Source of the DNA: a virus
Length of the DNA stretch: 59,760 bases
Reading direction: 5' to 3' (one strand)
IMG/VR virus record: IMGVR_UViG_3300045135_000357
Location: 1-59,760 of that record
How positions within the stretch are numbered: the first letter of the stretch is position 1; the number at the start of each line of letters is the position of its first letter. The translations under genes were made by a program, and so were the position numbers. This document shows positions 1 through 59,760 of the stretch, in pieces. The notes beneath the pieces were generated by a model. The model searched no databases. It saw nothing but the letters and a program-made list of their open reading frames with translations, and was not told where the DNA came from.

Positions 1-977
1 TTATACTGCGCCTTCAGCTGCGCATCAGTTTCGGCCTCGTTGTATAGCGATCTGATATATAGCGTCATCGCCAATGCCAGATGCAGACGCATCGGGTGTT
101 CCTCGTCGGCAATCACATCACGTGCTAGCTTGTCAGTGAACATATGCTGAATGTCCCAGCGCCCGATTAGTTCGACTTTGTTAACCTCGGCCCACTCGTT
201 CATCTGGTTGCGCATGTCGTTGCGATACGAGTAGTCCCGCACATGCAGCATGGGTGCGATAGCAAACGCCCAGTCACGGAAGGTTTCGATGTGTGGTTTC
301 AGCATAGCTTTGCGTTCTTTATCCACACGCACCTTCGGTGGCACGGGGACGTCGTTACCACCATCGACCCACTTGAACGCGCCGTCCACGAGACGGAATG
401 TAAGTGATGCCTTGTCGTCCTGTGCCATGGCCCACTCGGCGCGCTTCGTGACGTAGTGCGACTTCGGGCTTTGTTTGGCGTCTGCTTGTATCTTGTCATA
501 TAGCGCACGGGGCACGGTGCGGGTCTTGGCGAGGAAGTATGCCTGCCCACCTGCGCTGATGAAGTGCTTGCCGTTGCGGTTGATGAAGCTGAGACCCCAT
601 GGTGTATGACGCCACAGGAACGCGTAGCGCATGTTGTGTTGATACGGACCCCAACCGTTGCGCAGTGTAACTTCTTCTGTTCCGTCACGATACTTGCGCC
701 ACACGATGGGTGCATACTTCTCCATGTCCTTGAGTGTTGGTCGGTATTTCGCATTAAACCAGTGGTAGTGGCCGAAGTGCTCGTCACCCATGTGGTATCC
801 GTCCGACAGGGCGTAGCAGTAGTCGCTGATCTTGACGATGCGCTCATACTTGCGCTTGCGGTCGCCGATGGGGCGGATGTCCTTGCCCTTGTTAGCTGCG
901 CCGCCGAGCGGCTTGATGTTGTTATAGTATGCTTCGACTTCTGCGAAGTTGCTAAACGATGTAAATGTACGTGCCAT
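1..977 (-). CDS. Conserved-looking phage protein, C-terminus cut by window edge
   Basis: Reading leftward from ATG 977-975, at least 325 codons stay open to the left edge, so the C-terminus lies outside the window. The start follows a good ribosome binding site (AGGAGCTAAG just upstream) and begins MARTFTSFSNFAEVEAYYNN. The protein is rich in Tyr, Trp and charged residues and shows no signal peptide, membrane segment or recognisable catalytic motif. One stretch (GDEHFGHYHW, about residues 67-76) is His-rich but I cannot assign it to a family. It is the last visible gene of the leftward early arm, 28 bases after the preceding gene, with a GTTAGTG/CACTAAC palindrome immediately upstream. Function unknown; the coding call itself is secure. 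Confidence 0.8.
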   Translation of the reverse strand, partial: MARTFTSFSNFAEVEAYYNNIKPLGGAANKGKDIRPIGDRKRKYERIVKISDYCYALSDGYHMGDEHFGHYHWFNAKYRPTLKDMEKYAPIVWRKYRDGTEEVTLRNGWGPYQHNMRYAFLWRHTPWGLSFINRNGKHFISAGGQAYFLAKTRTVPRALYDKIQADAKQSPKSHYVTKRAEWAMAQDDKASLTFRLVDGAFKWVDGGNDVPVPPKVRVDKERKAMLKPHIETFRDWAFAIAPMLHVRDYSYRNDMRNQMNEWAEVNKVELIGRWDIQHMFTDKLARDVIADEEHPMRLHLALAMTLYIRSLYNEAETDAQLKAQY

Positions 978-993
978 TCTTAGCTCCTAGTTT

Positions 994-1010
994 GTTAGTG
1001 TCGCACTAAC
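994..1010. repeat. 12-copy palindrome, copy 1 (loop TCG)
   Basis: GTTAGTG-TCG-CACTAAC. It lies 17 bases upstream of the ATG of the leftmost gene. On the minus strand it supplies the TAG stop codon of the gene ending at 1006. Confidence 0.9.
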
Positions 1011-1419
1011 CGAAGTTGTGCTTGATCTCGCGGCTCACACCGCACATGTCCCACAGGTATTCCCGCAGGTCTCCGTTGTCGTCATTCTCTATAAGTTCTT
1101 CCTCGATGTCCGGTGTCTCCTCTCCGATGCGATACTTCACCCACGCATACTGCATGTTTCTGTTATCGGCGAACTGCTCCGCCACCGCTTGCAGGTGCTC
1201 GTAACCCTGCACGTCCTCATACTCTTCATACCATTTCACACAGCCAATCTCCCACCACAGGCAGTATATGCCAGCCTCCTCGTCGTCGTGGTTATTCCAC
1301 GCCTCTGCGATGTTGTGCTTCTGCACACGCGGGTCCATGCAATACACAGCCCACACCTCGTCACGATCCTGCTTACGTGCGAAGGCGATAGCCAATAATA
1401 CTTCGCTTCTATATCCCAT
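1006..1419 (-). CDS. Small phage protein of the MGYRSEV type
   Basis: 137 residues starting MGYRSEVLLAIAF. The ATG at 1419-1417 overlaps the TGA of the preceding gene as TGATG, which argues for translational coupling; a GTG one codon further upstream is less likely. The protein has an N-terminal hydrophobic beta-like segment, several Trp/Tyr residues in the middle (WWEIGCVKWYEEYEDV) and an acidic C-terminal half. Phage proteins with an MGYRSEV start recur as hypotheticals, but no biochemical role is known to me. Its stop codon lies inside the palindrome at 994-1010. Confidence 0.7.
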   Translation of the reverse strand: MGYRSEVLLAIAFARKQDRDEVWAVYCMDPRVQKHNIAEAWNNHDDEEAGIYCLWWEIGCVKWYEEYEDVQGYEHLQAVAEQFADNRNMQYAWVKYRIGEETPDIEEELIENDDNGDLREYLWDMCGVSREIKHNFG

Positions 1420-2648
1420 CACATGTCCCTCGATTTGATGTGCACGGTCTTGCCCACGTCAGGCTTGGCGCGCTCGTTATCCAACACAGTCCACAGCACG
1501 GGGTGGTGCCACTCACCCCAGCCACCGAACAGATAGCCATCAGTCAGCACGATCACAGCCTGTGCTTTGATCTGGTTGTCTTGTATATACTGCGGCACAC
1601 ATTCGACGTTGGTGCCACCGCCACCCTTGGGCTTGGTTGACTGCACGATGTTGTCCACCTCGGCACCCTCGTAGCGTTCATCACCTGCCACGTCCGTGTC
1701 CCAATACAGGATGCGGATAGCCTCGGGGTGCACAGTGTCCGCCACCTCTTTGATCTCGGCGAGGAACACACCCAGTTCACGCGCACCGATAGAGCCTGAC
1801 GTGTCAATGGCCACGACGATCTCGCCGATCTGCTCACTGATACCGCTTGGCATGTAGACACCCGCGCCGATGTAGCGACGGTTGGGCCTACGCCATGTCG
1901 AGTAGTCTGTGCCCTGACAAGTTGTCTGCACAAAGGCACGCAGCACCTCACGCCAGTCCACTTGTGGCTGAAGCAGTTCAACCATGTCACGGTCAGCACC
2001 ATTGCCCAGCTTGCCTGCGGCCAGCGCACCTTGGCGCACAGCTTCGTCGATCTCACGTGCGAGTTCGCGCTGCTCGTCTGCGGTCATAGCCTGCGCATCT
2101 TCCCATCCGTGCTCGTCGAAACCTTTACCGCTGCCATTTGGCATACCCTGTCCATCACCTTGTCCTGAGCCGTTACCCTGTCCTTGGCCTTGTTGCTTCA
2201 GGTCGTTGAACACCTGCGCGCTGTCCCACCCACGATACTTCTCATCGAAGCAGCCGATGTTGAGCGGCCCGTCCATGGTGGCGAACAGGTCCGCGTTGTC
2301 GTCCACCAGCTTGATGTTAATCACGTAGTCACACGCCATGTTGGCCAGCTGCGGGTCTTCGTCATACAGGTGCTTCCACGTTGTCAGGTGACGATACAGC
2401 TTGTGATACTCCTCGTGCAGCACAAGGAAGCGCAGCTGCCGGTCGTTGAGGTCGGCGATAAAGTCAGCACCGAACACCACGTCCTTGCCGTTCGTGTATG
2501 CTGTCGGACACTTGGATGCGTCATACTCGACGCGACGTGACCCGATCATCAGCACACCAGCCAGCGCCATGTATTTGGGGTTGGCCATGATGTCGATCAC
2601 GGCCTTCTGCACCCTCTGGTCTGGCGATAAGTTGTTCATCATTAACAT
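1419..2648 (-). CDS. CobT-like protein: putative HExxH metallopeptidase plus VWA domain
   Basis: 409 residues; the start is ATG 2648 behind AGGAG (AGGAGAACACACATG). The N-terminal part carries HEEYH, an HExxH zinc-binding motif, at about residues 78-82. A Gly/Gln-rich linker follows at about 153-175. The C-terminal von Willebrand A domain has a complete MIDAS: DTSGS at about 282-286, the Thr in GGGGTN, and the Asp in VLTDGY. This layout matches the VWA-like metallopeptidase family that partners MoxR/CobS-type AAA+ ATPases. The AAA+ gene lies two genes upstream in the same operon, so the pair probably forms an ATP-driven remodelling complex. CobT of aerobic cobaltochelatase is a distant analogue, but no CobN is visible, so a B12 role is not supported. 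Substrate unknown. Confidence 0.75.
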   Translation of the reverse strand: MLMMNNLSPDQRVQKAVIDIMANPKYMALAGVLMIGSRRVEYDASKCPTAYTNGKDVVFGADFIADLNDRQLRFLVLHEEYHKLYRHLTTWKHLYDEDPQLANMACDYVINIKLVDDNADLFATMDGPLNIGCFDEKYRGWDSAQVFNDLKQQGQGQGNGSGQGDGQGMPNGSGKGFDEHGWEDAQAMTADEQRELAREIDEAVRQGALAAGKLGNGADRDMVELLQPQVDWREVLRAFVQTTCQGTDYSTWRRPNRRYIGAGVYMPSGISEQIGEIVVAIDTSGSIGARELGVFLAEIKEVADTVHPEAIRILYWDTDVAGDERYEGAEVDNIVQSTKPKGGGGTNVECVPQYIQDNQIKAQAVIVLTDGYLFGGWGEWHHPVLWTVLDNERAKPDVGKTVHIKSRDM

Positions 2649-2659
2649 GTGTGTTCTCC

Positions 2660-2947
2660 TCACAGTCCTAGTATGCGTTTCCACCACGGCTTCTTCTCCA
2701 CCGTCGGTGCCTCGTCGTAAGTTGTTAGTGCGACACTAACAGTCTCGTATCGCTTGGGTTGCTTGTGCAGCTGCATGGAATAGATGCGCTGCGTTACTGC
2801 GCCGTGTGAACGGCCCAGCTGCTTGGCGATGTCCCAGTTGCTTGCACCCGTGTGATACATGTTGACGAGCGTATCCACTTCGTCGTCGGTCCACCGTGTG
2901 TTGGTGCGGCCTTCCTTGCGCTTGTATTTCTTCTGGTATGGTTTCAT
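2660..2947 (-). CDS. Small HTH (Myb/SANT-like) DNA-binding protein
   Basis: 95 residues, very basic N-terminus (KPYQKKYKRKEGR), start ATG 2947 behind GGAGACAGACC. Residues about 18-57 (RWTDDEVDTLVNMY ... GASNWDIAKQLGRSHGAV) fit a Myb/SANT or GcrA-like helix-turn-helix, with the conserved Trp and the IAKQLGRS recognition region. It is probably a sequence-specific DNA-binding regulator. It lies between the AAA+ gene and the VWA gene. The palindrome copy at 2724-2740 is inside its coding sequence and encodes VSVALT near the C-terminus. A role in binding the repeated palindromes is possible but untested. Confidence 0.65.
   Translation of the reverse strand: MKPYQKKYKRKEGRTNTRWTDDEVDTLVNMYHTGASNWDIAKQLGRSHGAVTQRIYSMQLHKQPKRYETVSVALTTYDEAPTVEKKPWWKRILGL
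2724..2740. repeat. 12-copy palindrome, copy 2 (loop CGA), inside a CDS
   Basis: GTTAGTG-CGA-CACTAAC. It lies within the small HTH gene, read in frame near its 3' end, 76 bases upstream of the VWA gene start. Confidence 0.9.
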
Positions 2948-2959
2948 TGGTCTGTCTCC

Positions 2960-4051
2960 TTAGCGTTTGTCTGCTGCGAAAAGGTAGTTGTTCTGCATGG
3001 CCCATGCGGTGAACTTCTTGTTGGTCATCACCATGGACTGCTTGGAATACTTGGGTGCACGGACACCGTTGGCGAACATACCCTGTGCTTCCTTGTCGAG
3101 GCGCACCATGTAGTCGAGCCACGCATCCACCCAGTCTTTCTCCAAAGATGCAAGGGTGCGATACACCACCATACACACGGCAGCTGCACTGTCTGGCACC
3201 TTGGCGTTCTTCGGGTCGTCCTTGATAGACTGCAAAGACGGAAGCTGGTCGGCCATCTTGACGAACGCCATCAGGTCCATCGCCGCACGATCACCGATAG
3301 TGCCCATGAGTGTGCCCGTCAGGGTCTGGTCATCGAACAGGTGGCGTTCTTTCAGGATGTCAGACGCAGCTTCGAGTGAGCGAGGCGTGACAAACGCAGC
3401 GCGCTGTGCCTTGGGGTGGAATATATACGGGTTATCATCGGGGTCGCGCACATCTTCGAACGACAAGAACAGCTGCGGGTTATCCTTACACCAACCAAGC
3501 AGGGTGTGATCCACGCCGTTGTTGATGCCCCACTCGATCCACTCCATGTTGCTCGGCTTGCGAGCGGTGATGACGGTGATGCGGTTCCGTGCATGTGGTG
3601 GTAACAAGTCACCGACACCCTCGGCCCCGAGGTTCGTGGTCGCAAAGATAATGCTGTCAGGGTGCAGCGTGTAACTGCCGATCTTGCGCTCCAACATGAG
3701 GCGCAGCAGTGCCAGCTTCACGGACGGGTTAGCCTTGCCATACTCGTCGATCATCAGGATGATGGGTGCCTTGATGTGCGCGCCCAACTCCTCGTTCGTT
3801 GCGTATGTGACGTAGCCCTGCCCGTCTGCTGTTGCGATGTTAGGCAGCGTGATGTCGCCCAAGTCCTTCGTGGTGCAGTCGAAGTAGCATGGCGTATGCG
3901 TGGGCAGGCGTTTAGCCAGTGCGGACAAGAGCGAGGACTTGCCCGTGCCCATGTGGCCTTGCACCAGTGAGGTGCGCTTGTGGCCTGTCGCTGCGATGAA
4001 CGCTTCGATCTGATCGAGGTTCAGCTGATACATTTGCTGTGCTGTAGTCAT
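2960..4051 (-). CDS. MoxR/CobS-like AAA+ ATPase
   Basis: 363 residues from ATG 4051, preceded by AGGAGAACTACC. An upstream in-frame ATG at 4120 would put the palindrome and a hairpin inside the coding region and has no ribosome site, so it is rejected. Walker A is GHMGTGKS (about 32-39), Walker B ILMIDE (about 98-103), sensor-1 ATTN (about 137-140), and the likely arginine finger region is HARNR (about 153-157). The sequence has the single-domain MoxR/CobS arrangement. In these families the ATPase ring works with a VWA partner; here that partner is encoded at 1419-2648, and a DUF3150-like protein is encoded directly upstream. CobS homologues are known in cyanophages, but the function in phages is unsettled. 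Confidence 0.85.
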   Translation of the reverse strand: MTTAQQMYQLNLDQIEAFIAATGHKRTSLVQGHMGTGKSSLLSALAKRLPTHTPCYFDCTTKDLGDITLPNIATADGQGYVTYATNEELGAHIKAPIILMIDEYGKANPSVKLALLRLMLERKIGSYTLHPDSIIFATTNLGAEGVGDLLPPHARNRITVITARKPSNMEWIEWGINNGVDHTLLGWCKDNPQLFLSFEDVRDPDDNPYIFHPKAQRAAFVTPRSLEAASDILKERHLFDDQTLTGTLMGTIGDRAAMDLMAFVKMADQLPSLQSIKDDPKNAKVPDSAAAVCMVVYRTLASLEKDWVDAWLDYMVRLDKEAQGMFANGVRAPKYSKQSMVMTNKKFTAWAMQNNYLFAADKR

Positions 4052-4072
4052 GGTAGTTCTCCTGTTTGTTTG

Positions 4073-4089
4073 CCGTGGCGTAGCCACGG
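4073..4089. promoter_or_regulatory. Leader hairpin before AAA+ gene
   Basis: Perfect inverted repeat CCGTGGC-GTA-GCCACGG. It lies between the palindrome at 4101-4118 and the AAA+ ribosome binding site. There is no T-tract on either strand, so it is not a classical terminator. A hairpin in the same relative position occurs at 5727-5743. Confidence 0.55.
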
Positions 4090-4100
4090 GTTCTCCGTTT

Positions 4101-4118
4101 GTTAGTGGCGGCACTAAC
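4101..4118. repeat. 12-copy palindrome, copy 3 (loop GCGG)
   Basis: GTTAGTG-GCGG-CACTAAC. It lies in the gap between the DUF3150-like gene (stop at 4133) and the AAA+ gene start. Confidence 0.9.
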
Positions 4119-4132
4119 ACCGCCTGTTAAGT

Positions 4133-5047
4133 TTACATGTCGAGCGAAGGCAGAGACTTGATCGCCTCGTCCACCGCACGTTTGGTTTCACGGCGCAGAT
4201 ACTCGTCCTCGCGCAGCGCACTCGGCGTCACACCTCGCATCGCGTCGTCCAGCTTGTCGGCCATAGCTGACATCTGACTGTCGTTGTTCACGTTGCACAC
4301 GCGCAGCAGCTCAATCATCTCGGCCACGTTATCGACCAGCGTGTCACGGAAGATTTTCTTCTGCTCGTGGTCGCCGTAGTCGAGCCGCTCGGACATGCGG
4401 GACAGCGCATCGTATGCACGTTTCCACACGTCGTTCATGGCGTTGCTGAGTTGAGTGCTGTAGTAGTTCGAGTAGTGCGCCTTGAGTTCTTCGGCTGCGT
4501 CGTTTTGCAGGTCGATGCGGAAGTCACCCGCGTCAGGCAGCGGGATATACGTCAGGCCAAAGCGAAACTTTTTGCGCAGGCTGTCGAGCGTGGGGTAGTC
4601 ATCACGCAGGAACAAGTCACCCAGCTTGGTTTGGGCTTGGCTGATCTCCCAGTCATACGCGTCGAGGAACAGCTGCACGAGCCGCTCGTATTCGTTCTGC
4701 AACGCGGTCATCTGCTCGTTGTATTTGAAATACTGCGCCGTAGGCAGCAGGCGCAGGCCGGTATCGGACCACGGCATTGTCATGGCGTAGTGCGCGTTGC
4801 GCAGGTTGGCCGTGAATTTCTGCACCGCGACGAGTTCGGCGCAGTCACCCAGCAGTTTCTTGTTCACCGCTGCGACACCTGCCGCTGCGTAGTTCTGCTG
4901 CGTGACGTCTTCCGATGCGCGCTTGTCTTTCTTGCGGCCCGTCCATGTGCTGATGCTGAGTTCGACGAGCATCGAGGACGACGAGATCGTGGGGGTGTGC
5001 GCCTCCGGTGCAGGAGTGAGCGGGTTGAGGTGAGCGACGTTTGTCAT
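4133..5047 (-). CDS. DUF3150-like partner of the AAA+/VWA pair
   Basis: 304 residues from ATG 5047 with a GGAGAACTACC ribosome site. The protein is mostly helical and hydrophilic: an N-terminal Pro/Ser-rich stretch (about 1-25), then LVELSISTWTGRKKDK (about 27-42), and long charged helices to the end. The LxISxWxGRKK start and the position next to MoxR-type ATPase and VWA genes match what I know of DUF3150 proteins in phages and mobile elements; this is by recollection, not by search. It has no enzyme motif and is probably an adaptor or substrate of the ATPase complex. It has its own strong leftward promoter at 5147-5175 with an operator-like inverted repeat, and a palindrome 14 bases upstream of its start. 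Confidence 0.65.
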   Translation of the reverse strand: MTNVAHLNPLTPAPEAHTPTISSSSMLVELSISTWTGRKKDKRASEDVTQQNYAAAGVAAVNKKLLGDCAELVAVQKFTANLRNAHYAMTMPWSDTGLRLLPTAQYFKYNEQMTALQNEYERLVQLFLDAYDWEISQAQTKLGDLFLRDDYPTLDSLRKKFRFGLTYIPLPDAGDFRIDLQNDAAEELKAHYSNYYSTQLSNAMNDVWKRAYDALSRMSERLDYGDHEQKKIFRDTLVDNVAEMIELLRVCNVNNDSQMSAMADKLDDAMRGVTPSALREDEYLRRETKRAVDEAIKSLPSLDM

Positions 5048-5061
5048 GGTAGTTCTCCGTT

Positions 5062-5078
5062 GTTAGTGCCGCACTAAC
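5062..5078. repeat. 12-copy palindrome, copy 4 (loop CCG)
   Basis: GTTAGTG-CCG-CACTAAC. It lies in the 5' leader of the DUF3150-like gene, between the promoter at 5147-5175 and the ribosome binding site. Confidence 0.9.
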
Positions 5079-5146
5079 AAGTGGCGGCGTTTGGTGGTTG
5101 AGATTTGGTGTCTCGTGGTAGGCGGTTATTTTTATTGTTATATCTT

Positions 5147-5175
5147 ATCATACCATAGTGCGCCCACTATGGCAA
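5147..5175 (-). promoter_or_regulatory. Leftward sigma70-like promoter with palindromic spacer
   Basis: On the minus strand: TTGCCA (5175-5170), 17-base spacer, TATGAT (5152-5147). The spacer and -35 contain the inverted repeat CCATAGTG-CGCC-CACTATGG (5153-5172), a likely operator. Its TAGTG/CACTA core resembles the 12-copy palindrome. The promoter would drive the DUF3150-like, AAA+, HTH and VWA genes. Confidence 0.75.
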
Positions 5176-5195
5176 AGTTGTGGGCCTCGAACTCC

Positions 5196-5408
5196 CTATC
5201 TTACCTTCTGGTTCAGGTGCTTGAGTTCTTCCTTGCGTGTCACGCGGGTGTAGTGCCCCTTCGGGGTCGGCACGATGCACCATCCCATCCGTGCTTCACG
5301 CGCTGCTTCTTCGCCGCAGGTGAGGCAGGTGTTGTAGCCGAGGGCCTTCCTTTTGGGGTGGTATGTCTCCCCGCACTCGATGCACTCTGGTTTGTCATGC
5401 TGTGTCAT
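5196..5408 (-). CDS. Small zinc-ribbon protein
   Basis: 70 residues, start ATG 5408, overlapping the stop of the upstream gene as ATGA. Two CxxC pairs (CIEC about 9-12, CLTC about 28-31) fit a treble-clef or zinc-ribbon fold, followed by a basic C-terminus. Such small phage zinc proteins may bind nucleic acid or host proteins, but there is no direct hint of target. It is translationally coupled to the 99-residue gene. Its ribosome site, AAAGGAG, directly follows the palindrome at 5423-5440. Confidence 0.6.
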   Translation of the reverse strand: MTQHDKPECIECGETYHPKRKALGYNTCLTCGEEAAREARMGWCIVPTPKGHYTRVTRKEELKHLNQKVR

Positions 5409-5704
5409 GCCATTTCTCCTTTGTTAGTGTCGGCACTAACAGGCACCAACATCTCCACGTCGTAACAGTCACACGCGAGGACGCCGTATTCGGCAGCGTC
5501 GTGGTAACGCGCGAAGTATGTCTCGTCTTTGATTGTGCCGATCAATGGCGCTTGGCCGTGGCCGATGTCGCGGACCGTGTCCGCAAGCCAGCGTTCGAAG
5601 GCAGAGCCTTCTTCCTCGTCGAGGCCGCTGATGTCGCCGTAAAGCACAGGGCAAATCCAGTGGGCAGGCAGGCTCAGGGTGATGTGTTCGAAGCGCGTAG
5701 TCAT
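5405..5704 (-). CDS. Unknown 99-residue early protein
   Basis: 99 residues from ATG 5704, with TAGGAGATAAGAT upstream. It is acidic, with a central segment YGDISGLDEEEGSAFERWLA and one cysteine pair (LACDCY). I recognise no family. The palindrome copy at 5423-5440 is read in frame and encodes part of the C-terminus (PVSADTN), so the repeat is tolerated inside the coding sequence. The leader contains a second palindrome (5746-5763) and a hairpin (5727-5743). Confidence 0.6.
   Translation of the reverse strand: MTTRFEHITLSLPAHWICPVLYGDISGLDEEEGSAFERWLADTVRDIGHGQAPLIGTIKDETYFARYHDAAEYGVLACDCYDVEMLVPVSADTNKGEMA
5423..5440. repeat. 12-copy palindrome, copy 5 (loop TCGG), inside a CDS end
   Basis: GTTAGTG-TCGG-CACTAAC. 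It is encoded in frame in the 3' end of the 99-residue gene and lies immediately upstream of the zinc-ribbon gene ribosome site. Confidence 0.9.
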
Positions 5705-5726
5705 ATCTTATCTCCTATTTGTGGTC

Positions 5727-5743
5727 TCGGGGCTTAGCCCCGA
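5727..5743. promoter_or_regulatory. Leader hairpin before 99-residue gene
   Basis: Perfect inverted repeat TCGGGGC-TTA-GCCCCGA directly next to the palindrome at 5746-5763. There is no following T-tract. It parallels the hairpin-plus-palindrome leader of the AAA+ gene. Confidence 0.55.
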
Positions 5744-5745
5744 TT

Positions 5746-5763
5746 GTTAGTGTCGGCACTAAC
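5746..5763. repeat. 12-copy palindrome, copy 6 (loop TCGG)
   Basis: GTTAGTG-TCGG-CACTAAC. It lies in the short gap between the 81-residue gene stop (5769) and the leader of the 99-residue gene. Confidence 0.9.
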
Positions 5764-5768
5764 ATGCC

Positions 5769-6014
5769 TTATTCCTGTGCCCAGCGTTTGGGCGTGTTGG
5801 GGTCGCGGCGCATGGGGTTGTTGCGCGTGGCGCGCTTGGGCGGGGTGATCGACGCATCCGCACGTTCTTCTCTGGCCCACTCGGCGCGGGTCGCCTTGCT
5901 GGTGCCGTGGTATCCGGCCTTGACGCGGTGGATGAAGAACTTGCCTTGGGCCTCGCGGGCAACAGCGGCACGATAGTGCATGGCGCAGAACTTGCGTAAT
6001 TCCTCTTTGGTCAT
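5769..6014 (-). CDS. Small basic protein, unknown
   Basis: 81 residues from ATG 6014 (MTKEELRKF). GGAG lies 9 bases upstream, which is better spaced than for the ATG at 6020 that overlaps the previous stop. The protein is strongly basic, with an N-terminal helix and a disordered Pro/Arg-rich C-terminus (RATRNNPMRRDPNTPKR), suggesting a nucleic-acid or RNA polymerase contact protein, but no family is recognised. It is coupled to the upstream 66-residue gene. Confidence 0.55.
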   Translation of the reverse strand: MTKEELRKFCAMHYRAAVAREAQGKFFIHRVKAGYHGTSKATRAEWAREERADASITPPKRATRNNPMRRDPNTPKRWAQE

Positions 6015-6016
6015 GG

Positions 6017-6217
6017 TCATTCTCCGTTCATGGCGGCTTCTAGGGCCAGCATTTCTCTGAGGGCAGCTTGGACGCGACGCGAGGCGGTATCGAACGCTTC
6101 GATCTCCAACGCGTCCTGCGCATCTTGCAACAGGGCGCGAACCCACGTTGATTTTGAGCGCACCAGCATTCGGGTTTCGGCGTGGTCCCAGTGGGCAAGT
6201 ATCTCAGCATCAGTCAT
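6017..6217 (-). CDS. Small helical protein, unknown; first gene after promoter
   Basis: 66 residues from ATG 6217, preceded by AAAGGATACAAGAT. It is predicted helical, with Ala/Leu/Glu heptad-like stretches (ALREMLALEAAMNGE) and no motif. It is the first gene downstream of the strong leftward promoter at 6314-6342. The palindrome at 6232-6248 lies in its 5' leader, so this is likely an immediate-early transcript start. Confidence 0.55.
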   Translation of the reverse strand: MTDAEILAHWDHAETRMLVRSKSTWVRALLQDAQDALEIEAFDTASRRVQAALREMLALEAAMNGE

Positions 6218-6231
6218 ATCTTGTATCCTTT

Positions 6232-6248
6232 GTTAGTGCGGCACTAAC
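6232..6248. repeat. 12-copy palindrome, copy 7 (loop CGG)
   Basis: GTTAGTG-CGG-CACTAAC in the 5' leader of the first left-arm gene. A lone half-site GTTAGTG follows at 6276-6282, still downstream of the promoter. Confidence 0.9.
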
Positions 6249-6313
6249 AGTGCGGCGGGGTGGAAGCTGGTAGTGGTTAGTGTTAAGCGGTTAGTTTTGG
6301 TGGTATTTCTTAT

Positions 6314-6342
6314 AGAATACCGCAAGTGGACCACTATGTCAA
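6314..6342 (-). promoter_or_regulatory. Strong leftward sigma70 promoter
   Basis: On the minus strand: TTGACA (6342-6337), exactly 17 bases, TATTCT (6319-6314). The spacer includes AGTGG-A-CCACT (6325-6335), an inverted repeat similar to the operator-like spacer at 5153-5172. It would drive the left arm from the 66-residue gene leftward. Confidence 0.8.
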
Positions 6343-6360
6343 ATGTTTGGCCTATCAGGC

Positions 6361-6660
6361 GGTGGTATCTGGTGGTATCTGGTGTAATGTCGCTGAATGT
6401 CGCAAGATGTCGTAGGTAGAGGGTCTGTAAGTGTATGAAAATAAAAGAATGTTCATAAATAATAAATGTTCCTAAAATTGTATACTCATGTTTGACGCGG
6501 ATATTTGGGGGGAATCGGCCCCAGCCCCTGCCTTAGTTTCGGTGCCTCAAAATCCGAGGACACTACCTTACCCCCCCGACATTAGGAACATTTCGTAAAA
6601 TCAATGGGTTACAAGGGGTCCTACCACCGACATTAGCGACATTATCACGGATACCACTAT
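6361..6660. other. Possible replication origin: iteron-like repeats around an AT-rich core
   Basis: Two GGTGGTATCT repeats (6361-6380) are followed by three head-to-tail 10-bp units of the form (A/G)ATGTCGnnn (6386-6415). Then comes an AT-rich tract (6431-6490). On the other side are three inverted CGACATT copies (6577-6583, 6628-6634, 6637-6643). A 12-bp inverted pair, AAATGTTCCTAA (6464-6475) and TTAGGAACATTT (6582-6593), frames the core. The architecture resembles iteron origins; no initiator binding is shown. Confidence 0.45.
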
Positions 6661-6720
6661 TTACCATTTCCTGATAGGCAGTTTTGGGGGGTCCGAACCC
6701 GTGCCTTCTCCCCGAACTAT

Positions 6721-6773
6721 CAGGCGCTATGCAACTCTAAGAACTGGCATCGTTTGTTAGTGTCGGCACTAAC
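6721..6773. repeat. 52-bp intergenic repeat, copy A (with palindrome copy 8, 6756-6773)
   Basis: GGCGCT-nn-GCAACTCTAAGAACTGGCATC-type segment ending in GTTAGTG-TCGG-CACTAAC. Three copies lie within 290 bases. Confidence 0.85.
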
Positions 6774-6835
6774 AGTAAAACGGAACATTACTTTCTTATC
6801 AACGTATTAGCACAAACCGCTTATTGACGAGTTGT

Positions 6836-6887
6836 CAGGCGCTACGCAACTCTAGGAACTGGCATCAGTTGTTAGTGTAACACTAAC
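6836..6887. repeat. 52-bp intergenic repeat, copy B (with palindrome copy 9, 6871-6887)
   Basis: Same segment as copy A with a few substitutions (CTCTAGGAACTGGCATCAG), ending in GTTAGTG-TAA-CACTAAC. It directly abuts the T-tract side of the leftward terminator at 6888-6913. Confidence 0.85.
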
Positions 6888-6913
6888 AAAAAAAGCCCCG
6901 CGCGAGGCGGGGC
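6888..6913 (-). terminator. Leftward rho-independent terminator
   Basis: On the minus strand: GCCCCGC stem, 5-base loop, GCGGGGC, followed by seven T. It lies only about 110 bases downstream of the terminator at 7023-7054, so a very short leftward transcript may end here. Confidence 0.8.
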
Positions 6914-6957
6914 AGTGGGCAGTGGTAGGCAATGTAGTAGAACCATAGCATAGTGCT

Positions 6958-7008
6958 AGGCGCTGCGCAACTCTAAGAACTGGCATCGTTTGTTAGTGCG
7001 GCACTAAC
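6958..7008. repeat. 52-bp intergenic repeat, copy C (with palindrome copy 10, 6992-7008)
   Basis: Nearly identical to copy A, ending in GTTAGTG-CGG-CACTAAC. On the minus strand TTGCGC (6979-6974) lies 17 bases from TATGGT, a weak possible promoter for a transcript of about 45 bases ending at 6888. Confidence 0.8.
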
Positions 7009-7022
7009 AAATCAGCGGGCAC

Positions 7023-7054
7023 AAAAAAGCCCCACCCGCCGGAGCGGATGGGGC
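7023..7054 (-). terminator. Leftward terminator after the 174-residue gene
   Basis: On the minus strand GCCCCA pairs with TGGGGC, extended after one mismatch by CCG/CGG, followed by six T. It lies directly after the stop of the gene ending at 7062. Confidence 0.8.
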
Positions 7055-7061
7055 GAAGATG

Positions 7062-7586
7062 TTATTTGACCATCTTGTTTAGGTCGCGCAGCGCTTTGAG
7101 GAAAGCCGCGGCGTCGAACGTCAGTGCCTCGGCACCTTGGACGATCTTTTCAATCGTCTCGATCTGGGCGCGGATTTTGTCCTCTGGCGACTTGGGCGGC
7201 TGCGGTGCGCGCTTGTCATCGACGCCCTCGCGCTTTTCCAAGGCGCGCTTGAAGTCGTTCCGGCGTGCGCCGATCTGTTGCTGCCAGTAGCGACGATCCG
7301 CCTTGTCAGCGTCGCCAAGCGACTTGGCAGGCGCGGCCAAAAGTTTCTGCACCCGCGCCGTGAAGCCCGCGACAATCGCCGCGTTGATCTTCTCGAAGAT
7401 TTCCTCGGTCGCGGTTGATTCCCCGCCCTTGGACTTGGGCGAGATGAAGTCGGTCGACTTGAAATCTGCCGCGTGCAGCTCATCCGCGGCGCTTGCCATC
7501 TTGCGGGCTGCGCCCTCGACGGCCGCGACGGCGGTGGTGATGACCTTGAAGGCCGCGACGGCCTGCTTTTCGTTTGCGTTTGCCAT
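7062..7586 (-). CDS. Unknown helical early protein, isolated between control regions
   Basis: 174 residues from ATG 7586, behind AGGAGTTACATC. The sequence is Ala/Lys-rich and probably almost all helical: AVAAFKVITTAVAAVEGAA in the N-terminal part, a basic middle (RYWQQQIGARRNDFKRALEKRE) and a C-terminal helix with KALRDLNKMVK. No enzyme motif or membrane segment is visible. It is a stand-alone leftward transcription unit with its own terminator (7023-7054) and an operator-like inverted repeat upstream (7615-7638). This placement fits a regulatory or DNA-binding protein acting at the control region, but that is inference. Confidence 0.7.
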   Translation of the reverse strand: MANANEKQAVAAFKVITTAVAAVEGAARKMASAADELHAADFKSTDFISPKSKGGESTATEEIFEKINAAIVAGFTARVQKLLAAPAKSLGDADKADRRYWQQQIGARRNDFKRALEKREGVDDKRAPQPPKSPEDKIRAQIETIEKIVQGAEALTFDAAAFLKALRDLNKMVK

Positions 7587-7614
7587 GATGTAACTCCTAT
7601 CTCATAGCTAATAA

Positions 7615-7638
7615 ACCGGTCGAACCGTTCGATCCGGT
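7615..7638. promoter_or_regulatory. Operator-like inverted repeat upstream of the 174-residue gene
   Basis: ACCGG-TCGAAC / GTTCGA-T-CCGGT, an inverted repeat with 11-base arms and one bulged base. It lies in the leader of the leftward gene starting at 7586. Its sequence is unrelated to the 12-copy palindrome. Confidence 0.45.
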
Positions 7639-7727
7639 AAGTAAGTTATGCCAAGTTATGGTGTGGTTTACAATAGATAACGCCCAAACGATAACGCCTG
7701 ATAGCGTAGCGTAGCGCGTCGAAACGT

Positions 7728-7746
7728 GTTAGTGAGCGGCACTAAC
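7728..7746. repeat. 12-copy palindrome, copy 11 (loop AGCGG)
   Basis: GTTAGTG-AGCGG-CACTAAC, the longest loop of the set. It lies in the divergent region upstream of the late genes. Confidence 0.9.
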
Positions 7747-7944
7747 AAAACGCCAACAGCGCAACCATACCCCACCCCCACCCCCCGAATTGGTTTTGGG
7801 ACTCCGCTGACTTCCTATGTATTACTAATCCAGACGAACAATCCCGCCCCAAAACATTTCGACATAATTTTTCCTAATAAAAACAAAGGCTTACATTTTA
7901 CCCACCCACCGGATTCGGCGCGCTCAGGGAAACACCCCCCTTAT

Positions 7945-7960
7945 GGGACCCACGGGTCCC
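7945..7960. promoter_or_regulatory. Perfect inverted repeat upstream of terS
   Basis: GGGACCC-AC-GGGTCCC, 7-base arms, about 65 bases before the terS start. It has no T-tract. It could be a terminase recognition element or a regulatory hairpin. Confidence 0.4.
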
Positions 7961-7995
7961 TCCGACCCCCAAAAATTTCGCTATGCTACCGAGTC

Positions 7996-8024
7996 TTGCG
8001 AAATCACACCGTAAGAACTACACT
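7996..8024 (+). promoter_or_regulatory. Weak candidate late promoter
   Basis: TTGCGA (7996-8001), 17 bases, TACACT (8019-8024). If active, transcription would start near 8031 and the first usable terS start would be ATG 8056. The match is weak. Confidence 0.3.
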
Positions 8025-8025
8025 G

Positions 8026-8646
8026 ATGCCATCGGCCACTAGCCTGCGACATGACATGACAATACATCTGACCCCGGAAAGCGGGATACCGGCAGAGGGC
8101 CGGACCCCGAGAGTGGACTTAAAAGAGCGTGCAGCCGCGTGCGCACGCACGGTTGAGTTGTTGTCAGAACATGGTCTCTCCACTGTAAAGACCCGCGAGG
8201 ATGACGAGCTTGCTGCTCAGCTCTCCGTCGCCTATGCCGAAAACCCTGAACACGCATCTAAAGTCGTTACACCGAAGCGAGTGGCTACGATGACCCCCGC
8301 TGCGATCCTAGAGACGAACAAGATTCTCAAGGAGTACGGGCACCACGTCGTGGAGTCCGCTGTTACAGTGCGTAACCTCGTGACTAACAAACTCCTGCTG
8401 GAGACGGAGAACCCGGACCCTCGGGTGCGTATGAAGGCGCTGGAGCTGCTGGGTAAGATCAGCGACGTTGGGTTGTTCGCGGAGAAGTCCGAGGTGACTA
8501 TCACGCACCAGACTACGGACGATCTGAAGGAGAACCTGCGTAGAAAACTGCAGAAGCTAAGTCAGCCCGACGAGATCGAGGACGCCGTGGTCATAGACGG
8601 CGATGCCATCGACGTGGATAAAGAGCTTGGGTTCGACGATGAATAA
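8026..8646 (+). CDS. terS: Probable terminase small subunit
   Basis: 206 residues from ATG 8026, or 196 from ATG 8056. Neither has a clear ribosome site, and the longer open frame upstream would read through the palindrome at 7728-7746, so it is rejected. The call rests mainly on position: it overlaps the large terminase gene by 8 bases. The middle is helical (KEYGHHVVESAVTVRNLVTNK) with a repeat-like helical segment RMKALELLGKISDVGLF and an acidic C-terminus (DAIDVDKELGFDDE), a layout seen in small terminases that bind the packaging site through an N-terminal helical domain and contact TerL through the tail. No sequence motif settles it. Confidence 0.6.
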   Translation: MPSATSLRHDMTIHLTPESGIPAEGRTPRVDLKERAAACARTVELLSEHGLSTVKTREDDELAAQLSVAYAENPEHASKVVTPKRVATMTPAAILETNKILKEYGHHVVESAVTVRNLVTNKLLLETENPDPRVRMKALELLGKISDVGLFAEKSEVTITHQTTDDLKENLRRKLQKLSQPDEIEDAVVIDGDAIDVDKELGFDDE

Positions 8647-10189
8647 GGTGTTGGACTTTAGCGAGGAGGAGATCGAGCACATGCTCGCGAACCTCGACGC
8701 GTTCAGTCCAGAAGAGATTGCCGAGATCGACCGGATGGTGGACGAGCTTGCGACACGCAAGTCAAACCAAGCGGCGCATGACGATCTGCTGGCGTTCTGT
8801 AAGAAGATGGACCCGAACTACCTCGTGGGGCGGCACCACCGCATACTTGCCAACATGCTTATGGCCATTGAGCGTGGAGACAAAGACCGTATTTGCGTGA
8901 ACATGCCGCCCCGCCACGGTAAATCACAACTCGTGTCGATATTCTACCCCGCATGGTTCCTTGGGCGGAATCCCGACAAAAAAGTTATGATGGTGTCCCA
9001 CACCACGGACCTCGCGGTGGATTTCGGGCGTAAGGTGCGTAACCTCATCGCCACCGACCTGTATAAAGAAGTGTTTCCCGCTGTGGCGCTGTCCATCGAC
9101 TCAAAGTCAGCCGGCCGGTGGAACACAAACCACAAGGGCGAGTACTTCGCCTGTGGTATCGGTAGCTCCATCGCGGGTCGCGGTGCTGACCTGCTGCTGG
9201 TAGATGACCCTCACTCCGAACAAGACGTGCTGAACGGTAACTTCGAGGTGTTCGAGCGCGCATACGAGTGGTTTACCTTCGGTGCACGTACACGTCTGAT
9301 GCCCGGTGGGCGCGTGGCTATCGTGCAGACCCGCTGGCACTTGGACGACCTAACAGGCCGTGTAACACGTGACATGGCAAAGAACGACAAGTCTGACCAG
9401 TACGAGGTGGTCGAGTTCCCAGCGATCCTCGATGTAAAAGACAAGAAGACCAAGAAGGTCACGCAGAAGCCGCTGTGGCCGGAGTTCTTCGATCTGACAG
9501 CGCTGGAGCGCACCAAAGCCTCAATGCCGGTGTTCCAGTGGAACGCACAGTATCAGCAGCAACCCACCGCCGAGGAAGCCGCGCTGGTCAAACGGGAGTG
9601 GTGGTTGGAGTGGCCGCACGACGAGCCGCCGCCCTGCGAGTACATAATAATGTCGCTCGACGCCGCAGCAGAAAAGCACAATCGCGCTGACTTTACCGCC
9701 CTAACAACTTGGGGTGTGTTCCTCAACGAGGAGACCGGCGACTACAATGTAATATTGTTAAATAGCATAAAACAGCGTATGGAGTTTCCTGAGCTCAAAA
9801 AGCTGGCGATGGAAGAATACGCCGAATGGCAACCTGACTCGTTCATCGTTGAAAAGAAGAGCGCTGGCACGGCGCTCTATCAGGAGATGCGCCGTATGGG
9901 TCTGCCCGTGCAAGAGTTTACGCCACATCGTGGGTCCGGTGACAAGCTGGCCCGCCTGAACAGTGTGGCGGACATTGTTGCATCTGGTATGTGCTGGGTT
10001 CCGCAGACGCGCTGGGCCGAAGAAGTCGTGGAGGAGATTGCTGGATTCCCATTCATGTCGCATGATGACTTGGTGGACTCCACAGTCATGGCTCTTATGC
10101 GATTCCGTAATGGAGGGTTTATCCGCCTACCCACCGACGAACCGGAAGAGCAGAGATATTTCAAGCAACGCCGGGGCGGCTACTACTGA
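8639..10189 (+). CDS. terL: Terminase large subunit (packaging ATPase-nuclease)
   Basis: 516 residues from ATG 8639, overlapping terS by 8 bases; an upstream in-frame start at 8603 is less likely. The N-terminal ATPase has Walker A PPRHGKSQ (about 90-97) and Walker B LLLVDD (about 185-190). The C-terminal RNase H-like nuclease has a first acidic residue in MSLDAA (Asp about 341), SFIVEKKSAG as the middle motif, and HDDLVDST near the end. Length and motif order are typical. It translocates the genome into the prohead and cuts it, acting with TerS and the portal encoded next door. Confidence 0.95.
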   Translation: MNKVLDFSEEEIEHMLANLDAFSPEEIAEIDRMVDELATRKSNQAAHDDLLAFCKKMDPNYLVGRHHRILANMLMAIERGDKDRICVNMPPRHGKSQLVSIFYPAWFLGRNPDKKVMMVSHTTDLAVDFGRKVRNLIATDLYKEVFPAVALSIDSKSAGRWNTNHKGEYFACGIGSSIAGRGADLLLVDDPHSEQDVLNGNFEVFERAYEWFTFGARTRLMPGGRVAIVQTRWHLDDLTGRVTRDMAKNDKSDQYEVVEFPAILDVKDKKTKKVTQKPLWPEFFDLTALERTKASMPVFQWNAQYQQQPTAEEAALVKREWWLEWPHDEPPPCEYIIMSLDAAAEKHNRADFTALTTWGVFLNEETGDYNVILLNSIKQRMEFPELKKLAMEEYAEWQPDSFIVEKKSAGTALYQEMRRMGLPVQEFTPHRGSGDKLARLNSVADIVASGMCWVPQTRWAEEVVEEIAGFPFMSHDDLVDSTVMALMRFRNGGFIRLPTDEPEEQRYFKQRRGGYY

Positions 10190-10198
10190 GGGTAAGAA

Positions 10199-12679
10199 AT
10201 GGCTATCGAAAAAGGACTATACAGCGCCCCAATGGGCCTAGATGACGAGATGGAAGACCAGCTGGAGGGCGAATTGCCCGGTGAGGAGCTGGAAATCGAG
10301 ATTATTGACCCAGAAGCGGTCATTCTTGATGACGGGAGCATGGAAATCACACTGATTCCCGACGTCGAAACCGCCGATCTGGCGGATTTTGGGGCTAACT
10401 TGGCGGAATTTCTGGACGAGGGCGACCTCCGCGAGCTGTCTCAAGACCTCGTGGGGCTCATCGAAGCGGATATCGATAGCCGGAAAGACTGGGTTGAGTC
10501 CTATGTGCAGGGTCTAGACGTGCTTGGGTTCAAGTACGAGGAGCGTACAGACCCGTGGGAGGGTTCCTGTGGGGTGTATTCTACGATTTTGGCTGAAGCA
10601 GCCATCCGGTTCCAAGCTGAAACTATGTCTGAGACTTTCCCTGCCGCAGGGCCGGTCAAGGTAAAAATCCTTGGTGACGAGACTAAGGAGAAGATCGAGG
10701 CCGCGGAGCGCGTCAAGGCCGATATGAACTACGAGATCACCGAGCGGATGGTCGAGTACCGGTCTGAGCACGAGCGGATGCTCTATTCGCTGGGTCTGGC
10801 TGGGTCTGCGTTCAAAAAGGTTTATTTCGACCCCAATATGGGCCGTCAGGTATCGCTGTATATCCCTGCAGAAGACGTGATTGTGCCGTATGGCGCGAGC
10901 CACATCGAGACGGCGGAGCGCGTCACCCACGTGATGCGTAAAACCAAGAACGAGATGCAGAAGTTGATGGCCGCTGGGTTCTACCGCGACATCGATCTTG
11001 GCGATCCCGTGCCCTATCACTCTGATATTGAAGAGAAAAAGGCCGAAGAGGGCGGCTACAGCCTGACTGACGACAACCGCTTCGCACTCTACGAGTGCCA
11101 TGTCGAGATGGTTGTGCCGGGCGTGGACGACGAGGATGACCTCCCGAAGGCATACGTCGTTACTATTGAGCGTGGTTCTGGTGAGGTTCTGGCAGTCCGT
11201 CGTAACTACGAAGAAGGTGACGAACTGGCCCTGAAAAACCAGTATTTCGTACACTATCCGTACGTTCCGGGGTTTGGGTTCTATGGCCTTGGTCTAATCC
11301 ATATCATCGGTGGGTATTCGCGTGCTGGTACGTCGCTGATTCGCCAGCTGGTGGACGCAGGTACGCTGTCTAACTTGCCGGGTGGTCTGAAGACACGTGG
11401 CCTGCGTATTAAGGGCGATGATTCTCCCATCGAGCCGGGTGAGTTTAAGGACGTAGATGTGCCGTCGGGGTCTATCCGCGACAACATCATGCCCCTCCCG
11501 TACAAAGAACCGTCGCAAACACTGCTTGCCCTGCTTGATCGCATCACGCAGGAGGGACGTCGCCTCGGGGCTATCAGCGACCTGAATATCTCCGATATGT
11601 CGGCTAACGCACCAGTGGGTACCACACTTGCCCTGCTGGAGCGTACGCTGAAGCCGATGGCCGCGGTACAGGCGCGCGTACACTACGCGATGAAGCAAGA
11701 GTTCAAGATGCTCAAGGCTATCATCGCAGAGCACGCTCCCGAGGATTACTCGTACCAGCCAGCTCGTGGTGAGGTAGGCGCACGCCGCGCTGATTACATG
11801 ATGGTGGATGTGATCCCCGTCAGTGATCCTAACAGCTCCACGATGGCACAGCGTGTGGTCCAGTATCAGGCCGTGCTCCAGATGGCTCAGCAGGCTCCGC
11901 AGATTTACGATCTACCGGTCCTGCACCGCGAGATGATGGAGGTTCTGGGTATCAAGAACGCGGACAAGATCGTGCCGACTCGCGACGACGCGAAGCCGAC
12001 AGACCCGATCAGCGAGAACATGGCTGCACTGATTGGCAAGCCGATGAAAGCGTTCATCTACCAAGATCACCAAGCGCATATCGCTGCACACACATCGTTC
12101 CTACAAGACCCGATGATTGCGCAGATGATTGGCCAGAACCCACAAGCAAAGCAGATCATGGCGTCTTTGCAGGCCCATATCGCCGAGCACCTCGGGTTCC
12201 AGTACCGTCAGCAGATCGAGGAGAAGCTGGGCGCACCGCTGCCCGCACCGAACGAGGAGCTGCCAGAAGAAGTCGAGGTACAGCTGTCTCGCCTCGTGGC
12301 AGACGCTGGTCGCCAGCTTACGCAGGCACACCAGCAACAAGCCGCACAGCAGAAGGCACAGCAGCAACAACAAGACCCGATGTTCCAGCTGCAGCAAGCA
12401 GAACTCAAGGTCAAAGAGGCCGAGGTTCAGCGCAAAGCGGCAAAAGACCGTGCCGACGCAGCTGTCAAGCAAGAGCAGCTTAAACTGCAGACTGCGAAGG
12501 CCGCTACGGACGCCATGCTCAAGGCCGAGGACATCAAGGTTGCGAAGACTGAGCTCGCCATTGATGCAGAAGTCCGTGGTGTGGAGATGAGCCAAGCCCG
12601 CAGAGCTGCGCGCGACAAGACGCAGCTAGAGGTGGCGAAGCTCATGCAGCAAACCAAGCCAAAAGGGGAGAATAAATAA
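10199..12679 (+). CDS. Portal protein
   Basis: 826 residues, 9 bases after terL. It forms the dodecameric ring at the capsid vertex through which DNA is pumped. The conserved-looking core (about 100-620) includes DPWEGSCGVYSTILAEAAI and FPAAGPVKVKILGD, typical of podovirus-type portals, and GLGLIHIIGGYSRAGTSLIR in the middle. The N-terminus is very acidic. The C-terminal 130 residues are a Gln/Ala/Lys-rich coiled coil (QQQAAQQKAQQQQQDPMF onward), a likely barrel or crown extension that makes the protein longer than many portals. Position between TerL and capsid genes supports the call. Confidence 0.85.
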   Translation: MAIEKGLYSAPMGLDDEMEDQLEGELPGEELEIEIIDPEAVILDDGSMEITLIPDVETADLADFGANLAEFLDEGDLRELSQDLVGLIEADIDSRKDWVESYVQGLDVLGFKYEERTDPWEGSCGVYSTILAEAAIRFQAETMSETFPAAGPVKVKILGDETKEKIEAAERVKADMNYEITERMVEYRSEHERMLYSLGLAGSAFKKVYFDPNMGRQVSLYIPAEDVIVPYGASHIETAERVTHVMRKTKNEMQKLMAAGFYRDIDLGDPVPYHSDIEEKKAEEGGYSLTDDNRFALYECHVEMVVPGVDDEDDLPKAYVVTIERGSGEVLAVRRNYEEGDELALKNQYFVHYPYVPGFGFYGLGLIHIIGGYSRAGTSLIRQLVDAGTLSNLPGGLKTRGLRIKGDDSPIEPGEFKDVDVPSGSIRDNIMPLPYKEPSQTLLALLDRITQEGRRLGAISDLNISDMSANAPVGTTLALLERTLKPMAAVQARVHYAMKQEFKMLKAIIAEHAPEDYSYQPARGEVGARRADYMMVDVIPVSDPNSSTMAQRVVQYQAVLQMAQQAPQIYDLPVLHREMMEVLGIKNADKIVPTRDDAKPTDPISENMAALIGKPMKAFIYQDHQAHIAAHTSFLQDPMIAQMIGQNPQAKQIMASLQAHIAEHLGFQYRQQIEEKLGAPLPAPNEELPEEVEVQLSRLVADAGRQLTQAHQQQAAQQKAQQQQQDPMFQLQQAELKVKEAEVQRKAAKDRADAAVKQEQLKLQTAKAATDAMLKAEDIKVAKTELAIDAEVRGVEMSQARRAARDKTQLEVAKLMQQTKPKGENK

Positions 12680-12681
12680 CC

Positions 12682-12879
12682 ATGGCAAAAACCGTCTTTG
12701 ACGTGCTTACAGACAAACTCGACGAGCAAATCTCGTCTGCACAAGTATACCTGACCGGTGGTGCTCCAAAGGACTACGCCGCGTACAGGGAGGTTGTTGG
12801 CTTAATTCGGGGTCTCGAAGCTGGCAAATCTTACATCGAAGACCTCTCGCGAAACTATATGGACAACGATGATGACTGA
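12682..12879 (+). CDS. Small head-region protein, unknown
   Basis: 65 residues from ATG 12682 behind AAGGGGAGAATAAATAACC. It has a helical layout (VFDVLTDKLDEQISSAQ, EVVGLIRGLEAGKSYIEDL) and an acidic tail. It overlaps the GroES-like gene by 11 bases. Similar short proteins between portal and scaffold genes are common in marine podoviruses. No role can be assigned. Confidence 0.65.
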   Translation: MAKTVFDVLTDKLDEQISSAQVYLTGGAPKDYAAYREVVGLIRGLEAGKSYIEDLSRNYMDNDDD

Positions 12880-13249
12880 AGCAGCAGTTAAAATCAGCGA
12901 AGAACAGGCATTCGAGCAGCAGCTTCCGAAGCCTGTAGGCTACCGCCTACTGATTGCCCTCCCGCAGGCTCCTGAGACCTACGAGGGGACTAAAATCCTG
13001 AAAACCGACACGGAGCGTAACCGTGACCACATCATGTCTATCATTGGCGTGGTCGTGGATATGGGTGACGACGCATACAAAGACGCGTCGCGTTATCCTG
13101 ACGGTCCTTGGTGTAAGCGGGGCGATTACGTCATGTTCCGTATGAACTCAGGCACTCGCTTTAAGATGGGTGATATTGAGTACCGATTGATGAATGACGA
13201 TTCCATTGAGGCAGTGGTCGCTGATCCTCGTGGCATCCAGCGTGCGTAA
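12869..13249 (+). CDS. GroES-like co-chaperonin
   Basis: 126 residues; ATG at 12869 or the adjacent 12872. The sequence follows the Cpn10 fold: PVGYRLLIALPQAP (about 22-35) as first strand, a loop corresponding to the GroEL-binding mobile loop (TYEGTKILKTDTERNRD, about 37-53), IIGVVVDMGDDAY, then KRGDYVMFRMNSG (about 83-95), EYRLMNDDSIEAVV (about 104-117). It probably pairs with host GroEL and replaces or supplements host GroES to fold the capsid protein, as T4 gp31 does. Its position just before scaffold and capsid genes fits. I see no phage GroEL in the window. Confidence 0.75.
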   Translation: MMTEAAVKISEEQAFEQQLPKPVGYRLLIALPQAPETYEGTKILKTDTERNRDHIMSIIGVVVDMGDDAYKDASRYPDGPWCKRGDYVMFRMNSGTRFKMGDIEYRLMNDDSIEAVVADPRGIQRA

Positions 13250-13261
13250 GGGGGATACGGC

Positions 13262-14317
13262 ATGGCATTCCAAAAAGTCGAATACGAGTTCCCGGGCGAT
13301 AGCGACGAGGACACCGTAGACATCGAGATTGAGCCCTCCTCGGCTCAGCCTATGAAGCGCGGCGCAAAAGCCGAAAAAGAGATTGAAGTCGAAGTAGAGG
13401 ACGAGGCCCCTAAGAAGGCCAAAGCCAAAGCACCGGTGGAAGACGACGATATTGAGATCGACGTCGTTGACGATACGCCCCCAGCAGACCGCGGGCGTAC
13501 ACCATCAGAGCCGCCAGAAGACGTTACCGACGAGGAGCTCGAAGAGTATTCCGAGAAAGTACGCAAGCGGATCAAGCACTTCACTAAGGGCTACCACGAC
13601 GAGCGTCGCGCCAAAGAAGAAGCAATGCGTGAGCGGGCTGAACTGGAACGCCTTGCGCAGCAGCTTATGGATGAAAACCAGAAGCTGAAGACGTCAAGCT
13701 CCAAGAGCCAAGCAGCCCTTATCGAGCAGGCGAAGCGCACCGCAAAGTCAGACCTAGACTCCGCTAAAGCTGCGTACAAAACTGCGTATGATTCTGGGGA
13801 CGCAGACGCTGTGCTAGAAGCGCAAGAGAAGTTAACGGCTGCTACCAATAAGCTCGAAAGAGTAAGCAACATCAAAGTACCAGCTTTACAGGCGAAGGAA
13901 ACACCTGTACAAGTTAAGGGAGATGATACACCCGCCCCGGCTCCACAGGTCGATCCGCGGGCCTTGGATTGGAAAAATCGCAATCCTTGGTTCCAGAACG
14001 ACGACGAGATGACGAGTTTTGCGCTGGGGTTGCATAACAAACTCGTCAAAGAGGGCGTAAGTCCTCAAAGCGACACCTACTACGAGCGAATTGATGCTCG
14101 TATGCGACAAGTGTTCCCCGACCAGTTCGAGGACGCTAAACCGGATAACCCGGAGCCGAAGCGAAAGGCCTCGGTCGTGGCACCCGCAACGCGCAGCACT
14201 GCGCCAAAAAAGGTGACGCTGACCCGAACGCAGGTCCAAATCGCGAAGAGGTTGGGGCTAACTCCCGAACAATACGCCAAACAGGTTGCACTAGACATGA
14301 GGAAACAAAATGGCTGA
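13262..14317 (+). CDS. Probable scaffolding protein
   Basis: 351 residues, start ATG 13262 behind AAGGGGGATACGGC. It is extremely charged: an acidic N-terminal third, then a long coiled coil (about 100-210, e.g. ERLAQQLMDENQKLK), a Pro-rich linker, and a basic C-terminus (KRLGLTPEQYAKQVALDMRK) that could bind the inside of the capsid shell. Length, composition and position upstream of the capsid gene match scaffolds; the sequence itself is not diagnostic. It overlaps the next gene by 8 bases. Confidence 0.7.
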   Translation: MAFQKVEYEFPGDSDEDTVDIEIEPSSAQPMKRGAKAEKEIEVEVEDEAPKKAKAKAPVEDDDIEIDVVDDTPPADRGRTPSEPPEDVTDEELEEYSEKVRKRIKHFTKGYHDERRAKEEAMRERAELERLAQQLMDENQKLKTSSSKSQAALIEQAKRTAKSDLDSAKAAYKTAYDSGDADAVLEAQEKLTAATNKLERVSNIKVPALQAKETPVQVKGDDTPAPAPQVDPRALDWKNRNPWFQNDDEMTSFALGLHNKLVKEGVSPQSDTYYERIDARMRQVFPDQFEDAKPDNPEPKRKASVVAPATRSTAPKKVTLTRTQVQIAKRLGLTPEQYAKQVALDMRKQNG

Positions 14318-14759
14318 GAATCGCATTAACCGCGAGCTTGAGACCCGCGAAAAGGCTACCCGCAAACGCAGCTGGCAGCGCCCGGAACTGCTTCCGTCGC
14401 CAACTCCTGAAGCTGGGTACGACTACCACTGGGTACGTATCAGTACTCAAGGCCAAGCCGACGCCACGAACGTTTCTTCGAAATTGCGTGAAGGTTGGGA
14501 ACCCGTCAAAGCGGCGGATCACCCGGAGATCACCATGGTTACCGTCGAGAACGACCGGTTTGCCGACAATGTGGTGATTGGCGGGCTGATGCTCTGCAAG
14601 GCACCAAAAGAGTTGGTTGAGGAGCGTAATGAATATTACGAAACCCAGACCAAGTCCCAGATGCACTCGGTGGATAACAACTTCATGCGTGAGAACGATC
14701 CTCGTATGCCCCTCTTCAATGAGCGGAAGACGAAGGTCACCTTTGGTAACGGAACTTGA
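14310..14759 (+). CDS. Head-region protein, unknown
   Basis: 149 residues from ATG 14310. The N-terminus is highly charged; the core contains YDYHWVRISTQGQADATN and the segment FADNVVIGGLMLCKAPKELV (about 86-105), followed by an amphipathic helix and a polar tail. Proteins with the VVGGLMLC-like segment recur next to capsid genes in marine podoviruses by my recollection, but their function is not established. Translation is coupled to the scaffold gene by overlap. Confidence 0.65.
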   Translation: MAENRINRELETREKATRKRSWQRPELLPSPTPEAGYDYHWVRISTQGQADATNVSSKLREGWEPVKAADHPEITMVTVENDRFADNVVIGGLMLCKAPKELVEERNEYYETQTKSQMHSVDNNFMRENDPRMPLFNERKTKVTFGNGT

Positions 14760-14771
14760 TAGGAGCTTAAG

Positions 14772-15368
14772 ATGGCTTATCCTACTGTTAGCGGGCCCTA
14801 CGGCCTAGTTCCGGTGAAACTGTTGAGCGGGACCCCCTTCGTTGGTGGTGTATATCGTCAAATGAAGATCGCAAGTGGCTACGCTACTTCGATTTTCTTC
14901 GGCGATGCCGTGAAACTCGTCACCGGTGGTACTGTTGAGCGTGATACGTTTGACGCCGCAATGACGCCCGTTGGTGTCTTCATGGGTTGTCGGTACACTG
15001 ACCCGAATCTGGGTTATGAGCTGTACAGCCAGTCGTTCCCTTCGGGCACTGTGGCAGACGACATCGTCGCGTATGTCGCAGACGCAACCGATCTGCTGTT
15101 CAAAGTAGCCGTCGTGTCTTCGGGCACCACCATCGGCGATCTGGCACAGACCGACATCGGTGCGAACGTCGCAGGTGTGGACAACACCGGTGATTCGACT
15201 TCGGGTAACTCCCGTTGCGCGATCTCGGACACGTCCGCCACCACCGCAACTCTGCCGTTCCGCATCGTCGGTCTGGTAGAGGAAACCAAAAACAGCTCGG
15301 GTGGTTATACCGAAGCCTACGTTAAATGGAACGCAGGCCACCAGTATAGCAACACGACTGGTGTATAA
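14772..15368 (+). CDS. Probable capsid decoration or minor head protein
   Basis: 198 residues behind TAGGAGCTTAAG. It starts MAYPTVSGPYGLVPVKLLSG, a Gly/Pro-rich beta-type opening seen in phage head decoration proteins. The rest is beta-rich, Thr/Ser/Val-heavy and almost without long helices, ending in an Asn/Thr-rich tail. Expression is probably high, as for the capsid gene that follows after a strong ribosome site. The decoration role is inferred from composition and position only. Confidence 0.6.
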   Translation: MAYPTVSGPYGLVPVKLLSGTPFVGGVYRQMKIASGYATSIFFGDAVKLVTGGTVERDTFDAAMTPVGVFMGCRYTDPNLGYELYSQSFPSGTVADDIVAYVADATDLLFKVAVVSSGTTIGDLAQTDIGANVAGVDNTGDSTSGNSRCAISDTSATTATLPFRIVGLVEETKNSSGGYTEAYVKWNAGHQYSNTTGV

Positions 15369-15380
15369 GGAGGCTGACTA

Positions 15381-16289
15381 ATGGCTATTTCACGCGCCCA
15401 GCTACTTAAAGAACTCCTTCCCGGGCTGAACGCTCTGTTCGGTATGGAGTACGCCAAATACGGTGAAGAGCACGCCGAAATCTTCGAAACCGAGTCTTCG
15501 GACCGTTCGTTCGAAGAAGAAACCAAGCTGTCGGGCTTCTCCGCAGCTCCGGTTAAAGGTGAAGGTGCTGCTATTGAGTATGACAATGCTCAAGAAGCAT
15601 GGACCGCCCGCTATACCCACGAAACCATCGCGATGGGCTTCTCGATCACCGAAGAAGCTATCGAGGATAACCTGTACGACTCGCTGTCGTCGCGTTATAC
15701 CAAAGCGTTGGCTCGTGCTATGGCATACACCAAGCAGGTTAAAGCTGCAGCCATCTTGAACAACGCGTTCGCGGCTGGCACGACTTACGGCGACGGCAAG
15801 TCGCTGTGTGCTACCGATCACCCGTTGGTCTCTGGTGGTGCTAACTCGAACCGTCCGGCAGTCGCTGCTGACCTTAACGAGACTTCGCTTGAAGCCGCCG
15901 TTATTGCTATCAGCCAGTGGACTGACGAACGTGGCCTGCTGATTGCAGCCAAGCCGCGCAAGCTGGTTATCCCGCCTGCCCTGCAGTTCGTTGCTACTCG
16001 CCTGCTGGACACCGAAGGTCGCGTTGGCACCGCCGACAACGACATCAACGCACTGCGTAACAACGGGTCTATCCCCGAAGGCTACACCGTGAACCACTAT
16101 CTGACGGACACCAATGCTTGGTTCCTGATGACCGACGTTCCGAACGGTCTGAAGCACTTCGTACGTGCGCCGATGTCCACCTCGATGGACGCGGACTTCG
16201 ACACCGGTAACTCGCGCTACAAAGCACGTGAACGTTACTCGTTCGGTGTTTCGGACCCGCTGGGTATCTACGGGTCGCCCGGGGCGTAA
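15381..16289 (+). CDS. Major capsid protein
   Basis: 302 residues with the strongest ribosome site of the region (AAGGAGGCTGACTAATG). The sequence has the HK97-type arrangement expected of major capsid proteins: an N-terminal arm, an E-loop-like region with FSITEEAIEDNLYDSL, the P-domain region SRYTKALARAMAYTKQVKAA, CATDHPLVSGG, and the A-domain strand KLVIPPALQFVATRLL, ending GVSDPLGIYGSPGA. It is followed immediately by a terminator. Assembly would use the scaffold and GroES-like proteins encoded upstream. Confidence 0.9.
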   Translation: MAISRAQLLKELLPGLNALFGMEYAKYGEEHAEIFETESSDRSFEEETKLSGFSAAPVKGEGAAIEYDNAQEAWTARYTHETIAMGFSITEEAIEDNLYDSLSSRYTKALARAMAYTKQVKAAAILNNAFAAGTTYGDGKSLCATDHPLVSGGANSNRPAVAADLNETSLEAAVIAISQWTDERGLLIAAKPRKLVIPPALQFVATRLLDTEGRVGTADNDINALRNNGSIPEGYTVNHYLTDTNAWFLMTDVPNGLKHFVRAPMSTSMDADFDTGNSRYKARERYSFGVSDPLGIYGSPGA

Positions 16290-16321
16290 ATGTTCTCCCC
16301 CGAATAGCGCTCTGGCGCGAC

Positions 16322-16358
16322 GGAAGAGGCGGCGTAAGTCGCCTCTTCCTTTTTATTT
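16322..16358 (+). terminator. Rho-independent terminator after the capsid gene
   Basis: Stem GGAAGAGGCG (16322-16331) / CGCCTCTTCC (16340-16349), 8-base loop, followed by TTTTTATTTT. It is the only clear rightward terminator seen inside the late region. Confidence 0.9.
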
Positions 16359-16432
16359 TGTTATGGTGTATTTTAGTGGCATCCCTGACAGCCGCATGGT
16401 GTGGCTGACTTGACCCACGACAGGAGATACAC

Positions 16433-16669
16433 ATGGGTACTACGACCTTTAGCGGTCCGGTTGTCTCGAACAACGGCTTCACCGGTGACGTAACCGGCGC
16501 AATCAAAGTTCCAACTTACACTGTTGCTACTGCACCTTCGGCTTCCACCGCTGGTGAAGGGACTGTCGTCTACGTCTCTGACGGCGCTGCAGGCTCCGCG
16601 ATTCTTGCGTTCTCGGATGGCACTAACTGGAAACGCTCCGATACTGGCGGCACCATCGCCGCATCGTAA
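16433..16669 (+). CDS. Small beta-rich structural protein
   Basis: 78 residues behind AGGAGATACAC. It is Thr/Gly/Ala-rich with a tail-fibre-like text (FSGPVVSNNGFTGDVTGAI ... VVYVSDGAAGSAILAFSDG). It contains the YVSDGAAG-type module often found in phage fibre and head-spike proteins. It is first after the capsid terminator. Probably a virion component, possibly a head fibre. Confidence 0.6.
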   Translation: MGTTTFSGPVVSNNGFTGDVTGAIKVPTYTVATAPSASTAGEGTVVYVSDGAAGSAILAFSDGTNWKRSDTGGTIAAS

Positions 16670-16680
16670 GGGGGTAGGTT

Positions 16681-16782
16681 ATGACTATCAAATGGGAACA
16701 AGCATCTAAGGAAGAGCTAGCCGAGCGTGACGCTGCGGCTAAGCCCGCTCCGAAGAAGGCCTCCAAGAAAAAGGAGGACTAA
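16681..16782 (+). CDS. Very small charged protein, 33 residues
   Basis: ATG 16681 behind AGGGGGTAGGTT, stop TAA 16780-16782. It starts MTIKWEQASKEELAER and ends in a Lys-rich tail (PKKASKKKED). It fits tightly between neighbours (11 bases before, 3 after) with good ribosome sites on both sides. Function unknown. Confidence 0.6.
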   Translation: MTIKWEQASKEELAERDAAAKPAPKKASKKKED

Positions 16783-16785
16783 CGA

Positions 16786-17064
16786 ATGTCTAATTCAGAC
16801 GTCCGTTCCAAGCGAGTAACTACAGCGGCTTCTCTGGCTGTTGGTCCCGCACGTGTACGCCAAGTACAGGTTCTGACCACTTCTGGGGGCGCTGGTAGGC
16901 TCACTATCACCGACGGTGACGGTGGGCCCACAGTGTTGGACCTAGACTTCCTCGCCTCTGACTCGCACTCTGTTAACATCCCTGACTGGGGCATCCGTTG
17001 CGAAAGCGATGTGTTCATCACCACGATGACCAACATCAGCGCGATGACGGTATTCTATAGTTAA
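16786..17064 (+). CDS. Small beta-type structural protein
   Basis: 92 residues behind AAAAAGGAGGACTAACGA, 3 bases after the previous stop. The sequence is all-beta in character: ARVRQVQVLTTSGGAG, LTITDGDGGPTVLDLDFL, DVFITTMTNISAMTVFYS. Proteins of this size and pattern occur in the head-completion regions of marine phages. No motif allows a firm role. Confidence 0.65.
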   Translation: MSNSDVRSKRVTTAASLAVGPARVRQVQVLTTSGGAGRLTITDGDGGPTVLDLDFLASDSHSVNIPDWGIRCESDVFITTMTNISAMTVFYS

Positions 17065-17074
17065 GGATGGCAGT

Positions 17075-17362
17075 ATGCGCGTGTACTACAAAAAGGGTGG
17101 ATCGGTAAAATCCCCTGCTTGGCAACGTAAAGAGGGTAAGAACCCGGAAGGCGGCTTGAACGCCAAGGGCCGTGCATCTGCTAAAAAGCAGGGCATGAAC
17201 CTTAAACCTCCGGCACCGAACCCTAAGACCAAGAAAGACGCGTCGCGCCGCAAGAGCTTTTGTGCCCGTATGCAGGGCATGAAAAAGAAGAACACTAGCT
17301 CGAAGACCGCAAATGACCCGGATAGCCGGATCAATAAGAGCTTGAGAGCGTGGAACTGTTAA
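17075..17362 (+). CDS. Lys-rich DUF6321-like protein
   Basis: 95 residues, about one quarter Lys/Arg. Features: KKGGSVKSPAWQRKEGKNP, GGLNAKGRASAKKQG, RRKSFCARMQGMKKKN, DPDSRINKSLRAWNC. These segments match, from memory, the DUF6321 family found widely in marine phage structural regions. Two conserved-looking Cys are present. The strong positive charge suggests packaging with DNA in the head, but no function is established. It overlaps the next gene as TAATG. Confidence 0.7.
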   Translation: MRVYYKKGGSVKSPAWQRKEGKNPEGGLNAKGRASAKKQGMNLKPPAPNPKTKKDASRRKSFCARMQGMKKKNTSSKTANDPDSRINKSLRAWNC

Positions 17363-17796
17363 TGCCAGCGAAGTCGGAGAAACAACGCCGCTTCATGGCA
17401 GCTGTCGCAAACAACCCCAAGTTCGCAAAGAAGGTCGGGGTTCCTCAAAGCGTAGGAGAAGAGTTTATGGAACCGAAGAAGTACAAGAAGGGCGGTAAAG
17501 CCGCCAACAAACAGCTCGGCGGACGTCGCGGGCTACGTGGTATGGCGGAAGATGACTCGCTCGCACCTCGCAGTGCCCCGGTTCCGAAGATGCGCCCGTC
17601 GCTCGCGCCCCGCCGCGCTCCGGTTCCGAAGATGCGTCCAGAGGACTCGATGTCTCCCGATTCCGCAGTGGGTCGTGGTAACCGCGCAGCGATGCGTGAA
17701 GCCGAAGATATGCCGCCGATGGGCATGAAGAAGGGCGGCAAGGTCCGCGGTGCAGGTATGGCTCGTAAAGGTGTCCGCCCCTGCAAGATGTGCTGA
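17362..17796 (+). CDS. Basic structural-region protein with Gly-Gly and PVPKMRP repeats
   Basis: 144 residues from ATG 17362. It opens with MPAKSEKQRRFMAAV, a motif recurrent in phage proteins of unknown function. The middle carries a duplicated unit LAPRxAPVPKMRP (about 68-92), and the C-terminus has KKGGKVRGAGMARKGVRPCK. This KKGG-type motif recurs in at least three neighbouring small genes. Highly basic and probably disordered; possibly a DNA-associated virion protein. Confidence 0.65.
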   Translation: MPAKSEKQRRFMAAVANNPKFAKKVGVPQSVGEEFMEPKKYKKGGKAANKQLGGRRGLRGMAEDDSLAPRSAPVPKMRPSLAPRRAPVPKMRPEDSMSPDSAVGRGNRAAMREAEDMPPMGMKKGGKVRGAGMARKGVRPCKMC

Positions 17797-17993
17797 TGCG
17801 TCGGGATTACCGAAATAAGGGCTGTCACTGCTACGCAAAAGGTGGAGAGGTCTGGGATAAGCCCCGCCCCAAAAAGGCGGGGAAACCTAAGAAGCTCTCC
17901 ACTAAACAGAAGGCTAGCGCAAAAGCGGCAGCACGCAAGGCGGGGCGTCCATACCCCAACCTTGTAGATAACATGAGAGCGGCGAGAAAATAG
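17796..17993 (+). CDS. Small basic protein with CHCYAKGGEV motif
   Basis: 65 residues; ATG 17796 overlaps the previous TGA as TGATG. The sequence MRRDYRNKGCHCYAKGGEVW is followed by a Lys/Ala-rich tail. It shares the (Y/K)(A/K)KGG element with its neighbours. The next gene starts 1 base after its stop. Unknown function, probably co-translated with the adaptor gene. Confidence 0.6.
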   Translation: MRRDYRNKGCHCYAKGGEVWDKPRPKKAGKPKKLSTKQKASAKAAARKAGRPYPNLVDNMRAARK

Positions 17994-17994
17994 C

Positions 17995-18678
17995 ATGACC
18001 ACATCGGGCACAGCAGCGTTCAACATGGACTTCACGGAAATCGCCGAGGAAGCATGGGAACGTGCGGGCCGCGAACTGCGTTCTGGTTATGATCTGCGTA
18101 CCGCTCGCCGGTCCATGAACTTGATGACCATCGAGTGGCAAAACCGTGGCATCAATATGTGGACCATCGAGGAGGGCTCTATTTCGCTCTCCACAGGGGT
18201 TGGGCAATACGACCTTCCCGCTGATACCATCGATCTCTTGGAGCAGGTGGTACGTACGGGTAGTGGCACGACGCAGCAGGACCTCAATCTGTCCCGCATT
18301 AGCGTCAGCACGTATTCTTCTATCCCGAACAAGACTAACACCGGGCGTCCGATTCAAGTATACATTGAGCGCCTGCGGGATAACCCGCGTATAAACGTAT
18401 GGCCTGTACCGGAGAGCGACGCCTATACAGTGGTTTACTGGCGTATGCGCCGCGTTGAAGACGCCGGGGCCGGTGCGCAGACCCCCGACGTTAATTTCCG
18501 ATTCCTACCGTGTCTCGTGGCTGGGTTGGCATACCATATCGCCATGAAAGTACCCGAGTTGGCGGAACGTGTCCCGATGCTGAAGCAGGACTACGAAGAG
18601 CAATTCCGCCTTGCTGCTGAGGAAGACCGAGAAAAAGCCCCAGTTCGCTTTGTGCCGAGGGTAGGTATGATGCGATGA
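17995..18678 (+). CDS. Probable head-tail adaptor (P22 gp4-like position)
   Basis: 227 residues. Helical N-terminus (FTEIAEEAWERAGRELRSG, LRTARRSMNLMTIEWQNRG), a beta-rich centre with SISLSTGVGQYDLPADTI and NVWPVPESDAYTVVYWRMRR, and a C-terminal helix. The YDLPADTID plus P-x-x-Y-x-x-x-Y-W pattern recurs in connector proteins of podoviruses. It probably sits between portal and tail hub. It overlaps the zinc-finger gene by 4 bases. Confidence 0.7.
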   Translation: MTTSGTAAFNMDFTEIAEEAWERAGRELRSGYDLRTARRSMNLMTIEWQNRGINMWTIEEGSISLSTGVGQYDLPADTIDLLEQVVRTGSGTTQQDLNLSRISVSTYSSIPNKTNTGRPIQVYIERLRDNPRINVWPVPESDAYTVVYWRMRRVEDAGAGAQTPDVNFRFLPCLVAGLAYHIAMKVPELAERVPMLKQDYEEQFRLAAEEDREKAPVRFVPRVGMMR

Positions 18679-18986
18679 CGAACCGTTTTGCGTCTAGCCA
18701 GAAAGCTGCAGGCATCTGCGATGTATGTGGATTCCGTTATCCGCTACGCAGGCTACGCACTACTTACGTTAAGGGTCGCAAAACAAACGTGTTATCCTGC
18801 CCTGAGTGTTGGGACCCGGATCATCCGCAGCTTAGATTGGGTGAGTTTCCGGTTAACGATCCGCAGGCATTGCGCAATCCGCGCCCGGATAGCGGAGAAT
18901 ATGCGCAAAGTCGCGCGCTTATCATCCCTGTACGTCCAGCGGTTGGGACTGGATTTATTGGACAAGTCACGGTAATAACTTCTTAG
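18675..18986 (+). CDS. Zinc-finger protein in the connector region
   Basis: 103 residues; ATGA overlap with the adaptor gene. Two knuckles, CDVCGF (about 15-20) and CPECWD (about 42-47), form a likely four-cysteine zinc site, followed by DPQALRNPRPDSGEY. Small zinc proteins of this layout lie between adaptor genes in several marine podoviruses by my recollection. Its role is not established. Confidence 0.7.
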   Translation: MTNRFASSQKAAGICDVCGFRYPLRRLRTTYVKGRKTNVLSCPECWDPDHPQLRLGEFPVNDPQALRNPRPDSGEYAQSRALIIPVRPAVGTGFIGQVTVITS

Positions 18987-18998
18987 GAGTGATACGAC

Positions 18999-19148
18999 AT
19001 GGCAAACTGTGGTACGAAGAAGATGAAGAGCGGCGGTAAGGTCGCGAATCAGACGAAGAAAGCAAAGAAGCCCTCTAAGAAGGGCGTTAAGGTACGCGGT
19101 ACCGGCGCTGCTACTAAAGGGCTGTATGCACGGGGGCCGATGGCATAA
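18999..19148 (+). CDS. Very small Lys/Gly-rich protein, 49 residues
   Basis: ATG 18999 behind TTAGGAGTGATACGAC, stop TAA 19146-19148. It starts MANCGTKKMKSGGKVANQTK and ends KVRGTGAATKG-LYARGPMA. It shares the GGKV...RGxGAAxKG pattern with the C-terminus of the protein encoded at 17362-17796. Good ribosome site and tight spacing support a real gene. Confidence 0.65.
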   Translation: MANCGTKKMKSGGKVANQTKKAKKPSKKGVKVRGTGAATKGLYARGPMA

Positions 19149-19151
19149 CCC

Positions 19152-19781
19152 ATGGACTACGCTGAGCTGAAGACAAACATCGAGGACATTTGCGAAACGT
19201 CGTTTACCGACGCGCAGCTTGCTATGTTTACTCAGCAGGCGGAGCAAAAAATCTACAACGCAGTGCAAATCCCCGAGCTTCGCAAGAACGTCACGGGGAC
19301 AGCCTCGAATGGGAACAAGTACCTCCAGATGCCGGAGGATTTTCTCTACTCGTACAGCATGGCCGTTGTAGATGGGTCCGGTAACTATTCGTACCTGCTG
19401 AATAAGGACGTAAACTTCATTCGTGAGGCCTATCCGGCCCCAAGTGGAGTGGGGCTACCCAAGCACTACGCGTTTTTTGACGGTAACACGTTTATATTAG
19501 GCCCAACCCCAGACGCAGATTACTCGGTTGAGCTGCACTATGGTTATTACCCAGAGTCTATCGTTACCGCAGGTACGACGTGGCTAGGGGATGAATTTGA
19601 TTCAGCGCTACTTAACGGTGCGTTGGTCGAAGCGATCCGTTTCCTTAAAGGAGAGCAGGATGTGGTGAATATGTACAATCAGATGTACGTACTCGCTATC
19701 GGACTACTCAAGAACCTTGGCGACGGGAAATTGCGTCAGGACATGTATCGTTCTGGCGAAGTTCGAACTGCCGTGAGCTAA
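19152..19781 (+). CDS. Second head-tail adaptor-like protein
   Basis: 209 residues from ATG 19152. Helical start MDYAELKTNIEDICETSFTD, then LPEDF-like LQMPEDFLYSYSMAVV, SYLLNKDVNFIREAYP, HYAFFDGNTFILGPTPDADY and VELHYGYYPESI, and a C-terminal helix. This pattern is typical of the phage adaptor proteins that follow the portal in podoviruses. Probably part of the neck. Confidence 0.7.
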   Translation: MDYAELKTNIEDICETSFTDAQLAMFTQQAEQKIYNAVQIPELRKNVTGTASNGNKYLQMPEDFLYSYSMAVVDGSGNYSYLLNKDVNFIREAYPAPSGVGLPKHYAFFDGNTFILGPTPDADYSVELHYGYYPESIVTAGTTWLGDEFDSALLNGALVEAIRFLKGEQDVVNMYNQMYVLAIGLLKNLGDGKLRQDMYRSGEVRTAVS

Positions 19782-19792
19782 GGAGATAAGAC

Positions 19793-20212
19793 ATGGCTAT
19801 CACACAAGCGATGTGCACGAGCTTCAAGACTGAGCTTCTTGGCGGCGTGCACGACATCGACACTGACGTAATCAAGATCGCGCTGTACACCAGCTCGGCG
19901 ACTCTTGGTGCGGCTACCACCGCGTACAGCACCTCGAACGAGGCTTCGGGTACGGGCTACACAGCCGGTGGCAACACACTCACTAACGCGACGATTAGTT
20001 CAGATGGCACAACCGCTATCGTGGACTTTGACAATACTACGTGGGTGTCGTCTACTATTACCGCACGCGGCGCGTTGATCTACAACTCGTCCAAAGCAAA
20101 CCGCGCGATTGCAGTTTTGGATTTCGGTTCGGACAAAATCTCGACTGACGGTGATTTCACCATCCAGTTCCCGGTTGCGGACGCATCGAACGCGATTCTG
20201 CGCATCGCTTAA
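19793..20212 (+). CDS. Beta-rich tail or fibre-base protein
   Basis: 139 residues behind TAAGGAGATAAGAC. It starts MAITQAMCTSFKTELLGG and is beta-rich: DVIKIALYTSSATLGAATTAY, GTGYTAGGNTLTNATIS, and WVSSTITARGALIYNSSKAN. This family appears upstream of fibre genes in many phages and is thought to be a virion component; no mechanism is known to me. Confidence 0.65.
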   Translation: MAITQAMCTSFKTELLGGVHDIDTDVIKIALYTSSATLGAATTAYSTSNEASGTGYTAGGNTLTNATISSDGTTAIVDFDNTTWVSSTITARGALIYNSSKANRAIAVLDFGSDKISTDGDFTIQFPVADASNAILRIA

Positions 20213-20225
20213 TAGGAGCTAACCT

Positions 20226-21977
20226 ATGGTCACGCTTGTTAACCGCGCCTTTATGACCACCACGACCACTGGGACTGGTACGATTAGTTTGACTGGTACG
20301 GAACCCAGCTACCAGTCGTTTGCGGATGCAGGTGTGACGGACGGCGCTACGGTCCGCTACACAATCACAGAGGGGTCATCTTGGGAGATCGGTACGGGTA
20401 CGTACTCCTCCACTGGTCCCACCCTGACCCGCACTCCGACAGAGAGCTCCTCTAGTGGTTCTGCGATTACCCTTGGCGGTACAGCCAAGGTGTTCCTCAC
20501 TGCGGCGGCTGATGACATCCTGCAGCCAGCCAACAACCTGTCTGACCTTGCAAGTGCCGCAACTGCCCGCACCAACCTTGGCCTCGGAACCGGCGACAGC
20601 CCGACGTTTGTCAACGTAACTGCTACCGGCACCGTGTCGGCTAGCGCCCCATCCGGCAACCCTACGTTCAAAGGCTACATTGGCTTAAAGGCTTACACAT
20701 CTACGCAGACAATCAGCAGTATGACGCTTTCTACGTCTGGGTCTGCTGATGCGACTGGCGGAACCCTGTCAGATGGTGATTGGGTGCTACTTGTTACCAG
20801 TTATACTCTATTTAGCAGCTCCCTTAATTTGGCTGTTGCCATAGGTGGCACAGTACAAACTACTAGCCTGCTAAATTCCTTAACCGCAAGTGACCTTTTA
20901 ACCACCAGATTGCGGATTGAAAAATTCCAGATTTCAGGTACCCCAAGTTCTATTGAGTTTGGTGCGAATTCTTCTGGCACGCTTGTCGCCCCTGCGGATG
21001 GCTCGAACTATGACTACGAAAGTGGTCTTGGGATTATGCTGGTTTTTGAAGATGAGCCAAGCATCACAAGTTTCACCGACACAACAGTTAAAGATGGCGG
21101 AACCATTTCAGGAGAAACTCTATCTTCAACATCTGGGGCTTGGACGTTTAGCGTTCTTGGCGGTTATGTTAACTCCAGTCAGTCAACCATCTACACAAAC
21201 CCATCAGCATCCAATAACTATGTGGACACTGAGACTAACACTAGTCTCGATGCAAGGCTGTATGCTTCGTTTGGTTATGAAGAGTCCATCACGACAAACG
21301 ATGTCGAGGGGGCGAGTTCCATTAGTGCATTAGCCCGTACGACATTTACATGGTCGCAGGCGGGAGCGGCCAGCGGCACTGCCATCACATCAGACGGTGA
21401 TATTTCTGTCACTGGCACTGTAGACGGACGTGACGTTGCTGCTGACGGCACAAAGCTGGACGGCATTGAGGCAGGCGCTGATGTAACGGACGCGGCCAAC
21501 GTCACTGCGGCTGGCGCGCTCATGGACAGCGAGTTGACTAACATCACCGCCGTTAAAGCCCTAAACCAAGGCGTCGCGACGACCAACAGCCCGACGTTTG
21601 CTGGTATGACTGCCAACGGCAACATCACAGTCACTGGTACTGTCGATGGCCGTGACGTTGCTGCTGACGGCACAAAGCTAGATGGTATTGAGTCCGGGGC
21701 AGATGTTACTGACGCGGCCAACGTAAACCCGCTGATTGACAGTCACCTAAACTACTCAACCGCTACTGCTGGGCAAGTTCTTAGCTACAGCGGCAGTGAC
21801 TACGACTGGGTTGATGCTGCTGGCCCGGCTGGCGACGTATTCTACGAAAACTCTACGACGGTTGATGCTAACTATACGATCACGTCTGGCAAGAATGCGG
21901 TCTCCGCGGGCCCAGTGACGATTTCTAGCGGCGTAACTGTAACGGTGCCTTCGGGCTCTAGATGGGCGGTGGTCTAA
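20226..21977 (+). CDS. Tail fibre-like protein with VDGRDVAADGTKLDGIE repeats
   Basis: 583 residues. The N-terminal module (NRAFMTTTTTGTGTISLTG, GSSWEIGTGTYSSTGPTLTR) is a virion-attachment type domain found in marine phage fibres. A 60-residue unit containing GTVDGRDVAADGTKLDGIE and ADVTDAANV occurs twice (about 395-430 and 475-510), a well-known phage fibre repeat. The C-terminal region is beta-rich (VTISSGVTVTVPSGSRW). The next gene begins one base after its stop. Probably the first receptor-facing fibre. Confidence 0.75.
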   Translation: MVTLVNRAFMTTTTTGTGTISLTGTEPSYQSFADAGVTDGATVRYTITEGSSWEIGTGTYSSTGPTLTRTPTESSSSGSAITLGGTAKVFLTAAADDILQPANNLSDLASAATARTNLGLGTGDSPTFVNVTATGTVSASAPSGNPTFKGYIGLKAYTSTQTISSMTLSTSGSADATGGTLSDGDWVLLVTSYTLFSSSLNLAVAIGGTVQTTSLLNSLTASDLLTTRLRIEKFQISGTPSSIEFGANSSGTLVAPADGSNYDYESGLGIMLVFEDEPSITSFTDTTVKDGGTISGETLSSTSGAWTFSVLGGYVNSSQSTIYTNPSASNNYVDTETNTSLDARLYASFGYEESITTNDVEGASSISALARTTFTWSQAGAASGTAITSDGDISVTGTVDGRDVAADGTKLDGIEAGADVTDAANVTAAGALMDSELTNITAVKALNQGVATTNSPTFAGMTANGNITVTGTVDGRDVAADGTKLDGIESGADVTDAANVNPLIDSHLNYSTATAGQVLSYSGSDYDWVDAAGPAGDVFYENSTTVDANYTITSGKNAVSAGPVTISSGVTVTVPSGSRWAVV

Positions 21978-23084
21978 ATGACGACGATTAAGGTAGATAC
22001 GATTACCGACGCAGCGGGCACGGGTGCCCCGAACATTCCTGACGGTGTGACTATCGCAGGCACTGCGCTGGCGTCTGCTGATTCGATGGACTACACGGCC
22101 TCGGCCACAGAGCCCGGATCGCCTAAAGGTGGCTCGATTTGGTGGAATACCGATACTAGCAAGCTCTACCAGTATATGAATAGTGCTTGGCAAGAAGTGA
22201 CGCAGACGACTTATGTTCCCCCCGCAAACTTGGGTGGTAGAGGCGTATCCGGCGGTGGTGGCAATTCCTCTGCGGGCATCATCCAGTACATCACCATTGC
22301 CACTACAGGTAATGCCACTACCTTTGGTTATCTAACCCAAGAAAGGTATGATCTAGGTGCATGTTCCAACGGGACTAGAGGTGTTTTTGGGGGCGGATAC
22401 TGGACCTCATATTTTAACATCATTGACTACATTACTTTTTCTACTACAGGCAATGCCACAGATTTTGGTGACTTGACTGTAGCTAGAAGAGGAATTGCTG
22501 CGGTATCCAACGGAACTAGGGGTGTTTTTGGACCTACGTCTAACGTACTGGACTATATAACCATTGACACCCTCGGCAATGCTACAGACTTCGGTGATCC
22601 TTACTATAATCAGGACTATGTCGGTGGTGCCGCTGACCGGACTTACGGCTTATTTGCGGGTGGTAGATACGACAGAGACTTAATCCAGTACATCACCATT
22701 GCCACCCTCGGTAACGCTACAGACTTCGGGTTATTAAGTACGTCATTTCAATCCCCAGCGGGTTGTTCTGACTATACTTATGCGCTATTCGGTGGCCAAT
22801 ATGATGCGACTGGGTCCGCTACCAATAAAGTGGACTATGTGACTATTGCCACCCCCGGTAATGCCACTGATTTTGGTGATCTCACCGTAGCACGGGCACA
22901 CGGCGGGGCGTGTTCAGACGGGACTAAGGGTGTGTTTATGGGTGGCCTCGACGACTGGTTTGGCACCAAGTATAACACCATTGACTACTTTACTATTGCC
23001 ACTCCGGGTAATGCTACTGATTTTGGTGATTTGGTATCGGCAACAGCGGGCTCCTACTGGAACGCAAGCACGTCAGGAGATTAA
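21978..23084 (+). CDS. Propeller-like tail fibre, paralogue 1
   Basis: 368 residues. A short fibre-type N-terminus (TIKVDTITDAAGTGAPNIP) and a neck with GSIWWNTDTSKLYQYMN are followed by six repeats of 42-50 residues, each built as G(L/V)F-GGG ... IDY-(I/V)TI-x-T-x-GNATDFGDLT ... A(C)S-x-GT. Six units of this length are consistent with a six-bladed beta-propeller. Repeats 3 and 4 are the most diverged and include a shorter unit. It is the first of three tandem paralogues and the least similar to the others. Confidence 0.75.
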   Translation: MTTIKVDTITDAAGTGAPNIPDGVTIAGTALASADSMDYTASATEPGSPKGGSIWWNTDTSKLYQYMNSAWQEVTQTTYVPPANLGGRGVSGGGGNSSAGIIQYITIATTGNATTFGYLTQERYDLGACSNGTRGVFGGGYWTSYFNIIDYITFSTTGNATDFGDLTVARRGIAAVSNGTRGVFGPTSNVLDYITIDTLGNATDFGDPYYNQDYVGGAADRTYGLFAGGRYDRDLIQYITIATLGNATDFGLLSTSFQSPAGCSDYTYALFGGQYDATGSATNKVDYVTIATPGNATDFGDLTVARAHGGACSDGTKGVFMGGLDDWFGTKYNTIDYFTIATPGNATDFGDLVSATAGSYWNASTSGD

Positions 23085-23087
23085 TAC

Positions 23088-24179
23088 ATGAGCACATTCG
23101 ACGCGCAAAACATAGAGAGTACCTCTGGTGGAGCACCTGACTTCAGCCAAGGGCTAAACGTCGGTGGGGTGGACATCAATACGATAGTCACGATGACCGA
23201 GTACTACGGTCAAGCTGGTCAACCTAGTAGCCCTGCTAATGGTGCAGTGTGGTGGGATGGTACTACTGCTAGGCAGTACGTGGGTAGTGACTGGCGTGAC
23301 TTGAGTGTGACTGCCCCCTACCGTTCAATAGGTGACAGAGGTCTGTTTGGTGGTGGCTCAAGCACTACAAACCTCATTGACTACATTGACATCACCACCC
23401 CCGGTAACGCTGTTGACTTCGGTGATCTGACTGTTGCTCGTTATGGCCTTGCCGCTTGCTCTAACGGCACTTACGGCCTGTTTGGTGGGGGTACTACTGG
23501 CAGTAACTCCAACGTTATGGACTACGTAACCATTGCCACTACTGGTAATGCCACTGACTTCGGGGACCTTACTGTAGCTCGCTATGGCATAGCGGCCTGC
23601 TCAGATAACACTTACGGTCTTTTTGGTGGTGGTACTACTGGCAGTTACTCCAACGTTATTGACTATGTTACCATTGCCACTACGGGCAACGCCACTGACT
23701 TTGGTAATCTGACTTTATCTAGGCAGGATTTGGCTGGGTGTGGCAGTGTTACATACGGTTTGTTTGGTGGCGGTAATAATGGCAGTAATTCCAACGTTAT
23801 TGACTACGTGACTGTTGCTTCTCCCGGCAACGCCACTGACTTCGGTGATCTAACTGTAGCACGTTATGGTCCTGGCGCTTGCTCTGATGGTACTTATGGC
23901 CTGTTTGGTGGTGGCAACCAGAACTCGGGACGGTCGAACATCATTGACTACGTAACCATTGACACCCCCGGCAACGCCACCGATTTCGGTGATTTGACTG
24001 CAACAACGCGGTTATTGGCTTCCTGTTCCAACGGGACTTACGGCGTTTGGGGTGGCGGCTTTGACGGCGCGGTCACCAATACCATTGTCTACGTTACCAT
24101 CGCTACTCCCGGCAACGCTACAGACTTCGGGGACCTTACTGTAGTACGTTATTACTTAAGCGCATGTTCAGGAGACTAA
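23088..24179 (+). CDS. Propeller-like tail fibre, paralogue 2
   Basis: 363 residues behind GGAGATTAATAC. N-terminus MSTFDAQNIESTSGGAPDFS, neck GAVWWDGTTARQYVGSDWR, then six regular repeats of 45-48 residues with the core IDYVTIATTGNATDFGDLT. It ends in the short tail LSACSGD shared with paralogue 3. Stretches of more than 40 bases are identical to paralogue 3 (around 23765-23811 and 24432-24478), a sign of duplication or gene conversion. Likely receptor-binding component. Confidence 0.75.
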   Translation: MSTFDAQNIESTSGGAPDFSQGLNVGGVDINTIVTMTEYYGQAGQPSSPANGAVWWDGTTARQYVGSDWRDLSVTAPYRSIGDRGLFGGGSSTTNLIDYIDITTPGNAVDFGDLTVARYGLAACSNGTYGLFGGGTTGSNSNVMDYVTIATTGNATDFGDLTVARYGIAACSDNTYGLFGGGTTGSYSNVIDYVTIATTGNATDFGNLTLSRQDLAGCGSVTYGLFGGGNNGSNSNVIDYVTVASPGNATDFGDLTVARYGPGACSDGTYGLFGGGNQNSGRSNIIDYVTIDTPGNATDFGDLTATTRLLASCSNGTYGVWGGGFDGAVTNTIVYVTIATPGNATDFGDLTVVRYYLSACSGD

Positions 24180-24182
24180 CAC

Positions 24183-25268
24183 ATGAGTACACTTAAGGTA
24201 GACTCCATCGAGAACAACGGCAGCACGGTCAACTTCACGACTGATTTGGCTGTCGGTAACGGCACCGTGATACGCGAGTACTACTCCCAATCCACTGAAC
24301 CAAGCACCACCACTAACGGCGCTGTCTGGTGGGATACGTCTGCCAGCACATATAAGATGCTGATTGCTGGTGCGTGGTACACTGTGGACTTGACACCACC
24401 GCCCGGTGTTTGGTCTGGCGATACCGGGTTGTTTGGTGGCGGTAATAATGGCAGTAATTCCAACGTTATTGACTACGTTACTATTGACACCCCCGGTAAC
24501 GCCACTGACTTCGGTGATCTGACTGCAGCACGTAACGGCTTAGCCGCTTGCTCTAACGGGTCTAGGGGTCTATTTGGTGGCGGTTATAGCCCTTACGAAA
24601 ACACCATTGACTACGTTACTATTGCTACTACTAGTAACGCTACTGACTTTGGTGATCTGACTGCAGCACGCACCCAGCTAGCCGCTTGCTCTAACGGGTA
24701 TAGGGGTCTATTTGGTGGTGGTACTACTGGCACTAACTACAACGTTATTGACTACGTAACTATTGCTACTACGAGCAACGCCACTGACTTCGGTGATTTA
24801 ACTGTAGCTAGAGATTCCCTAGCGGCCTGCTCTGATGGTACGTACGGCTTGTTTGGTGGGGGTATTGGTGCAGGTGTTATATCGGACGTTATTGACTACG
24901 TAACCATTGCCACTACGGGCAACGCCACTGACTTCGGTGATTTAACTGTAGCACGTTATGGCCCTGCCGCTTGCTCTGATGGTACGTACGGTTTGTTTGG
25001 TGGTGGTTATAATGGCGGTTACTACAACGTTATTGACTACGTAACCATTGCCACTACGGGCAACGCCACTGACTTCGGTGATCTGACTGTTGCGCGTCGT
25101 GAACTAGGTGCCTGCGCCAATGCAACTAGGGGCGTCTGGGGTGGGGGTATTACTGGCACTTACTCCAACGTTATTGACTACGTTACTATTGACACCCCCG
25201 GTAACGCCACTGACTTCGGGGACCTTACTGTAGCACGTAAATACGTATCTAGCTGTTCGGGGGACTAG
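24183..25268 (+). CDS. Propeller-like tail fibre, paralogue 3
   Basis: 361 residues behind GGAGACTAACAC. N-terminus MSTLKVDSIENNGSTVNFTT, neck GAVWWDTSASTYKMLIAGAW, then six repeats with the IDYVTIATTxNATDFGDLT core and the ending VSSCSGD. The variable residues fall in the loops between GLFGGG and the IDY strand, as expected if those loops contact different receptors. It is the third of the tandem set. Confidence 0.75.
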   Translation: MSTLKVDSIENNGSTVNFTTDLAVGNGTVIREYYSQSTEPSTTTNGAVWWDTSASTYKMLIAGAWYTVDLTPPPGVWSGDTGLFGGGNNGSNSNVIDYVTIDTPGNATDFGDLTAARNGLAACSNGSRGLFGGGYSPYENTIDYVTIATTSNATDFGDLTAARTQLAACSNGYRGLFGGGTTGTNYNVIDYVTIATTSNATDFGDLTVARDSLAACSDGTYGLFGGGIGAGVISDVIDYVTIATTGNATDFGDLTVARYGPAACSDGTYGLFGGGYNGGYYNVIDYVTIATTGNATDFGDLTVARRELGACANATRGVWGGGITGTYSNVIDYVTIDTPGNATDFGDLTVARKYVSSCSGD

Positions 25269-25273
25269 AGACA

Positions 25274-26083
25274 ATGACCGCACTTACAACAAAAGACGAC
25301 ATCACATTCAGCCTACCGGCTGTATCCGCAGACAAGATTAATGCGGCAGCGGTGGCCAAGGTGAACGCATACCTGCCCGAACTGGAGCAGAAGACCCGCG
25401 CGTTTGACCGCAACAACAGCCAGCATACGCTGTCTCTGATGACGCTGACCATGCTCAACGGCCAGTCCCCAATGCGGATGATGCGCCAGATCATGGCTGA
25501 GGTTGAAAAGCGCAAGATGGCGCTGGCAGAGGCGCAGGTAAGTCACGCTGAGTCGATGCAGGAGCTCGAAGAGCTTGAGGGCTCTGTTGACCCCGTTAAG
25601 CAGGCGAAATACCGCCAGAAGCGGTTCAGCATCGACATGCTGGAGTCCAAGATCAACGGCTCGTTCAAGGACATCGCTACGCTGATCGACGCCTACGAGA
25701 ACGTCAAGGCGAAGAACGGTATCGATGAATGGGATGAAGAGGCGTTTGAACGCGAAGAGAAGCGGCACCACGTACGCCGCGGCTTCGAGCTCATGTACCG
25801 TAATCTTCTCGATGGTGGTCGCGCTCAGACCTCTACTATCGAATATCTTCAGCAGTATGGGGTCCACCCTCAAGTTGCCCTGACTGAGGCGAGTGGGTAC
25901 GTGAAGTACACCGCAGAGCGTATCGCGAAAAAGGACATTCCGCACTCGAATGACCTTGAAGACTTCCTCGACCAAATGGCGGACAAGTATTGTGCCAATG
26001 TGGACAAGACTTCTGAGCGTTTATTTGGTAAAACTGAATTTACCAACCCGGAGTACATGCTTCGACTGGAGGCCTCGAAATGA
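25274..26083 (+). CDS. Helical tail-region protein, unknown
   Basis: 269 residues behind GGGGGACTAGAGACA. Starts MTALTTKDDITFSLP; mainly helical and charged with a coiled-coil segment (EVEKRKMALAEAQVSHAESMQ ... QELEELEGS, about 75-110) and an acidic middle (IDEWDEEAFEREEKRHHV). No motif is recognised. It overlaps the next gene by 4 bases (ATGA). Placement among fibre genes hints at a fibre assembly factor or structural linker, but this is only inference. Confidence 0.65.
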   Translation: MTALTTKDDITFSLPAVSADKINAAAVAKVNAYLPELEQKTRAFDRNNSQHTLSLMTLTMLNGQSPMRMMRQIMAEVEKRKMALAEAQVSHAESMQELEELEGSVDPVKQAKYRQKRFSIDMLESKINGSFKDIATLIDAYENVKAKNGIDEWDEEAFEREEKRHHVRRGFELMYRNLLDGGRAQTSTIEYLQQYGVHPQVALTEASGYVKYTAERIAKKDIPHSNDLEDFLDQMADKYCANVDKTSERLFGKTEFTNPEYMLRLEASK

Positions 26084-26382
26084 TTATCGAATACATGTTG
26101 GTCCGCGAACTGGATCGTAAACGCGCCCCTTCGTGGGTAGAGGACGGTGGATATTTCCACGACCCTGACAACAAGACGCTGATTGGCTGGTCCCCGGATT
26201 TTGCTGACCGCGACTACTATGTCCCTGACTCGGTTACGGAATATGACCGTGCGGGCCTGACGGGCTATGTCATGGGGCTTCACACCCGTTACCCGTTCCA
26301 GAACGATGACGGGAACAACATGACTGACGCAGAAGTCGAGGCCATGGTCAACGCTTGGTGTGACGCGCACGGAGAGCCGTAA
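26080..26382 (+). CDS. Small acidic protein, unknown
   Basis: 100 residues; ATG 26080 overlaps the previous stop. It contains many aromatic and acidic residues (SWVEDGGYFHDPDNKTLIGW, DFADRDYYVPDSVTEYDRA) and ends NAWCDAHGEP. Possibly a small chaperone or fibre accessory protein. No family recognised. Confidence 0.6.
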   Translation: MIIEYMLVRELDRKRAPSWVEDGGYFHDPDNKTLIGWSPDFADRDYYVPDSVTEYDRAGLTGYVMGLHTRYPFQNDDGNNMTDAEVEAMVNAWCDAHGEP

Positions 26383-26385
26383 TAG

Positions 26386-26883
26386 ATGCTTGGCTTTGCT
26401 CCATTAGCAGCTGCACCTCTCGCCGCATACCCTGAAGGGGATGTGTACGTTACGGGTGTGGCCGCGACCGGGCAAGTCGGCGATACGGTAGTCGTCGGCG
26501 GTGCGACCGTCTCAGTCACCGGTGTTGCCGCAAATACTAACGTAGGCGCACCCACAGTAGTTGGGGGAGCGACCGTCACTCTGACTGGTGTTGACTCGAC
26601 GGGTGAGGTTGGTGACGTAGGTGTAGCTATCAACGCCGTCGCAACCCCAACCGGGGTATCGGGTACAAGCGCAGTTGGTACGGTTTCCGTTGTCGAAGGG
26701 CAGGGTGTTCGCGTACTGCTCTCTGGTGTAACAGCCGCTGGTGGTACCGGCACGGTGAAAGTGGTGTTCAGCACCCGTGTGGTCGCGGTTGGTGTCTCTG
26801 CGAGCGGGCTGGTGGGCAGTACCAACATCTGGAGTCTGATTGACGACTCGCAAGACCCATTCTGGGTTAGAATCCCGACGTAG
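26386..26883 (+). CDS. Repeat-containing beta-rich fibre protein
   Basis: 165 residues behind GGAGAGCCGTAATAG. After a hydrophobic Ala-rich start (LGFAPLAAAPLAAYPEG) come four to five degenerate repeats of about 30 residues with the core VTGVAATGQVG ... VVVGGATVSVTG. The end is WSLIDDSQDPFWVRIPT, a C-terminal tag of the type (W-x-x-I) seen on phage structural proteins. Low-complexity beta structure suggests a fibre shaft or adhesin. Confidence 0.65.
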   Translation: MLGFAPLAAAPLAAYPEGDVYVTGVAATGQVGDTVVVGGATVSVTGVAANTNVGAPTVVGGATVTLTGVDSTGEVGDVGVAINAVATPTGVSGTSAVGTVSVVEGQGVRVLLSGVTAAGGTGTVKVVFSTRVVAVGVSASGLVGSTNIWSLIDDSQDPFWVRIPT

Positions 26884-26891
26884 AGGTTAAC

Positions 26892-28286
26892 ATGGCAAGC
26901 ACGTATTCAAACCTGAAGATTGAGCTCATCGGAGACGGTGAACAAGTCAGCGTGTGGGGCGCTACGACGAACAACAACTTCGAGGCGTTCGAACAAGCTA
27001 TCGGCGGCTACGCGGATGTCGACTTCGCATCGGATGCAGATAAGACGCTTAGTTACTCCGATAGTAACGCGCAGCAAACGTTCCGCGCTCTGTATCTGAA
27101 CGTCACCTCTTCGGTATCTTTAACCGCTACGCGTAAGCTGGTCGTCCCTGCGGTCCAGAAGATGTACATCGTCAAGAACGGCACGACTGGCGACCAAACG
27201 CTGACTGTTGAGATCAGCGGCGGCACCGGCTCGGATATCCCGAACGGTGAGACCTACATCCTCTATGCAGACGGCACTGACGTTGTGTACGCTGCACCGG
27301 GGCTGTTCTACTTCGATGAGGTAAAGAGTGTAGCTTCGCCTAACGCTACGGTGCCGGTAATTGCACTGGAAGCCGCTGGCGCTGAAACCAACATTGATGC
27401 CGCCCTCGTGCCCAAGGGGACTGGCGCAGTTCTGGCCGGTGTACCTGACAGCTTGGCTGCTGGGGGTAACAAGCGAGGCGATAACGCGGTAGACCTGCAA
27501 ACACAGCGCGGCGCGGCCACTAACGTCGCTGCGGGGGATACGTCTACACTCGCTGGTGGCTCCGACAACACCATTACCTCGGCAGGCACGAACGCGGTTA
27601 TCTCTGGTGGTACATCTAACCAGAATGCCGCAAGCTCCGGGGTAGTGGCTGGAGGTACGACAAACAACCTTGCGTCCACTGCCACTGCAGGTGTGATTAG
27701 CGGTGGTCGAGATAACTCTAACCAAGCCCCGTACGCCGCTGTTGTAGGTGGGCGGGACAACGAGACAAGCGCCAACGCCGAGTACGCCACAGTGCTTGGT
27801 GGATATCAAGCGTCAGCTACTCGGTTTGGGCAGAACGTGCACGCGTCGGGGTCGTTTACTACGACCGTCGGTACGGCGCAGGTATCGCAGCATGTGCTGC
27901 GTATCGAGACGATTAACGAGTTTGTCACACGCGCTACGGCAGACGGTTCGGGTACGGCGGATGCGTACAACACTGTCAACCTGCCAAATAACAGCCTGTA
28001 TGCAGTGCATGGGTTCGTTGCGGCTCAGGATACAAGCTCGGTCGCAGACGCTAAAGTCTGGGAAGTCCATGCGGCCATTCAACGGGGCAATACCGCGGCA
28101 AACACTGCCATTCTAGGTACGCCGACATTGACCGTCATAGCCGAGGACTCCGGTGCAGCTGCATGGGATGTTACGCTCACTGCAGATACAGGCAATGGCG
28201 GTCTGGCCGTATCCGTGGAAGGCGCGGTCGGTACTACGATCCGCTGGGTCTGCTCACTAACTACAACTGAAGTCGTTAACGGGTGA
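26892..28286 (+). CDS. Tail fibre with YadA-head-like repeats
   Basis: 464 residues. The N-terminal 120 residues (MASTYSNLKIELIGDGEQ, WGATTNNNFEAFEQAIGG) match a widespread virion-attachment module of marine phage fibres. Residues about 215-315 are Gly/Ala/Asn-rich turns with the period and text of trimeric autotransporter heads (AVISGGTSNQNAASSGVVAG, GVISGGRDN, AVVGGRDN, TVLGGYQASA). The C-terminal 130 residues form a separate beta domain. It is probably a trimeric receptor-binding fibre. Confidence 0.75.
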   Translation: MASTYSNLKIELIGDGEQVSVWGATTNNNFEAFEQAIGGYADVDFASDADKTLSYSDSNAQQTFRALYLNVTSSVSLTATRKLVVPAVQKMYIVKNGTTGDQTLTVEISGGTGSDIPNGETYILYADGTDVVYAAPGLFYFDEVKSVASPNATVPVIALEAAGAETNIDAALVPKGTGAVLAGVPDSLAAGGNKRGDNAVDLQTQRGAATNVAAGDTSTLAGGSDNTITSAGTNAVISGGTSNQNAASSGVVAGGTTNNLASTATAGVISGGRDNSNQAPYAAVVGGRDNETSANAEYATVLGGYQASATRFGQNVHASGSFTTTVGTAQVSQHVLRIETINEFVTRATADGSGTADAYNTVNLPNNSLYAVHGFVAAQDTSSVADAKVWEVHAAIQRGNTAANTAILGTPTLTVIAEDSGAAAWDVTLTADTGNGGLAVSVEGAVGTTIRWVCSLTTTEVVNG

Positions 28287-28290
28287 TAGT

Positions 28291-28620
28291 ATGGACTGGT
28301 CATGGCTTAACAAATTCTCCGGCGGTCTGGATGTAATTCCGGTATTCATCGCGCTTGGCGGGCTTGTTGCTATGCGCAGACTTGGCCGGGCGCAGGGGAT
28401 TGAGCAGCACTTAGCCCGGCTGTTGGCTATCGTTTGCTTCGTCGCTCTCCCTGTTGCTCAGATCGGCTGGATTGCAGCGGTTATTCAAGGCATTCCCTTT
28501 ATGGGGACGCTGCTCGACAACGTCTGGACTATCTATAATTTCGCGTCGCTGTTTGCGATTCTCCTCCTGCTCCACACTACCGAACCAAGGCAGCGCGGCA
28601 ATGATTCGGCAACTGACTAA
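28291..28620 (+). CDS. Small membrane protein, holin candidate
   Basis: 109 residues. Three hydrophobic segments: about 14-28 (VIPVFIALGGLVAM), about 43-66 (LLAIVCFVALPVAQIGWIAAVI) and about 79-96 (YNFASLFAILLLL), with a charged C-terminus. It begins the lysis cassette just after the last fibre gene. Size and topology fit a class I holin, but no signature is decisive. It overlaps the next membrane gene by 20 bases. Confidence 0.55.
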   Translation: MDWSWLNKFSGGLDVIPVFIALGGLVAMRRLGRAQGIEQHLARLLAIVCFVALPVAQIGWIAAVIQGIPFMGTLLDNVWTIYNFASLFAILLLLHTTEPRQRGNDSATD

Positions 28621-29032
28621 AACCCTCGAAGCGGTCTGGTACGCCGCAGGTCCCGCGCAGTATCTGCTGTACGGCTTGTGGACTATCGTTGTTTCGGGGA
28701 ATTTTGTACTCGACGGTTGGCACGTGATGTTTCCTGTCATCTGGAAACTGAATGGCGTAGCGGTCATTCTTATCACTGTCTGGGGGTCCATGCGGGCTAA
28801 GCAGTATGTTATTCTGCTTAACGCTATGATTGCGATTGCAGTAGGGGCTATATACACGTCATGCGCCATTATGGTTGGCGCTCAGATTGGCGCGGCAGAT
28901 ATTGATTATCTGCGAGGCTCCACTCAGTCTAACTACTTATCCTTGGTATTGATGGTAGTATGGGGGTATTACTTAGCTAATCTGGTATCGCGTCAGCGTA
29001 TGGAGTTTCGGAAGGTCGGGATCGATGAATGA
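28601..29032 (+). CDS. Second membrane protein of the lysis cassette
   Basis: 143 residues from ATG 28601 inside the end of the previous gene. Four hydrophobic segments are visible (YAAGPAQYLLYGLWTIVVSG, VAVILITVWGSM, VILLNAMIAIAVGAIYTSC, YLSLVLMVVWGYYLANLV), and the C-terminus is basic. It could be an antiholin or a second holin component; pairing and overlap with the preceding gene support joint function. It overlaps the next gene by 8 bases. Confidence 0.55.
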   Translation: MIRQLTKTLEAVWYAAGPAQYLLYGLWTIVVSGNFVLDGWHVMFPVIWKLNGVAVILITVWGSMRAKQYVILLNAMIAIAVGAIYTSCAIMVGAQIGAADIDYLRGSTQSNYLSLVLMVVWGYYLANLVSRQRMEFRKVGIDE

Positions 29033-29324
29033 ACAACTTGTAACGATCATCGTTGCGCTGATCTCTGTAATAGGTGGAGCGGGATTCTGGACTTGGATGC
29101 AGAGGAAAAGTGAGTTGTCCCATAGCAGTCAAGCCGCGGAGGCTAAAGAACGCAATGAGTTCCGCGAAACTCTTAAAGTACAAGTTGACCGCTTGGCTGA
29201 ACAAGTGAACGACCTCGTTAAGGAGAAGGAGCAGCTTCTCCGCGAGATGGCTGAAGTGCGCGCAGAATTAGCCGCTGCTCAGACCACTATAAAACACCTC
29301 GAAGAAACATTGAGGAACCGATAG
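29025..29324 (+). CDS. N-terminally anchored coiled-coil protein
   Basis: 99 residues. A single N-terminal hydrophobic segment (LVTIIVALISVIGGAGFWTW, about 5-24) is followed by a long heptad coiled coil to the end (VDRLAEQVNDLVKEKEQLL). The layout resembles holin-associated or spanin-like proteins, but a separate spanin pair is encoded downstream, so a holin accessory role is more likely. It lies directly upstream of the endolysin. Confidence 0.6.
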   Translation: MNEQLVTIIVALISVIGGAGFWTWMQRKSELSHSSQAAEAKERNEFRETLKVQVDRLAEQVNDLVKEKEQLLREMAEVRAELAAAQTTIKHLEETLRNR

Positions 29325-29334
29325 GGAGACACAC

Positions 29335-29964
29335 ATGCCGACCGCATACGAACTTGCACGGAAAGAACTCGGTACTTTTGAATGGGCTGACGGGAGCAAT
29401 CCCCGGGTAGTGCAGTACTTCAAGGACGCTGGACATCCCGAGGTCGTAGACGATGCCGTGGCATGGTGCGCTGCGTTTGTTGGCGCTATGAACGCCCGTG
29501 CCGGTACTCCGAAGACCGGCAAACTGAATGCGCGCAGCTACCAGAGCTGGGGCGAAGAGGTCCCGCTTAGCTCCGCACGTGAAGGCGATATTGTCGTGTT
29601 CTGGCGGAACTCTCCTGATAGTTGGCAAGGCCACGTCGGTTTCTTTGTACGTCGCGATGGCAACAGCATTATCGTGCTTGGCGGCAATCAACGTGACCAA
29701 GTAAGCGAAGCTCCTTACAACGTAGATCGGCTACTTAGTGTTCGTCGCCTACCAGCTACCACGCGCGCAGCACCGGCACAGTCCCGCACTATGCAAGCAA
29801 GCGCACTGGATATCGGTACCAAGGTCGGTGCAGGCGCAACGGCTATCGCGGCACTGGATGGATACGCGCAGTACATTGTGCTCGGGTTTGTCGGGTTCGG
29901 GTTGCTTATGACGATCTGGATTATGCGTGAGCGCTTGAAGAAATGGGCTAACGGGGTACGTTGA
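29335..29964 (+). CDS. Endolysin (NlpC/P60-CHAP type) with C-terminal membrane segment
   Basis: 209 residues behind TAGGGAGACACAC. The N-terminal 140 residues form a papain-like peptidoglycan hydrolase of the TIGR02594 type: catalytic Cys45 in AWCAAFVGAM, His100 in WQGHVGFF, and polar Asn118 in LGGNQRD. A linker is followed by a hydrophobic segment (about 178-197, QYIVLGFVGFGLLMTIWIM) and a basic end, an unusual C-terminal membrane anchor for an endolysin. It probably cleaves the peptide stem or amide bond. It overlaps the inner spanin gene as TGATG. Confidence 0.8.
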   Translation: MPTAYELARKELGTFEWADGSNPRVVQYFKDAGHPEVVDDAVAWCAAFVGAMNARAGTPKTGKLNARSYQSWGEEVPLSSAREGDIVVFWRNSPDSWQGHVGFFVRRDGNSIIVLGGNQRDQVSEAPYNVDRLLSVRRLPATTRAAPAQSRTMQASALDIGTKVGAGATAIAALDGYAQYIVLGFVGFGLLMTIWIMRERLKKWANGVR

Positions 29965-30200
29965 TGCTGTTCGGACGCCTAAAATTATACGCTGCGGCGG
30001 TGGGGGCGTTCATCGTAGCTTTGGTGTTGGCGTTCTTTGGGGGACGCCGCTCGGGGATTATCGAAGGTAAGGTTAAGAGCACACAAGATACGCTGGACAA
30101 GATGCGAACGGCTAAGGGGATCGAAAATGAAATTGAACTTCTCGACGACGCTGGTCTTGCTGATCGGGCTTCTAAGTGGGTGCGCGAGCCTGACCAATGA
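29964..30200 (+). CDS. Inner-membrane spanin subunit (Rz-like)
   Basis: 78 residues from ATG 29964, coupled to the endolysin stop. It has an N-terminal membrane segment (about 7-26, KLYAAAVGAFIVALVLAFFG), then a short helical periplasmic part (KSTQDTLDKMRTAKGIENEI). The outer spanin starts inside this gene in another frame, the classical Rz/Rz1 arrangement. Together they would fuse inner and outer membranes at lysis. Confidence 0.75.
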   Translation: MLFGRLKLYAAAVGAFIVALVLAFFGGRRSGIIEGKVKSTQDTLDKMRTAKGIENEIELLDDAGLADRASKWVREPDQ

Positions 30201-30333
30201 CTCATACTGCGACCTAACAGAGCCGCATTTATTTGCACGCGAAGATGTTGTAGACTGGCTGTTAACTAATGACCGTGAGTTGCTGCAAAGCATTGTAACG
30301 GCTAACGAGAAGTATGACCGCCTATGCCGCTGA
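30127..30333 (+). CDS. Outer-membrane lipoprotein spanin (Rz1-like)
   Basis: 68 residues from ATG 30127 behind AAGGGGATCGAAA, nested by 74 bases in the Rz-like gene. Signal peptide MKLNFSTTLVLLIGLLSGCA has a lipobox (LLSGC) with Cys19 as the lipidation site. The mature part is short and carries two further Cys (YC about 25-26 and LCR at the end). It overlaps the tail-hub gene by 10 bases. Confidence 0.75.
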   Translation: MKLNFSTTLVLLIGLLSGCASLTNDSYCDLTEPHLFAREDVVDWLLTNDRELLQSIVTANEKYDRLCR

Positions 30334-32192
30334 AGAAACTTGTATTTAAGCCCGGGATCAACCGCGAACGCACTGACTACACCAATGAAGGTGGTTGGTA
30401 CGACTGCGATAAAGTCCGCTTCCGTCAGGGATTTCCAGAGAAGATCGGCGGTTGGAGCCGCATCTCCGCGTCTACGTTCCTTGGCACGTGTCGCTCGCTC
30501 CTGAAATGGATTACGCTGTCAGGGGTTAACCACATTGGTGTTGGCACTAACCTCAAGTTCTACATCGAGGGTGGCGGTATCTATAACGATATCACCCCGA
30601 TCCGCCTGACGACCTCAGCTGGCACCACTACGTTCGCCGCATCTAACGGGTCCAACATCCTCACAGTGACGCATACTGCACACGGTGCAGTGAGTGGCGA
30701 TTTTGTTACGTTTGCGAATGCGGTTTCTCTCGGAGGCAACGTCACCGCCGCAGTGTTGAATCAAGAGCTTCAGATCAGCCACGTCGTCGACGCCAACACG
30801 TATGAGATCACGCTCGATGTAACCGCAAACGCCTCGGATACGGGCAACGGGGGCTCGGCCACTACCGCCGCCTACCAGATCAATACCGGTGCGGAGTATT
30901 CAATCCCCCTGCTTGGGTGGAGTGCCGGTGGCTGGGGTTACGGCCCATGGGGTGAGGGGGAGTCGGACGAGCTACCGCTGCGTTTGTGGAGCCAGACCAA
31001 CTTCGGTGAAGACCTGATCTTTGGCCCCCGTGGCGGAGGAATCTACTACTGGGACGCCACAAACGGCGTGCATACACGTGGAGTGGCCTTGTCGTCGCTT
31101 GCTGGGGCGTCGAATGTTCCGACAGTGCAGAACTTCATCCTCGTATCCGACGTCAGCCGCTTTACGTTTGCGTTCGGGTGTAACGAGCTTGGCTCAGCCA
31201 CCCAAGACCCCATGCTGATCCGCTGGTCGGACCAAGAAGACCCCACAAATTGGACTCCTGCGTCAACCAACCAAGCCGGTGGGCTTGGCCTATCTCGTGG
31301 TACTGAGATCGTCACAGCGATTCAGTCACGTCAGGAAATTCTGGTCTGGACAAACTCGTCGCTATATTCCCTGCAGTATATAGGCGGTGCCGAAGGCTGG
31401 GGTGCACAACTCGTTGGGGACAACATTTCTATCGCTTCCCAGAACGCCGTGGCATACGCCAATGGCGTAGCCTACTGGATGGGGCGTGATAAGTTCTACA
31501 TGTACGATGGCCGCACGATGCCGCTGCCGTCTGACGTCCGCCGCTTCGTCTTCGAAGACTTTAACAGTAAGCAGATCGAGCAAGTGCACGGCGGCACTAA
31601 CGAGTCGTATCACGAAATCTGGTGGTTCTACTGCTCTAGCGGGCAGACAGAGATCGACCGGTATGTAGTGTACAATTACCTCGAAAACACATGGTACTAC
31701 GGCACCATGGCTCGCACTGCATGGTTGGATACTGGACTACGGGAAAAGCCGCTTGCTGCTACGTATGTGAACAACCTCGTCAACCAAGAGTCTGGTAACG
31801 ACAGCGACGTCACGGGCACAAACGAGCCCATCAACGCGTATGTCACATCTACACAGTTTGACATCGAAGATGGGGACAGGTTCTCGTTTATCTGGCGCGT
31901 ACTGCCGGACATTACGTTCGACGGGTCTACCGCGTCTGCACCGGCTGCGACACTGACGATGATCCCGATGAACAACTCTGGTTCTGGATACAACACCCCT
32001 GAGTCCATCGGCGGTAACAGTTCCGGTGCCGTTGCTCGGACCGCGACTATCCCAGTAGAGGCGTTCACACAGCAGCTGAACATCCGAGTGCGAGGGCGTC
32101 AGCTTGTGCTAAAATTAGAATCCGATGCCCTTGGGGTACAATGGCAGCTCGGGTCTCCGCGGATCGACCTGCGCCCTGATGGGAGGCGGTAG
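30324..32192 (+). CDS. P22 gp10-like tail hub / DNA stabilisation protein
   Basis: 622 residues starting MPLKKLVFKPGINRERTDYT, followed by GWYDCDKVRFRQGFPEKIGGW, the typical opening of the phage stabilisation protein family. Later segments SRQEILVWTNSSLYSLQY, YWMGRDKFYMYDGRTMPLP and VVYNYLENTWYYGTMARTAW are repeated WD-like beta elements of the hub. In P22 this protein closes the portal channel after packaging and carries the tail needle. It supports the podovirus assignment of the window. Confidence 0.8.
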   Translation: MPLKKLVFKPGINRERTDYTNEGGWYDCDKVRFRQGFPEKIGGWSRISASTFLGTCRSLLKWITLSGVNHIGVGTNLKFYIEGGGIYNDITPIRLTTSAGTTTFAASNGSNILTVTHTAHGAVSGDFVTFANAVSLGGNVTAAVLNQELQISHVVDANTYEITLDVTANASDTGNGGSATTAAYQINTGAEYSIPLLGWSAGGWGYGPWGEGESDELPLRLWSQTNFGEDLIFGPRGGGIYYWDATNGVHTRGVALSSLAGASNVPTVQNFILVSDVSRFTFAFGCNELGSATQDPMLIRWSDQEDPTNWTPASTNQAGGLGLSRGTEIVTAIQSRQEILVWTNSSLYSLQYIGGAEGWGAQLVGDNISIASQNAVAYANGVAYWMGRDKFYMYDGRTMPLPSDVRRFVFEDFNSKQIEQVHGGTNESYHEIWWFYCSSGQTEIDRYVVYNYLENTWYYGTMARTAWLDTGLREKPLAATYVNNLVNQESGNDSDVTGTNEPINAYVTSTQFDIEDGDRFSFIWRVLPDITFDGSTASAPAATLTMIPMNNSGSGYNTPESIGGNSSGAVARTATIPVEAFTQQLNIRVRGRQLVLKLESDALGVQWQLGSPRIDLRPDGRR

Positions 32193-32815
32193 TGGCTAAC
32201 CGTATCGAGCGCCCACAGCCACCTGCATTGCCGCAGGCACCGCTAAGCTACAATCGTAGCTATAAAGACCAGTTCAACAACGTGTTGCGCCTGTTCTTCC
32301 GACGCTTGACGGGTACGCTCGACGACCTACTCAGCACCAGTGACGGGGGTAAATTCCTCTACATGCCACGTGGGCTGTTCTACAGCACTACAGCACAGAC
32401 CGCTGCCGCTACTAGCACAGGCTACCCCGTCGAGTTCGAAAACGTGTATATTGGCAATGGTGTCAGTATTGCTGGTACGGACGATACACGCATTACGGTG
32501 ACAGCGGACGGAGTTTATAACTTCCAAGTCACCCTAATGACGCAGCACACGAACTCGTCTGACGCTACGGTTTGGACTTGGATAAACAAGAACGGCACAG
32601 ACGTGCCATACGGCGCTAAAAAACAGACAATCAAGGGCAACGCTGACCAACCTATCTACTGGAACTTCTCCATCGATGTAGAGGCAGGGCAGTATATCGA
32701 GATGTATTGGGCAACTGACGACCTCACGCTGAGTCTTCATGCTGAAGCGGCTACTTCGCCCCATCAGGGAATCCCGTCTGCAGTCGTTGCGGTATCCTTT
32801 GTAAGTAACCTATAA
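32192..32815 (+). CDS. Tail protein with C-terminal jelly-roll (C1q/TNF-like) domain
   Basis: 207 residues; GTG start 32192 overlaps the previous TAG. The N-terminal 60 residues are Pro-rich and helical (RIERPQPPALPQAPLSYN, NNVLRLFFRRLTG), likely a virion anchor. Residues about 85-207 have the strand pattern of trimeric jelly-roll domains (GIPSAVVAVSFVSNL as last strand; GVYNFQVTLMTQHTN in the core). Probably a small tail spike or needle-tip component. Confidence 0.65.
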   Translation: MANRIERPQPPALPQAPLSYNRSYKDQFNNVLRLFFRRLTGTLDDLLSTSDGGKFLYMPRGLFYSTTAQTAAATSTGYPVEFENVYIGNGVSIAGTDDTRITVTADGVYNFQVTLMTQHTNSSDATVWTWINKNGTDVPYGAKKQTIKGNADQPIYWNFSIDVEAGQYIEMYWATDDLTLSLHAEAATSPHQGIPSAVVAVSFVSNL

Positions 32816-32847
32816 TGGTGGCACCCTGAACAGAAAGGTGCGAAACC

Positions 32848-33129
32848 ATGGATTTCCTCGAAGTCTTCAACCAAGTGATAAACCACGCGGTGACTAGGCC
32901 CGAAAACGCAAAAGATGCAACGGACTACAACGTAGAGCCAATAGATATTGGACTTGACAGTCTGGATGTGGTAATGGTCGTGGCAGTCCTTACCGATGTG
33001 TATGGCATACCAGATGACGCCGAGTTCGATGACGTGTCTAAAGTCACCGTTGGCACACTGCGCGACTACATAAACACCAACAAAACCAAAGACCCGAAGT
33101 CTATGGAAGATGTTATGGGATGCGTGTGA
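32848..33129 (+). CDS. Acyl-carrier-protein-like protein
   Basis: 93 residues behind GAAAGGTGCGAAACC. The centre is a near-canonical ACP: GLDSLDVVMVVAVLTDVYGI (about 35-54), with Ser38 in DSLD at the 4'-phosphopantetheine site, followed by IPDD-AEFDDVSKVTVGTLRDYI, the usual helix III and IV region. Length and acidity fit. It lies between a tail gene and a gene of unknown function (33129-33602) with which it is coupled. Whether it carries an acyl group, modifies a virion protein or binds a host enzyme is unknown. Confidence 0.8.
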   Translation: MDFLEVFNQVINHAVTRPENAKDATDYNVEPIDIGLDSLDVVMVVAVLTDVYGIPDDAEFDDVSKVTVGTLRDYINTNKTKDPKSMEDVMGCV

Positions 33130-33602
33130 TGCCCACAGTCGTAGACAGCAGACAGAACCAGCTTCCTGCACCGGAGATCATTATCCGGTTTACGCAGGAG
33201 ATGAACGACACTGAGTACCCTGTACAGAACGTACTCGCGGCTATCGCCAAAGAGCTAACCATGCCAAACACCGATCAAGTCCAGATCGGGAACACGGTGT
33301 TTATTGGGAACCGGGGTAAGGGCAAGCACAAGAACGCGATGGTGGGGCGAGCCCTTAACATCGACACCGGACAAAATTTCGTGCGTAGCGGGCTAAAGTA
33401 CCTCTCCTACCTGCAAAACAAGGGCATTCGCTACTACCGTACCGAATTTAACGCACCGGAGTATGTATCTGCGTTCAAGTTCTGGTATAACAAATTAAGT
33501 GGCACTGACACCGAAGTCGACGTGGTACAATTAGATAACGGCTCGTATCGTGCGTACATCTATATCGGGGATGACTCCCTGAAAGCGTTTTGGAGATTGT
33601 AA
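33129..33602 (+). CDS. Unknown protein coupled to the ACP gene
   Basis: 157 residues; ATG 33129 overlaps the ACP stop as TGATG. It starts MPTVVDSRQNQLPAPEIIIR and continues with AAIAKELTMPNTDQVQIGNTV, GNRGKGKHKNAMVGRALN, and a C-terminal part GIRYYRTEFNAPEYVSAFKFW. The alternating helix-strand pattern would fit a GNAT-like acyltransferase, which would make sense beside an ACP, but no acetyl-CoA motif is clear. It abuts the 2577-residue gene (stop then start). Confidence 0.6.
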   Translation: MPTVVDSRQNQLPAPEIIIRFTQEMNDTEYPVQNVLAAIAKELTMPNTDQVQIGNTVFIGNRGKGKHKNAMVGRALNIDTGQNFVRSGLKYLSYLQNKGIRYYRTEFNAPEYVSAFKFWYNKLSGTDTEVDVVQLDNGSYRAYIYIGDDSLKAFWRL

Positions 33603-36600
33603 ATGCCACCACTTGTAGCAGCAGCCATAGGATATGGTGCAGGTGCCATCGCCGTATCTGCGGGCGCAACAGTTGGCGCGGCGGTAGTCGTCGGTGCGGG
33701 TACCGCAATCCTAGCGCATGAATCCGGCGCAGCGGACTGGGTTTTCGACAACATAGTTGAGCCGATAGGTGAGGGTATACAGGACGTACTAACATCTGAC
33801 GTTGGTCGGGGCCTCCTTAAAGCAGCCGCTGCAATTACCCCGGGTATGCAGTGGGCTATCCCGCTCATTGACGCCGCAGGTGCTCTTGCAGAGGGTGGTA
33901 ATATCGGGGACGCGCTGAAAGCCGCCGCGGTTTCCTATGTTGGTGGTAAACTTGGTAGTGCTATTGGCGAGTACGCTGGGCAAGTTGCTGTCGAAGCTAC
34001 AGGTTCGCAGGTCGTGGGGCAGATCGTCGGGGGCGGCGCAGGGAGAGCGACCGTTGCCCTTGTTATGGGGCAAGACCCCGTAGAGGCATTCCTCCAAGGT
34101 GGGTTAAGTGCAGGGCTTAGCGCTGCCGCTGGCTGGATCGAGCAGCAGGGCATCGAATCCGGTGCGGGTCAGACGTGGTCTAACCTGCCGGACGCTGCAC
34201 AGAACGTCATCACGGCGTCGCTTAGCGCTGCGTTGTCTGGGGAAGACATAACTGAAGAGCTTATCTGGAACGCCGTTCTGTCTTCGGAGGTAGTATCTAA
34301 AACGGTTAGCGGGTTCCTAGAGAACAATACCGGGCTCAATGATGGTCAGATAGCTGCGCTGACTATGGGTATCCAGCGTACCGCCGCAGTTGCGTTTAGT
34401 GGTGGGGACGTATCGCAGGAAATCCTTAACCAGATCGACAACTACGCAAACAATGCGTTTACTGAGTGGTTTGACAATACCGAGGCTGGTATTGCGGTTA
34501 ACACCACCATGGACAAGATCACCGGGGACTACCAGCGGGTAGCCGCCCAAACTGAAGCCATGGATGCGAAAGGTGCTGAATACAACGAGGCGTTTGCGGC
34601 ATACGAAGCTACGGTAACGGCTATCAACGAGGGTGTGGCTAAGAGTACCGAACTGCAAACCGCATACGAACGGGCACTCCAAAACTTCCAAGCGAACGAA
34701 TCGCAAGAGAACGCAGACGCGCTATCGGCAGCACTCGATGCGTATAACGAACACAATACCGCCTTTAACGAGCGGTACGAGAACACGCTGAAACCGAACC
34801 TAGACTATTACGAGGGGCGGATACCCGAGATCGAAGCTGAGTTCGCCGAGCTATCGGATGAGTACGGTGCGCTCGTGGCTGATCTGACGATAACCACAGA
34901 GCAGCTCGGCGATGAGCTAACTCCGCTGTACGGAGAACTGGATCGTACATTCGTGCAGTTTATGAACCCTGACTTTGACGAAGAGGTGTATCGGCAGGTT
35001 GCTGGGCTAGACGCCGATGAGGATGCTTATCTGCACTGGCTAACCACTGGTAAGGAGCAGGGGCTACCTACGAACGCCGCTGACGCCAAGCAGGCGTACA
35101 ACACCAAGTTCACCCAAATCCTCCAGACGACGCTCGAACGTAACGGGCTGACTCTAGGCGACATAAGTAAGACGCAGTTCGACGCGTTTGTAGCGGGTAT
35201 TAGCGAGCAGTACCCAGACTACAAATCTATCGACATGGCACCGCAGTACGAGATCGCCGATCAGTTCGCGGAAGACTACGCTCTGTTCCTGCGGATGCAG
35301 CAGGCGTCGCGGGACGAGGCAGCGGATATACAAACAGTTCTTGATGACTGGGCATACCTGCAGGGAAACGAGGAGGAGCAAGCAGAGTTACGCGCACAGG
35401 CTGGTGCGATACAGGATATTATCGATAGCTACCAAATTGCAAAAGACGACCCGCCCACGACCCCTGCGGCGGAAGGCGAGATCGAGACCTTGCAAACCCT
35501 GTTTGCGGCTTACGATTACGCAAAGGCAAACGACCTATCGTTCTTTGGAGACATTACCCCCGAAATCGTTGAACTCTTAGCGCTTGTCGGTGTCGACGAC
35601 GCTCTTGTGGGGGAGCCCCTAACTGATTCGGACCTTACTGCGCTGCGCTATAGGCTGAGCCAGCTTACCGGGGGCGTAATCACCGACACCATGACGCGCG
35701 CCTTATCCGCGGCCGGTGTCGATGGCTTTATGGAGGGGGAGTCCCTAATTGATTCGGACATTGCTACCCTACAGGGCAGCTTGGACCGGCTTGATGCGGG
35801 TGTAATTACCCCAGAGATCGCTGAACTTCTACGTAATGTAGTAGGTATCGACGACTTCTTCGTCGGGGAAAATCTATCACCGGATGATATTGACGCACTG
35901 CAAAACAGGGTGATCGCACTTACCCAAGTCGCAGATTTAAATGATGTAACTTTCGAAGATGCAGGCGTATCCGATGTAAACATTGGGAGTGGTATAGCGC
36001 GCGCCACTTACGATCCTGAATCTGGGCTGTGGGACTGGGACGAAATAGGCTTAAGCACGGGGTTCTGGTCCCCGGAACTAGGCCGCATGGTGCGGCAATT
36101 TGAATACTATAAATCCGAAGGCGAACCGACGGGGGACTTTATCCAAGGAGAGGGTCTCCCACCCGGAGTGGGTATCACGCCGGGCCTCACGCTCACCGAC
36201 GAGAAGGTGTATTATTACCAAGACGCTATCACTGGTGAGTGGATTACGAAGCCAGCCGCTGACGGTGTTAGTATTTCTTTCGGAACTGGCTCGGCGTACC
36301 AATTTGACACCCCCTTACAAGGTGTGCTTGAGACGACGGGCGTCGGGCAAACACTTGCTGACCTGAGAGAAACTGCACCGGTAGCGTTCATCGAAGAGAC
36401 CGCTAAACTCTCGGCTGACGGTGCCGCAGCTATCGCAGGCATCGTTGGCGACGCAGTAGTTGACTTCTCACGTAATGTTGTCGAGTACGCCGATAACAGC
36501 GACACCGCCGTAGGCGATGGGTTCCTTAACGGTGCTGGTCTTGTCCTAGAGGCAGGCGGCGAGTTGCTTGAGACGTTTAACAACATGTTGTTACTGGCCA

Positions 36601-39600
36601 ACATTAACCCGGCCAGCACTCCTCTAGGCGCATTTGCGCGTGATATGGTCGAGCTAGGTGGCGACACCAAAACGGTAGAGTGGCAAGAAGCTGTTACTCG
36701 AATGAACGACCGCATGTCGGAAGGTGAGGGTTGGGGTAAAGTCGCGGCAGTTTGGGGTGGGTTCCAAGAAGCCCCGGTGCAGTTTGTTGCTGAGATCATA
36801 GGTAAAGAAATCCTGCAGGAGATTCCAATTCTTCTCGCAAGCGGGGGTACGGGTAATATTACGAAGCGGTTGTTGTCTGAGGCAGGCGAACAAACTGCAC
36901 AGGTGATAGCACAGCGCGCGGCTCTTGGTACGGGCGCGGCTCTCGATCTCGCCGAATCCTTCGGCGGCGCAGCTGGTTCGGCGTATGACTCTGCGTACGC
37001 TACGGCACTTCAGTCGGGTATGTCTGAGACCGAAGCTGAATCCTACGCCCGTGACCTTGCTGTGTCGGCGGGCATGATCGGTGCGACCACGACACTTATT
37101 AGCATGGGTGTTATGGATGGTAACGCGTTCGAAAAAGCTATCTTTGCGCGGGATGATAGCGGTGTAACCGCACAGGCATTCGATTGGCTTACCCAGCGTG
37201 TAGCTGAAGGGGCCGAGGTGTCGTGGAAAGAAGGGGTACAGGAATCCATTGAGGAGGGCCTGCCGACTCTCTTCTCTGAGACAGTGCTTACCCAGCTGGA
37301 CCCGGGACGGGATGTGCTCGGCGCTGTCGCACAGGCAGCAACTCTTGGTGCAATCGCTGGGTCCGGTACGGCGGGCGGTATTTACACTGGGGACGCAATC
37401 GCAGACGCACTGATCCGCATGAATCCACAAGTTCGTACGGCTATTGTGAACGGTGGCTCCGACCCAGAAGGTGTCAAGCAGGCGCTCGCAGACCTCGGTA
37501 TTGACGATGCGCTCGTTGAAGCTGGGGTCGACCCGACGCTCGTGCAGAACAACCTACTCAGTGTAGTAAACAGCGATTACCACAGCACGGGTGACATCTC
37601 CCGTGCGTTCTCTGCGCATCCTGACTTTGTAGTTGGTAACGCTGACATCCTTAACGGGGTGTTGAACTCCGTAGGACAAGACGTCACCACGTATGTGAAC
37701 ACATATGTCGATCAGCGCTACGTCGATATCGACGAGGTAAAGGCTGCTGCCGCTGCAGAAGGCGTCACGCTCACCGACGAGCAAGCCGCGGCTATGGTCA
37801 CTCAGACGACTGACCCCGAGGCTACCCAAGGTGTACTGTATTCGATCCAGCAGACATACGATCCGCAGGCGGTAACCGAGCAAGAAGCACGAGACGCGTT
37901 TGCGGCTCAAGGGTTTAACCCCTCTGACGAGCAAGTGCAGCAGTTTGTTGCGGAAGGCGACGAAACTACGCTGCTTGACGAGCTGTCCCAATACGTTGAC
38001 GCTAACCAAGTCACGGAAGCAGAAGCCCGGCAGTACTTCGCAGATATTGGGTATGATCCAACCGATGAGGAAGTTGCGCAGTTCGTGGGCCAGCAGGCCG
38101 AGGACGAAGCACAGCAGGCAGTCGCTGACTATGTAGACCCCCGTACTGTCGACGCCGAGGAAGTGCTCGCCGCGTACCAAACACTGGGGCTCACACGCCC
38201 AACAGATGCCGATATTCAGGAGCTGGTAGGCCAGTACATGGAGACCGAGCTCGCAGGGCGTGCAGAAGAATACCTGCCGACTGCGCGGTATAACGCGATC
38301 CTTGCCGCTATAGACAACTTTACTGGTGAAGTCGGTGTATCTGACGAAGTGCAGGCCGCACTAGATGTTGTCAAAGCTGACATCATGGAGTCTTTCGGTG
38401 AGCTTGGCCAAGAAGTCGTTGCAATCGACGAGGCTACGCAAAACCTCGAAGCCATAATCGGCAGCATCGCATCTGGCGAAGAAGAAGCCTCTGGCTTGTA
38501 TGCCTATATCGACGACGCGATTGCGACATTGACCGCCGCTGGACTGACCAGTGACGAAGTAGACGCTGCGATCTCTGATATCGTCGGTGCACCCGCGACG
38601 ACCGATGCAGATGGAAACGAAGTTGCTGCCACAGGTATCTACGCGACACTTGCGGAGCTGGGCACGACCGTCGATAACCTCAGCGACCTGAGTACCGAGG
38701 ATATTAAAGGTATTGTCGCAGATGCAGTCGGCGATCTGAACAACCTCAGCACCGAAGATGTGCGGGCCATTGTAACTAACGCGCTGAGCGGCTTTGAGAA
38801 CCTTAGCGAAGAAGACGTACAAACTGTTGTCGGCGATATCATCGGCGCACCTGCAACAACCGATGCAGATGGAAACGAAGTTGCTGCCACAGGTATCTAC
38901 GCAACTATTGAAGGCGCGGTTGGCGATCTGAACAACCTCAGCGCCGCAGACGTACAAGGTATTGTGTCCGAGGCACTGAGCGGCCTTGAAGACAGTATTG
39001 GGATCGACGTACAAGGTGTTGTCGACGATATCGTCGGTGCGCCTGCAACAACTGATGCGGACGGAAACGAAGTTGCTGCTACAGGTATCTACGCAACTAT
39101 CGAAGATGCAGTCGGCAACCTGAACAACCTCAGCACTGAAGACGTACAAGGCATCGTGTCAGATGCACTAAGCGGCTTCGATACCCTAAGCGAAGAAGAC
39201 GTTACGTCTATCGTCGACGGCATTGTCAGTGACCTAAATAATCTAGGTACCACTGACGTTGAGACGATTGTAGCTGACGCGCTGAGTGGTCTTGAGAACC
39301 TTAGCACAGCTGACGTACAAGCTGTTGTCGGTGATATTGTCGGTACCCCTGCTACCGAAGGTGTGGAGTCGACGGGTGTTTACGCGGTTATTGATAACCT
39401 CAACAACCTCAGCGAAACCGATGTAGACAGTATCGTTAACGCGATTGTCGGTACCCCTGCAACCGAAGACGCCGAGGCTACTGGCCTGTATGCTACAATC
39501 GGCGACCTTAACAACATCAGTGAAGAAGATGTTACGGCTATCGTAACTGACGCGCTGAGTGGGCTTGAGAGCCTTAGCGCAGACGACGTTGCATCGGTCG

Positions 39601-41336
39601 TTAATGGCATCATCGGTGCGCCCGCAACAACAGATGCGGATGGAAACGAAGTCGCTGCTACTGGCCTGTACGACTACATCGACGACGGGCTATCCTCCGT
39701 ACAGAAGTCTGTCCTTGATACACTGAGCGAATACGAAACTGCGGGTATCGCGCGTGACGACGCACTGGAACTAGCAATTAGCGACGTCGCTACTGATCTA
39801 GGTGTCACAGAAGAAAATATCCTTAACCGGATCGGTACCGCTGCAACGGAAGACACTCAGGCGACAGGCATATACGCCGCGCTAGAGAGCAACACCGCTG
39901 ACATCCTAGATATACTTGGCACCCCTGCGACAGAGGACGCGGCGGGCACTGGGATTTACGGATATATCGACACCGCAATCGGTGCCATTGGTGAAGACGT
40001 AACTTCGCTGATCGACACTGTGGGCACCCCCTCGATTGCCGACGATCCAACTACGGAAGGCGTAGACGAGAGCCAAGCCGCTACAGGCATATTTGCAGAC
40101 TTAGAGTCCCTGCAGGATAGCGGACTGACTCGTGACCAAGCAATCGAACAACTGGCATCTGACCTTGGCGTAGCACAGTCGGAGCTAGCATCCGCTATCG
40201 GCGACGTAGAAGCCACGTTGCAAGGAGATATCACGGAGCTCGGGGAGCTTATCGGTACTCCTGCAATCGCCGACGATCCAACTACGGAAGGCGTAGACGA
40301 GAGCCAAGCCGCTACAGGCGTATTCGCGGACCTAGAAGCTCTGCAGGATAGTGGGCTGACTCGTGACCAAGCAATCGAACAACTGGCATCTGACCTTGGC
40401 GTAGCACAGGCGGAGCTAGAGTCCGCTATTGCTAATATCGACGTCACTGAGCAAATCACGGACGTGCTTGGTACTACGTTAGGTACCCCCTCGATTGCCG
40501 ACGATCCAACTACGGAAGGCGTAGACGAGAGCCAAGCCGCTACAGGTATATTTGCAGAGCTAGAAGCACTGCAGGAAAGCGGGCTGACGCGTGACCAAGC
40601 GATTTCCGAACTTGCCGCTGCTACGGGTACGAACTTCGATACGCTAAACGATGCACTGCTTTCTACGCAGGAAGACCTGACAGCGCAGATCGGTGACTTG
40701 CAGCTCGATACGCAGGCCGAACTCGACGCTATCGCCGAGCTTATCGGCAAACCCGCACGGGATGTTACACAGGTTGACATCGACTTTGTCGCAGACCTGA
40801 TTGCCCAGCAGGAAGCCATTGCAGAACTCACAGCTGAGCAGCTGCAGTATGACGTGAACCAAGACAACGTAGTTGACCAAGCCGACTACGATCTCCTCCT
40901 GCAGGCTATGGAAGACCCGACCTTCCAGTTTGAGGGAGACACCGTATTCGGCCCGGCTACTGGCTTGTATGCGCAACAGGAACAAGACCTGCAGACTATT
41001 CTGGATACTATTGAGGCTAGTACGCAGGCACAAATTGATGCGCAAACTCAAACTCAGACAGAGCTCTCCACTCAACTACAGACGCAGCTCCAAACACAGT
41101 CGGAAGAGCAGCGACGCCGTGATTTTGGGGACTACCTCCTTCGGCAGGACGATCTGTATGGGCAACGCGTTGACGTTAAAACACCTGATCCAATGCGGAT
41201 TAACTATATGTACGACTGGCAGAGCATATTTGCTACGCCTCAACAGGCCTCACTATTCCCCAGCCCCTATGCAGAGGGTGGACAAGTGGAGGACACAACT
41301 GATAAGTTGTTAAGGATACTAGGAGAAACACGATGA
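33603..41336 (+). CDS. Giant virion protein (2577 residues) with tandem repeats and dockerin-like loop
   Basis: ATG directly follows the previous stop, with TTGGAGATTG as ribosome site. The first 40 residues are hydrophobic and Gly/Ala-rich (IAVSAGATVGAAVVVGAG), like a membrane-inserting ejection protein. A large helical body follows, with further Gly/Ala zippers and a long coiled coil near 270-410. Residues about 1660-2320 hold eleven or so copies of a unit built around (I/V)G(T/A)PAT ... ATG(I/L)(Y/F), many joined to LNNLS-x-EDVQxIVxDALSG. At about 2416-2433 lies DVNQDNVVDQADYDLLL, a calcium-loop (dockerin or EF-hand) motif. The C-terminus has a YAEGG element. Probably a giant internal virion or ejection protein, or a tail component. 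Confidence 0.75.
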   Translation: MPPLVAAAIGYGAGAIAVSAGATVGAAVVVGAGTAILAHESGAADWVFDNIVEPIGEGIQDVLTSDVGRGLLKAAAAITPGMQWAIPLIDAAGALAEGGNIGDALKAAAVSYVGGKLGSAIGEYAGQVAVEATGSQVVGQIVGGGAGRATVALVMGQDPVEAFLQGGLSAGLSAAAGWIEQQGIESGAGQTWSNLPDAAQNVITASLSAALSGEDITEELIWNAVLSSEVVSKTVSGFLENNTGLNDGQIAALTMGIQRTAAVAFSGGDVSQEILNQIDNYANNAFTEWFDNTEAGIAVNTTMDKITGDYQRVAAQTEAMDAKGAEYNEAFAAYEATVTAINEGVAKSTELQTAYERALQNFQANESQENADALSAALDAYNEHNTAFNERYENTLKPNLDYYEGRIPEIEAEFAELSDEYGALVADLTITTEQLGDELTPLYGELDRTFVQFMNPDFDEEVYRQVAGLDADEDAYLHWLTTGKEQGLPTNAADAKQAYNTKFTQILQTTLERNGLTLGDISKTQFDAFVAGISEQYPDYKSIDMAPQYEIADQFAEDYALFLRMQQASRDEAADIQTVLDDWAYLQGNEEEQAELRAQAGAIQDIIDSYQIAKDDPPTTPAAEGEIETLQTLFAAYDYAKANDLSFFGDITPEIVELLALVGVDDALVGEPLTDSDLTALRYRLSQLTGGVITDTMTRALSAAGVDGFMEGESLIDSDIATLQGSLDRLDAGVITPEIAELLRNVVGIDDFFVGENLSPDDIDALQNRVIALTQVADLNDVTFEDAGVSDVNIGSGIARATYDPESGLWDWDEIGLSTGFWSPELGRMVRQFEYYKSEGEPTGDFIQGEGLPPGVGITPGLTLTDEKVYYYQDAITGEWITKPAADGVSISFGTGSAYQFDTPLQGVLETTGVGQTLADLRETAPVAFIEETAKLSADGAAAIAGIVGDAVVDFSRNVVEYADNSDTAVGDGFLNGAGLVLEAGGELLETFNNMLLLANINPASTPLGAFARDMVELGGDTKTVEWQEAVTRMNDRMSEGEGWGKVAAVWGGFQEAPVQFVAEIIGKEILQEIPILLASGGTGNITKRLLSEAGEQTAQVIAQRAALGTGAALDLAESFGGAAGSAYDSAYATALQSGMSETEAESYARDLAVSAGMIGATTTLISMGVMDGNAFEKAIFARDDSGVTAQAFDWLTQRVAEGAEVSWKEGVQESIEEGLPTLFSETVLTQLDPGRDVLGAVAQAATLGAIAGSGTAGGIYTGDAIADALIRMNPQVRTAIVNGGSDPEGVKQALADLGIDDALVEAGVDPTLVQNNLLSVVNSDYHSTGDISRAFSAHPDFVVGNADILNGVLNSVGQDVTTYVNTYVDQRYVDIDEVKAAAAAEGVTLTDEQAAAMVTQTTDPEATQGVLYSIQQTYDPQAVTEQEARDAFAAQGFNPSDEQVQQFVAEGDETTLLDELSQYVDANQVTEAEARQYFADIGYDPTDEEVAQFVGQQAEDEAQQAVADYVDPRTVDAEEVLAAYQTLGLTRPTDADIQELVGQYMETELAGRAEEYLPTARYNAILAAIDNFTGEVGVSDEVQAALDVVKADIMESFGELGQEVVAIDEATQNLEAIIGSIASGEEEASGLYAYIDDAIATLTAAGLTSDEVDAAISDIVGAPATTDADGNEVAATGIYATLAELGTTVDNLSDLSTEDIKGIVADAVGDLNNLSTEDVRAIVTNALSGFENLSEEDVQTVVGDIIGAPATTDADGNEVAATGIYATIEGAVGDLNNLSAADVQGIVSEALSGLEDSIGIDVQGVVDDIVGAPATTDADGNEVAATGIYATIEDAVGNLNNLSTEDVQGIVSDALSGFDTLSEEDVTSIVDGIVSDLNNLGTTDVETIVADALSGLENLSTADVQAVVGDIVGTPATEGVESTGVYAVIDNLNNLSETDVDSIVNAIVGTPATEDAEATGLYATIGDLNNISEEDVTAIVTDALSGLESLSADDVASVVNGIIGAPATTDADGNEVAATGLYDYIDDGLSSVQKSVLDTLSEYETAGIARDDALELAISDVATDLGVTEENILNRIGTAATEDTQATGIYAALESNTADILDILGTPATEDAAGTGIYGYIDTAIGAIGEDVTSLIDTVGTPSIADDPTTEGVDESQAATGIFADLESLQDSGLTRDQAIEQLASDLGVAQSELASAIGDVEATLQGDITELGELIGTPAIADDPTTEGVDESQAATGVFADLEALQDSGLTRDQAIEQLASDLGVAQAELESAIANIDVTEQITDVLGTTLGTPSIADDPTTEGVDESQAATGIFAELEALQESGLTRDQAISELAAATGTNFDTLNDALLSTQEDLTAQIGDLQLDTQAELDAIAELIGKPARDVTQVDIDFVADLIAQQEAIAELTAEQLQYDVNQDNVVDQADYDLLLQAMEDPTFQFEGDTVFGPATGLYAQQEQDLQTILDTIEASTQAQIDAQTQTQTELSTQLQTQLQTQSEEQRRRDFGDYLLRQDDLYGQRVDVKTPDPMRINYMYDWQSIFATPQQASLFPSPYAEGGQVEDTTDKLLRILGETR
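38580..40560 (+). repeat. Coding tandem-repeat region of the giant protein
   Basis: The repeated unit encodes (I/V)G(T/A)PAT...ATG(I/L/V)(Y/F). Three copies with GAPATTDADGNEVAATG are near identical at DNA level early in the array. Three longer copies with IADDPTTEGVDESQAATG occur at about 40030, 40262 and 40494. Unit length varies from about 35 to 80 residues. Confidence 0.75.
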
Positions 41337-42148
41337 GCTTCTGGACTGACGTTACAGATTGGCTTGGGGGAGCCACCGAAAACATTAACTGGGGTAATGT
41401 GCTGTCTCTTGGGGCCAGCTATGCGCTGAACCAGTCTGGTTTTGCTAATTCGTCCGCACCGCAGACTGGATACCAAGGCGGCATCCCGCGGTACACGCTT
41501 GAGCGTGCCGAGGTGGCCAATACTTACGACCCAAACCGCCGACCGGGTAGCAGTGGGCAACGGTATTTCTCCGACCGTGTGTACACTCCAGAAGGTGAAG
41601 AGAGCGTAATGCCTGCATTGCAGGAACAGGCTCAGGGGCTTGCGGCGTTGAATGCTGCAAATCCCGCACGTCAAGTCCGTCCGCCCAGACCGGAAGCGTC
41701 GACTGGAACACAGGGAAGCCAGCCAGCGAGCATGGCACCAATCTTATCCCGTGCCCCTGCGCGTGTTATTGAGGACGCTCCAGTGCCTCGCCCCGTTGAG
41801 GGTCTCGCGGGTTTTAAACCGCAATACGCCGAAGGTGGCATCACTGGGTTATATGGACCTCGTAGCCCAATGGCTGACAAAACTCAGCAAAAAAACGGGT
41901 ACTATCTTGGTGGTTCGACTGATGGTATGGCTGACCAAGTACCCGCACAGATCGACGGCAGACAACCCGCTGCACTGAGTGATGGTGAATTTGTTATCCC
42001 TGCAGATGTCGTCAGCCACCTTGGCAACGGCAATTCAGACGCAGGTGCGCAACAATTACACAGCATGATGGACCGTGTGCGTAAAGAGCGCACCGGCACA
42101 ACCCAACAAGGCAAGCAGATCAACCCTGCTGCCTTTATGCCGAAGTGA
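41333..42148 (+). CDS. Virion protein with SDGEFVIPADVVS motif
   Basis: 271 residues; ATGA overlap with the giant gene, ribosome site AGGAGAAACACG. N-terminus SFWTDVTDWLGGATENINWG and a Pro/Arg-rich disordered middle. The C-terminal third has YAEGGITGLYG and the conserved block GGSTDGMADQVPAQIDGRQ ... LSDGEFVIPADVVSHLGNG, which recurs, from memory, in many marine phage virion proteins next to ejection genes. No enzymatic role is known. Probably an internal virion or tail protein. Confidence 0.7.
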   Translation: MSFWTDVTDWLGGATENINWGNVLSLGASYALNQSGFANSSAPQTGYQGGIPRYTLERAEVANTYDPNRRPGSSGQRYFSDRVYTPEGEESVMPALQEQAQGLAALNAANPARQVRPPRPEASTGTQGSQPASMAPILSRAPARVIEDAPVPRPVEGLAGFKPQYAEGGITGLYGPRSPMADKTQQKNGYYLGGSTDGMADQVPAQIDGRQPAALSDGEFVIPADVVSHLGNGNSDAGAQQLHSMMDRVRKERTGTTQQGKQINPAAFMPK

Positions 42149-42156
42149 GGTAAGCC

Positions 42157-42996
42157 ATGGTTGATGACGTCGCTACAACCGTAACGGACCCGCTAGCAGG
42201 CCAACAGACCGGTACTGAATCCTCCCTGTCTAGTTGGGCGGGCCCTTATGTTACGGACATGCTTGGCCGTGGCTGGGCAATGTCAGAGGAGCCATATAAG
42301 GCGTATACGGGGCCGCTCACTGCTGGGGCCAGCGAAGCGCAAACGGCTGCATTTGAGGGTATTGGGGGGCTGACTATCCCAACCGACCAAATGGGTGCGT
42401 TCACTCCTCAACAGTTTACCGCCGAGTCCGCACAGCAATATATGAATCCGTATCTGATGTCTGCGCTGCAGCCCCAGATCGACGAAGCACGTCGCCAAGC
42501 AGAAATTCAACGCGTTGCTGACGCTTCGCGACTGACTAAAGCCGGTGCATACGGCGGGTCTCGCCAAGCGATTATGGAAGCGGAAGCTAACCGCAACCTG
42601 CTAAACAACCTCGCGGGCATCACTGCTACGGGCTATGCCACTGCCTATGATAAGGCCATGGGGCAGTTCAACACCGAACAAGATCGCGCGCAGGCTGCGC
42701 AGACTGCGGCTAATACCTACGGGCTAGCGGCACTACAAAAACAGGCTGACCTCGGCGGTATCCAACGTGACATCACGCAGGCGGGTATCGAAGCGGATCG
42801 CCAGCAGTTTGAGGAAGAGCGCGACTTCCCGTATAAGCAGGTGCAGTACATGCAGTCGCTGCTGCAAGGCTTGCCGATTGCCGCACAGTCGTATTCGTAC
42901 ATGCAACCCAGCCAGCTTTCGTCGGTACTGTCTGGCGCAGGTGGTATCACAGAACTATTTGATCTTATCACCGGTGGCGGTGGGGAGTCTGCGTAA
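42157..42996 (+). CDS. Probable ejection protein (P22 gp7-like position)
   Basis: 279 residues behind GAGGTAAGCC. Helical, Gln/Ala-rich: YMNPYLMSALQPQIDEARRQ, RLTKAGAYGGSRQAIMEAEAN, and DKAMGQFNTEQDRAQAAQTA, with a Gly-rich end. The 'NPYxxxALQPQIDEA...RxxxxGAYGGSRQAI' pattern is typical of small DNA-ejection proteins of podoviruses. It overlaps the next gene as TAATG. Confidence 0.7.
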   Translation: MVDDVATTVTDPLAGQQTGTESSLSSWAGPYVTDMLGRGWAMSEEPYKAYTGPLTAGASEAQTAAFEGIGGLTIPTDQMGAFTPQQFTAESAQQYMNPYLMSALQPQIDEARRQAEIQRVADASRLTKAGAYGGSRQAIMEAEANRNLLNNLAGITATGYATAYDKAMGQFNTEQDRAQAAQTAANTYGLAALQKQADLGGIQRDITQAGIEADRQQFEEERDFPYKQVQYMQSLLQGLPIAAQSYSYMQPSQLSSVLSGAGGITELFDLITGGGGESA

Positions 42997-44852
42997 TGGC
43001 AAACGGTATCGACCAAGAGATTCAGTCCAAGGTAGACGCGTACCGGGGCAACCCGCAGGCACTTCAACAGCGTTATGCCCAGAACCAACAGCTCGTAGAC
43101 TTGCTTGCATTGCAAAAGCTCAAGTCTGAGAAGGAAGCCGCTGCACGTGAAATGCAGATGCAAATGCAGCAGCAGCCGCAGACCATCAAACAGCAGCGTG
43201 AGGCCGAACTACTCGGCATGACGAAGCAAGAGATGATGAAGCAGACGCAGGGCATTCTACAGCAGCGTCAAGCTGAGCAGCAGAAAAACATGCAGCGAGT
43301 GGCTCAAGGCGGTATCGGCGCACTTGCGGGCCAACGCCCTGCCGCGCCACAACAAGCCCCCCAAGGTCAACCTATGCCGAGGATGGCTGGTGGCGGGATC
43401 GTAGCGTTCCAAGAGGGTGGGATTACTGAAGCTGATCTGTACAACCTTACCCCCGATGCCTTGGCTCAAATCCGTCGCACTGACCCCGAACGTTACCGTG
43501 CAATCCGTAACGAGTTAGCGCGTAGGCAACGGGAATCTGCTTCTGACTATGGTATGTACGGCCCCACCTCTCAGAGCCGTACCGACACCGACGCTGTCGC
43601 ACGGGCGGGGCGGCAAGACCCGTCACTGGTTGCGCAGGGCTTACAAGCACTAAAGATTGGTGACAGCCCCAACCTCGTACCGGGTGCCGTGGCTCCTCGA
43701 CCCATGCAAGGGCCTACTCCACTTGGCCCTGAGACATTTGCGCCCGGTTTCGAGCGGCAAGGCCCAGAAGATTTTGCATTTGGCATTGGTGCTGATGCTA
43801 CTCCTCGCACCGTAGTGCCTAGCGCTGCTCCGACCGATATGGGTCCTTCGGGGCGCGGAGGTCGACGTGGCCCCGAGGTTGCTGCGGAAGCGGTAGAAGA
43901 TGCTACTACCCCAAGCGGCATTGCAAGTCTTGGCGAATATGTAGCGAAGACCGGTCTTGGTGGGGGCAGCGCAGACGCCGCTATGCAACGTGGTTTCCAA
44001 GCTGCTGATGCGTATACAGGTCGTGCTGAGAAAGCCGGACGTTTTGCCGATATGGAAGCAGAGCTCCGCGCATTTGACGAAGCAACGTATGACCCGACGG
44101 AAGACCGTAGAGACCAGCTTAAAGCGTTCCTCGCAGGCACCGCCAATACCACGAACTTCGGTGCGACTATGGCAGGTGGTACCGTGGCCTCTCTGAACTT
44201 GCGCCGCAAGCAGAAAGCTGAGCGTCGTGACCGCCTCAAAGACATCTTCGCTATGGCAGAGCGGGGGATGGACCTCGACGCTACGCTTGCAAGCGGGGGT
44301 CTAAAGTTGGGTCAGCAGATGTACGCAGATGCTATGGCCAACCAACGAGCAGCCCTGCAAGCGGCGACATCTATGCGTAACGAAGACTTGCGGGCCGCAA
44401 CCGAACGTGCGAAGCTTGAATACCAACAGCTCAAAGACGACCGGCAGTTCGGTCTGGACGAGCGTGAGTTGAATATTGAAGAGGCATATAACGCCGCGCA
44501 GGTCGCACTCACAGCCGAACAGAATGATACCCAGAGATTTACGGCGGTGTCGTCGGCCCTTGACCGTATCCAAGGGCAAGAACTGGCTGTTCACGAATAT
44601 GTGGTAGAGAACTCGCAGCTCCCGGACTTGCAAGAGAAGCTGTATCTCACACAAGACCCCGACGAGATAGCGAGACTAGAGGCCGCTATCGCTGCAGAAG
44701 AAGCAGAAGTTGCTATCAAAACAGAAACAATCTTCGATAACATGGGTGGCGTTGAAGCGCGTGATACACTGGCTGCAGAGTTGCTAAACCTTACCAACAC
44801 CGGTGCAACTATGTTAAGTCGGGAAGACGTGACTGCTATTACGAAAGAGTAA
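42996..44852 (+). CDS. Large internal virion protein (618 residues)
   Basis: It starts MANGIDQEIQSKVDAYRGNP, then a Gln/Met-rich coiled coil (about 50-105), a Gly-rich element MAGGGIVAFQEGGI (about 129-143), a Pro-rich disordered middle (about 215-300) and a long C-terminal helical region with coiled coils (LAAELLNLTNTGATMLS near the end). Between the gp7-like gene and the 2285-residue gene, it sits where podoviruses encode a second ejection protein. No enzymatic motif seen. Confidence 0.65.
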   Translation: MANGIDQEIQSKVDAYRGNPQALQQRYAQNQQLVDLLALQKLKSEKEAAAREMQMQMQQQPQTIKQQREAELLGMTKQEMMKQTQGILQQRQAEQQKNMQRVAQGGIGALAGQRPAAPQQAPQGQPMPRMAGGGIVAFQEGGITEADLYNLTPDALAQIRRTDPERYRAIRNELARRQRESASDYGMYGPTSQSRTDTDAVARAGRQDPSLVAQGLQALKIGDSPNLVPGAVAPRPMQGPTPLGPETFAPGFERQGPEDFAFGIGADATPRTVVPSAAPTDMGPSGRGGRRGPEVAAEAVEDATTPSGIASLGEYVAKTGLGGGSADAAMQRGFQAADAYTGRAEKAGRFADMEAELRAFDEATYDPTEDRRDQLKAFLAGTANTTNFGATMAGGTVASLNLRRKQKAERRDRLKDIFAMAERGMDLDATLASGGLKLGQQMYADAMANQRAALQAATSMRNEDLRAATERAKLEYQQLKDDRQFGLDERELNIEEAYNAAQVALTAEQNDTQRFTAVSSALDRIQGQELAVHEYVVENSQLPDLQEKLYLTQDPDEIARLEAAIAAEEAEVAIKTETIFDNMGGVEARDTLAAELLNLTNTGATMLSREDVTAITKE

Positions 44853-44855
44853 CCG

Positions 44856-47800
44856 ATGGCGAAGTATACTCTGGCACTGAAAGACGGGTCGTCAATTCAG
44901 GTCGAGGCCCCGGATAACGCCTCAGATGCGGAAATCTTACAACGGGCGAATCGGCAGCTTTCGGTGCAGAGTCTGCGCCAACGCCGTGAGGGGCGTGAGG
45001 CTGAGCGGCAAGCGCGACTTGCCGAACTTGAGGCAATGCGCCCTGCGGCTCCTGAAGAAGAGTCGGGCTTCCTTGGCGACCTAGCTGGTGGTTTTGCCTC
45101 TGGTGTCGTCGGTCTCGGCGAAATGGGTGCACTCGGTGCGGCTACCATGCTCGACGAAGAGGCAGAACTTGCTGCCCGCGAGCGTATTCAGGGCCTTGCA
45201 GACACGCTGACCCCGAGCATGGGAGATGAGGGAGACCTCACCTACAAGGTCGGCCAAGCCTTCGGTTCTATCGCAGGTGCAATCGGTGTCGGTGCCGCCG
45301 CTACATATGGCGCTGCCGCTGCAGGTGTTGGTGCTGTCGGCGCAGGTCTCGCGGGTCTTCTCGGTGCAGGGACTATTGGTGTTGCCGCTGGTGCTGGTGA
45401 AGCAAGCGAGCGTGCCCGTGAGTACGGCGCTACCGAAGCAGAACGTAATCGCGCCGCCCGTATTGGCGCTGCGATTGGCTCGACAGAAGCACTTCCGCTT
45501 GGCCGTGTTTTCGGTCCTATTGCCAACCGCCTTGTCCGTGACCTCGGCGAAGAAGCTGTTCAAACTATTGGTGGCCGTATCACACGTGCCGCACGCACTG
45601 GCGGCGAAGAAGCCGCACAGGAAGCTGCAGCCAATATTATGCAGAACCTCAACGAGCGTGGGTATAACGCCGAGCAGGCCATCCTAGAAGGTGCTGGTGA
45701 AGCCGGTGCTATCGGTGGCGGAGCAGGTGCGGCTGTACAAATTCTCGTAGATACTTTTGTGGGTCGTCGCGCACCCGGGACTACTGCGCCCGCTGAAGCG
45801 CCCCAAGCCGAGCCCCTCGGCCTACCGGCACCAGAAGGTATCGCAGGGCTAATCCCCGACCAACGTGCAAGCCAAGCACGGGCGATCATTGGGCAGGTTC
45901 TCGACGAACGCGGTGGCGTATCTCTCGAAGAGATGCAGGGTATTGTGCAGCAAACGCAAATCCCCCTGCCCCAGCTTGAGCGGGTTGTCGCTGAAGAAAT
46001 GGAAAAGCGCGGTGCAGCTATGGCTGGACGCGCACAGGGTGAGATGGAAGCCGAAGCTGCCGCACCCTCACTTGAGCCCCGTGTTACTCCGCGTATGGAA
46101 CAGGCAGTCGCCGATGCTCGTGCCGGACGTAGCGCGGTACAAGCTGACAGCGCACGACGTGAACAAGAAGTTCAGGCAGCAGCCCGTGAGCGTGAAGCCT
46201 TACGTGCAGCAGGGCGTGGAGACGAAGCCGCGTTTGAGCAGCCTGACTTGTTTGCCCTACAGCTGGAGCAAGAGCGCCGCCGCCTCGGCCCGGAAGAACT
46301 GCGTCGGCCTGACCAGTATATGGATGTCCCAGAAGACGCAGAGGTTATTACACCTGAAGAACCTGCCGCCATGGGCGACCTCGTCGAGATGGCAGATCAG
46401 CGTCAACGCGCAGCACGGGAAGATGCCGAAATCGCTGACCAGCTGGCCGCTATTGAAGCGGAGAGCCAAGCGACGCGCGCTGCATCGGACCTTGAGACCA
46501 TCACAGGTCAGCAGGAAACACAGCGTCAGCAAGCTACCGAGCAGGGTCGGCGCAAAATCCTACAAGACGTCATCGAGAAGACACCGAGCCGCAACTACAA
46601 CCGTGTGTCTCGCGTGTTCGAGGATGCGCTTGCTAAGGCTGGATACAAGGGAGACCGCGCCAAGGCTACGGAAGCCGAAGTACAGTCGATCCAACGTGCG
46701 GTAAACTTCCAACGCGCCGAGCGCCCTGCGCCGGAAGTAAACCGCGCCGAGCCTGTAAAGCTGCCGCCAGAGGCGACACAGCTGCAGAGTATGGAAGCAC
46801 GCATTCCCGAGGCGGGAACTCGCCGTACAGAAGGCCAGCCCTCCCTGCCGGGACTTGGTAGGAAACAGAATCTCGGACAGGCACCTGCACGTCCAGCTGA
46901 GCCGCAAGCTACACCCAACGTCGTCACCGACGCCATGCTTGATGAGATGGGCATCGCACCCAAATCGGCGGTACGTCAACGCCTACGTGGAAAAGACCTG
47001 AATGACCCTACAACGCGTCAGATTCTTACTTCTTTCGCAAACAAGCCTCGCACTCCTAAAACTGCAGAGTTGGGTATTAGCCGCACTCTTGCGGGAGTAC
47101 CCGCAGCTCAACCCGACCTGTTTGCGCCCCGTGGAGCGCGTCGAGCCCCCCAAACAGAAGCAGCTCCTAGCCCCGTACCTGCAAGCGGCGTTACTCCTCA
47201 GCAGAACGCAGCGCAGCAGCTTGAACTATTCCCTGAAACCGAGAAAGGGGTTGCCGATGTCACTCCAACACCTGTCGCAGGACGAGATAGAACAAGCCCT
47301 CCGCGTGGTGGACGCGGCGTGGCAGTCCCCGGAGGGGTCGGAGGTCGAGGTGCGGGTACCCGAGCACCTGCAGCACCTAAGCGCCGAGGACTGGGAGCAA
47401 GTGTCGCGGATACTGTTCCTACTGCAAAACCAGCAGCGGCTAAGCGCCCTGCACTAAAACCAGCAGAACCGGCAGGGCAAAAACGTCCGGTGCTACCTGT
47501 CCTTGAGGTAGGTAAGCGTCGTACCGAGGCGTTGGCTCCGAAGCCCAAGCCAAAGGCAACCAGCCGCACTGGAGAGACTAAGGCATCCGTCGAGGCTAAA
47601 CTGCTGGACGCATACGATGCGAACACGAGCGCTGACCACAAGCGTTTTGTTAAGGCTATGAAGGTCGAACCAATCAACGACCCGATGACCATTGAGGACA
47701 AGAGCTCTGTACTGAAAGTTCTCAACACGAAGTCTAGCAAAGCGCTGAAGACCACCGTCGGTGCGATCAAGAAATACCTCGGTGCATATGAAGACCCAAT

Positions 47801-50800
47801 CCAAGGTCTGCAGGATGCTATCGATGACGTCGTTTCGCAGACTCCAAACTTCCGCAGTGAAGCCGACACGACTGCGTCGGAGAAAGCCTTCTTCGGATCA
47901 GACAACAAAAACTACCTGCCAGCGCGTGGTAAGAACTCCGCACAAGCGGTGTTAGACTGGGCTGCTGATAACATGTCTGCCGCCACTAAGCGGTGGATGG
48001 CCATAACCATGCGCGATGCCAAGGCAAACAACACCGGTATCGAAGCATTCCAGTCTACAGACCTCGTGGCTAAACGTCGTGAGCTCGAAAAGCTGTTCAA
48101 AGACGGGTTCGACCCCAACGTAGATGCAGATGCAAAAGCGCTAGAAAAACTCATGCAGAAACTTGGCATCGACGAGTCCGATCCGATGCTGCTGAGCATG
48201 ATGTACCGGGGTAGCCTGTTCAGCCTGCAGGCATCGCCCGATGTGGCCCCGCTCACATCCGTGGTTAAAAACATGCTGCGTGGTGGTGACCTTGCTGGTG
48301 CCCTTCGGGTTGTCTCGGCTACGAGCACTGACCCAGAGGTTTCGGCGGTAGCCGCTAAGCTGGCCAAGATGGTTGGCGACACCAAAGTAAAAGTAGGCAA
48401 GTCACTTGAGGCCGGTGCCCTCGGCAAGTTCTCCAGCGCTGACAACACAATTAGCCTGCTCGACGGGTCGGGGCTTAACGTCGAAACACTCCTGCACGAG
48501 ATGACTCACGCCGCGACGGTTGCAACGCTGGCCAACAAGGGCCACCCGCTGACCCGTAAACTGCAGAAAATCTTTGATGAAGCTCGGGAGTACCTGCCGA
48601 CTGCGTACGGTTCGACTACGCTTGAAGAGTTCGTCGCTGAGGCGTTCTCCAACCCGCAGTTCCAGACACAGCTTGCTGGCCTGAAGATCAAGGGCGAGCC
48701 GCTGACGCCGTTCGCTAAGTTCAAGGCAGCGATCTCCAACTTCCTGCGCAGCTTGATCGGCAAGCCTGTGAAGCCTGTGGAGTCCGCACTGGAGCAAACC
48801 ACGAGCCTGATCGACAACATCCTTGCACCTGCACCGGATAACCTCGGCACTGGTGAGTTCTTCATGCTATCGCCCCGCGCCGCTGGTAAGCGCGTCGCCG
48901 ATATGCTCGACGGGGTACAGCAGAACATCAAACCCACCACCAAGAAGTTCCGTCAGGACTTCTCCGATCAGGCGATTGAGTTCCTTCGGGGCACAGGCAA
49001 AGACAAGGCGAAGCGCGCTATGCTCGGCCTATTGCCTTCTCAGGCTGTGGCTGACGTCGCCGACCGCGCAGGCATCACCGGTGCAATGGACCTGCACGTG
49101 ATGATGGAAGAACAGCGCGGTGCGATTAACAAGGCCGACCAAGAAGTCGAAGGTGTGCTAGAGTCCGTGTCTAAGTGGGTGAAGGCTCACAAAGACCAAG
49201 TCGATGCGTTGAACCGCGTCGTCTACAAGAGCACCATAGAGCAGGTTGACCCCACCAAGCCTGTTTCGGCGTATGCCAATGACCCTGAAAAGGCCAAAGC
49301 ATGGAAGGCCATGCGGAACGACTGGCGCGCGCTGTCGTCTACGGGCGGCGATAAAATCTATGCGCAGATGCGCGATACGTACAAGAAGCAGTACGAGCGT
49401 ATGCGGGACGTCATCTACGGCAAGATCGACGAGACCATCACCGATGAAGCTGCGCGCAAGAAGCTGAAGAACGAGGTGTACGCGCGCCTGTTCGAGACCG
49501 GCACCATCGAGCCGTACTTCCCGCTGACACGTTCTGGTAATTACTGGCTGTCCTATGTCGCCGACGGTGAGTTCACTGTCGAGGCGTTCGAGACCCTTGC
49601 TGCACGTGACCGTGCTATCGCAGACCTCAAGGCAGACAAATCGGTCAAGGATGTCGAGAAGTTCGTCAATGTCAGCAACGCTAACTTCTCTAAGGCACCG
49701 CCGAGTTCGTTCGTCGGCCAGACCCTGCAGACCCTGCAGGCGAACAAGGTACCTCAAGAGGTACAGGCCGAGATCATGCGCATGTTCGTGGAGGCGCTGC
49801 CGGAAACGTCGTTCGCCAAGTCGCTCCAGCGGCGTAAGGGCACTGCGGGTTACCAAGAAGATGCGATCCATGCACTCAAGACCAAGGCCTTCGACCTTGC
49901 TCGCCAAGTTGAGCGTCTGCGGTACAGCGCAAAAATCCGTGATCTACAGGATCGTATTCAGGAAGAGAACGCCACTCGACTTACTGACGAGAACAAGTTC
50001 ATCGTTGATGAACTACAGCAGCGCGCGGACTTCGCACGTACGCCGCCGAAGGATGGACTGGCGCAAGCTGCTAACCGTGCAGCGTTTGTGTTTACTATTG
50101 GCTTCAACGCATCGTCTGCGCTGGTCAACCTCTCGCAAGTACCGATGTTCGTGTACCCAATGCTTGGCGGTAAGTACGGCTATGGCGCTACGGGTCGGGC
50201 GATCAAGAACGCATCTAAGCTCGTCACTAGCAGTGGTTTCGACCGCAAAAGCGCCATGGTTGCTCCGTATGGTAATGAGGCCAATATCAAGGTCAACGCC
50301 ATGCCCAGCGTTGATAACTACTTCGAGCTGGATGCCAACGGTGACTACGTAATCCGCAAGGACCTCGAACTTGATGAGGATATGCGCCGCGTTGTTGATG
50401 AACTGAAGCCTTTGGTGCAGATGATGGCGGAGCGCGGACAGCTGAACCGCTCCTTGTTTGCCGATAACCTCGGCGTTGACAGCTCAGGACGTGATCGTAG
50501 CATCACGGACACTGTGGCAGCGGCGTCGGCCTTTATGTTCCACAACGTCGAAGTTTATAACCGTCAGGTCACCGCAATCACTGCGTATCAGCTTGAACTG
50601 GATCGCTTGAAGCAGGCGGAGCCAAGCCTGTCTACTGCAGAGCGTCAGCAGAAAGCCGCAGAAACTGCGCTGTACAACACCCAGATGACCAACGGCGGGT
50701 CGGTGCTTGAAACCGCACCTCGCCTCGGCCAGAAGGGTATTGGTCGGGTCGCCATGATGTACAAGACGTACGGCGTACAGATGTACTACTCCATGTTCAA

Positions 50801-51713
50801 GACCGTCCGAGACGGGATTGAAGCGCACTATGCTGGTGACAAAGCATCACGCAACATCGCAATGAAGCAGATCGCCGGGGTAATGGGTGCATCGTTTGTG
50901 TTGGCCGGTGTCGTGGGTATGCCGCTTGCACGTGAGATCATGCAGCTGCTTGACCTGTTCTTCTTTGACGAAGAGGAAGACGACGTCGAGACCGTCGTGC
51001 GTAAGGCTATCGGGGAAGGGTTCTACAAGGGGCCGCTCACTGCACTGCTCGGCGTTGACTTGTCCAGCCGTATCGGCCTGTCGGGCCTCATCCTGCAGGC
51101 CAACCGGTATAACCACGATGCGTCGCTCGAAGAGGATGTATTCCACTATCTCGGTGGCCCTGCATGGAGCGTTGTATCCTCGTACAATCGCGGGTTCAAA
51201 GACATCATGTCCGGCAACATGGAGCGTGGCGTTGAAACCATGCTGCCAGCCGGTGTTCGCAACGCGTACCAAGCAGCGTTCCGCTTCCCGCGTGACGAGG
51301 GCATCCTCACACGTCGCGGTGACCCGATTATGGACGACTTGTCCTTCGGTGAACTTGCAGCCAAGTTTATTGGTTTTGCCCCAGCGGAGTACACCCGCAC
51401 TCAGGAGATGACCCAGCAGGGCAAGCGGATCGACGTTGCGGTAAACACTAAACGTACTGCCCTACTGCGTCGTTACTATGTGGCGCAGCGCATGGGGGAC
51501 TACAGTGAGAGCCGCCAGATTATGAAGCGCATCCAAGAGTTCAACCGCCGCCACCCCACTGCACGGATCGATGCGGATTCGTTCCGACGCTCTATGCGAC
51601 AGCATATGGAGACCTCGGCCCGCATGTATAACGGGGTGTCTATCAGCCCGAACATGCGTCAGGCTATCCAAGAGAGCGACCAAGAATGGAACCAAGGTTG
51701 GCAGCTCTTCTAA
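44856..51713 (+). CDS. Giant polyvalent-type virion protein (2285 residues) with zinc metallopeptidase motif
   Basis: N-terminal beta-grasp-like module (KYTLALKDGSSIQVEAPDN, 1-35) is followed by a Gly/Ala membrane-type region (about 130-185, IGVGAAATYGAAAAGVGAVG). Then come long helical stretches and a Pro/Gly/Arg-rich disordered linker (about 690-910). A zincin motif lies at 1214-1218 (HEMTH, in LLHEMTHAATVATL), with a possible third ligand in TTLEEFVAEAF near 1256. The C-terminal 500 residues (GFNASSALVNLSQVPMFVYP; hydrophobic IAGVMGASFVLAGVVGMP) resemble the large polyvalent-protein domains of phages. It is probably ejected into the host. A second gene is nested in its linker (47257-47457). 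Confidence 0.8.
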   Translation: MAKYTLALKDGSSIQVEAPDNASDAEILQRANRQLSVQSLRQRREGREAERQARLAELEAMRPAAPEEESGFLGDLAGGFASGVVGLGEMGALGAATMLDEEAELAARERIQGLADTLTPSMGDEGDLTYKVGQAFGSIAGAIGVGAAATYGAAAAGVGAVGAGLAGLLGAGTIGVAAGAGEASERAREYGATEAERNRAARIGAAIGSTEALPLGRVFGPIANRLVRDLGEEAVQTIGGRITRAARTGGEEAAQEAAANIMQNLNERGYNAEQAILEGAGEAGAIGGGAGAAVQILVDTFVGRRAPGTTAPAEAPQAEPLGLPAPEGIAGLIPDQRASQARAIIGQVLDERGGVSLEEMQGIVQQTQIPLPQLERVVAEEMEKRGAAMAGRAQGEMEAEAAAPSLEPRVTPRMEQAVADARAGRSAVQADSARREQEVQAAAREREALRAAGRGDEAAFEQPDLFALQLEQERRRLGPEELRRPDQYMDVPEDAEVITPEEPAAMGDLVEMADQRQRAAREDAEIADQLAAIEAESQATRAASDLETITGQQETQRQQATEQGRRKILQDVIEKTPSRNYNRVSRVFEDALAKAGYKGDRAKATEAEVQSIQRAVNFQRAERPAPEVNRAEPVKLPPEATQLQSMEARIPEAGTRRTEGQPSLPGLGRKQNLGQAPARPAEPQATPNVVTDAMLDEMGIAPKSAVRQRLRGKDLNDPTTRQILTSFANKPRTPKTAELGISRTLAGVPAAQPDLFAPRGARRAPQTEAAPSPVPASGVTPQQNAAQQLELFPETEKGVADVTPTPVAGRDRTSPPRGGRGVAVPGGVGGRGAGTRAPAAPKRRGLGASVADTVPTAKPAAAKRPALKPAEPAGQKRPVLPVLEVGKRRTEALAPKPKPKATSRTGETKASVEAKLLDAYDANTSADHKRFVKAMKVEPINDPMTIEDKSSVLKVLNTKSSKALKTTVGAIKKYLGAYEDPIQGLQDAIDDVVSQTPNFRSEADTTASEKAFFGSDNKNYLPARGKNSAQAVLDWAADNMSAATKRWMAITMRDAKANNTGIEAFQSTDLVAKRRELEKLFKDGFDPNVDADAKALEKLMQKLGIDESDPMLLSMMYRGSLFSLQASPDVAPLTSVVKNMLRGGDLAGALRVVSATSTDPEVSAVAAKLAKMVGDTKVKVGKSLEAGALGKFSSADNTISLLDGSGLNVETLLHEMTHAATVATLANKGHPLTRKLQKIFDEAREYLPTAYGSTTLEEFVAEAFSNPQFQTQLAGLKIKGEPLTPFAKFKAAISNFLRSLIGKPVKPVESALEQTTSLIDNILAPAPDNLGTGEFFMLSPRAAGKRVADMLDGVQQNIKPTTKKFRQDFSDQAIEFLRGTGKDKAKRAMLGLLPSQAVADVADRAGITGAMDLHVMMEEQRGAINKADQEVEGVLESVSKWVKAHKDQVDALNRVVYKSTIEQVDPTKPVSAYANDPEKAKAWKAMRNDWRALSSTGGDKIYAQMRDTYKKQYERMRDVIYGKIDETITDEAARKKLKNEVYARLFETGTIEPYFPLTRSGNYWLSYVADGEFTVEAFETLAARDRAIADLKADKSVKDVEKFVNVSNANFSKAPPSSFVGQTLQTLQANKVPQEVQAEIMRMFVEALPETSFAKSLQRRKGTAGYQEDAIHALKTKAFDLARQVERLRYSAKIRDLQDRIQEENATRLTDENKFIVDELQQRADFARTPPKDGLAQAANRAAFVFTIGFNASSALVNLSQVPMFVYPMLGGKYGYGATGRAIKNASKLVTSSGFDRKSAMVAPYGNEANIKVNAMPSVDNYFELDANGDYVIRKDLELDEDMRRVVDELKPLVQMMAERGQLNRSLFADNLGVDSSGRDRSITDTVAAASAFMFHNVEVYNRQVTAITAYQLELDRLKQAEPSLSTAERQQKAAETALYNTQMTNGGSVLETAPRLGQKGIGRVAMMYKTYGVQMYYSMFKTVRDGIEAHYAGDKASRNIAMKQIAGVMGASFVLAGVVGMPLAREIMQLLDLFFFDEEEDDVETVVRKAIGEGFYKGPLTALLGVDLSSRIGLSGLILQANRYNHDASLEEDVFHYLGGPAWSVVSSYNRGFKDIMSGNMERGVETMLPAGVRNAYQAAFRFPRDEGILTRRGDPIMDDLSFGELAAKFIGFAPAEYTRTQEMTQQGKRIDVAVNTKRTALLRRYYVAQRMGDYSESRQIMKRIQEFNRRHPTARIDADSFRRSMRQHMETSARMYNGVSISPNMRQAIQESDQEWNQGWQLF
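47257..47457 (+). CDS. Nested gene in another frame of the 2285-residue gene
   Basis: 66 residues, ATG 47257, stop TAA 47455-47457. The ribosome site GAGAAAGGGG lies 7 bases upstream. The product is a well-formed two-part helical protein: MSLQHLSQDEIEQALRVVDA, then VPEHLQHLSAEDWEQVSR, ILFLLQNQQRLSALH. Composition is that of a normal soluble protein, whereas the host frame here encodes a low-complexity Pro/Gly/Arg linker. Similar VP-x-HLQHL-x-x-x-(D/E)W proteins exist, from memory, as stand-alone phage hypotheticals. Function unknown. Confidence 0.7.
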   Translation: MSLQHLSQDEIEQALRVVDAAWQSPEGSEVEVRVPEHLQHLSAEDWEQVSRILFLLQNQQRLSALH

Positions 51714-51714
51714 G

Positions 51715-51742
51715 AAAAAAGTCCCCGCCGTTAAGCGGGGAC
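51715..51742 (-). terminator. Leftward terminator at the end of the replication arm
   Basis: On the minus strand: GTCCCCGC stem, 6-base loop, GCGGGGAC, followed by six T. It lies between the converging late operon (stop 51713) and the leftward arm (last stop 51801). The late strand lacks a T-tract here. Confidence 0.85.
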
Positions 51743-51800
51743 TAGTGCAGGGAGGAGAACATGATTTGACATAAGTCGTACCATGAGTACTGACATGTTA

Positions 51801-52025
51801 TCATAAAGTCCTCCAAACACGTACCCCAAATTTACCATCCTCTATGCGCGGCTGGGATTTGAACTTCCAACCGCGCTTTCGTGCCAGCTTATCTACCTGT
51901 TTCTTGGCTTCTTCGGTGTTGATGCAGGGGATGAATACGGACATATCCACCCCCATTGCGTCCCAATCGACCGATATGGTCACCCCGTCAGGGTACAAGT
52001 CTCCGATCTTTGGCACCTTAGTCAT
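51801..52025 (-). CDS. Small beta-type protein after the primase gene
   Basis: 74 residues from ATG 52025 (MTKVPKIGDLYPDGVTISVD), chosen because GGGG is 6 bases upstream; ATG 52031 and 52061 are alternatives. It overlaps the primase stop by a few bases. Pattern: DMSVFIPCINTEEAKKQVDK, KRGWKFKSQPRIEDGKFGVR. It resembles a small DNA-interacting accessory protein of the replication arm. No family recognised. Confidence 0.6.
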   Translation of the reverse strand: MTKVPKIGDLYPDGVTISVDWDAMGVDMSVFIPCINTEEAKKQVDKLARKRGWKFKSQPRIEDGKFGVRVWRTL

Positions 52026-54840
52026 CTTCATCCCCATGCAACCCGTCGAACTTAACCTCAATGGTGTCCTGTGGTGGCAGGTTCAGGTGTGTACCCTTGG
52101 TGATGCGTATCCGCTTCTTCTTCGCGCCCATGGTCTCGATCAGGTGCGATAGGCAGGCACCGAAGTCGATCTGCTGTTCAGTGCACCAAGCCTTGAACGG
52201 CTTTACGAGGATGAACGCGATCTTGGTATCGGTCTCATACCGGGCAACCAGCTTGCTGCGTGGGTTAACCTCGGGGACGATAAGTGAGTCCAGTCCGTCA
52301 GACCCGACACCGCGCAAGTCGCTGGTGCTCTTGATCCACAGCACGTTGCCATGGTGTTCACTGAAGAAGTCAGAGACGATCTGCGACACACTAGAGTTCA
52401 TGTCATCTGCATCGTTTCTGTTTTGCTTCAACAGCTTCACACAGAACTGAAACAGTTTGGCCATGTCGTAGTTAACCAAGCCGATCTTGGTGGCAATCAT
52501 ACCTGCCAATAGTGAACGTGAGATAAGTTCTGACCAGAAGCGATGCGGCTGCGACAGCCCCGCGGCCTCGTCTACACGCCGCTGCACCTTCTTGTACATC
52601 TCAGCGTACTGCTCCTTGTTCTTCATGTAATGCTGCAGGAACCCGATACCGGCGTGGCCGTAGTGCGATATGACCTCGATAGCGAAGTTATCCGTCATCG
52701 CCTTGTCACCGGCGTTGTCGAAATACTTGTCAACACGTGCCTGCAAAATCCGCATAGCCTCAGCTTTCGGCATCGCTTTGTACAACGCAGCACGGTCGAG
52801 CAGGCTGGTGTTCCCAGTGGACATAGACAGCAATCGCCATGTACCACCCCGAGCGCGCTCGACGTTGCCGCCGCCACCCATGCGGCCCTTCTGGCTACCA
52901 CGAGGAACAGCGTACGCGAAGTCCGACACGTCCTTGGGGCGCATATTGGTAAGTTCGTCTAGCACGTAGGGCAGACTGCGGTAAGTCTCGGCGCGCAGCA
53001 TTCTGAAGTTAGCGGTGTCCGACTCCCCAAGAATAAGGTGTTCTGGTGACCCCCATACGGACAGCCCGAGCAGGGTGGCCGTGGTCTTACCGAGACCTGA
53101 CTCTTTACTGTGCAGGTGTAGGATTGCACCGTGTATCGGCGAATTGTGCATCAGCGCCGAGCCGAAACTCGCGCAGACCACGAGCTGATACAGCTCCATG
53201 CCTTCTTTGTTGAAGAACTCCGCGTTCTTCTTCCAGCCGTCTAACGTACCAACAGGTTCGAATGCGGGGAATAGCGCAGCGGTGTTAGTCGACGGGGGGT
53301 TGAAGTCGATGCGGTCCGCGAAGATTTCTTGGTTCCCAAGGATGAACGACGTGGCCTCGGGTGTAGTCCATCCAAACTGATTGTGTGCCTTATCGGCTGC
53401 GTTCTTTGCTTGCAATTCTTCTACCCATCTCAGCGTATATGACATTAGTTCATCCAAGGCTTTGCCCGATGCGGTCACGCCCCTAGAGGACACCGCTTTA
53501 CGGAACTCCTCTTTAGACGTGATAGCCACTTGCGGGACTGTGAACTCACGCACCCCGTCTCTCGGGAGGTGCAGGCGGAATACCAACGCATCTTGCTCTC
53601 CGTCATGCACACGGCGCACTGCATAGATGTCGTTGTGGTATATGCACTTCTCGACCGGATCACCGTCAGCATCTACACTGCGGATGTAGACACCCCCACC
53701 AGACCCACGAAAGTACGGGCGCGGGAACACAGGAATTACGTATTCTTGTTCTGGTGCGTTCGGCAGCGTATTCGACGGTGCGACTACGTGGTTGTCTTCC
53801 TCAGTAGCCTCTTTGTATTTACCACCGAGGACAATGGGTGATTTGATCTTACCCCACAGCGGACACCCGGTGCAGACGTCAGGGTTATATTCGTCGAACG
53901 TGGTGCACAGGTACGGACCTTTGATGCGATCCATCTTGTCGTACATCTCGTCCGGCGTGAAGTCAGGGTGCTTGCTAGAGATACGCGCCGCTGCCTTGTC
54001 CGCATCGACGCAGTGCTTGGCAATCGACAGCCCTGCGCGCCACATGGGTTCTGACATGGTCTCTTGGTTACGGTAGATATAGGCCAGCTGCATACAGCCT
54101 TTGCCTTTACCCGTCTTCACCATGATGTCTTTGAAGAAGTACTCGCGGCTCCCCATCAGTGCGTCCATCACTGAGTTGGGCCCGTTTATAGCGGGAACTT
54201 TGACGGGAACTGGTATCGGTTCAGCGCCGAGCAGCTCCGCAAACCGGTCAAGCGAGATCGGCTTTACAGCCTCAAACCCTAGCACTTTGACTTCTTTTGG
54301 TGGGTTGTCCTTGTGGTTATGTGAGCCCGGCATACGTAGCACACGCGCCGCGTCGGCGGTCACGGCAGTGTCGGCCTTGAACTTGTGGTGCTTGCACACG
54401 GCCTTCAGGCGGTCAGCAACCGGGGCCCATTCGTCAAGGGTCACGTCCTCATCGAGCGGCCAGTATACGTGGATACCACGCCCCGAGTTGACGAGTACCG
54501 GCTTGGGTAGCTTAACAGCCTTACAGAACTGCTGCAGTTCTTTCAGTGCGGTGTTCTGGTCAGGGAACTTCTTGGGGTCATCGGGACCGCAGTCTAAGTC
54601 CAAATAGAACGAGCGCTTGCGCGCTACGTTGTCAGCTTCGCGTGAGCCAGCTTCGCCGAAACTAGCCAGTGCATAGTATGTGTTGTTTCCGTTTGCATCC
54701 ATCTCGTGAACGGCGTCCATCAGATGATCTACGCTGTCATAGAACTTCTGCTTCTTCCGACCTGTTTCTGCATGGATTGCAAGAACGCAGTACCACCCCG
54801 ATTGCGGCAAAACGCTCTGTAAAAATCTTCTTGTTTCCAT
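52018..54840 (-). CDS. Fused primase-helicase (AEP-type primase plus DUF927/D5-like ATPase)
   Basis: 940 residues. The N-terminal 200 residues are an archaeo-eukaryotic-type primase: FYLDLDCG with the metal-binding DLD (81-83), VNSGRGIHVYW (about 117-127) as the SGxGxH motif, and ARVLRMPGSHNHK. A CxxC-type segment (CTGCPLWGK) lies near 310. The C-terminal half is an ATPase/helicase with ESGLGKTT as Walker A (about 579-586) and LPYVLDELTN as Walker B (about 623-632), plus a conserved block near GRMGGGGNVERARGGTW. It probably opens and primes DNA at the fork, with the polymerase and SSB-like proteins of this arm. Confidence 0.8.
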   Translation of the reverse strand: METRRFLQSVLPQSGWYCVLAIHAETGRKKQKFYDSVDHLMDAVHEMDANGNNTYYALASFGEAGSREADNVARKRSFYLDLDCGPDDPKKFPDQNTALKELQQFCKAVKLPKPVLVNSGRGIHVYWPLDEDVTLDEWAPVADRLKAVCKHHKFKADTAVTADAARVLRMPGSHNHKDNPPKEVKVLGFEAVKPISLDRFAELLGAEPIPVPVKVPAINGPNSVMDALMGSREYFFKDIMVKTGKGKGCMQLAYIYRNQETMSEPMWRAGLSIAKHCVDADKAAARISSKHPDFTPDEMYDKMDRIKGPYLCTTFDEYNPDVCTGCPLWGKIKSPIVLGGKYKEATEEDNHVVAPSNTLPNAPEQEYVIPVFPRPYFRGSGGGVYIRSVDADGDPVEKCIYHNDIYAVRRVHDGEQDALVFRLHLPRDGVREFTVPQVAITSKEEFRKAVSSRGVTASGKALDELMSYTLRWVEELQAKNAADKAHNQFGWTTPEATSFILGNQEIFADRIDFNPPSTNTAALFPAFEPVGTLDGWKKNAEFFNKEGMELYQLVVCASFGSALMHNSPIHGAILHLHSKESGLGKTTATLLGLSVWGSPEHLILGESDTANFRMLRAETYRSLPYVLDELTNMRPKDVSDFAYAVPRGSQKGRMGGGGNVERARGGTWRLLSMSTGNTSLLDRAALYKAMPKAEAMRILQARVDKYFDNAGDKAMTDNFAIEVISHYGHAGIGFLQHYMKNKEQYAEMYKKVQRRVDEAAGLSQPHRFWSELISRSLLAGMIATKIGLVNYDMAKLFQFCVKLLKQNRNDADDMNSSVSQIVSDFFSEHHGNVLWIKSTSDLRGVGSDGLDSLIVPEVNPRSKLVARYETDTKIAFILVKPFKAWCTEQQIDFGACLSHLIETMGAKKKRIRITKGTHLNLPPQDTIEVKFDGLHGDEDD

Positions 54841-54897
54841 TGCCTGCGCCTACCAAAGAAGAGGCCGTGGCCAACATGACCACGGCCCGGGTTGAGA

Positions 54898-55788
54898 TTA
54901 CTCGTCGTCCCACTCGGCTACGAGATCATCAATACCCTCATCCTCGGAGGCTTTTACCTCTTCTTTCTTCGGGGTCTTCTTCGGCTCTGCGATAGGTGCA
55001 TCGTCTTCTTCGTCTGCGAGGACGTTGTTCGACTTCTTCGGCTCAACCTTCTTTGCAGGCTTGTCCGCCACACCGTCGCTCTGCGACACGGTCATGGTAA
55101 GAGCTTTAGCTACGTCTTCGTGCTTGCGAAGTTCCAGCACCTCTTTCAGTTCAGCCTCATCCACAGGACGCGCTGCCTTGAAGAACAGCTTCGGTACGTC
55201 GCTGTTTTCGTCGAAGTACATGGTCGTGACCACTGCTTGGATCGGTGCGTTGTGCGCCTTCAGATAACGTGCGTATGCCTGCATCGGCATCTTGCCATCC
55301 TTGTTCTCACCGAACACCGAGGTCGCCGACAGTTGGACTTGGTAGACTTTGTCGTAGCTGTTCTCCAGTGCGACAGCGATACGCTGCGAGAAGCGGCATG
55401 CACGGGTGTCACCCTGACCAGAGCCACGGACATTCATCGGGCAGTCAGCACAACGAGATGCTTGGCGCTGTTCGGCAGGGACGTCGGGTGCGGGTGTTTG
55501 AGTATCTGCCGACCAGCAGGTGGGCGGTGCCGGGTTCTCAGGGTCATAAGTCCCAGCGTAGTAGGTACGTGCCACCTTGGCGGCGTCCAGTACCACGACG
55601 TTCAGCGAGCCGCTGCTGTTCACGTTGACTTGTTCACCGCCAACCAACTCACGAAAGCGTGAGCCGCGGAAGCTAATACGGCGCATGCCGCTGCCGCCAC
55701 CGGCGAGGTTGTCATTGGTGTTCAACAGGTCTTTGAACAGGTCGCTGGTTACGAGGCTGTTGCCTTTGAAGAGGTCCAGTTCACTCAT
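54898..55788 (-). CDS. Probable single-stranded DNA-binding protein
   Basis: 296 residues. Conserved-looking centre: YYAGTYDPENPAPPTCWSAD, then CADCPMN and GDTRACRFSQRIAVALEN, suggesting a four-cysteine zinc-stabilised fold. Beta-strand text continues to FFKAARPVDEAELKE. A long Lys/Glu/Pro linker leads to a very acidic end (GIDDLVAEWDDE), the typical phage SSB tail that contacts replication proteins. Position next to the primase gene supports the call; it is not an OB-fold match I can prove. Confidence 0.7.
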   Translation of the reverse strand: MSELDLFKGNSLVTSDLFKDLLNTNDNLAGGGSGMRRISFRGSRFRELVGGEQVNVNSSGSLNVVVLDAAKVARTYYAGTYDPENPAPPTCWSADTQTPAPDVPAEQRQASRCADCPMNVRGSGQGDTRACRFSQRIAVALENSYDKVYQVQLSATSVFGENKDGKMPMQAYARYLKAHNAPIQAVVTTMYFDENSDVPKLFFKAARPVDEAELKEVLELRKHEDVAKALTMTVSQSDGVADKPAKKVEPKKSNNVLADEEDDAPIAEPKKTPKKEEVKASEDEGIDDLVAEWDDE

Positions 55789-55800
55789 CGCATGTTCTCC

Positions 55801-56133
55801 TTATGCGTCTTCGTCTGCATCGAAATCAAATTCGAGTTGGTCTTCGTCATGGGTTACTTCGCCCATTGACAGTACTGAGCCTTCCACACCGGTCACTTCT
55901 ACTGCGACGTCTGCGGATGCTGCTTCTTCCTCTTCTTTCTGCATCGCCATAAGCGCTTCGGCTACGGCAGGGCGATTGAAGCGGTAGGTGTTGCCCAGCT
56001 TGATGTAGGTGTTCTCGGGGATGTACCCCTGCCGCACCCATGCACGGATCGTGGACACCGACACGCAGAAATACTGCGATAGGTTCTCGATGGTCACAAA
56101 CGGGCTTTTCTCTTTCACGACTTTGTCGGTCAT
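55801..56133 (-). CDS. MerR/excisionase-like HTH protein
   Basis: 110 residues; ATG overlaps the preceding stop by 4 bases. Residues about 10-60 (FVTIENLSQYFCVSVSTIRA, WVRQGYIPENTYIKLGNTYR) have the HTH_17 pattern: helix-turn-helix followed by the RxGxIP wing and FNRPAVAEAL. The C-terminus is highly acidic. Probably a transcription regulator or a DNA-architectural factor. No integrase is visible in the window, so an excisionase role is not supported. Confidence 0.7.
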   Translation of the reverse strand: MTDKVVKEKSPFVTIENLSQYFCVSVSTIRAWVRQGYIPENTYIKLGNTYRFNRPAVAEALMAMQKEEEEAASADVAVEVTGVEGSVLSMGEVTHDEDQLEFDFDADEDA

Positions 56134-56528
56134 TTCTTCCTCACAGAAATTACGTACTCGGAATCCACGTTGAGGCCCGGCGGTAGCAGGTCGGGGTTTT
56201 CCTCTAGGAATTGCTGCACGTTGGTTTGGTTAAGGCTCTTGGTCAGAAACTCAGGCACCTCATGCGCAAGAATAAACTTGTGCATCGACTCCCAGTCGCT
56301 GGTCCAATACTTCTTCTTCACAGAGCGGTAGAACAGCCCTGCATCGGTACGAACGCTCTCGACGCCATGTTCTTTGCAGTAGTCGAGAAGTGCACGCTTC
56401 ACGCGATCTTGCTTCTCCTTCAGTTCGGCGTCTTCTTTTTTGAACGCCGCCGAAATCGCTGCCCGCTTATCGCGTATCTTCAAGTACACGCGGGTCAACT
56501 TTTCGACTGATACTTTTTCGTCAGTCAT
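56130..56528 (-). CDS. Coiled-coil early protein, unknown
   Basis: 132 residues from ATG 56528 (an ATG one codon upstream is possible), ribosome site AAAGGAGAAC. N-terminal coiled coil (SVEKLTRVYLKIRDKRAAIS, KKEDAELKEKQDRVKRALLD) followed by a globular part with CKEHGVESVRTDAG, YWTSDWESMHKFILAHEV and PPGLNVDSEYVISVRKK. This pattern occurs in phage replication regions as hypothetical proteins. First gene after the promoter at 56554-56582. Confidence 0.65.
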   Translation of the reverse strand: MTDEKVSVEKLTRVYLKIRDKRAAISAAFKKEDAELKEKQDRVKRALLDYCKEHGVESVRTDAGLFYRSVKKKYWTSDWESMHKFILAHEVPEFLTKSLNQTNVQQFLEENPDLLPPGLNVDSEYVISVRKK

Positions 56529-56553
56529 CATGTTCTCCTTTGCCTAGACCTTA

Positions 56554-56582
56554 TAGATACTGACTTATAATGCGCTAGTCAA
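56554..56582 (-). promoter_or_regulatory. Leftward sigma70-like promoter
   Basis: On the minus strand: TTGACT (56582-56577), 17 bases, TATCTA (56559-56554). It overlaps the 3' end of the SNF2 gene and would drive the coiled-coil, HTH, SSB-like and primase genes. Confidence 0.7.
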
Positions 56583-58110
56583 GTATCTGTTTGTACAAGT
56601 CGATAATTCTTGTGTGCACGTCTATTCTGTTATCAAGCAGCGCGTAAACGTGTTTTTCTACGGGTGCGCCTTGCAGCTGCACGACAGTACACGGATGCTT
56701 CTGTCCAGAACGATGCACACGAGCGTTCGCTTGTGCGTAGGTCTCTAGTGAGGACGTAGGTCCCCACCATACGACAGTGTTGGCTGCGGTTAAAGTCACA
56801 CCATGTGCTGCCGATTGGGGCTGGATCACCAATATCTTGGGGTCAGGGGTCTCTTGGAACCGTTTGAATATCTCCGTGCGCTTCGCTGCTGGTACGTCTC
56901 CGCGAATCACTTCGGCGGTGTGTCCGTCCTTCCGCAGCTTCTCGACAAGCACGTCGATGGTGTGCCTAAACGGTACAAACACGAGCACCTTCTGGCTGCT
57001 CTCGTCTATAACTTCTTTCAGCACGTTGTATCGGTTCTTGATGTCGAACTCTAGCGTCGAGCCGTCGTCGGTATACACAGCCCCAGCGCTGATCTGCAGG
57101 AGTTTGTTCATAGCAATCGCCGCATTTGGTGCGGTGACCTCTTCTCCTGCGGCCTCCATGACCAGTCGGTTCTTCAGTTCGTTGTAATACTTCTTCTGCT
57201 GGCGGGTAAGTTCGACGTCGCGCTTCACGTACGTCATGTCCGGCAGGTCGAGGCATTGCTCCTTGGTGAAGCGGATGGCTGGTTGCAGTGCGTTATACAC
57301 GGTCTCCGTCGCATTCGGCTTCGCTATCCATTTGAACTGCGTGATCTTCATCATCACTTGGTCGCGGAACGCACCGAAAAAACGCGGTACGGCAGTGGGG
57401 TTTACCAGCTTAGCTAGACCGAACGCGTCGAGCGGGGACTGCGCGGCGGGTGTACCCGTCATCATCCACAGCCACGTATCATCAGTTACTAATCGGTTGA
57501 GGCACTTCCACCGCTTGCTCTGTGCGTTCTTGTAGTGTGTTGCCTCGTCGATAATGATGAGGTCGAACCCGCCGTTACGTATCTCCTCTTCGACGATCTC
57601 TACGCCATCGAAGTTGATGACGATGAACTCCGCCCCACCGTTGATAATCTTCTTGCGCTTCTCCGCTGAGCCATGGGCCACGTCTACCGTGCGGTGCATA
57701 GCAACCTCGAACAGGTCTGCGCGCCATGCTGAGTCCATGATCGACAGCGGGCAGATCACCAGTGCACGACGCACCTTGCCTTGCTTCATCAGGAAGTCCG
57801 CTGCCCAGATAGCAGAGGCAGTCTTGCCGGTGCCCTGTTCGTTGAAGCAGAATGACTTCTTGTGCAGTGTGAGGAACTCGGCGGTAGTGCGCTGATGGTC
57901 CATAGGCTTATAGCGACCGGGCCAGTCGTATCGCCCAGAAATCGGGGACGGTGCCTTTACACCCAAGCTGCGCAGGGTCTGCACCTCATCCACACCCCAG
58001 CTAACCGCAACCTCGTGAGGGCCGGTGGCCTTACTCTTGGGGATGGTTTCAGTGACACGTTTTGGATTGCGCAACCTAAGTAGGAGCGCCTTGCTGTTGA
58101 TAATCTTCAT
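56575..58110 (-). CDS. SNF2-type DEAD/H helicase
   Basis: 511 residues; ATG 58110 behind CCGGAGAGAAC. RecA-like domain 1 has Q-motif-type PMDHQRTTAEFL (about 69-80), Walker A EQGTGKT (91-97), ALVICPLSIM (motif Ia), and IIIDEATHYKN (188-191 DEAT box). Domain 2 carries VLVFVPFRHTIDVLVEKL and the motif VI stretch ANARVHRSGQ. This is the SNF2 architecture used by phages for fork or recombination functions. The palindrome at 58123-58139 lies 12 bases upstream of its start. Confidence 0.9.
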   Translation of the reverse strand: MKIINSKALLLRLRNPKRVTETIPKSKATGPHEVAVSWGVDEVQTLRSLGVKAPSPISGRYDWPGRYKPMDHQRTTAEFLTLHKKSFCFNEQGTGKTASAIWAADFLMKQGKVRRALVICPLSIMDSAWRADLFEVAMHRTVDVAHGSAEKRKKIINGGAEFIVINFDGVEIVEEEIRNGGFDLIIIDEATHYKNAQSKRWKCLNRLVTDDTWLWMMTGTPAAQSPLDAFGLAKLVNPTAVPRFFGAFRDQVMMKITQFKWIAKPNATETVYNALQPAIRFTKEQCLDLPDMTYVKRDVELTRQQKKYYNELKNRLVMEAAGEEVTAPNAAIAMNKLLQISAGAVYTDDGSTLEFDIKNRYNVLKEVIDESSQKVLVFVPFRHTIDVLVEKLRKDGHTAEVIRGDVPAAKRTEIFKRFQETPDPKILVIQPQSAAHGVTLTAANTVVWWGPTSSLETYAQANARVHRSGQKHPCTVVQLQGAPVEKHVYALLDNRIDVHTRIIDLYKQILD

Positions 58111-58122
58111 GTTCTCTCCGGT

Positions 58123-58139
58123 GTTAGTGCGGCACTAAC
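58123..58139. repeat. 12-copy palindrome, copy 12 (loop CGG)
   Basis: GTTAGTG-CGG-CACTAAC. The only copy in the right arm. On the minus strand it provides the TAG stop of the HNH-like gene and lies in the leader of the SNF2 gene. Confidence 0.9.
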
Positions 58140-58419
58140 GCTTCTTGCCCTTGCTCAGAGCACCTCCTGCAGCGCGGTTTTTTGCGCGGCTTTGGACGGT
58201 GTACCCGTTCTTGTTGCTACCGCCTCGGGACAGCGGCTTCTTGTGGGCAATATCCTTACCCTCACGCTTGTCCGCTACGCCATTCTTGTTGGCGTCTTTA
58301 CCTGTCTTGTCCATGGCCCGACGAGCACGTTGCCGTTCCATACGGTCGGCGTGTTCACCGCGCGCCTTCTGCTGCTGGTACTCTTTCTTGTACGGACGTG
58401 GTTTGTTTTTGTAGGGCAT
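58135..58419 (-). CDS. Small basic HNH-like protein
   Basis: 94 residues from ATG 58419, overlapping the previous stop as TGATG; GGAG is 7 bases upstream. The N-terminal half is very basic. Residues near 60-85 read DIAHKKPLSRGGSNKNGYTV, matching the core of HNH nucleases (D/H-x-x-H ... P-L-x-x-G-G-x-x). Just before it lies DANKNGVADKRE, a calcium-loop-like stretch. The domain is short and the second metal-binding half is weak, so it may be a non-catalytic DNA-binding relative. Its stop codon lies in palindrome copy 12. Confidence 0.55.
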   Translation of the reverse strand: MPYKNKPRPYKKEYQQQKARGEHADRMERQRARRAMDKTGKDANKNGVADKREGKDIAHKKPLSRGGSNKNGYTVQSRAKNRAAGGALSKGKKR

Positions 58420-59084
58420 CAGTTTGCTCCATTGTGGGGACATTCAGTTACAGGGCAGTGGCGCTTACACAAGCCGCTTGGCCGTGGGTTCCACACCTCT
58501 ACCTCGAACGCTTTCTTCATGGCACCATGCTTAGCCAACCACTTCCGCCACAGTTCGTCCTTATCAAACTCCGTGTAACTTCCTTTGACAAGGGCAGTAG
58601 CAATCACGAACAGTAGTCCTGCTTTGATACGCTTGACCTGCGGGAAGTGTGCGAACACAGTCAGAGCCATCAACTCCAGCTGACCCTTGTCGGCATACTT
58701 GGCTGACTTACCAGTCTTGTAGTCTACCACCCATGCCAGATCGCCGTCGATGATGATGAGGTCGGCAATACCCCGGAACCACACGTCCTTCGCGAAGAAG
58801 TCGCAGGGTTCTAGGTTCTCCGTTAGACCCATCTTACGTTCGCACAGCTTCTCCCCCGGCTTCGCTTTGAGCCGCTCGATTGCCTTGGTCGCGAAAGAAA
58901 ACTTGGCAGGGATCGGCGTGTCATCACGTACGAAATCCTCTGCCGCCTTATGAAACTCAGTCCCGTACCGCATCGCCTCAGTCTCCTGAAACGGAAACTG
59001 CTTGAGGACGTTGACGTGGTAAAACTGCTTAGGACAGGTCTCGAAGGCTTTCAATCGACTGTAGGACCAAGGCGCTGCGCTCAT
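58419..59084 (-). CDS. Cas4/RecB-family PD-(D/E)XK nuclease
   Basis: 221 residues. YSRLKAFETCPKQFYHV (about 8-24), RYGTEFHKAAEDF (39-51, His45), GIADLIIIDGDLAWVVDYKT with Asp107, Asp121 and Lys123, and Gln135 form the nuclease site. One N-terminal Cys (17) and three C-terminal Cys (206, 210, 215) have the one-plus-three layout of Fe-S cluster nucleases. Probably a 5'-3' exonuclease for recombination or replication. It overlaps the polymerase stop as ATGA. Confidence 0.8.
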   Translation of the reverse strand: MSAAPWSYSRLKAFETCPKQFYHVNVLKQFPFQETEAMRYGTEFHKAAEDFVRDDTPIPAKFSFATKAIERLKAKPGEKLCERKMGLTENLEPCDFFAKDVWFRGIADLIIIDGDLAWVVDYKTGKSAKYADKGQLELMALTVFAHFPQVKRIKAGLLFVIATALVKGSYTEFDKDELWRKWLAKHGAMKKAFEVEVWNPRPSGLCKRHCPVTECPHNGAN

Positions 59085-59760
59085 TCACATTCTCCGTAAC
59101 TTTTTGCTGTTCCGGCTTCGCAGTCCACGGGCAGACCTGCTGCCCAATCCGGTGTCCACCGCATCGACTCTTCTACGTAAGCCACTGCGTCGGCCACTTC
59201 GGCGTCGGGTACACAGCATACGATGGAGTCATGAACAGTTAACACTACTTTGTATCGCTTGGCAATCCGTAGCATCTGTTCGCCAATGATGCACCTTGCA
59301 ACGCCTTGGCACACGTTCTCGACCACTTTACCGCCGTAGATTTTGTTGTCTCCCGAGCGGACCTTGTAATAATACTGTGGCCCCTTCTCTTCCTCGACTG
59401 CGAATAGGCCGTGGTAATACATGGGTAGGCCACTTGGCAGGATGATGGCTTTCTTATTGGGGTCTACCCCCAGCACACCTGCGCGACCTAAGTTTAGTTT
59501 GTCACCCTGTGCCATATAGCGGAGCATGTTCTGTGCCGACCGCCACAGCTGACTAATCTTCCAGTTGGTGTCACGGTAGATGTTGATGACCCGCCGTGCC
59601 TCGTCCAACTCCATGTCAAAGCCGAACGTCTTTAGCTGCGCTTGGAACTTGACGGCACCCATGCCGTAACCTGCACCGAGGATTGTGGTCTTACCCACGA
59701 ACCGCTGGTCTTTGGTCACGTCGTCTACGTCCACACCGTAGATGCTAGACGCCATCTTCT
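59081..59760 (-). CDS. polA: Family A DNA polymerase, C-terminal part, cut by window edge
   Basis: The frame is open past the right edge, so the N-terminus is missing; an internal Met at 59755 is not the real start. Motif B: KTTILGAGYGMG near the visible start, matching the O-helix K-x(3-4)-G-x-x-YG pattern. Motif C: VLTVHDSIVC with the catalytic HD. The upstream text MASSIYGVDVDDVT precedes motif B as in PolA proteins. This is the replicative polymerase of the phage, first visible gene of the leftward replication arm. Confidence 0.9.
   Translation of the reverse strand, partial: KMASSIYGVDVDDVTKDQRFVGKTTILGAGYGMGAVKFQAQLKTFGFDMELDEARRVINIYRDTNWKISQLWRSAQNMLRYMAQGDKLNLGRAGVLGVDPNKKAIILPSGLPMYYHGLFAVEEEKGPQYYYKVRSGDNKIYGGKVVENVCQGVARCIIGEQMLRIAKRYKVVLTVHDSIVCCVPDAEVADAVAYVEESMRWTPDWAAGLPVDCEAGTAKSYGECE

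Follow-up and report, generated by a model that had tools for sequence, protein, structure and literature searches.

Repeated stem-loops that lie among small early genes and carry an early promoter are known from T4 (PeSL). The closest described counterparts of the repeat analysed here are palindromes in front of early genes of mycobacteriophages from Cluster O and Cluster K, where no partner was named. The Cluster O (Corndog) repeat is a 17-bp sequence, TGTTCGG-N3-CCGAACA, with 34 copies per genome, for which the part of the report used here proposes a dimeric binder and names no partner protein (PMC4351075). In Cluster K, the ESAS have 17-bp imperfect arms with a spacer of 4-13 and lie upstream of the 13-bp SAS GGGATAGGAGCCC (PMC3203893). 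The stoperators of the temperate Cluster A phages are 13-bp asymmetric sites oriented with transcription, whose repressor contains an HTH and binds as a monomer; it has been proposed to block elongation (PMC6550527, PMC9283540). The SPBRE of SPbeta is a repeated intergenic element that was later shown to be the binding site of the phage master repressor MrpR (PMC10516654).

The window, by which we mean the whole stretch of 59,760 nucleotides of viral DNA analysed here, carries a repeated GTTAGTG-N3-5-CACTAAC palindrome. It resembles the Cluster O repeat in being a 7-bp inverted repeat with constant arms and a variable centre, and the intergenic copies of the latter are also mainly located in the leftward non-structural operon; however, the sequence and the phages are different, the Cluster O spacer is fixed at 3 bp, many Cluster O copies are intragenic, and a lineage-specific allelic series is not described in the part of the Cluster O report considered (PMC4351075). 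TGTTCGG-N3-CCGAACA was absent from the arm families of the window and its relatives. The ESAS are likewise inverted repeats of variable spacer before translation starts, restricted to non-structural genes and with a subcluster-dependent consensus (PMC3203893), but the arms here are perfect and of 7-8 bp, compared with 17 bp and imperfect. No SAS-like element was found, the palindrome flanks having no constant 13-mer. As in Cluster A, where many sites, spread over the genome, occupy short intergenic spaces and promoters, there are many copies, here in the early region only; the subcluster-specific consensus with its cognate repressor is analogous to the arms and the protein p174 described below, which differ together. 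Unlike stoperators, the sites are perfect palindromes and not 13-bp asymmetric sequences, and p174 has no recognised HTH, its AF2 model presenting one long helix. SPBRE is comparable as a repeated intergenic element that is the target of a phage repressor, although its 15-bp motif lies in promoters and MrpR is a recombinase-fold repressor of a temperate phage (PMC10516654).

Palindromes in the window

The twelve exact copies that had been predicted were all recovered at their positions (Table 1), and the loops varied in length as described, with 3 nt in seven copies, 4 nt in four and 5 nt in one. The reported absence from the late operon also holds, with 0 copies in 8603-51713. Dinucleotide shuffles gave 0 matches, which upholds the view that the repeat is not due to chance, and in 20 first-order shuffles no palindrome with 7-bp arms reached three occurrences. 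When up to one mismatch per arm was allowed, a single extra match appeared in the window, at 36590, and it looks unrelated.

Table 1. Location of the palindromes, of p174 and of putative transcription signals in the window
Feature	Position	Strand	Context
Palindrome GTTAGTG-N3-CACTAAC	994..1010	-	Start codon (979) 14 nt on
Palindrome	2724..2740	-	Within 3' end of HTH95 frame; DUF2201 start 75 nt on
Palindrome, 4-nt loop	4101..4118	-	MoxR-like ATPase start 49 nt on
Palindrome	5062..5078	-	DUF3150 protein start 14 nt on; predicted promoter ~60-75 nt upstream
Palindrome, 4-nt loop	5423..5440	-	70-aa zinc-ribbon ORF 14 nt on; overlaps end of upstream frame
Palindrome, 4-nt loop	5746..5763	-	99-aa ORF start 41 nt on
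Palindrome	6232..6248	-	66-aa ORF start 14 nt on; predicted promoter ~60 nt upstream
Palindrome, 4-nt loop	6756..6773	-	Non-coding control region; CCAGTT element next
Palindrome	6871..6887	-	Control region; directly after terminator U-tract; then CCAGTT element
Palindrome	6992..7008	-	Control region, just past p174 terminator; then CCAGTT element
Decayed palindrome GTAAACCACACCATAAC	7655..7671	-	Intact copy opposite in relative L019
Palindrome, 5-nt loop	7728..7746	-	p174 start 141 nt downstream
Palindrome	58123..58139	-	SNF2-like helicase start 12 nt on
p174, 174 aa, proposed cognate binding protein	7062..7586	-	Residues 92-119, arm-coupled helix
Putative sigma70-like promoter TTGACA-17-TATTCT	6314..6342	-	Consensus match only
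Putative sigma70-like promoter TTGCCA-17-TATGAT, extended -10	5147..5175	-	Consensus match only
Intrinsic terminator after p174	7029..7054	-	
Second terminator	6895..6913	-	Abuts palindrome 6871

The original prediction placed the copies usually in the leader of the next gene. This fits about seven of the twelve, because copies also occupy the ends of coding frames and the non-coding control region: the remainder lie in these places or 141 nt away from a start, and in copies 2724 and 5423 the palindrome runs into the 3' end of the coding frame before it. That the copies mark the 5' ends of translational units holds only in part. In five of the twelve (994, 5062, 5423, 6232 and 58123) the start codon follows after 12-14 nt, with the ribosome site between the palindrome and the start codon. 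The early (leftward) arm opens with p174, an unannotated gene that has palindromes on both sides.

A promoter element of the T4 PeSL type, which had been suggested as a model, is unsupported. The likeness consists of repeated stem-loops among small early genes; however, the early promoter carried by PeSLs is absent for most copies in the window, and the system points to a trans-acting specificity partner. A predicted promoter precedes a palindrome by 60-75 nt in two cases, the majority of the sites have none nearby, and the number of promoter-like sites in 5000-8700 (three) was about the same in shuffles. Between the points that correspond to the two window ends, the relative G001 has a further ~5 kb along with additional palindromes, so that the window probably represents a linear fragment.

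Arm families in related phages

The motif search in related metagenomic phages showed palindromes kept at corresponding positions of the early operon, so that the repeat was neither lost nor moved to unrelated positions among the relatives. Each genome presented its own repeated palindrome, with arms GTTAGTG, TTTAGGG, GTTAGGG, TTCGGGC, TGTATAC or GTTATAA, among others, and the 97 sites located over 12 genomes were all early, with 0 in the late modules. Because p174 sequences proved too divergent to be scanned with an alignment directly, searches started from the terminase and from individual p174 sequences. The gene was present in the relatives whose control region was covered, and 56 of the 59 p174 contigs having enough sequence contained the repeat; L206, L086 and L243 showed no clear repeated palindrome. 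Within a genome the arms change in concert, even among phages that are 95% identical elsewhere. L070 and L078 are 95% identical in four proteins and only 14% in the p174 helix described below, and their arms differ at sites with alignable flanks.

Outside this group, four distant isolates had neither the repeat nor p174. Annotated phages gave no DNA match to the window, their nearest terminases being 45-47% identical. No terminase relative was found in cellular genomes, and the one helicase relative there comes from a contig of high coverage in a Rhodobacteraceae bin; this contig lacks the repeat. The sole Rfam match, Mu-gpT-DE, is unrelated.

Coupling of the arms to a helix of p174

The AF2 model of p174 (pLDDT 87, 91 in the central domain) presents a long helix at residues 92-119. 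Searches of p174 against Pfam and PHROG gave no HTH match and no known DNA-binding family, and structure searches with the whole model and with the central domain gave no significant PDB match, which falls short of proving a new fold. We infer the chemistry of p174, since no DNA-binding family or solved fold matched. Helix similarity was correlated with arm similarity given the remaining p174 (partial Mantel r=0.574, reached in 0 of 2000 permutations, maximum 0.145), a test that removes shared ancestry only in part, whereas the remaining p174 given the helix was not (r=-0.09). The nine best-coupled columns of p174 correspond to residues 99-118. The nearest neighbor in the helix predicted the arms correctly in 42 of 48 cases (4.3 by chance), and where the remaining p174 was <25% identical, the helix predicted them in 24 of 38 and the remainder in three. 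Given that the arms of each relative change in step with its p174 helix, the palindrome is likely the docking site of p174. The alleles that occur naturally across this large clade of uncultured phages provide a candidate partner and a possible specificity helix, and therefore the question of the partner becomes directly testable.

Proposed mechanism

Judging from the sequences, we consider it probable that the palindromes are multi-copy operators of p174, which would be an autoregulated silencer of early genes with many incompatible specificities. The whole set would serve a single phage-encoded sequence-specific DNA-binding protein. Probably p174 binds as a symmetric dimer, each subunit contacting one 7-bp half-site through helix 92-119, and a flexible dimer would accommodate spacers of 3-5 bp; such a range within one genome is unusual for a rigid dimer. 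Autoregulation is suggested by the terminators of p174 itself and by the palindromes on either side of it. Occupied sites just past early promoters or at early gene starts would most likely act as a roadblock that stops or dampens early transcription, in the manner of stoperators, with no effect on the late operon. In addition, many matched alleles of arm and helix are the pattern expected if the p174 of one phage can also silence newly arriving phages that share its specificity. We infer binding, dimerisation, repression with its sign and the immunity-like role from these patterns, and a mode of action like that of stoperator/immunity systems is, by analogy, the best reading, despite the fact that no integrase was found (10 records gave no match to PF00589 and none above the cut-off to PF00239, the window being a fragment).

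Alternative explanations

The original prediction preferred an RNA stem-loop or a modular-exchange element, with a protein operator as the alternative, and it is the latter that the pairing statistics favor, with p174 as candidate partner. Where a genome contains imperfect copies, its two half-sites vary independently of each other and regardless of base pairing, which favors half-sites read by a protein on DNA and disfavors an RNA hairpin. At the inner positions in G004, G005 and G007, Watson-Crick pairing did not exceed the level of shuffles (P 0.14-1.0), and pairs of the G-U type were nearly absent; among single-mismatch sites, 32 were unpaired and seven G-U. It is thus unlikely that the palindromes are hairpins in mRNA leaders whose stem is bound by p174 or another protein, blocking translation or steering decay. 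The 12-14 nt before the start codon in five of the twelve window copies would equally fit a p174 that binds RNA and controls translation, the loop is always at least 3 nt, and the coupling of p174 to the arms is also compatible with RNA binding; however, G-A, T-C, G-G and C-C combinations are common at the inner positions, some sites lie in non-coding control DNA or within coding frames, and what is constant in each genome is the stem sequence, beyond mere stem structure.

Another phage or host protein could bind the operators, with p174 merely linked to the control-region palindromes and travelling with them, which we regard as quite improbable. Since p174 sits within the control region, an exchange could shift both, and DUF3150, further off, shows some coupling to the arms (0.29). 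Nevertheless, p306, similarly near on the opposite side, is uncoupled (-0.10), the coupling resides in one helix and is lost from the remaining p174 after correction for it, and identical arms occur many kilobases away, as far as the helicase gene. In the same comparison, which comprised p174 and its helix, terL, p306, DUF2201, the ATPase and DUF3150, the values were 0.64 for the helix, 0.54 for p174, 0.16 for the ATPase, 0.07 for terL and -0.02 for DUF2201. Three specific candidates were discarded as binders: HTH95 (2660-2947), present in only six of 18 relatives; HTH110 (55801-56133), which is universal with a conserved helix and near-identical in G009 and G017 despite their differing arms; and the XRE gene beside a palindrome of L058, found only in L055, L057-L059, L061 and, diverged, in L060.

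That the palindromes are boundaries of recombination or modular exchange, or a REP-like mobile repeat, with no regulatory role, seems very improbable: the sites do coincide with gene boundaries, L055 and L058 have a mosaic look, and similar indels at repeats are mentioned in the part of the Cluster O report considered (PMC4351075), but positions stay constant while arms switch genome-wide, near-identical phages have differing arms with intact flanks, no flanking mobile sequence was seen, and the helix coupling would be left unexplained. Two giant proteins and a pair of genes resembling that of N4, for a MoxR-like ATPase and a VWA protein, speak for DNA-hairpin promoters of an N4-type virion RNA polymerase, which we nevertheless find hardly credible: the loops differ in length and share no conserved base, stems with mismatches are tolerated, and big1 and big2 gave no polymerase match. 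The PF00940 search recovered no positive control.

Implications

If p174 is the partner of the palindromes, it would represent a new family of proteins that bind DNA sequence-specifically and whose target alleles are known, and would add a layer resembling immunity to phages without a detected integrase; p174 would predict arm sequences, and metagenomic phages could be sorted into compatibility groups. A more speculative extension, which we find doubtful as a whole, is that in these non-integrating-looking phages a p174 of an undescribed family binds ~10 allele-specific palindromes per genome, silencing the early genes of its own phage and of superinfecting phages of the same type, and that at least 15 mutually incompatible pairs of helix and operator, replaced together genome-wide, have arisen through frequency-dependent selection. 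Two arm families were found together in L055 and in L058, and one p174 should not serve both, unless the two contigs arose by recombination or are chimeras of the assembly.

Results

The source genome is a member of an uncultured tailed-phage clade, with a terminase 45-47% identical to those of the nearest annotated phages. Its leftward (minus-strand) early arm encodes p174 (a protein of 174 aa), small ORFs, a DUF3150 protein, a MoxR-like ATPase, a DUF2201 VWA-like protein, DNA polymerase A, an exonuclease, a SNF2-like helicase and a primase-helicase, and the rightward genes encode the terminase, the portal and structural proteins. Searching viral contigs for DUF2201, for the terminase and for p174 brought together about 200 relatives. 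In the relative G001, about 5 kb including further palindromes lies where the window ends, 1 and 59760, would join; the window is therefore probably a linear fragment.

All twelve exact copies of GTTAGTG-N3-5-CACTAAC listed in the original prediction were recovered, each a perfect palindrome, against none expected from shuffled sequence, and the late operon was empty, as had been claimed. The copy number also exceeds chance as proposed, since in the shuffles palindromes with 7-bp arms never reached three copies. The placement in the leader of the next gene was only partly upheld: read on the minus strand, five copies stop 12-14 nt short of a start codon, leaving the ribosome site in between, and two are placed 41-49 nt upstream, but three lie in the non-coding control region, one inside a coding frame (at its 3' end, 75 nt ahead of the next gene) and one, at 7728, 141 nt upstream of the p174 gene.

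Coordinates of the features discussed (window positions unless a relative is named)
Feature	Position	Strand	Remark
Exact palindromes (starts)	994, 2724, 4101, 5062, 5423, 5746, 6232, 6756, 6871, 6992, 7728, 58123		
Decayed palindrome	7655-7671		intact counterpart in relative L019
p174 gene	7062-7586	-	first leftward gene
Control region	6300-7050		non-coding
Late operon	8603-51713		
CCAGTT element	6700-7010	-	4 nt after palindromes 6992, 6871, 6756
GC-rich palindromes CGGGGCTAAGCCCCG, CCGTGGCTACGCCACGG	5727-5743; about 4071-4088		between repeat palindrome and next start codon
Rfam match, Mu-gpT-DE RNA	16383-16435	+	70.5 bits; near major head protein gene
Palindrome in DUF2201 coding sequence	L013 10502-10519		Gly-rich stretch; none in the window's gene
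Small zinc-binding ORF	L058 11643-11840; L061 3220-3384		extra HTH-like stretch (AELSGLHRDTLRM), present in only some strains

Searched across the relatives, as had been advised, the palindromes are kept at corresponding gene junctions, but the exact arms are lineage-specific. A de novo search found a single dominant repeated palindrome in most relatives, with the arm families GTTAGTG, GTTAGTC, GTTAGGC, GGTAGTG, TTTAGGG, TTTACGC, GTTATGC, GTTATAA, TGTATAC, TGTCTAC, ATTAGGT and CTTAGTC, and later TTCGGGC, GTTCTAC, AGTATGG and others. In near-complete genomes the sites extend from the control region as far as the helicase gene; 12 genomes together have 97 of them, none in late modules. Arms are nearly identical inside each genome and loops vary, and this concerted change points to a trans-acting reader. 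Between L070 and L078, whose identity over four proteins is 95%, the sites differ (ATTAGGT-type and TGTATAC-type) within flanks that align. L055 and L058 (IMG/VR 3300028925), 99% identical, contain two families, GTTAGTC and GTTATGC, with the arm types swapped at two orthologous sites; they may be either recombinants caught mid-transition or assembly chimeras.

The original prediction preferred an RNA stem-loop or modular-exchange element, with a protein operator as the alternative. In three relatives with polymorphic half-sites (G004, G005 and G007), left and right half-sites share the same small alphabets, pairing does not exceed that of shuffled combinations and hardly any G-U pairs occur. 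Among single-departure sites at all loci, 32 leave an unpaired base and seven form a G-U pair, four of these at the outermost base. At one orthologous site the loop is reverse-complemented (AATC in L039, GATT in L049). These data fit independent half-sites on double-stranded DNA and not a selected RNA stem. The evidence is strong but indirect, as it comes from the relatives, the window copies being all perfect. The RNA reading thus loses ground, and the palindromes are likely to be read as DNA; the operator alternative stands, now as a set of DNA operators with p174 as candidate partner.

The p174 gene has palindromes on both flanks and two intrinsic terminators behind it. Homologues are present in the relatives whose control region is covered, and 56 of the 59 p174 contigs with enough sequence contain a repeated palindrome. 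Both p174 and the repeat are missing from four distant isolates. Two HTH proteins and one XRE protein were excluded as the binder. p174 evolves fast, and its segment 92-119 follows the arm family. Two distant clades with GTTAGTG arms share RYWQQQIGA[RK]..D, and two different p174 backbones found with TTTAGGG share IGS..KD[IL]KN.LM; TTCGGGC goes with QDR.TELLKT.RRGL, GTTATAA with IGAYM and TGT[AC]TAC with.AD[RK].AM.

Helix and arm identity were correlated when the rest of p174 was controlled for (partial Mantel 0.574; 0 of 2000 permutations, permuted maximum 0.145), and the rest of the protein showed no correlation with the helix controlled for (-0.09). The nine most coupled residues all fall within 99-118. 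With the other operon proteins controlled for, the helix gave 0.64; the values for terminase (0.07), p306 (-0.10), DUF2201 (-0.02), the ATPase (0.16) and DUF3150 (0.29) were lower. The protein nearest in its helix predicted the arms correctly in 42 of 48 cases (chance 4.3) among proteins otherwise less than 35% identical; below 25% identity the helix succeeded in 24 of 38 and the rest of the protein in three. It should be noted that permutations only partly remove shared ancestry; matches across clades, together with the near-identical pairs, serve as the safeguard. Coupling that is limited to one helix and lacking in p306 is not easily attributed to physical linkage. On these sequence comparisons, p174 is very probably the trans-acting partner of the palindromes.

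The C-terminal segment AKVLESxQQAAKRAQAIEEPxFDVVxLxxLLAKAQQIVV is common to p174 of L070, L078 and G011 and is joined to different central helices, which suggests that the specificity region is exchanged within the gene.

The AlphaFold2 model of p174 is all-helical (pLDDT 87; central domain alone 91), and the coupled residues sit on one long helix, 92-119. No significant match was found among solved structures, nor any match in Pfam or PHROGs, and the protein is apparently undescribed. A p174 dimer with one such helix per half-site and some spacing freedom would suit the 3-5 bp spacers.

Discussion

Palindromes 6232 and 5062 each have a sigma70-like promoter, recognised by consensus match only, about 60-75 nt upstream. 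That sites follow promoters or stand where genes begin suggests that p174 would block elongation or limit early expression, not activate it. The protein would repress its own gene, and late expression would be spared because the late operon has no sites. Repression, dimerisation and immunity by p174 are what we infer; the whole account, including silencing by p174, seems to us reasonably likely. The many matched arm-helix alleles among otherwise near-identical phages resemble immunity groups (PMC6550527). No integrase was found in the 10 records searched, and the terminase had no relatives in cellular genomes. A full immunity role is rather doubtful.

In Cluster O mycobacteriophages, TGTTCGG-N3-CCGAACA is present in 34 copies, a repeat with no assigned function for which a dimeric binder was proposed (PMC4351075), and the ESAS repeats of Cluster K precede starts and vary by subcluster (PMC3203893). 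The best functional parallel is found in the Cluster A stoperators, which are asymmetric sites bound by an HTH repressor (PMC9283540), unlike the palindromic sites described here. SPBRE/MrpR exemplifies a repeat later recognised as the site of a repressor (PMC10516654). In its working the present system resembles all of these, but each of the Cluster A, O and K systems has one or more tested defining features that it lacks; the palindrome set, with p174 as its probable reader, represents a further form of regulation by dispersed operators.

The control region also contains a second element, GATGCCAGTT-C-TTAGAG-TT-GCGCAGCGCC. Across lineages, GAtaCCAGTT..GCGttGcGCC is kept in this region independently of the palindrome arms, and a shortened CCAGTT version lies ahead of a VRR-nuclease-like gene. 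This element is possibly a promoter or origin of the clade.

Follow-up and report, generated by a model that had tools for sequence, protein, structure and literature searches.

The analysed marine phage DNA (all 59,760 nucleotides of IMG/VR record IMGVR_UViG_3300045135_000357, hereafter the window) carries three neighbouring minus-strand genes, which encode a DUF3150 protein, a MoxR-type AAA+ ATPase, and a protein combining an HExxH motif with a VWA domain. We propose, with a probability of roughly 55%, that this trio specifies a MoxR-VWA remodelling machine of mobile elements that has a metalloprotease-like site, includes DUF3150 as its third partner, and serves replication or recombination and not cobalamin synthesis. 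The reading builds on the genes themselves, their motifs and conservation, the association of the three families, a neighbourhood of replication and recombination genes, and the failure of the proteins against cobaltochelatase models.

The DUF3150 gene (304 aa) occupies positions 4133–5047, the AAA+ gene (363 aa) 2960–4051, and the HExxH/VWA gene (409 aa) 1419–2648. The open reading frames and coordinates of the first-pass annotation were correct except for two starts: the AAA+ protein probably begins at ATG 4051, not with the longer GTG ORF reaching 4120, and the VWA protein probably at ATG 2648, within ORF 1419–2687. Between these two genes lies a small minus-strand HTH gene (2660–2947; GcrA/Myb-like by weak Pfam matches), which had been counted in the same unit but was seen in only 8/55 loci and is accessory. 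Downstream of the VWA gene, after a short ORF (1422–1006), another minus-strand gene (1–977) is a frequent neighbour of the trio (46/55 loci) and is open at the window end, as no in-frame stop occurs down to position 1. A tRNA search found none. The early status of the trio is something we infer from the gene layout.

ORF 2960–4120 encodes the AAA protein, with weak Pfam scores and a match to PHROG 1297 (ATPase) at 2e-45. Its Walker A (G32/G35/G37/K38), Walker B (D102/E103), sensor-1 (N140), arginine finger (R157), and sensor-2 (R224) residues are each kept in at least 94/95 phage homologues, which bears out the intact AAA+ core first read from the window alone. The only solved sequence relative found with the AAA profile is midasin. 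ORF 1419–2687 matches PF13203 (DUF2201_N; 3e-29, 102.7 bits) and PF09967 (DUF2201 VWA; 3e-14, 53.8 bits), both above the gathering score, with an N-terminal DUF2201_N domain carrying HExxH and a C-terminal VWA domain carrying a full MIDAS. The protein had been named CobT-like and is instead of the DUF2201 type. The MIDAS and HExxH reported for it hold up well: the MIDAS (D282/S284/S286/T346/D370) is complete in 90/90 phage homologues, H78, E79, H82, H87, N103, and D107 are each kept in at least 89/90, and HExxH is whole in 89/90, the second His being gone in one. Residues 271–409 adopt a predicted VWA fold (Z up to 12.9, in a search filled by the VWA domain that barely probed the N-terminal HExxH domain), and the model finds MDN1-MIDAS and NorD.

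The third protein (4133–5047) scores marginally against PF11348 (DUF3150; 26.5 bits, cut-off 24.9), in agreement with its original DUF3150-like label; it is further tied to canonical DUF3150 by profile comparison (E 7.5e-5) and by the same gene company. Pfam, NCBIfam, and PADLOC scans match it to no other family. Its AF2 model (mean pLDDT 83, pTM 0.49) predicts long helices and a C-terminal helical bundle. No solved relative emerged: the top sequence match was a designed protein (E 0.035), and the fold search gave nothing convincing (helical bundles, Z up to 9.7). That negative fold result is no evidence for a new fold.

The three families co-occur far beyond chance, being found together again in cyanophages, on Burkholderiales plasmids, and in elements bearing RecT or exonuclease genes. 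Among related phage loci with enough flank, gene order and strand are kept in 19/19, 14/14, and 22/22 loci for three seeds, and the AAA gene has an adjacent VWA partner in 22/22 and 14/14; together with the intact motifs, these counts support the proposed MoxR-VWA pair and its link to a third gene of its own. Other neighbours vary, the most frequent reaching 46/55 loci. The trio was also found in cyanophage MinM2 and on four Burkholderiales plasmids examined, and in Burkholderiales loci DUF3150 is accompanied by AAA in 41/41 cases and by VWA in 40/41. Around seven canonical PF11348 loci, a MIDAS protein lies nearby in all seven and a P-loop AAA in five. Several of these loci have RecT, YqaJ exonuclease, or SSB genes, as do p027_SK3a and IncC plasmids, a link of neighbourhood only that was counted without a control. 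Canonical DUF3150 is matched by 1168 of 72,556 plasmid records, 978 of which are typed conjugative; what the module does may therefore be relevant to how plasmids establish themselves, and not just to infection by phages. We gave no weight to the distance correlations between the three genes (r 0.52–0.67), which lacked a control gene.

Not every AAA-VWA pair has the third gene: no DUF3150 was seen alongside the pair in N4-like, rV5-like, and CRP-810 phages. The CRP-810 phages were considered as members of the same group and set aside, as they have CobS-CobT but DUF3150 is absent from both proteins; a fusion of DUF3150 into their 617-aa CobS was ruled out by the lack of any match. Directly beside DUF3150, the IncC and Polaromonas stretches that were listed have no AAA gene; IncC has one upstream of ssb.

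From these features we infer how such a machine might assemble, dock, and act. The AAA+ protein would form an ATP-driven ring, on which the VWA protein would dock via its C-terminal domain, its MIDAS capturing a target or adaptor. The N-terminal HExxH domain would hold a working metal site, in the simplest case that of a zinc protease cutting what the ring presents, and DUF3150 would be a dedicated helical third component, probably an adaptor or a restructured substrate. The machine would serve the establishment, replication, or recombination of the element's own DNA, or lift a host block to these; its target could be a host protein or, just as well, a nucleoprotein complex of the element itself.

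The protease step is where this proposal meets its best-surviving competitor, in which the HExxH metal is structural or used for metal delivery and the machine only pulls or twists its target. On our analysis this would be a possible reading, though a doubtful one. Both NorQD, the model for the MoxR-VWA mechanism (PMC13036017), and CobS-CobT act in metal insertion. In a Variovorax plasmid homologue, H78 and E79 are lost while the second His and D107 remain; with the one phage homologue lacking the second His and a partner from the canonical DUF3150 lineage that reads HEIVCH, it indicates that some members can do without proteolysis. The HExxH Glu, however, would be dispensable in a purely structural metal site, and this residue is retained in 90/90 phage homologues, in 6/6 aligned partners of the canonical DUF3150 lineage (whole HExxH in 5/6, the HEIVCH protein being the exception), and in 7/7 further mobile-element partners with HExxH, N4 gp25 among these.

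It is rather unlikely that the machine acts in counter-defence, taking apart or degrading a complex of host defence or DNA repair in the first stages of DNA entry. Such a role would suit the carriers of the trio (phages, conjugative plasmids, and integrated elements), which all import foreign DNA, and its placement with early, recombination, or transfer genes. Against it, no defence partner was identified, a PADLOC scan (which covers defences, not counter-defences) yielded only weak AAA matches, and the AAA protein shows strong conservation across a broad clade (55–82% identity to the window copy), unlike many arms-race genes. A chaperone for capsid or tail proteins is very improbable: MoxR-VWA pairs often help to build large complexes (RavA-ViaA, PMC3893208), but the phage trio runs with replication genes, in the same direction as DNA polymerase and opposite to terminase (20/20 loci), and the same trio sits on plasmids and ICE-like elements, which make no capsid.

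Least credible of all is the published proposal that viral CobS-CobT are auxiliary genes that increase vitamin B12 in partnership with the CobN of the host. The literature found calls the role of the viral homologues uncertain and places them in cobalamin synthesis (PMC8651126, PMC11288001); viral cobS-cobT are treated as auxiliary B12 genes, with the peptidase annotation of viral cobT called a mistake (PMC8651126), and others make the same proposal for CRP-810 phages and for a cyanophage (PMC11288001, PMC9503304). The CobS/CobT label of the first-pass annotation fails here on both cobaltochelatase equivalog models, as the AAA protein scores 20.9 bits against TIGR01650 (cut-off 558.55) and the VWA protein has no match to TIGR01651, nor to PF06213 or PF11775, at E 0.01. 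We know of no place for DUF3150 in cobaltochelatase. As first noted, no CobN was found in the record, although the record may be incomplete and the host could supply one. HExxH is found at the aligned site in 0/14 genuine CobT shown and is missing anywhere in frame from 29/30, the single match lying in an over-long frame and another context. That the mobile-element proteins examined keep HExxH while genuine CobT lack it points in the opposite direction to the reading of PMC8651126.

Among known systems, NorQ-NorD and midasin share an AAA ring with a VWA/MIDAS partner, but to our knowledge have no DUF3150 partner. In gp24-gp25 of N4-like phages (Schitoviridae), listed as of unknown function (PMC2784036), an AAA ATPase adjoins a DUF2201 protein with HExxH, NxAxD, and a DTSGS MIDAS; in contrast to the window, no DUF3150 gene is annotated alongside, and VWA protein identity is about 26%. 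Similar phage genes are usually labelled as a vitamin B12 enzyme, and the HExxH comparison opens the question to a direct test with phage N4 of E. coli. The CobS-DUF3150-CobT/VWA modules of IncC plasmids and of RecT/exonuclease-bearing elements have the same family types adjoining, with HExxH and MIDAS, but their AAA is CbbQ/CobS-like, their VWA protein is CobT-like, and they are remote from the phage versions (hhalign E 3e-6 for AAA, 7e-5 for DUF3150, and 3e-3 for VWA, in single comparisons). Burkholderiales plasmids carry AAA, DUF3150, and DUF2201-type VWA in order (DUF3150 identity about 30%), differing in being plasmid-borne, with 2/4 examined near PRTRC ThiF genes. The MoxR-vWA ternary systems of Kaur et al. 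2020 (PMC7159879) likewise join a MoxR AAA and a vWA protein to a third conserved protein, which in the accessible text of that paper is VMAP, iSTAND, FtsH, or a beta-propeller, with DUF3150 not named there. Tentatively, the trio may be a further MoxR-VWA ternary class, widely recorded as a B12 enzyme: an AAA-driven, MIDAS-gated metalloprotease with a DUF3150 adaptor that would remodel or cut a nucleoprotein complex for incoming or replicating DNA.

Upstream of the trio, a minus-strand promoter with an operator-like spacer had been suggested. The motif (TTGCCA-17-TATGAT, 5175–5147) and a 20-bp palindrome in its spacer (CCATAGTGCGCCCACTATGG, 5153–5172) are present, but promoter-like matches in the region are not above chance (5 versus 3.7 in shuffles), so this is at most a putative promoter. 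Following up the suggested operator revealed a different, repeated palindrome, GTTAGTG-N3-CACTAAC, with 12 perfect copies in the window against 0 expected, all within the early region. Copies stand upstream of the genes for DUF3150 (5062–5078) and AAA (4101–4118), about 75 nt upstream of the VWA start, within the HTH gene (2724–2740), and upstream of gene 977–1 (994–1010); seven more occupy the head of the early region (5423, 5746, 6232, 6756, 6871, 6992, and 7728, spanning 5423–7746), and the twelfth is at 58123. Related phages have their own repeated palindrome, such repeats occurring in 93/117 non-redundant loci; none was found in the first 30 kb of CRP-810. The HTH gene was rejected as their regulator, being in 8/55 loci.

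Mismatch patterns favour a reading of the palindromes as DNA half-sites over RNA hairpins. Of 70 copies with a single mismatch, 9 have G-T, which RNA wobble pairing would tolerate, and 14 have A-C, so G-T is not in excess; T-C and G-A are the most frequent and fall at one position, as if half-sites varied singly. A spacing of 3, 4, or 5 in the window and close relatives fits DNA half-sites less well. Matches to the 13-bp SAS of mycobacteriophage cluster K are not above chance here. The ESAS of that cluster (PMC3203893) are similar in being inverted repeats just upstream of many phage gene starts; their arms are imperfect 17-bp sequences mostly tied to the SAS, whereas the window palindrome has perfect 7-mer arms, which differ between phages.

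We used each of the trio genes in turn as a seed against IMG/VR and counted loci flanked on each side by 5 kb or more. Among the best 80 loci per scan, a survey biased to near relatives, the other two genes accompanied the seed, with strand and gene order unchanged, in 19/19, 14/14 and 22/22 loci for the three seeds; there is overlap among these sets in phages, and common descent accounts for part of the association. Neighboring genes in the same phage loci served as an internal control: 46/55 have the gene at 977-1, 32/55 have the early gene at 7586-7062, and 8/55 have the small HTH gene of the window. The association recurs in independent lineages. Cyanophage MinM2 carries AAA, DUF3150 and VWA genes inside 4.5 kb. 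In the Burkholderiales loci, which are closely related to one another, DUF3150 has an AAA gene beside it in 41/41 and a VWA gene in 40/41. Seven canonical PF11348 (DUF3150) loci from a 398-genome sample, two of them near-identical copies, encode a MIDAS-bearing protein in 7/7 and, in the portion that was read, a P-loop AAA in 5/7; by Pfam, the ATPases examined are AAA_5 plus CbbQ_C and their partners VWA/CobT. This excludes one of the two refuting conditions set by the first-pass annotation, namely co-occurrence no more frequent than chance. The Burkholderiales loci (L165-L168, L248-L298) also have a conserved upstream gene of ~500 aa in 40/41 and a T4SS-type ATPase gene match in 33/41, and PRTRC ThiF genes lie near the trio in two of the four plasmids examined.

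The window is a 59,760-base virus record from IMG/VR, and its terminase most resembles those of pelagiphages HTVC027P/HTVC023P and of cyanophages such as MinM2 (42-47% identity). Its left-end genes run on the minus strand in the order DUF3150 (5047-4133), AAA+ ATPase (ATG at 4051 to 2960), HTH gene (2947-2660) and DUF2201-type VWA protein (ATG at 2648 to 1419). The right-end primase, helicase, exonuclease and DNA polymerase genes share this strand, and the terminase and structural genes occupy the opposite one.

We reject a cobaltochelatase identity, and with it the earlier CobS/CobT-like label: the AAA protein scores 20.9 bits on TIGR01650 against a cut-off of 558.55, and the VWA protein has no TIGR01651 match. 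A CobN family search gave no match in the record, as the first reading had noted. Of the thirty genuine CobT loci examined, all scoring above the TIGR01651 cut-off, 29 lack HExxH in the frame; the single match lies in an over-long frame and a different sequence context. In an N-terminal alignment, mobile-element proteins (IncC, Roseobacter phage CRP-810, canonical locus L311, p027_SK3a) read HEAAH or HEAGH at this site, and the 14 genuine CobT shown have neither. The motif is kept in 7/7 of N4 gp25, SBP1, MinM2, CRP-810 CobT, IncC, Polaromonas and p027_SK3a, and in 5/6 canonical-lineage partners, the sixth (L316) reading HEIVCH; a Variovorax plasmid homologue has lost it. Viral cobST has been assigned to cobalamin synthesis (PMC8651126; also PMC11288001, PMC9503304) and the peptidase annotation of viral CobT called mistaken (PMC8651126). 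Our site comparison disagrees for the mobile-element proteins examined. The "CobT" of CRP-810 (1827-5645) carries HExxH as do other mobile-element partners, and the published B12 reading of that phage family merits the same check. PHROG 1314 and many phage records label the DUF2201 VWA/metallopeptidase family "HNH endonuclease", apparently a misannotation.

The motifs described as intact proved near-invariant among non-redundant phage homologues. Across 95 AAA sequences, Walker A, Walker B, sensor 1, arginine finger and sensor 2 are each conserved in 94 or 95; across 90 sequences of the VWA protein, the MIDAS residues and H78, E79, H87, N103 and D107 are conserved in 90/90, and H82 in 89/90. 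In the predicted structure of the VWA protein, the C-terminal domain adopts a VWA fold (Z reaching 12.9, 138 residues, rmsd 2.5), and midasin is the sole solved relative matched by the AAA profile. DUF3150 is predicted to form long helices and a C-terminal helical bundle (pLDDT 83, pTM 0.49), and comparison with solved structures gave no convincing relative. In NorQD, the VWA domain is seated in the AAA ring and twisted by ATP hydrolysis (PMC13036017); by analogy, the trio would be expected to assemble into a machine of AAA ring plus VWA domain. Since conservation of the HExxH glutamate suggests catalysis, the simplest reading is a putative zinc protease supplied by the AAA ring, and DUF3150 would serve as its adaptor or be its substrate.

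The trio is directed away from the terminase in 20/20 phage loci with 8 kb upstream, and a DNA polymerase follows it in 19/49 with 4.5 kb downstream. In non-phage elements it lies near recombination, transfer or PRTRC genes, a qualitative description of neighborhoods: L311 has RecT and YqaJ exonuclease genes, plasmid p027_SK3a reads SSB, RecT, exonuclease, MoxR ATPase, DUF3150 and VWA (an IS element preceding VWA), and an IncC plasmid reads ssb, bet, exonuclease, DUF3150 and VWA. From this placement we infer that the trio acts in the establishment, replication or recombination of DNA, or lifts a host block to these.

The first-pass annotation also placed a promoter with an operator-like spacer before these genes; the palindrome in the spacer is real, but the region has no more promoter-like matches than chance would give. 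GTTAGTG-N3..5-CACTAAC occurs in 12 perfect copies against none expected, at 994, 2724, 4101, 5062, 5423, 5746, 6232, 6756, 6871, 6992, 7728 and 58123, confined to the 15.8 kb of early genes on the minus strand and absent from the 44 kb structural part; about half immediately precede a ribosome-binding site and start codon. Some palindrome with 7-bp arms is present at least three times in 93/117 non-redundant loci (window included), whereas shuffling 40 loci gave at most one copy. The sequence of the palindrome varies from phage to phage (GTTAGTC, GTTAGGC, TTTAGGG, TGTATAC and others). Mismatch patterns favor DNA half-sites rather than RNA pairing. The palindromes look like a putative phage-specific operator network that would include the trio: the AAA start has a copy no more than 130 nt upstream in 58/81 loci, the DUF3150 start in 41/89 and the VWA start in 28/76.

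Three copies of a 54-nt unit (6722-6775, 6837-6890, 6958-7011) join the palindrome to a conserved GATGCCAGTTC...GCGCCT (minus-strand sense). Terminator-like hairpins precede two of the three, none matches Rfam at gathering scores, and they may represent small RNAs or leader units. Elsewhere, an Rfam match to Mu-gpT-DE RNA (16383-16435, 70.5 bits) lies just past the major head protein gene.

What the first reader, a model, noticed from the sequence alone, without database searches (positions are those of the whole stretch)
47257..47457. Real-looking gene nested out of frame inside the 2285-residue protein gene
The 66-codon frame has a strong ribosome site (AAAGGGG, 7 bases) and encodes a balanced amphipathic protein with VPEHLQHLSAEDWEQVSR. 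In the host frame the same DNA encodes a disordered Pro/Gly/Arg linker, a region free to accommodate a second gene. Stand-alone phage proteins with the same VP-x-x-L-x-HL-x-x-x-(D/E)W pattern exist by my recollection, which would make this a gene captured in, or born from, another gene.
Basis: partly seen in the sequence, partly recalled or inferred. Interest (0 to 1): 0.76.

Follow-up and report, generated by a model that had tools for sequence, protein, structure and literature searches.

The report
Hidden gene nested in giant phage gene
Inside one very large virus gene, read one base out of step, lies a second small gene that is conserved in the same place in about a hundred other environmental phages; no copy turned up in the annotated phage collection and no protein family library searched contains it.

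Summary
The 66-codon ORF (47257-47457, AAAGGGG then 6 nt then ATG) lies in the +1 frame inside the 2285-codon PLxRFG/LPD39/DarB-like gene (44856-51713). Homologous ORFs occupy the same place and the same relative frame in 107 other IMG/VR contigs, down to about 25% identity. No stand-alone copy was found. Inside these 66 codons the substitution pattern inverts: host third codon positions are the most variable elsewhere in the gene and the least variable here, with sharp edges at the ORF's ends. A Shine-Dalgarno match at the N-terminal boundary is present in 76/81 distinct sequences versus 30% of control intervals. Two contigs whose giant proteins are only 28% identical share, within that gene, just this ORF plus its ribosome site at 90% DNA identity. 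AlphaFold gives a confident helical hairpin (pLDDT 86). Pfam, PHROGs, NCBIfam, PADLOC and PDB give no convincing match. Most likely it is an overprinted gene, translated by internal initiation, encoding a small helical protein. Its role is inferred only: probably acting in trans on a conserved phage or bacterial target. The 'captured stand-alone gene' idea is not supported.

The parts
47257..47457 (+). Nested gene, 66 codons plus TAA, +1 frame relative to the giant gene; predicted two-helix hairpin protein with conserved P35, L38, L41, W46 and C-terminal H66
   Evidence: alignments; codon-position inversion; structure
47244..47250 (+). Shine-Dalgarno-like AAAGGGG, 6 nt before the ATG; an SD-like match is present in 76/81 distinct homologues
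44856..51713 (+). Giant host gene, 2285 aa: PLxRFG-domain (NF032893, E 2.6e-109), LPD39 (PF18858, E 1.4e-13), DarB-like (phrog_10089, E 1.4e-64); HExxH peptidase-like motif in the conserved segment encoded at 48249-48842
47241..47471 (+). Region where the codon-position substitution signal is inverted; host frame encodes a variable Pro/Gly/Arg linker

Best explanation
A genuine overprinted protein-coding gene. SHOWN: a 58-82 residue protein family is encoded in the +1 frame inside a giant PLxRFG/LPD39 polyvalent-protein gene of many environmental tailed phages, under stronger protein-level constraint than the giant gene's own frame over those codons, with its own conserved ribosome-binding site, start and stop. 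INFERRED: ribosomes initiate internally on the giant gene's mRNA (which follows an ejection-type gene, so probably late), yielding a soluble helical-hairpin protein. INFERRED, weaker: the protein works in trans on a target shared between phages (a virion assembly/ejection partner or a bacterial host factor), not on a fast-evolving part of the giant protein, because it stays 94% identical between two phages whose giant proteins are 28% identical. Likelihoods: about 0.96 that it is a real protein-coding gene, 0.85 that it is made by internal initiation, 0.4 for the trans-acting role. The confidence field is for the gene plus internal initiation.
For: Homologues nested in the same place: 67-71% identity in four contigs; all relatives of the host gene covering the region, with one half-copy in L015; 23 then more contigs; 64 of 69 testable relatives picked by the HOST protein, all 64 in the same frame; 46 of 46 from another branch of the family, all nested. 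Codon positions, window vs L002/L005/L012: host pos3 share of substitutions 0.19-0.20 inside vs 0.57-0.61 elsewhere, p 5e-8 to 5e-10; L013/L016 [19,7,0] inside vs [68,40,224], p 1.5e-12; eight further groups p 9e-4 to 1e-24. The signal switches at the ORF ends, and among plausible genes of the window it is the strongest. SD: score >=15 in 45/81 vs 47/2922 controls, p 2e-51. L031 vs L032/L034: within the giant gene only the ORF plus about 20 nt upstream and 4 nt downstream aligns, at 88-90%. AlphaFold pLDDT 85.9, pTM 0.69.
Against: No expression data exist here. Five of 69 testable host genes lack it (L110 retains a stop-broken tail; L121, L131, L148 and L158 have none) and L015 keeps only the C-terminal half, so it is dispensable in some phages. 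Twelve named phages with about 25% identical giant proteins lack it. The role is not shown by any homology or fold match.
Confidence: 0.85

Rival explanations
1. Cis partner (a rival on the role, not on the gene): the small protein is a dedicated chaperone, escort or inhibitor of the giant polyvalent protein, made from the same mRNA so that the two are co-produced.
For: Found only inside this gene in every confirmed homologue, one per genome; the giant protein carries a peptidase-like HExxH motif and follows an ejection-type gene.
Against: L031 and L032/L034 keep the nested protein 94% identical although their giant proteins are 28% identical. Strict linkage would also follow simply from an overprinted gene being unable to move out. 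A few giant genes do without it.
Confidence: 0.3
2. Programmed +1 frameshift: ribosomes shift from the host frame into the nested frame, making a truncated giant protein with the hairpin as C-terminal tail, rather than a free small protein.
For: The frame upstream is open in several contigs, including the window (47002-47457).
Against: In L011 and L123 an in-frame stop lies immediately or a few codons before the start. An SD-like match at the right distance from a start codon sits at the conserved N-terminus in 76/81. Conservation begins at the start codon. A shared slippery motif was not specifically searched for.
Confidence: 0.07
3. A conserved RNA or DNA element (regulatory structure, packaging site) explains the low host third-position variability.
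For: Constraint at host third positions alone would be compatible with a nucleic-acid element.
Against: Host first positions (nested third positions) are free to change inside the ORF, and the protein motif persists while DNA identity is lost. Edges coincide with start and stop. The protein folds confidently in prediction.
Confidence: 0.03
4. Captured stand-alone gene: an independent phage gene was inserted into the giant gene out of frame.
Against: No stand-alone homologue in 50,697 phage records, in PHROGs, or among the IMG/VR hits, all of which are nested.
Confidence: 0.07

Closest known systems
Overprinted fully nested phage genes such as lambda Rz1 inside Rz, or phiX174 E inside D (from own knowledge); an annotated rz/rz1 pair is visible in Erwinia phage PEp14
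   Same: A short gene in another frame wholly inside a longer one, with its own ribosome site, both frames retained in relatives
   Different: Here the container is a roughly 2000-2500 codon polyvalent/PLxRFG gene and the nested protein is a predicted soluble helical hairpin, not a lipoprotein or membrane lysis protein; the family matches no library searched
PLxRFG / LPD39 / DarB-like polyvalent proteins (PMC5512222)
   Same: The giant host gene belongs here by NCBIfam, Pfam and PHROGs
   Different: The paper's text has no occurrence of 'overlapping', 'out of frame' or 'small protein', and 12 named phages with such genes lack the nested ORF

Membership tests
Overprinted (nested, different-frame) genes | Second frame under protein-level selection in relatives | tested here: met
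   Host pos3 becomes the least variable position only inside the ORF; identity far above synonymous-shuffle null
Overprinted (nested, different-frame) genes | Own translation-initiation signals conserved | tested here: met
   76/81 with SD-like match versus 877/2922 control intervals, p 7e-33
Overprinted (nested, different-frame) genes | Both frames remain open and coding across relatives | tested here: met
   Host frame open across the nested ORF in 62 of 64 loci, the other 2 being contig ends, and in all 46 loci
Overprinted (nested, different-frame) genes | Product is made in infected cells | not testable with these tools
   Needs ribosome profiling or mass spectrometry
PLxRFG/LPD39 polyvalent protein (giant host gene) | Match above curated score cut-off | tested here: met
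   NF032893 366.6 bits vs cut-off 100; PF18858 51.4 vs 27
Any known small phage protein family (PHROGs, Pfam, NCBIfam, PADLOC) | Significant and consistent profile match of the nested protein | tested here: not met
   PHROGs, 47 members: nine families, each matched by one member, best E 0.0039; Pfam best E 0.02 below cut-off; NCBIfam best 0.09, well below cut-off; PADLOC best 0.0075 in one member
Known protein folds of the PDB | Clear structural match | tested here: inconclusive
   Foldseek best E 3.7; VIA-align best Z 4.6 for a simple helical arrangement

The most novel reading that the evidence does not exclude
A protein family, unrecognised in the libraries searched, that exists only as an out-of-frame passenger of a giant phage gene across a broad phage group, is conserved more tightly than its container, and survives as an intact unit when the container's surrounding sequence is replaced; it would be a trans-acting assembly, ejection or host-takeover factor.
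Probability: 0.45. Interest if true: 0.82.

Novelty: new member of a known kind. Interest (0 to 1): 0.72.

Why it matters
Standard annotation usually drops genes wholly inside others. This one is a clear case in dsDNA phages, present in 64 of 69 testable relatives of its container and missing from Pfam, PHROGs, NCBIfam and PADLOC. It shows that out-of-frame coding can be broad and old in large phage genes, supplies a ready natural test set (the same gene kept, decayed or absent in relatives), and makes the question of what small proteins hide in giant polyvalent genes directly testable.

Tried and rejected
Stand-alone homologues: nine tblastn queries with family members from several branches and one with a made-up consensus against 50,697 phage records gave only chance matches. 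Single-member PHROG hits (20406, 17850, 10757, 5219, 38546) point to different families and were treated as chance. The Lachnospiraceae hit L044 is a false positive: 521-aa own frame, E 0.14 with the profile. Structure libraries PDB and BFVD gave nothing with E below 0.8. An over-diverse alignment could not be used for scanning. Low third-position scores at 18795-19268 and 302-847 (minus strand) most likely come from spurious antisense ORFs chosen by the greedy ORF picker, not new nested genes. Relatives by taxonomy cannot be drawn for a virus record.

Full report
WHAT WAS CHECKED. The window is a 59,760-base virus record from IMG/VR. The ORF at 47257-47457 is present as described: ATG, 66 codons, TAA, with AAAGGGG at 47244-47250. 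It lies within the 2285-codon gene 44856-51713, whose codons start two bases after the nested codons, so the nested frame is +1 relative to the host frame. The same frame is open from 47002, but only the part from 47257 is conserved.

WHAT THE CONTAINER IS. The giant protein matches NCBIfam NF032893 'PLxRFG domain-containing protein' (E 2.6e-109), Pfam LPD39 'large polyvalent protein associated domain 39' (E 1.4e-13) and PHROG 10089 'DarB-like antirestriction' (E 1.4e-64), and its relatives share an LLHEMTHAAT peptidase-like motif. It follows, two genes on, a 279-aa ejection-protein-like gene (phrog_4287) and a 2577-codon gene, and so probably sits in the late, virion-associated block. The polyvalent-protein paper proposes that many such phage proteins are packaged and injected (PMC5512222).

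HOMOLOGUES. A scan with the 66-aa protein found four IMG/VR contigs at 67-71% identity, each with the ORF nested at the same place. Searching instead with the HOST protein downstream of the nested ORF gave ten contigs; those covering the region also carry it, though host and nested sequences had diverged, with one (L015) keeping only the C-terminal half. A profile of nine members found 23 viral contigs, down to 33% identity, all nested; a further subset added more. A host-anchored scan with the peptidase-like segment found at least 466 relatives and kept 80; of 69 with enough upstream sequence 64 carry the nested family, and all 64 are in the same relative frame. A scan from another branch of the family gave 46 loci, all nested in the same frame of a very long ORF. 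By my count of the contig list this is 107 contigs besides the window. Searching by the host gene avoids the bias of searching for the motif itself.

SELECTION. If the nested frame encodes a selected protein, the usual pattern (host third position most variable) should invert inside it, and it does. Window versus L002, L005 and L012: third-position share 0.19-0.20 inside, 0.57-0.61 in the rest of the gene (Fisher p 5e-8, 5e-10 and 2e-9). L013 versus L016: [19,7,0] inside versus [68,40,224] outside (p 1.5e-12). Eight other groups repeat it with p from 9e-4 to 1e-24. A sliding view of eight genomes shows the switch at about 47257 and the return at about 47457. Scanning the window's genes against two related genomes, the only comparable signals come from ORFs on the minus strand at 302-847 and 18795-19268 that look like wrongly chosen antisense frames. 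Synonymous shuffling of the host codons gives nested identities of 0.20-0.24 (maximum 0.42) where the observed are 0.64-0.80. These pairwise p values treat sites as independent and groups share ancestry, so they are guides rather than exact probabilities.

START SIGNALS. Within the interval where the N-terminus must lie, 76 of 81 distinct homologues have an SD-like match upstream of an ATG/GTG/TTG, against 30% of control intervals in the same genes and frame (p 7e-33); at a stricter score 45/81 against 1.6%. Examples: AAGGAGGTGCCG-ATG in L013, AAGGAGGTAACAAGTG-ATG in L042. In L011 and L123 a stop lies directly or a few codons upstream, so the product cannot be a long fusion read in this frame there.

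A UNIT. L031 and L032 share about 80% DNA identity in the DNA after the giant gene, but inside the giant gene only 229 bases align: the nested ORF, 21 nt before it (SD included) and 4 nt after it, at 90%. Their giant proteins are 28% identical over the conserved part, while the nested proteins are 94% identical. L031 versus L034 is the same, and a few other pairs are similar at lower identity. So the nested gene is kept, or exchanged, independently of the giant gene's own sequence. I take this as evidence that its target is not a rapidly evolving part of the giant protein; this is inference.

STRUCTURE. With 24 and then 47 homologues AlphaFold gives two helices (8-23, 43-62/65), pLDDT 84-86, pTM 0.68-0.69. 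No convincing PDB or BFVD match. The most conserved positions are L6, A14, P35, L38, L41, W46, L53, L56 and the C-terminal H66.

LOSS AND ORIGIN. Five of 69 testable host genes lack it; one (L110) retains a stop-interrupted tail LLQEEQQAAQLH, read as a decayed copy. Twelve named phages with about 25% identical giant proteins lack it. With no stand-alone relative found, birth by overprinting inside the giant gene of one lineage is the simplest account; the same relative frame in every homologue fits a single origin.

KNOWN OR NEW. Nested overprinted genes are a known kind. This family is in none of the libraries searched, and literature searches returned no description of it, with the limits of the held library. 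LIMITS: no expression data; the role is inferred; all carriers are uncultivated contigs.

Noticed in passing
window encoded residues just upstream of 47257 (QLELFPETEKGV) and in relatives (QPDLFTPRG, QLDLFAPRG): The giant protein carries QLxLF/QxDLF motifs beside the nested gene that resemble sliding-clamp-binding motifs (from memory, untested).
   Followed up: no
L031 (2158-2386) vs L032 (9968-10196): Two phages share 80% identical downstream DNA but have very different giant genes, as if the giant gene had been swapped except for the nested ORF.
   Followed up: partly
L110, about 1 kb upstream of 6001: Remnant of the nested gene tail (LLQEEQQAAQLH followed by stop) after an upstream stop: probably a decayed copy.
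   Followed up: partly
L015 1696-1821: Only the C-terminal half of the nested protein remains in frame; the first half is replaced.
   Followed up: partly
window 18795-19268 and 302-847, minus strand: Long antisense ORFs show low third-position variability in a genome-wide scan, probably because the true genes are on the other strand or frame.
   Followed up: no
window 33603-41336: A 2577-codon gene with no match in PHROGs or NCBIfam, upstream of ejection-type genes.
   Followed up: no
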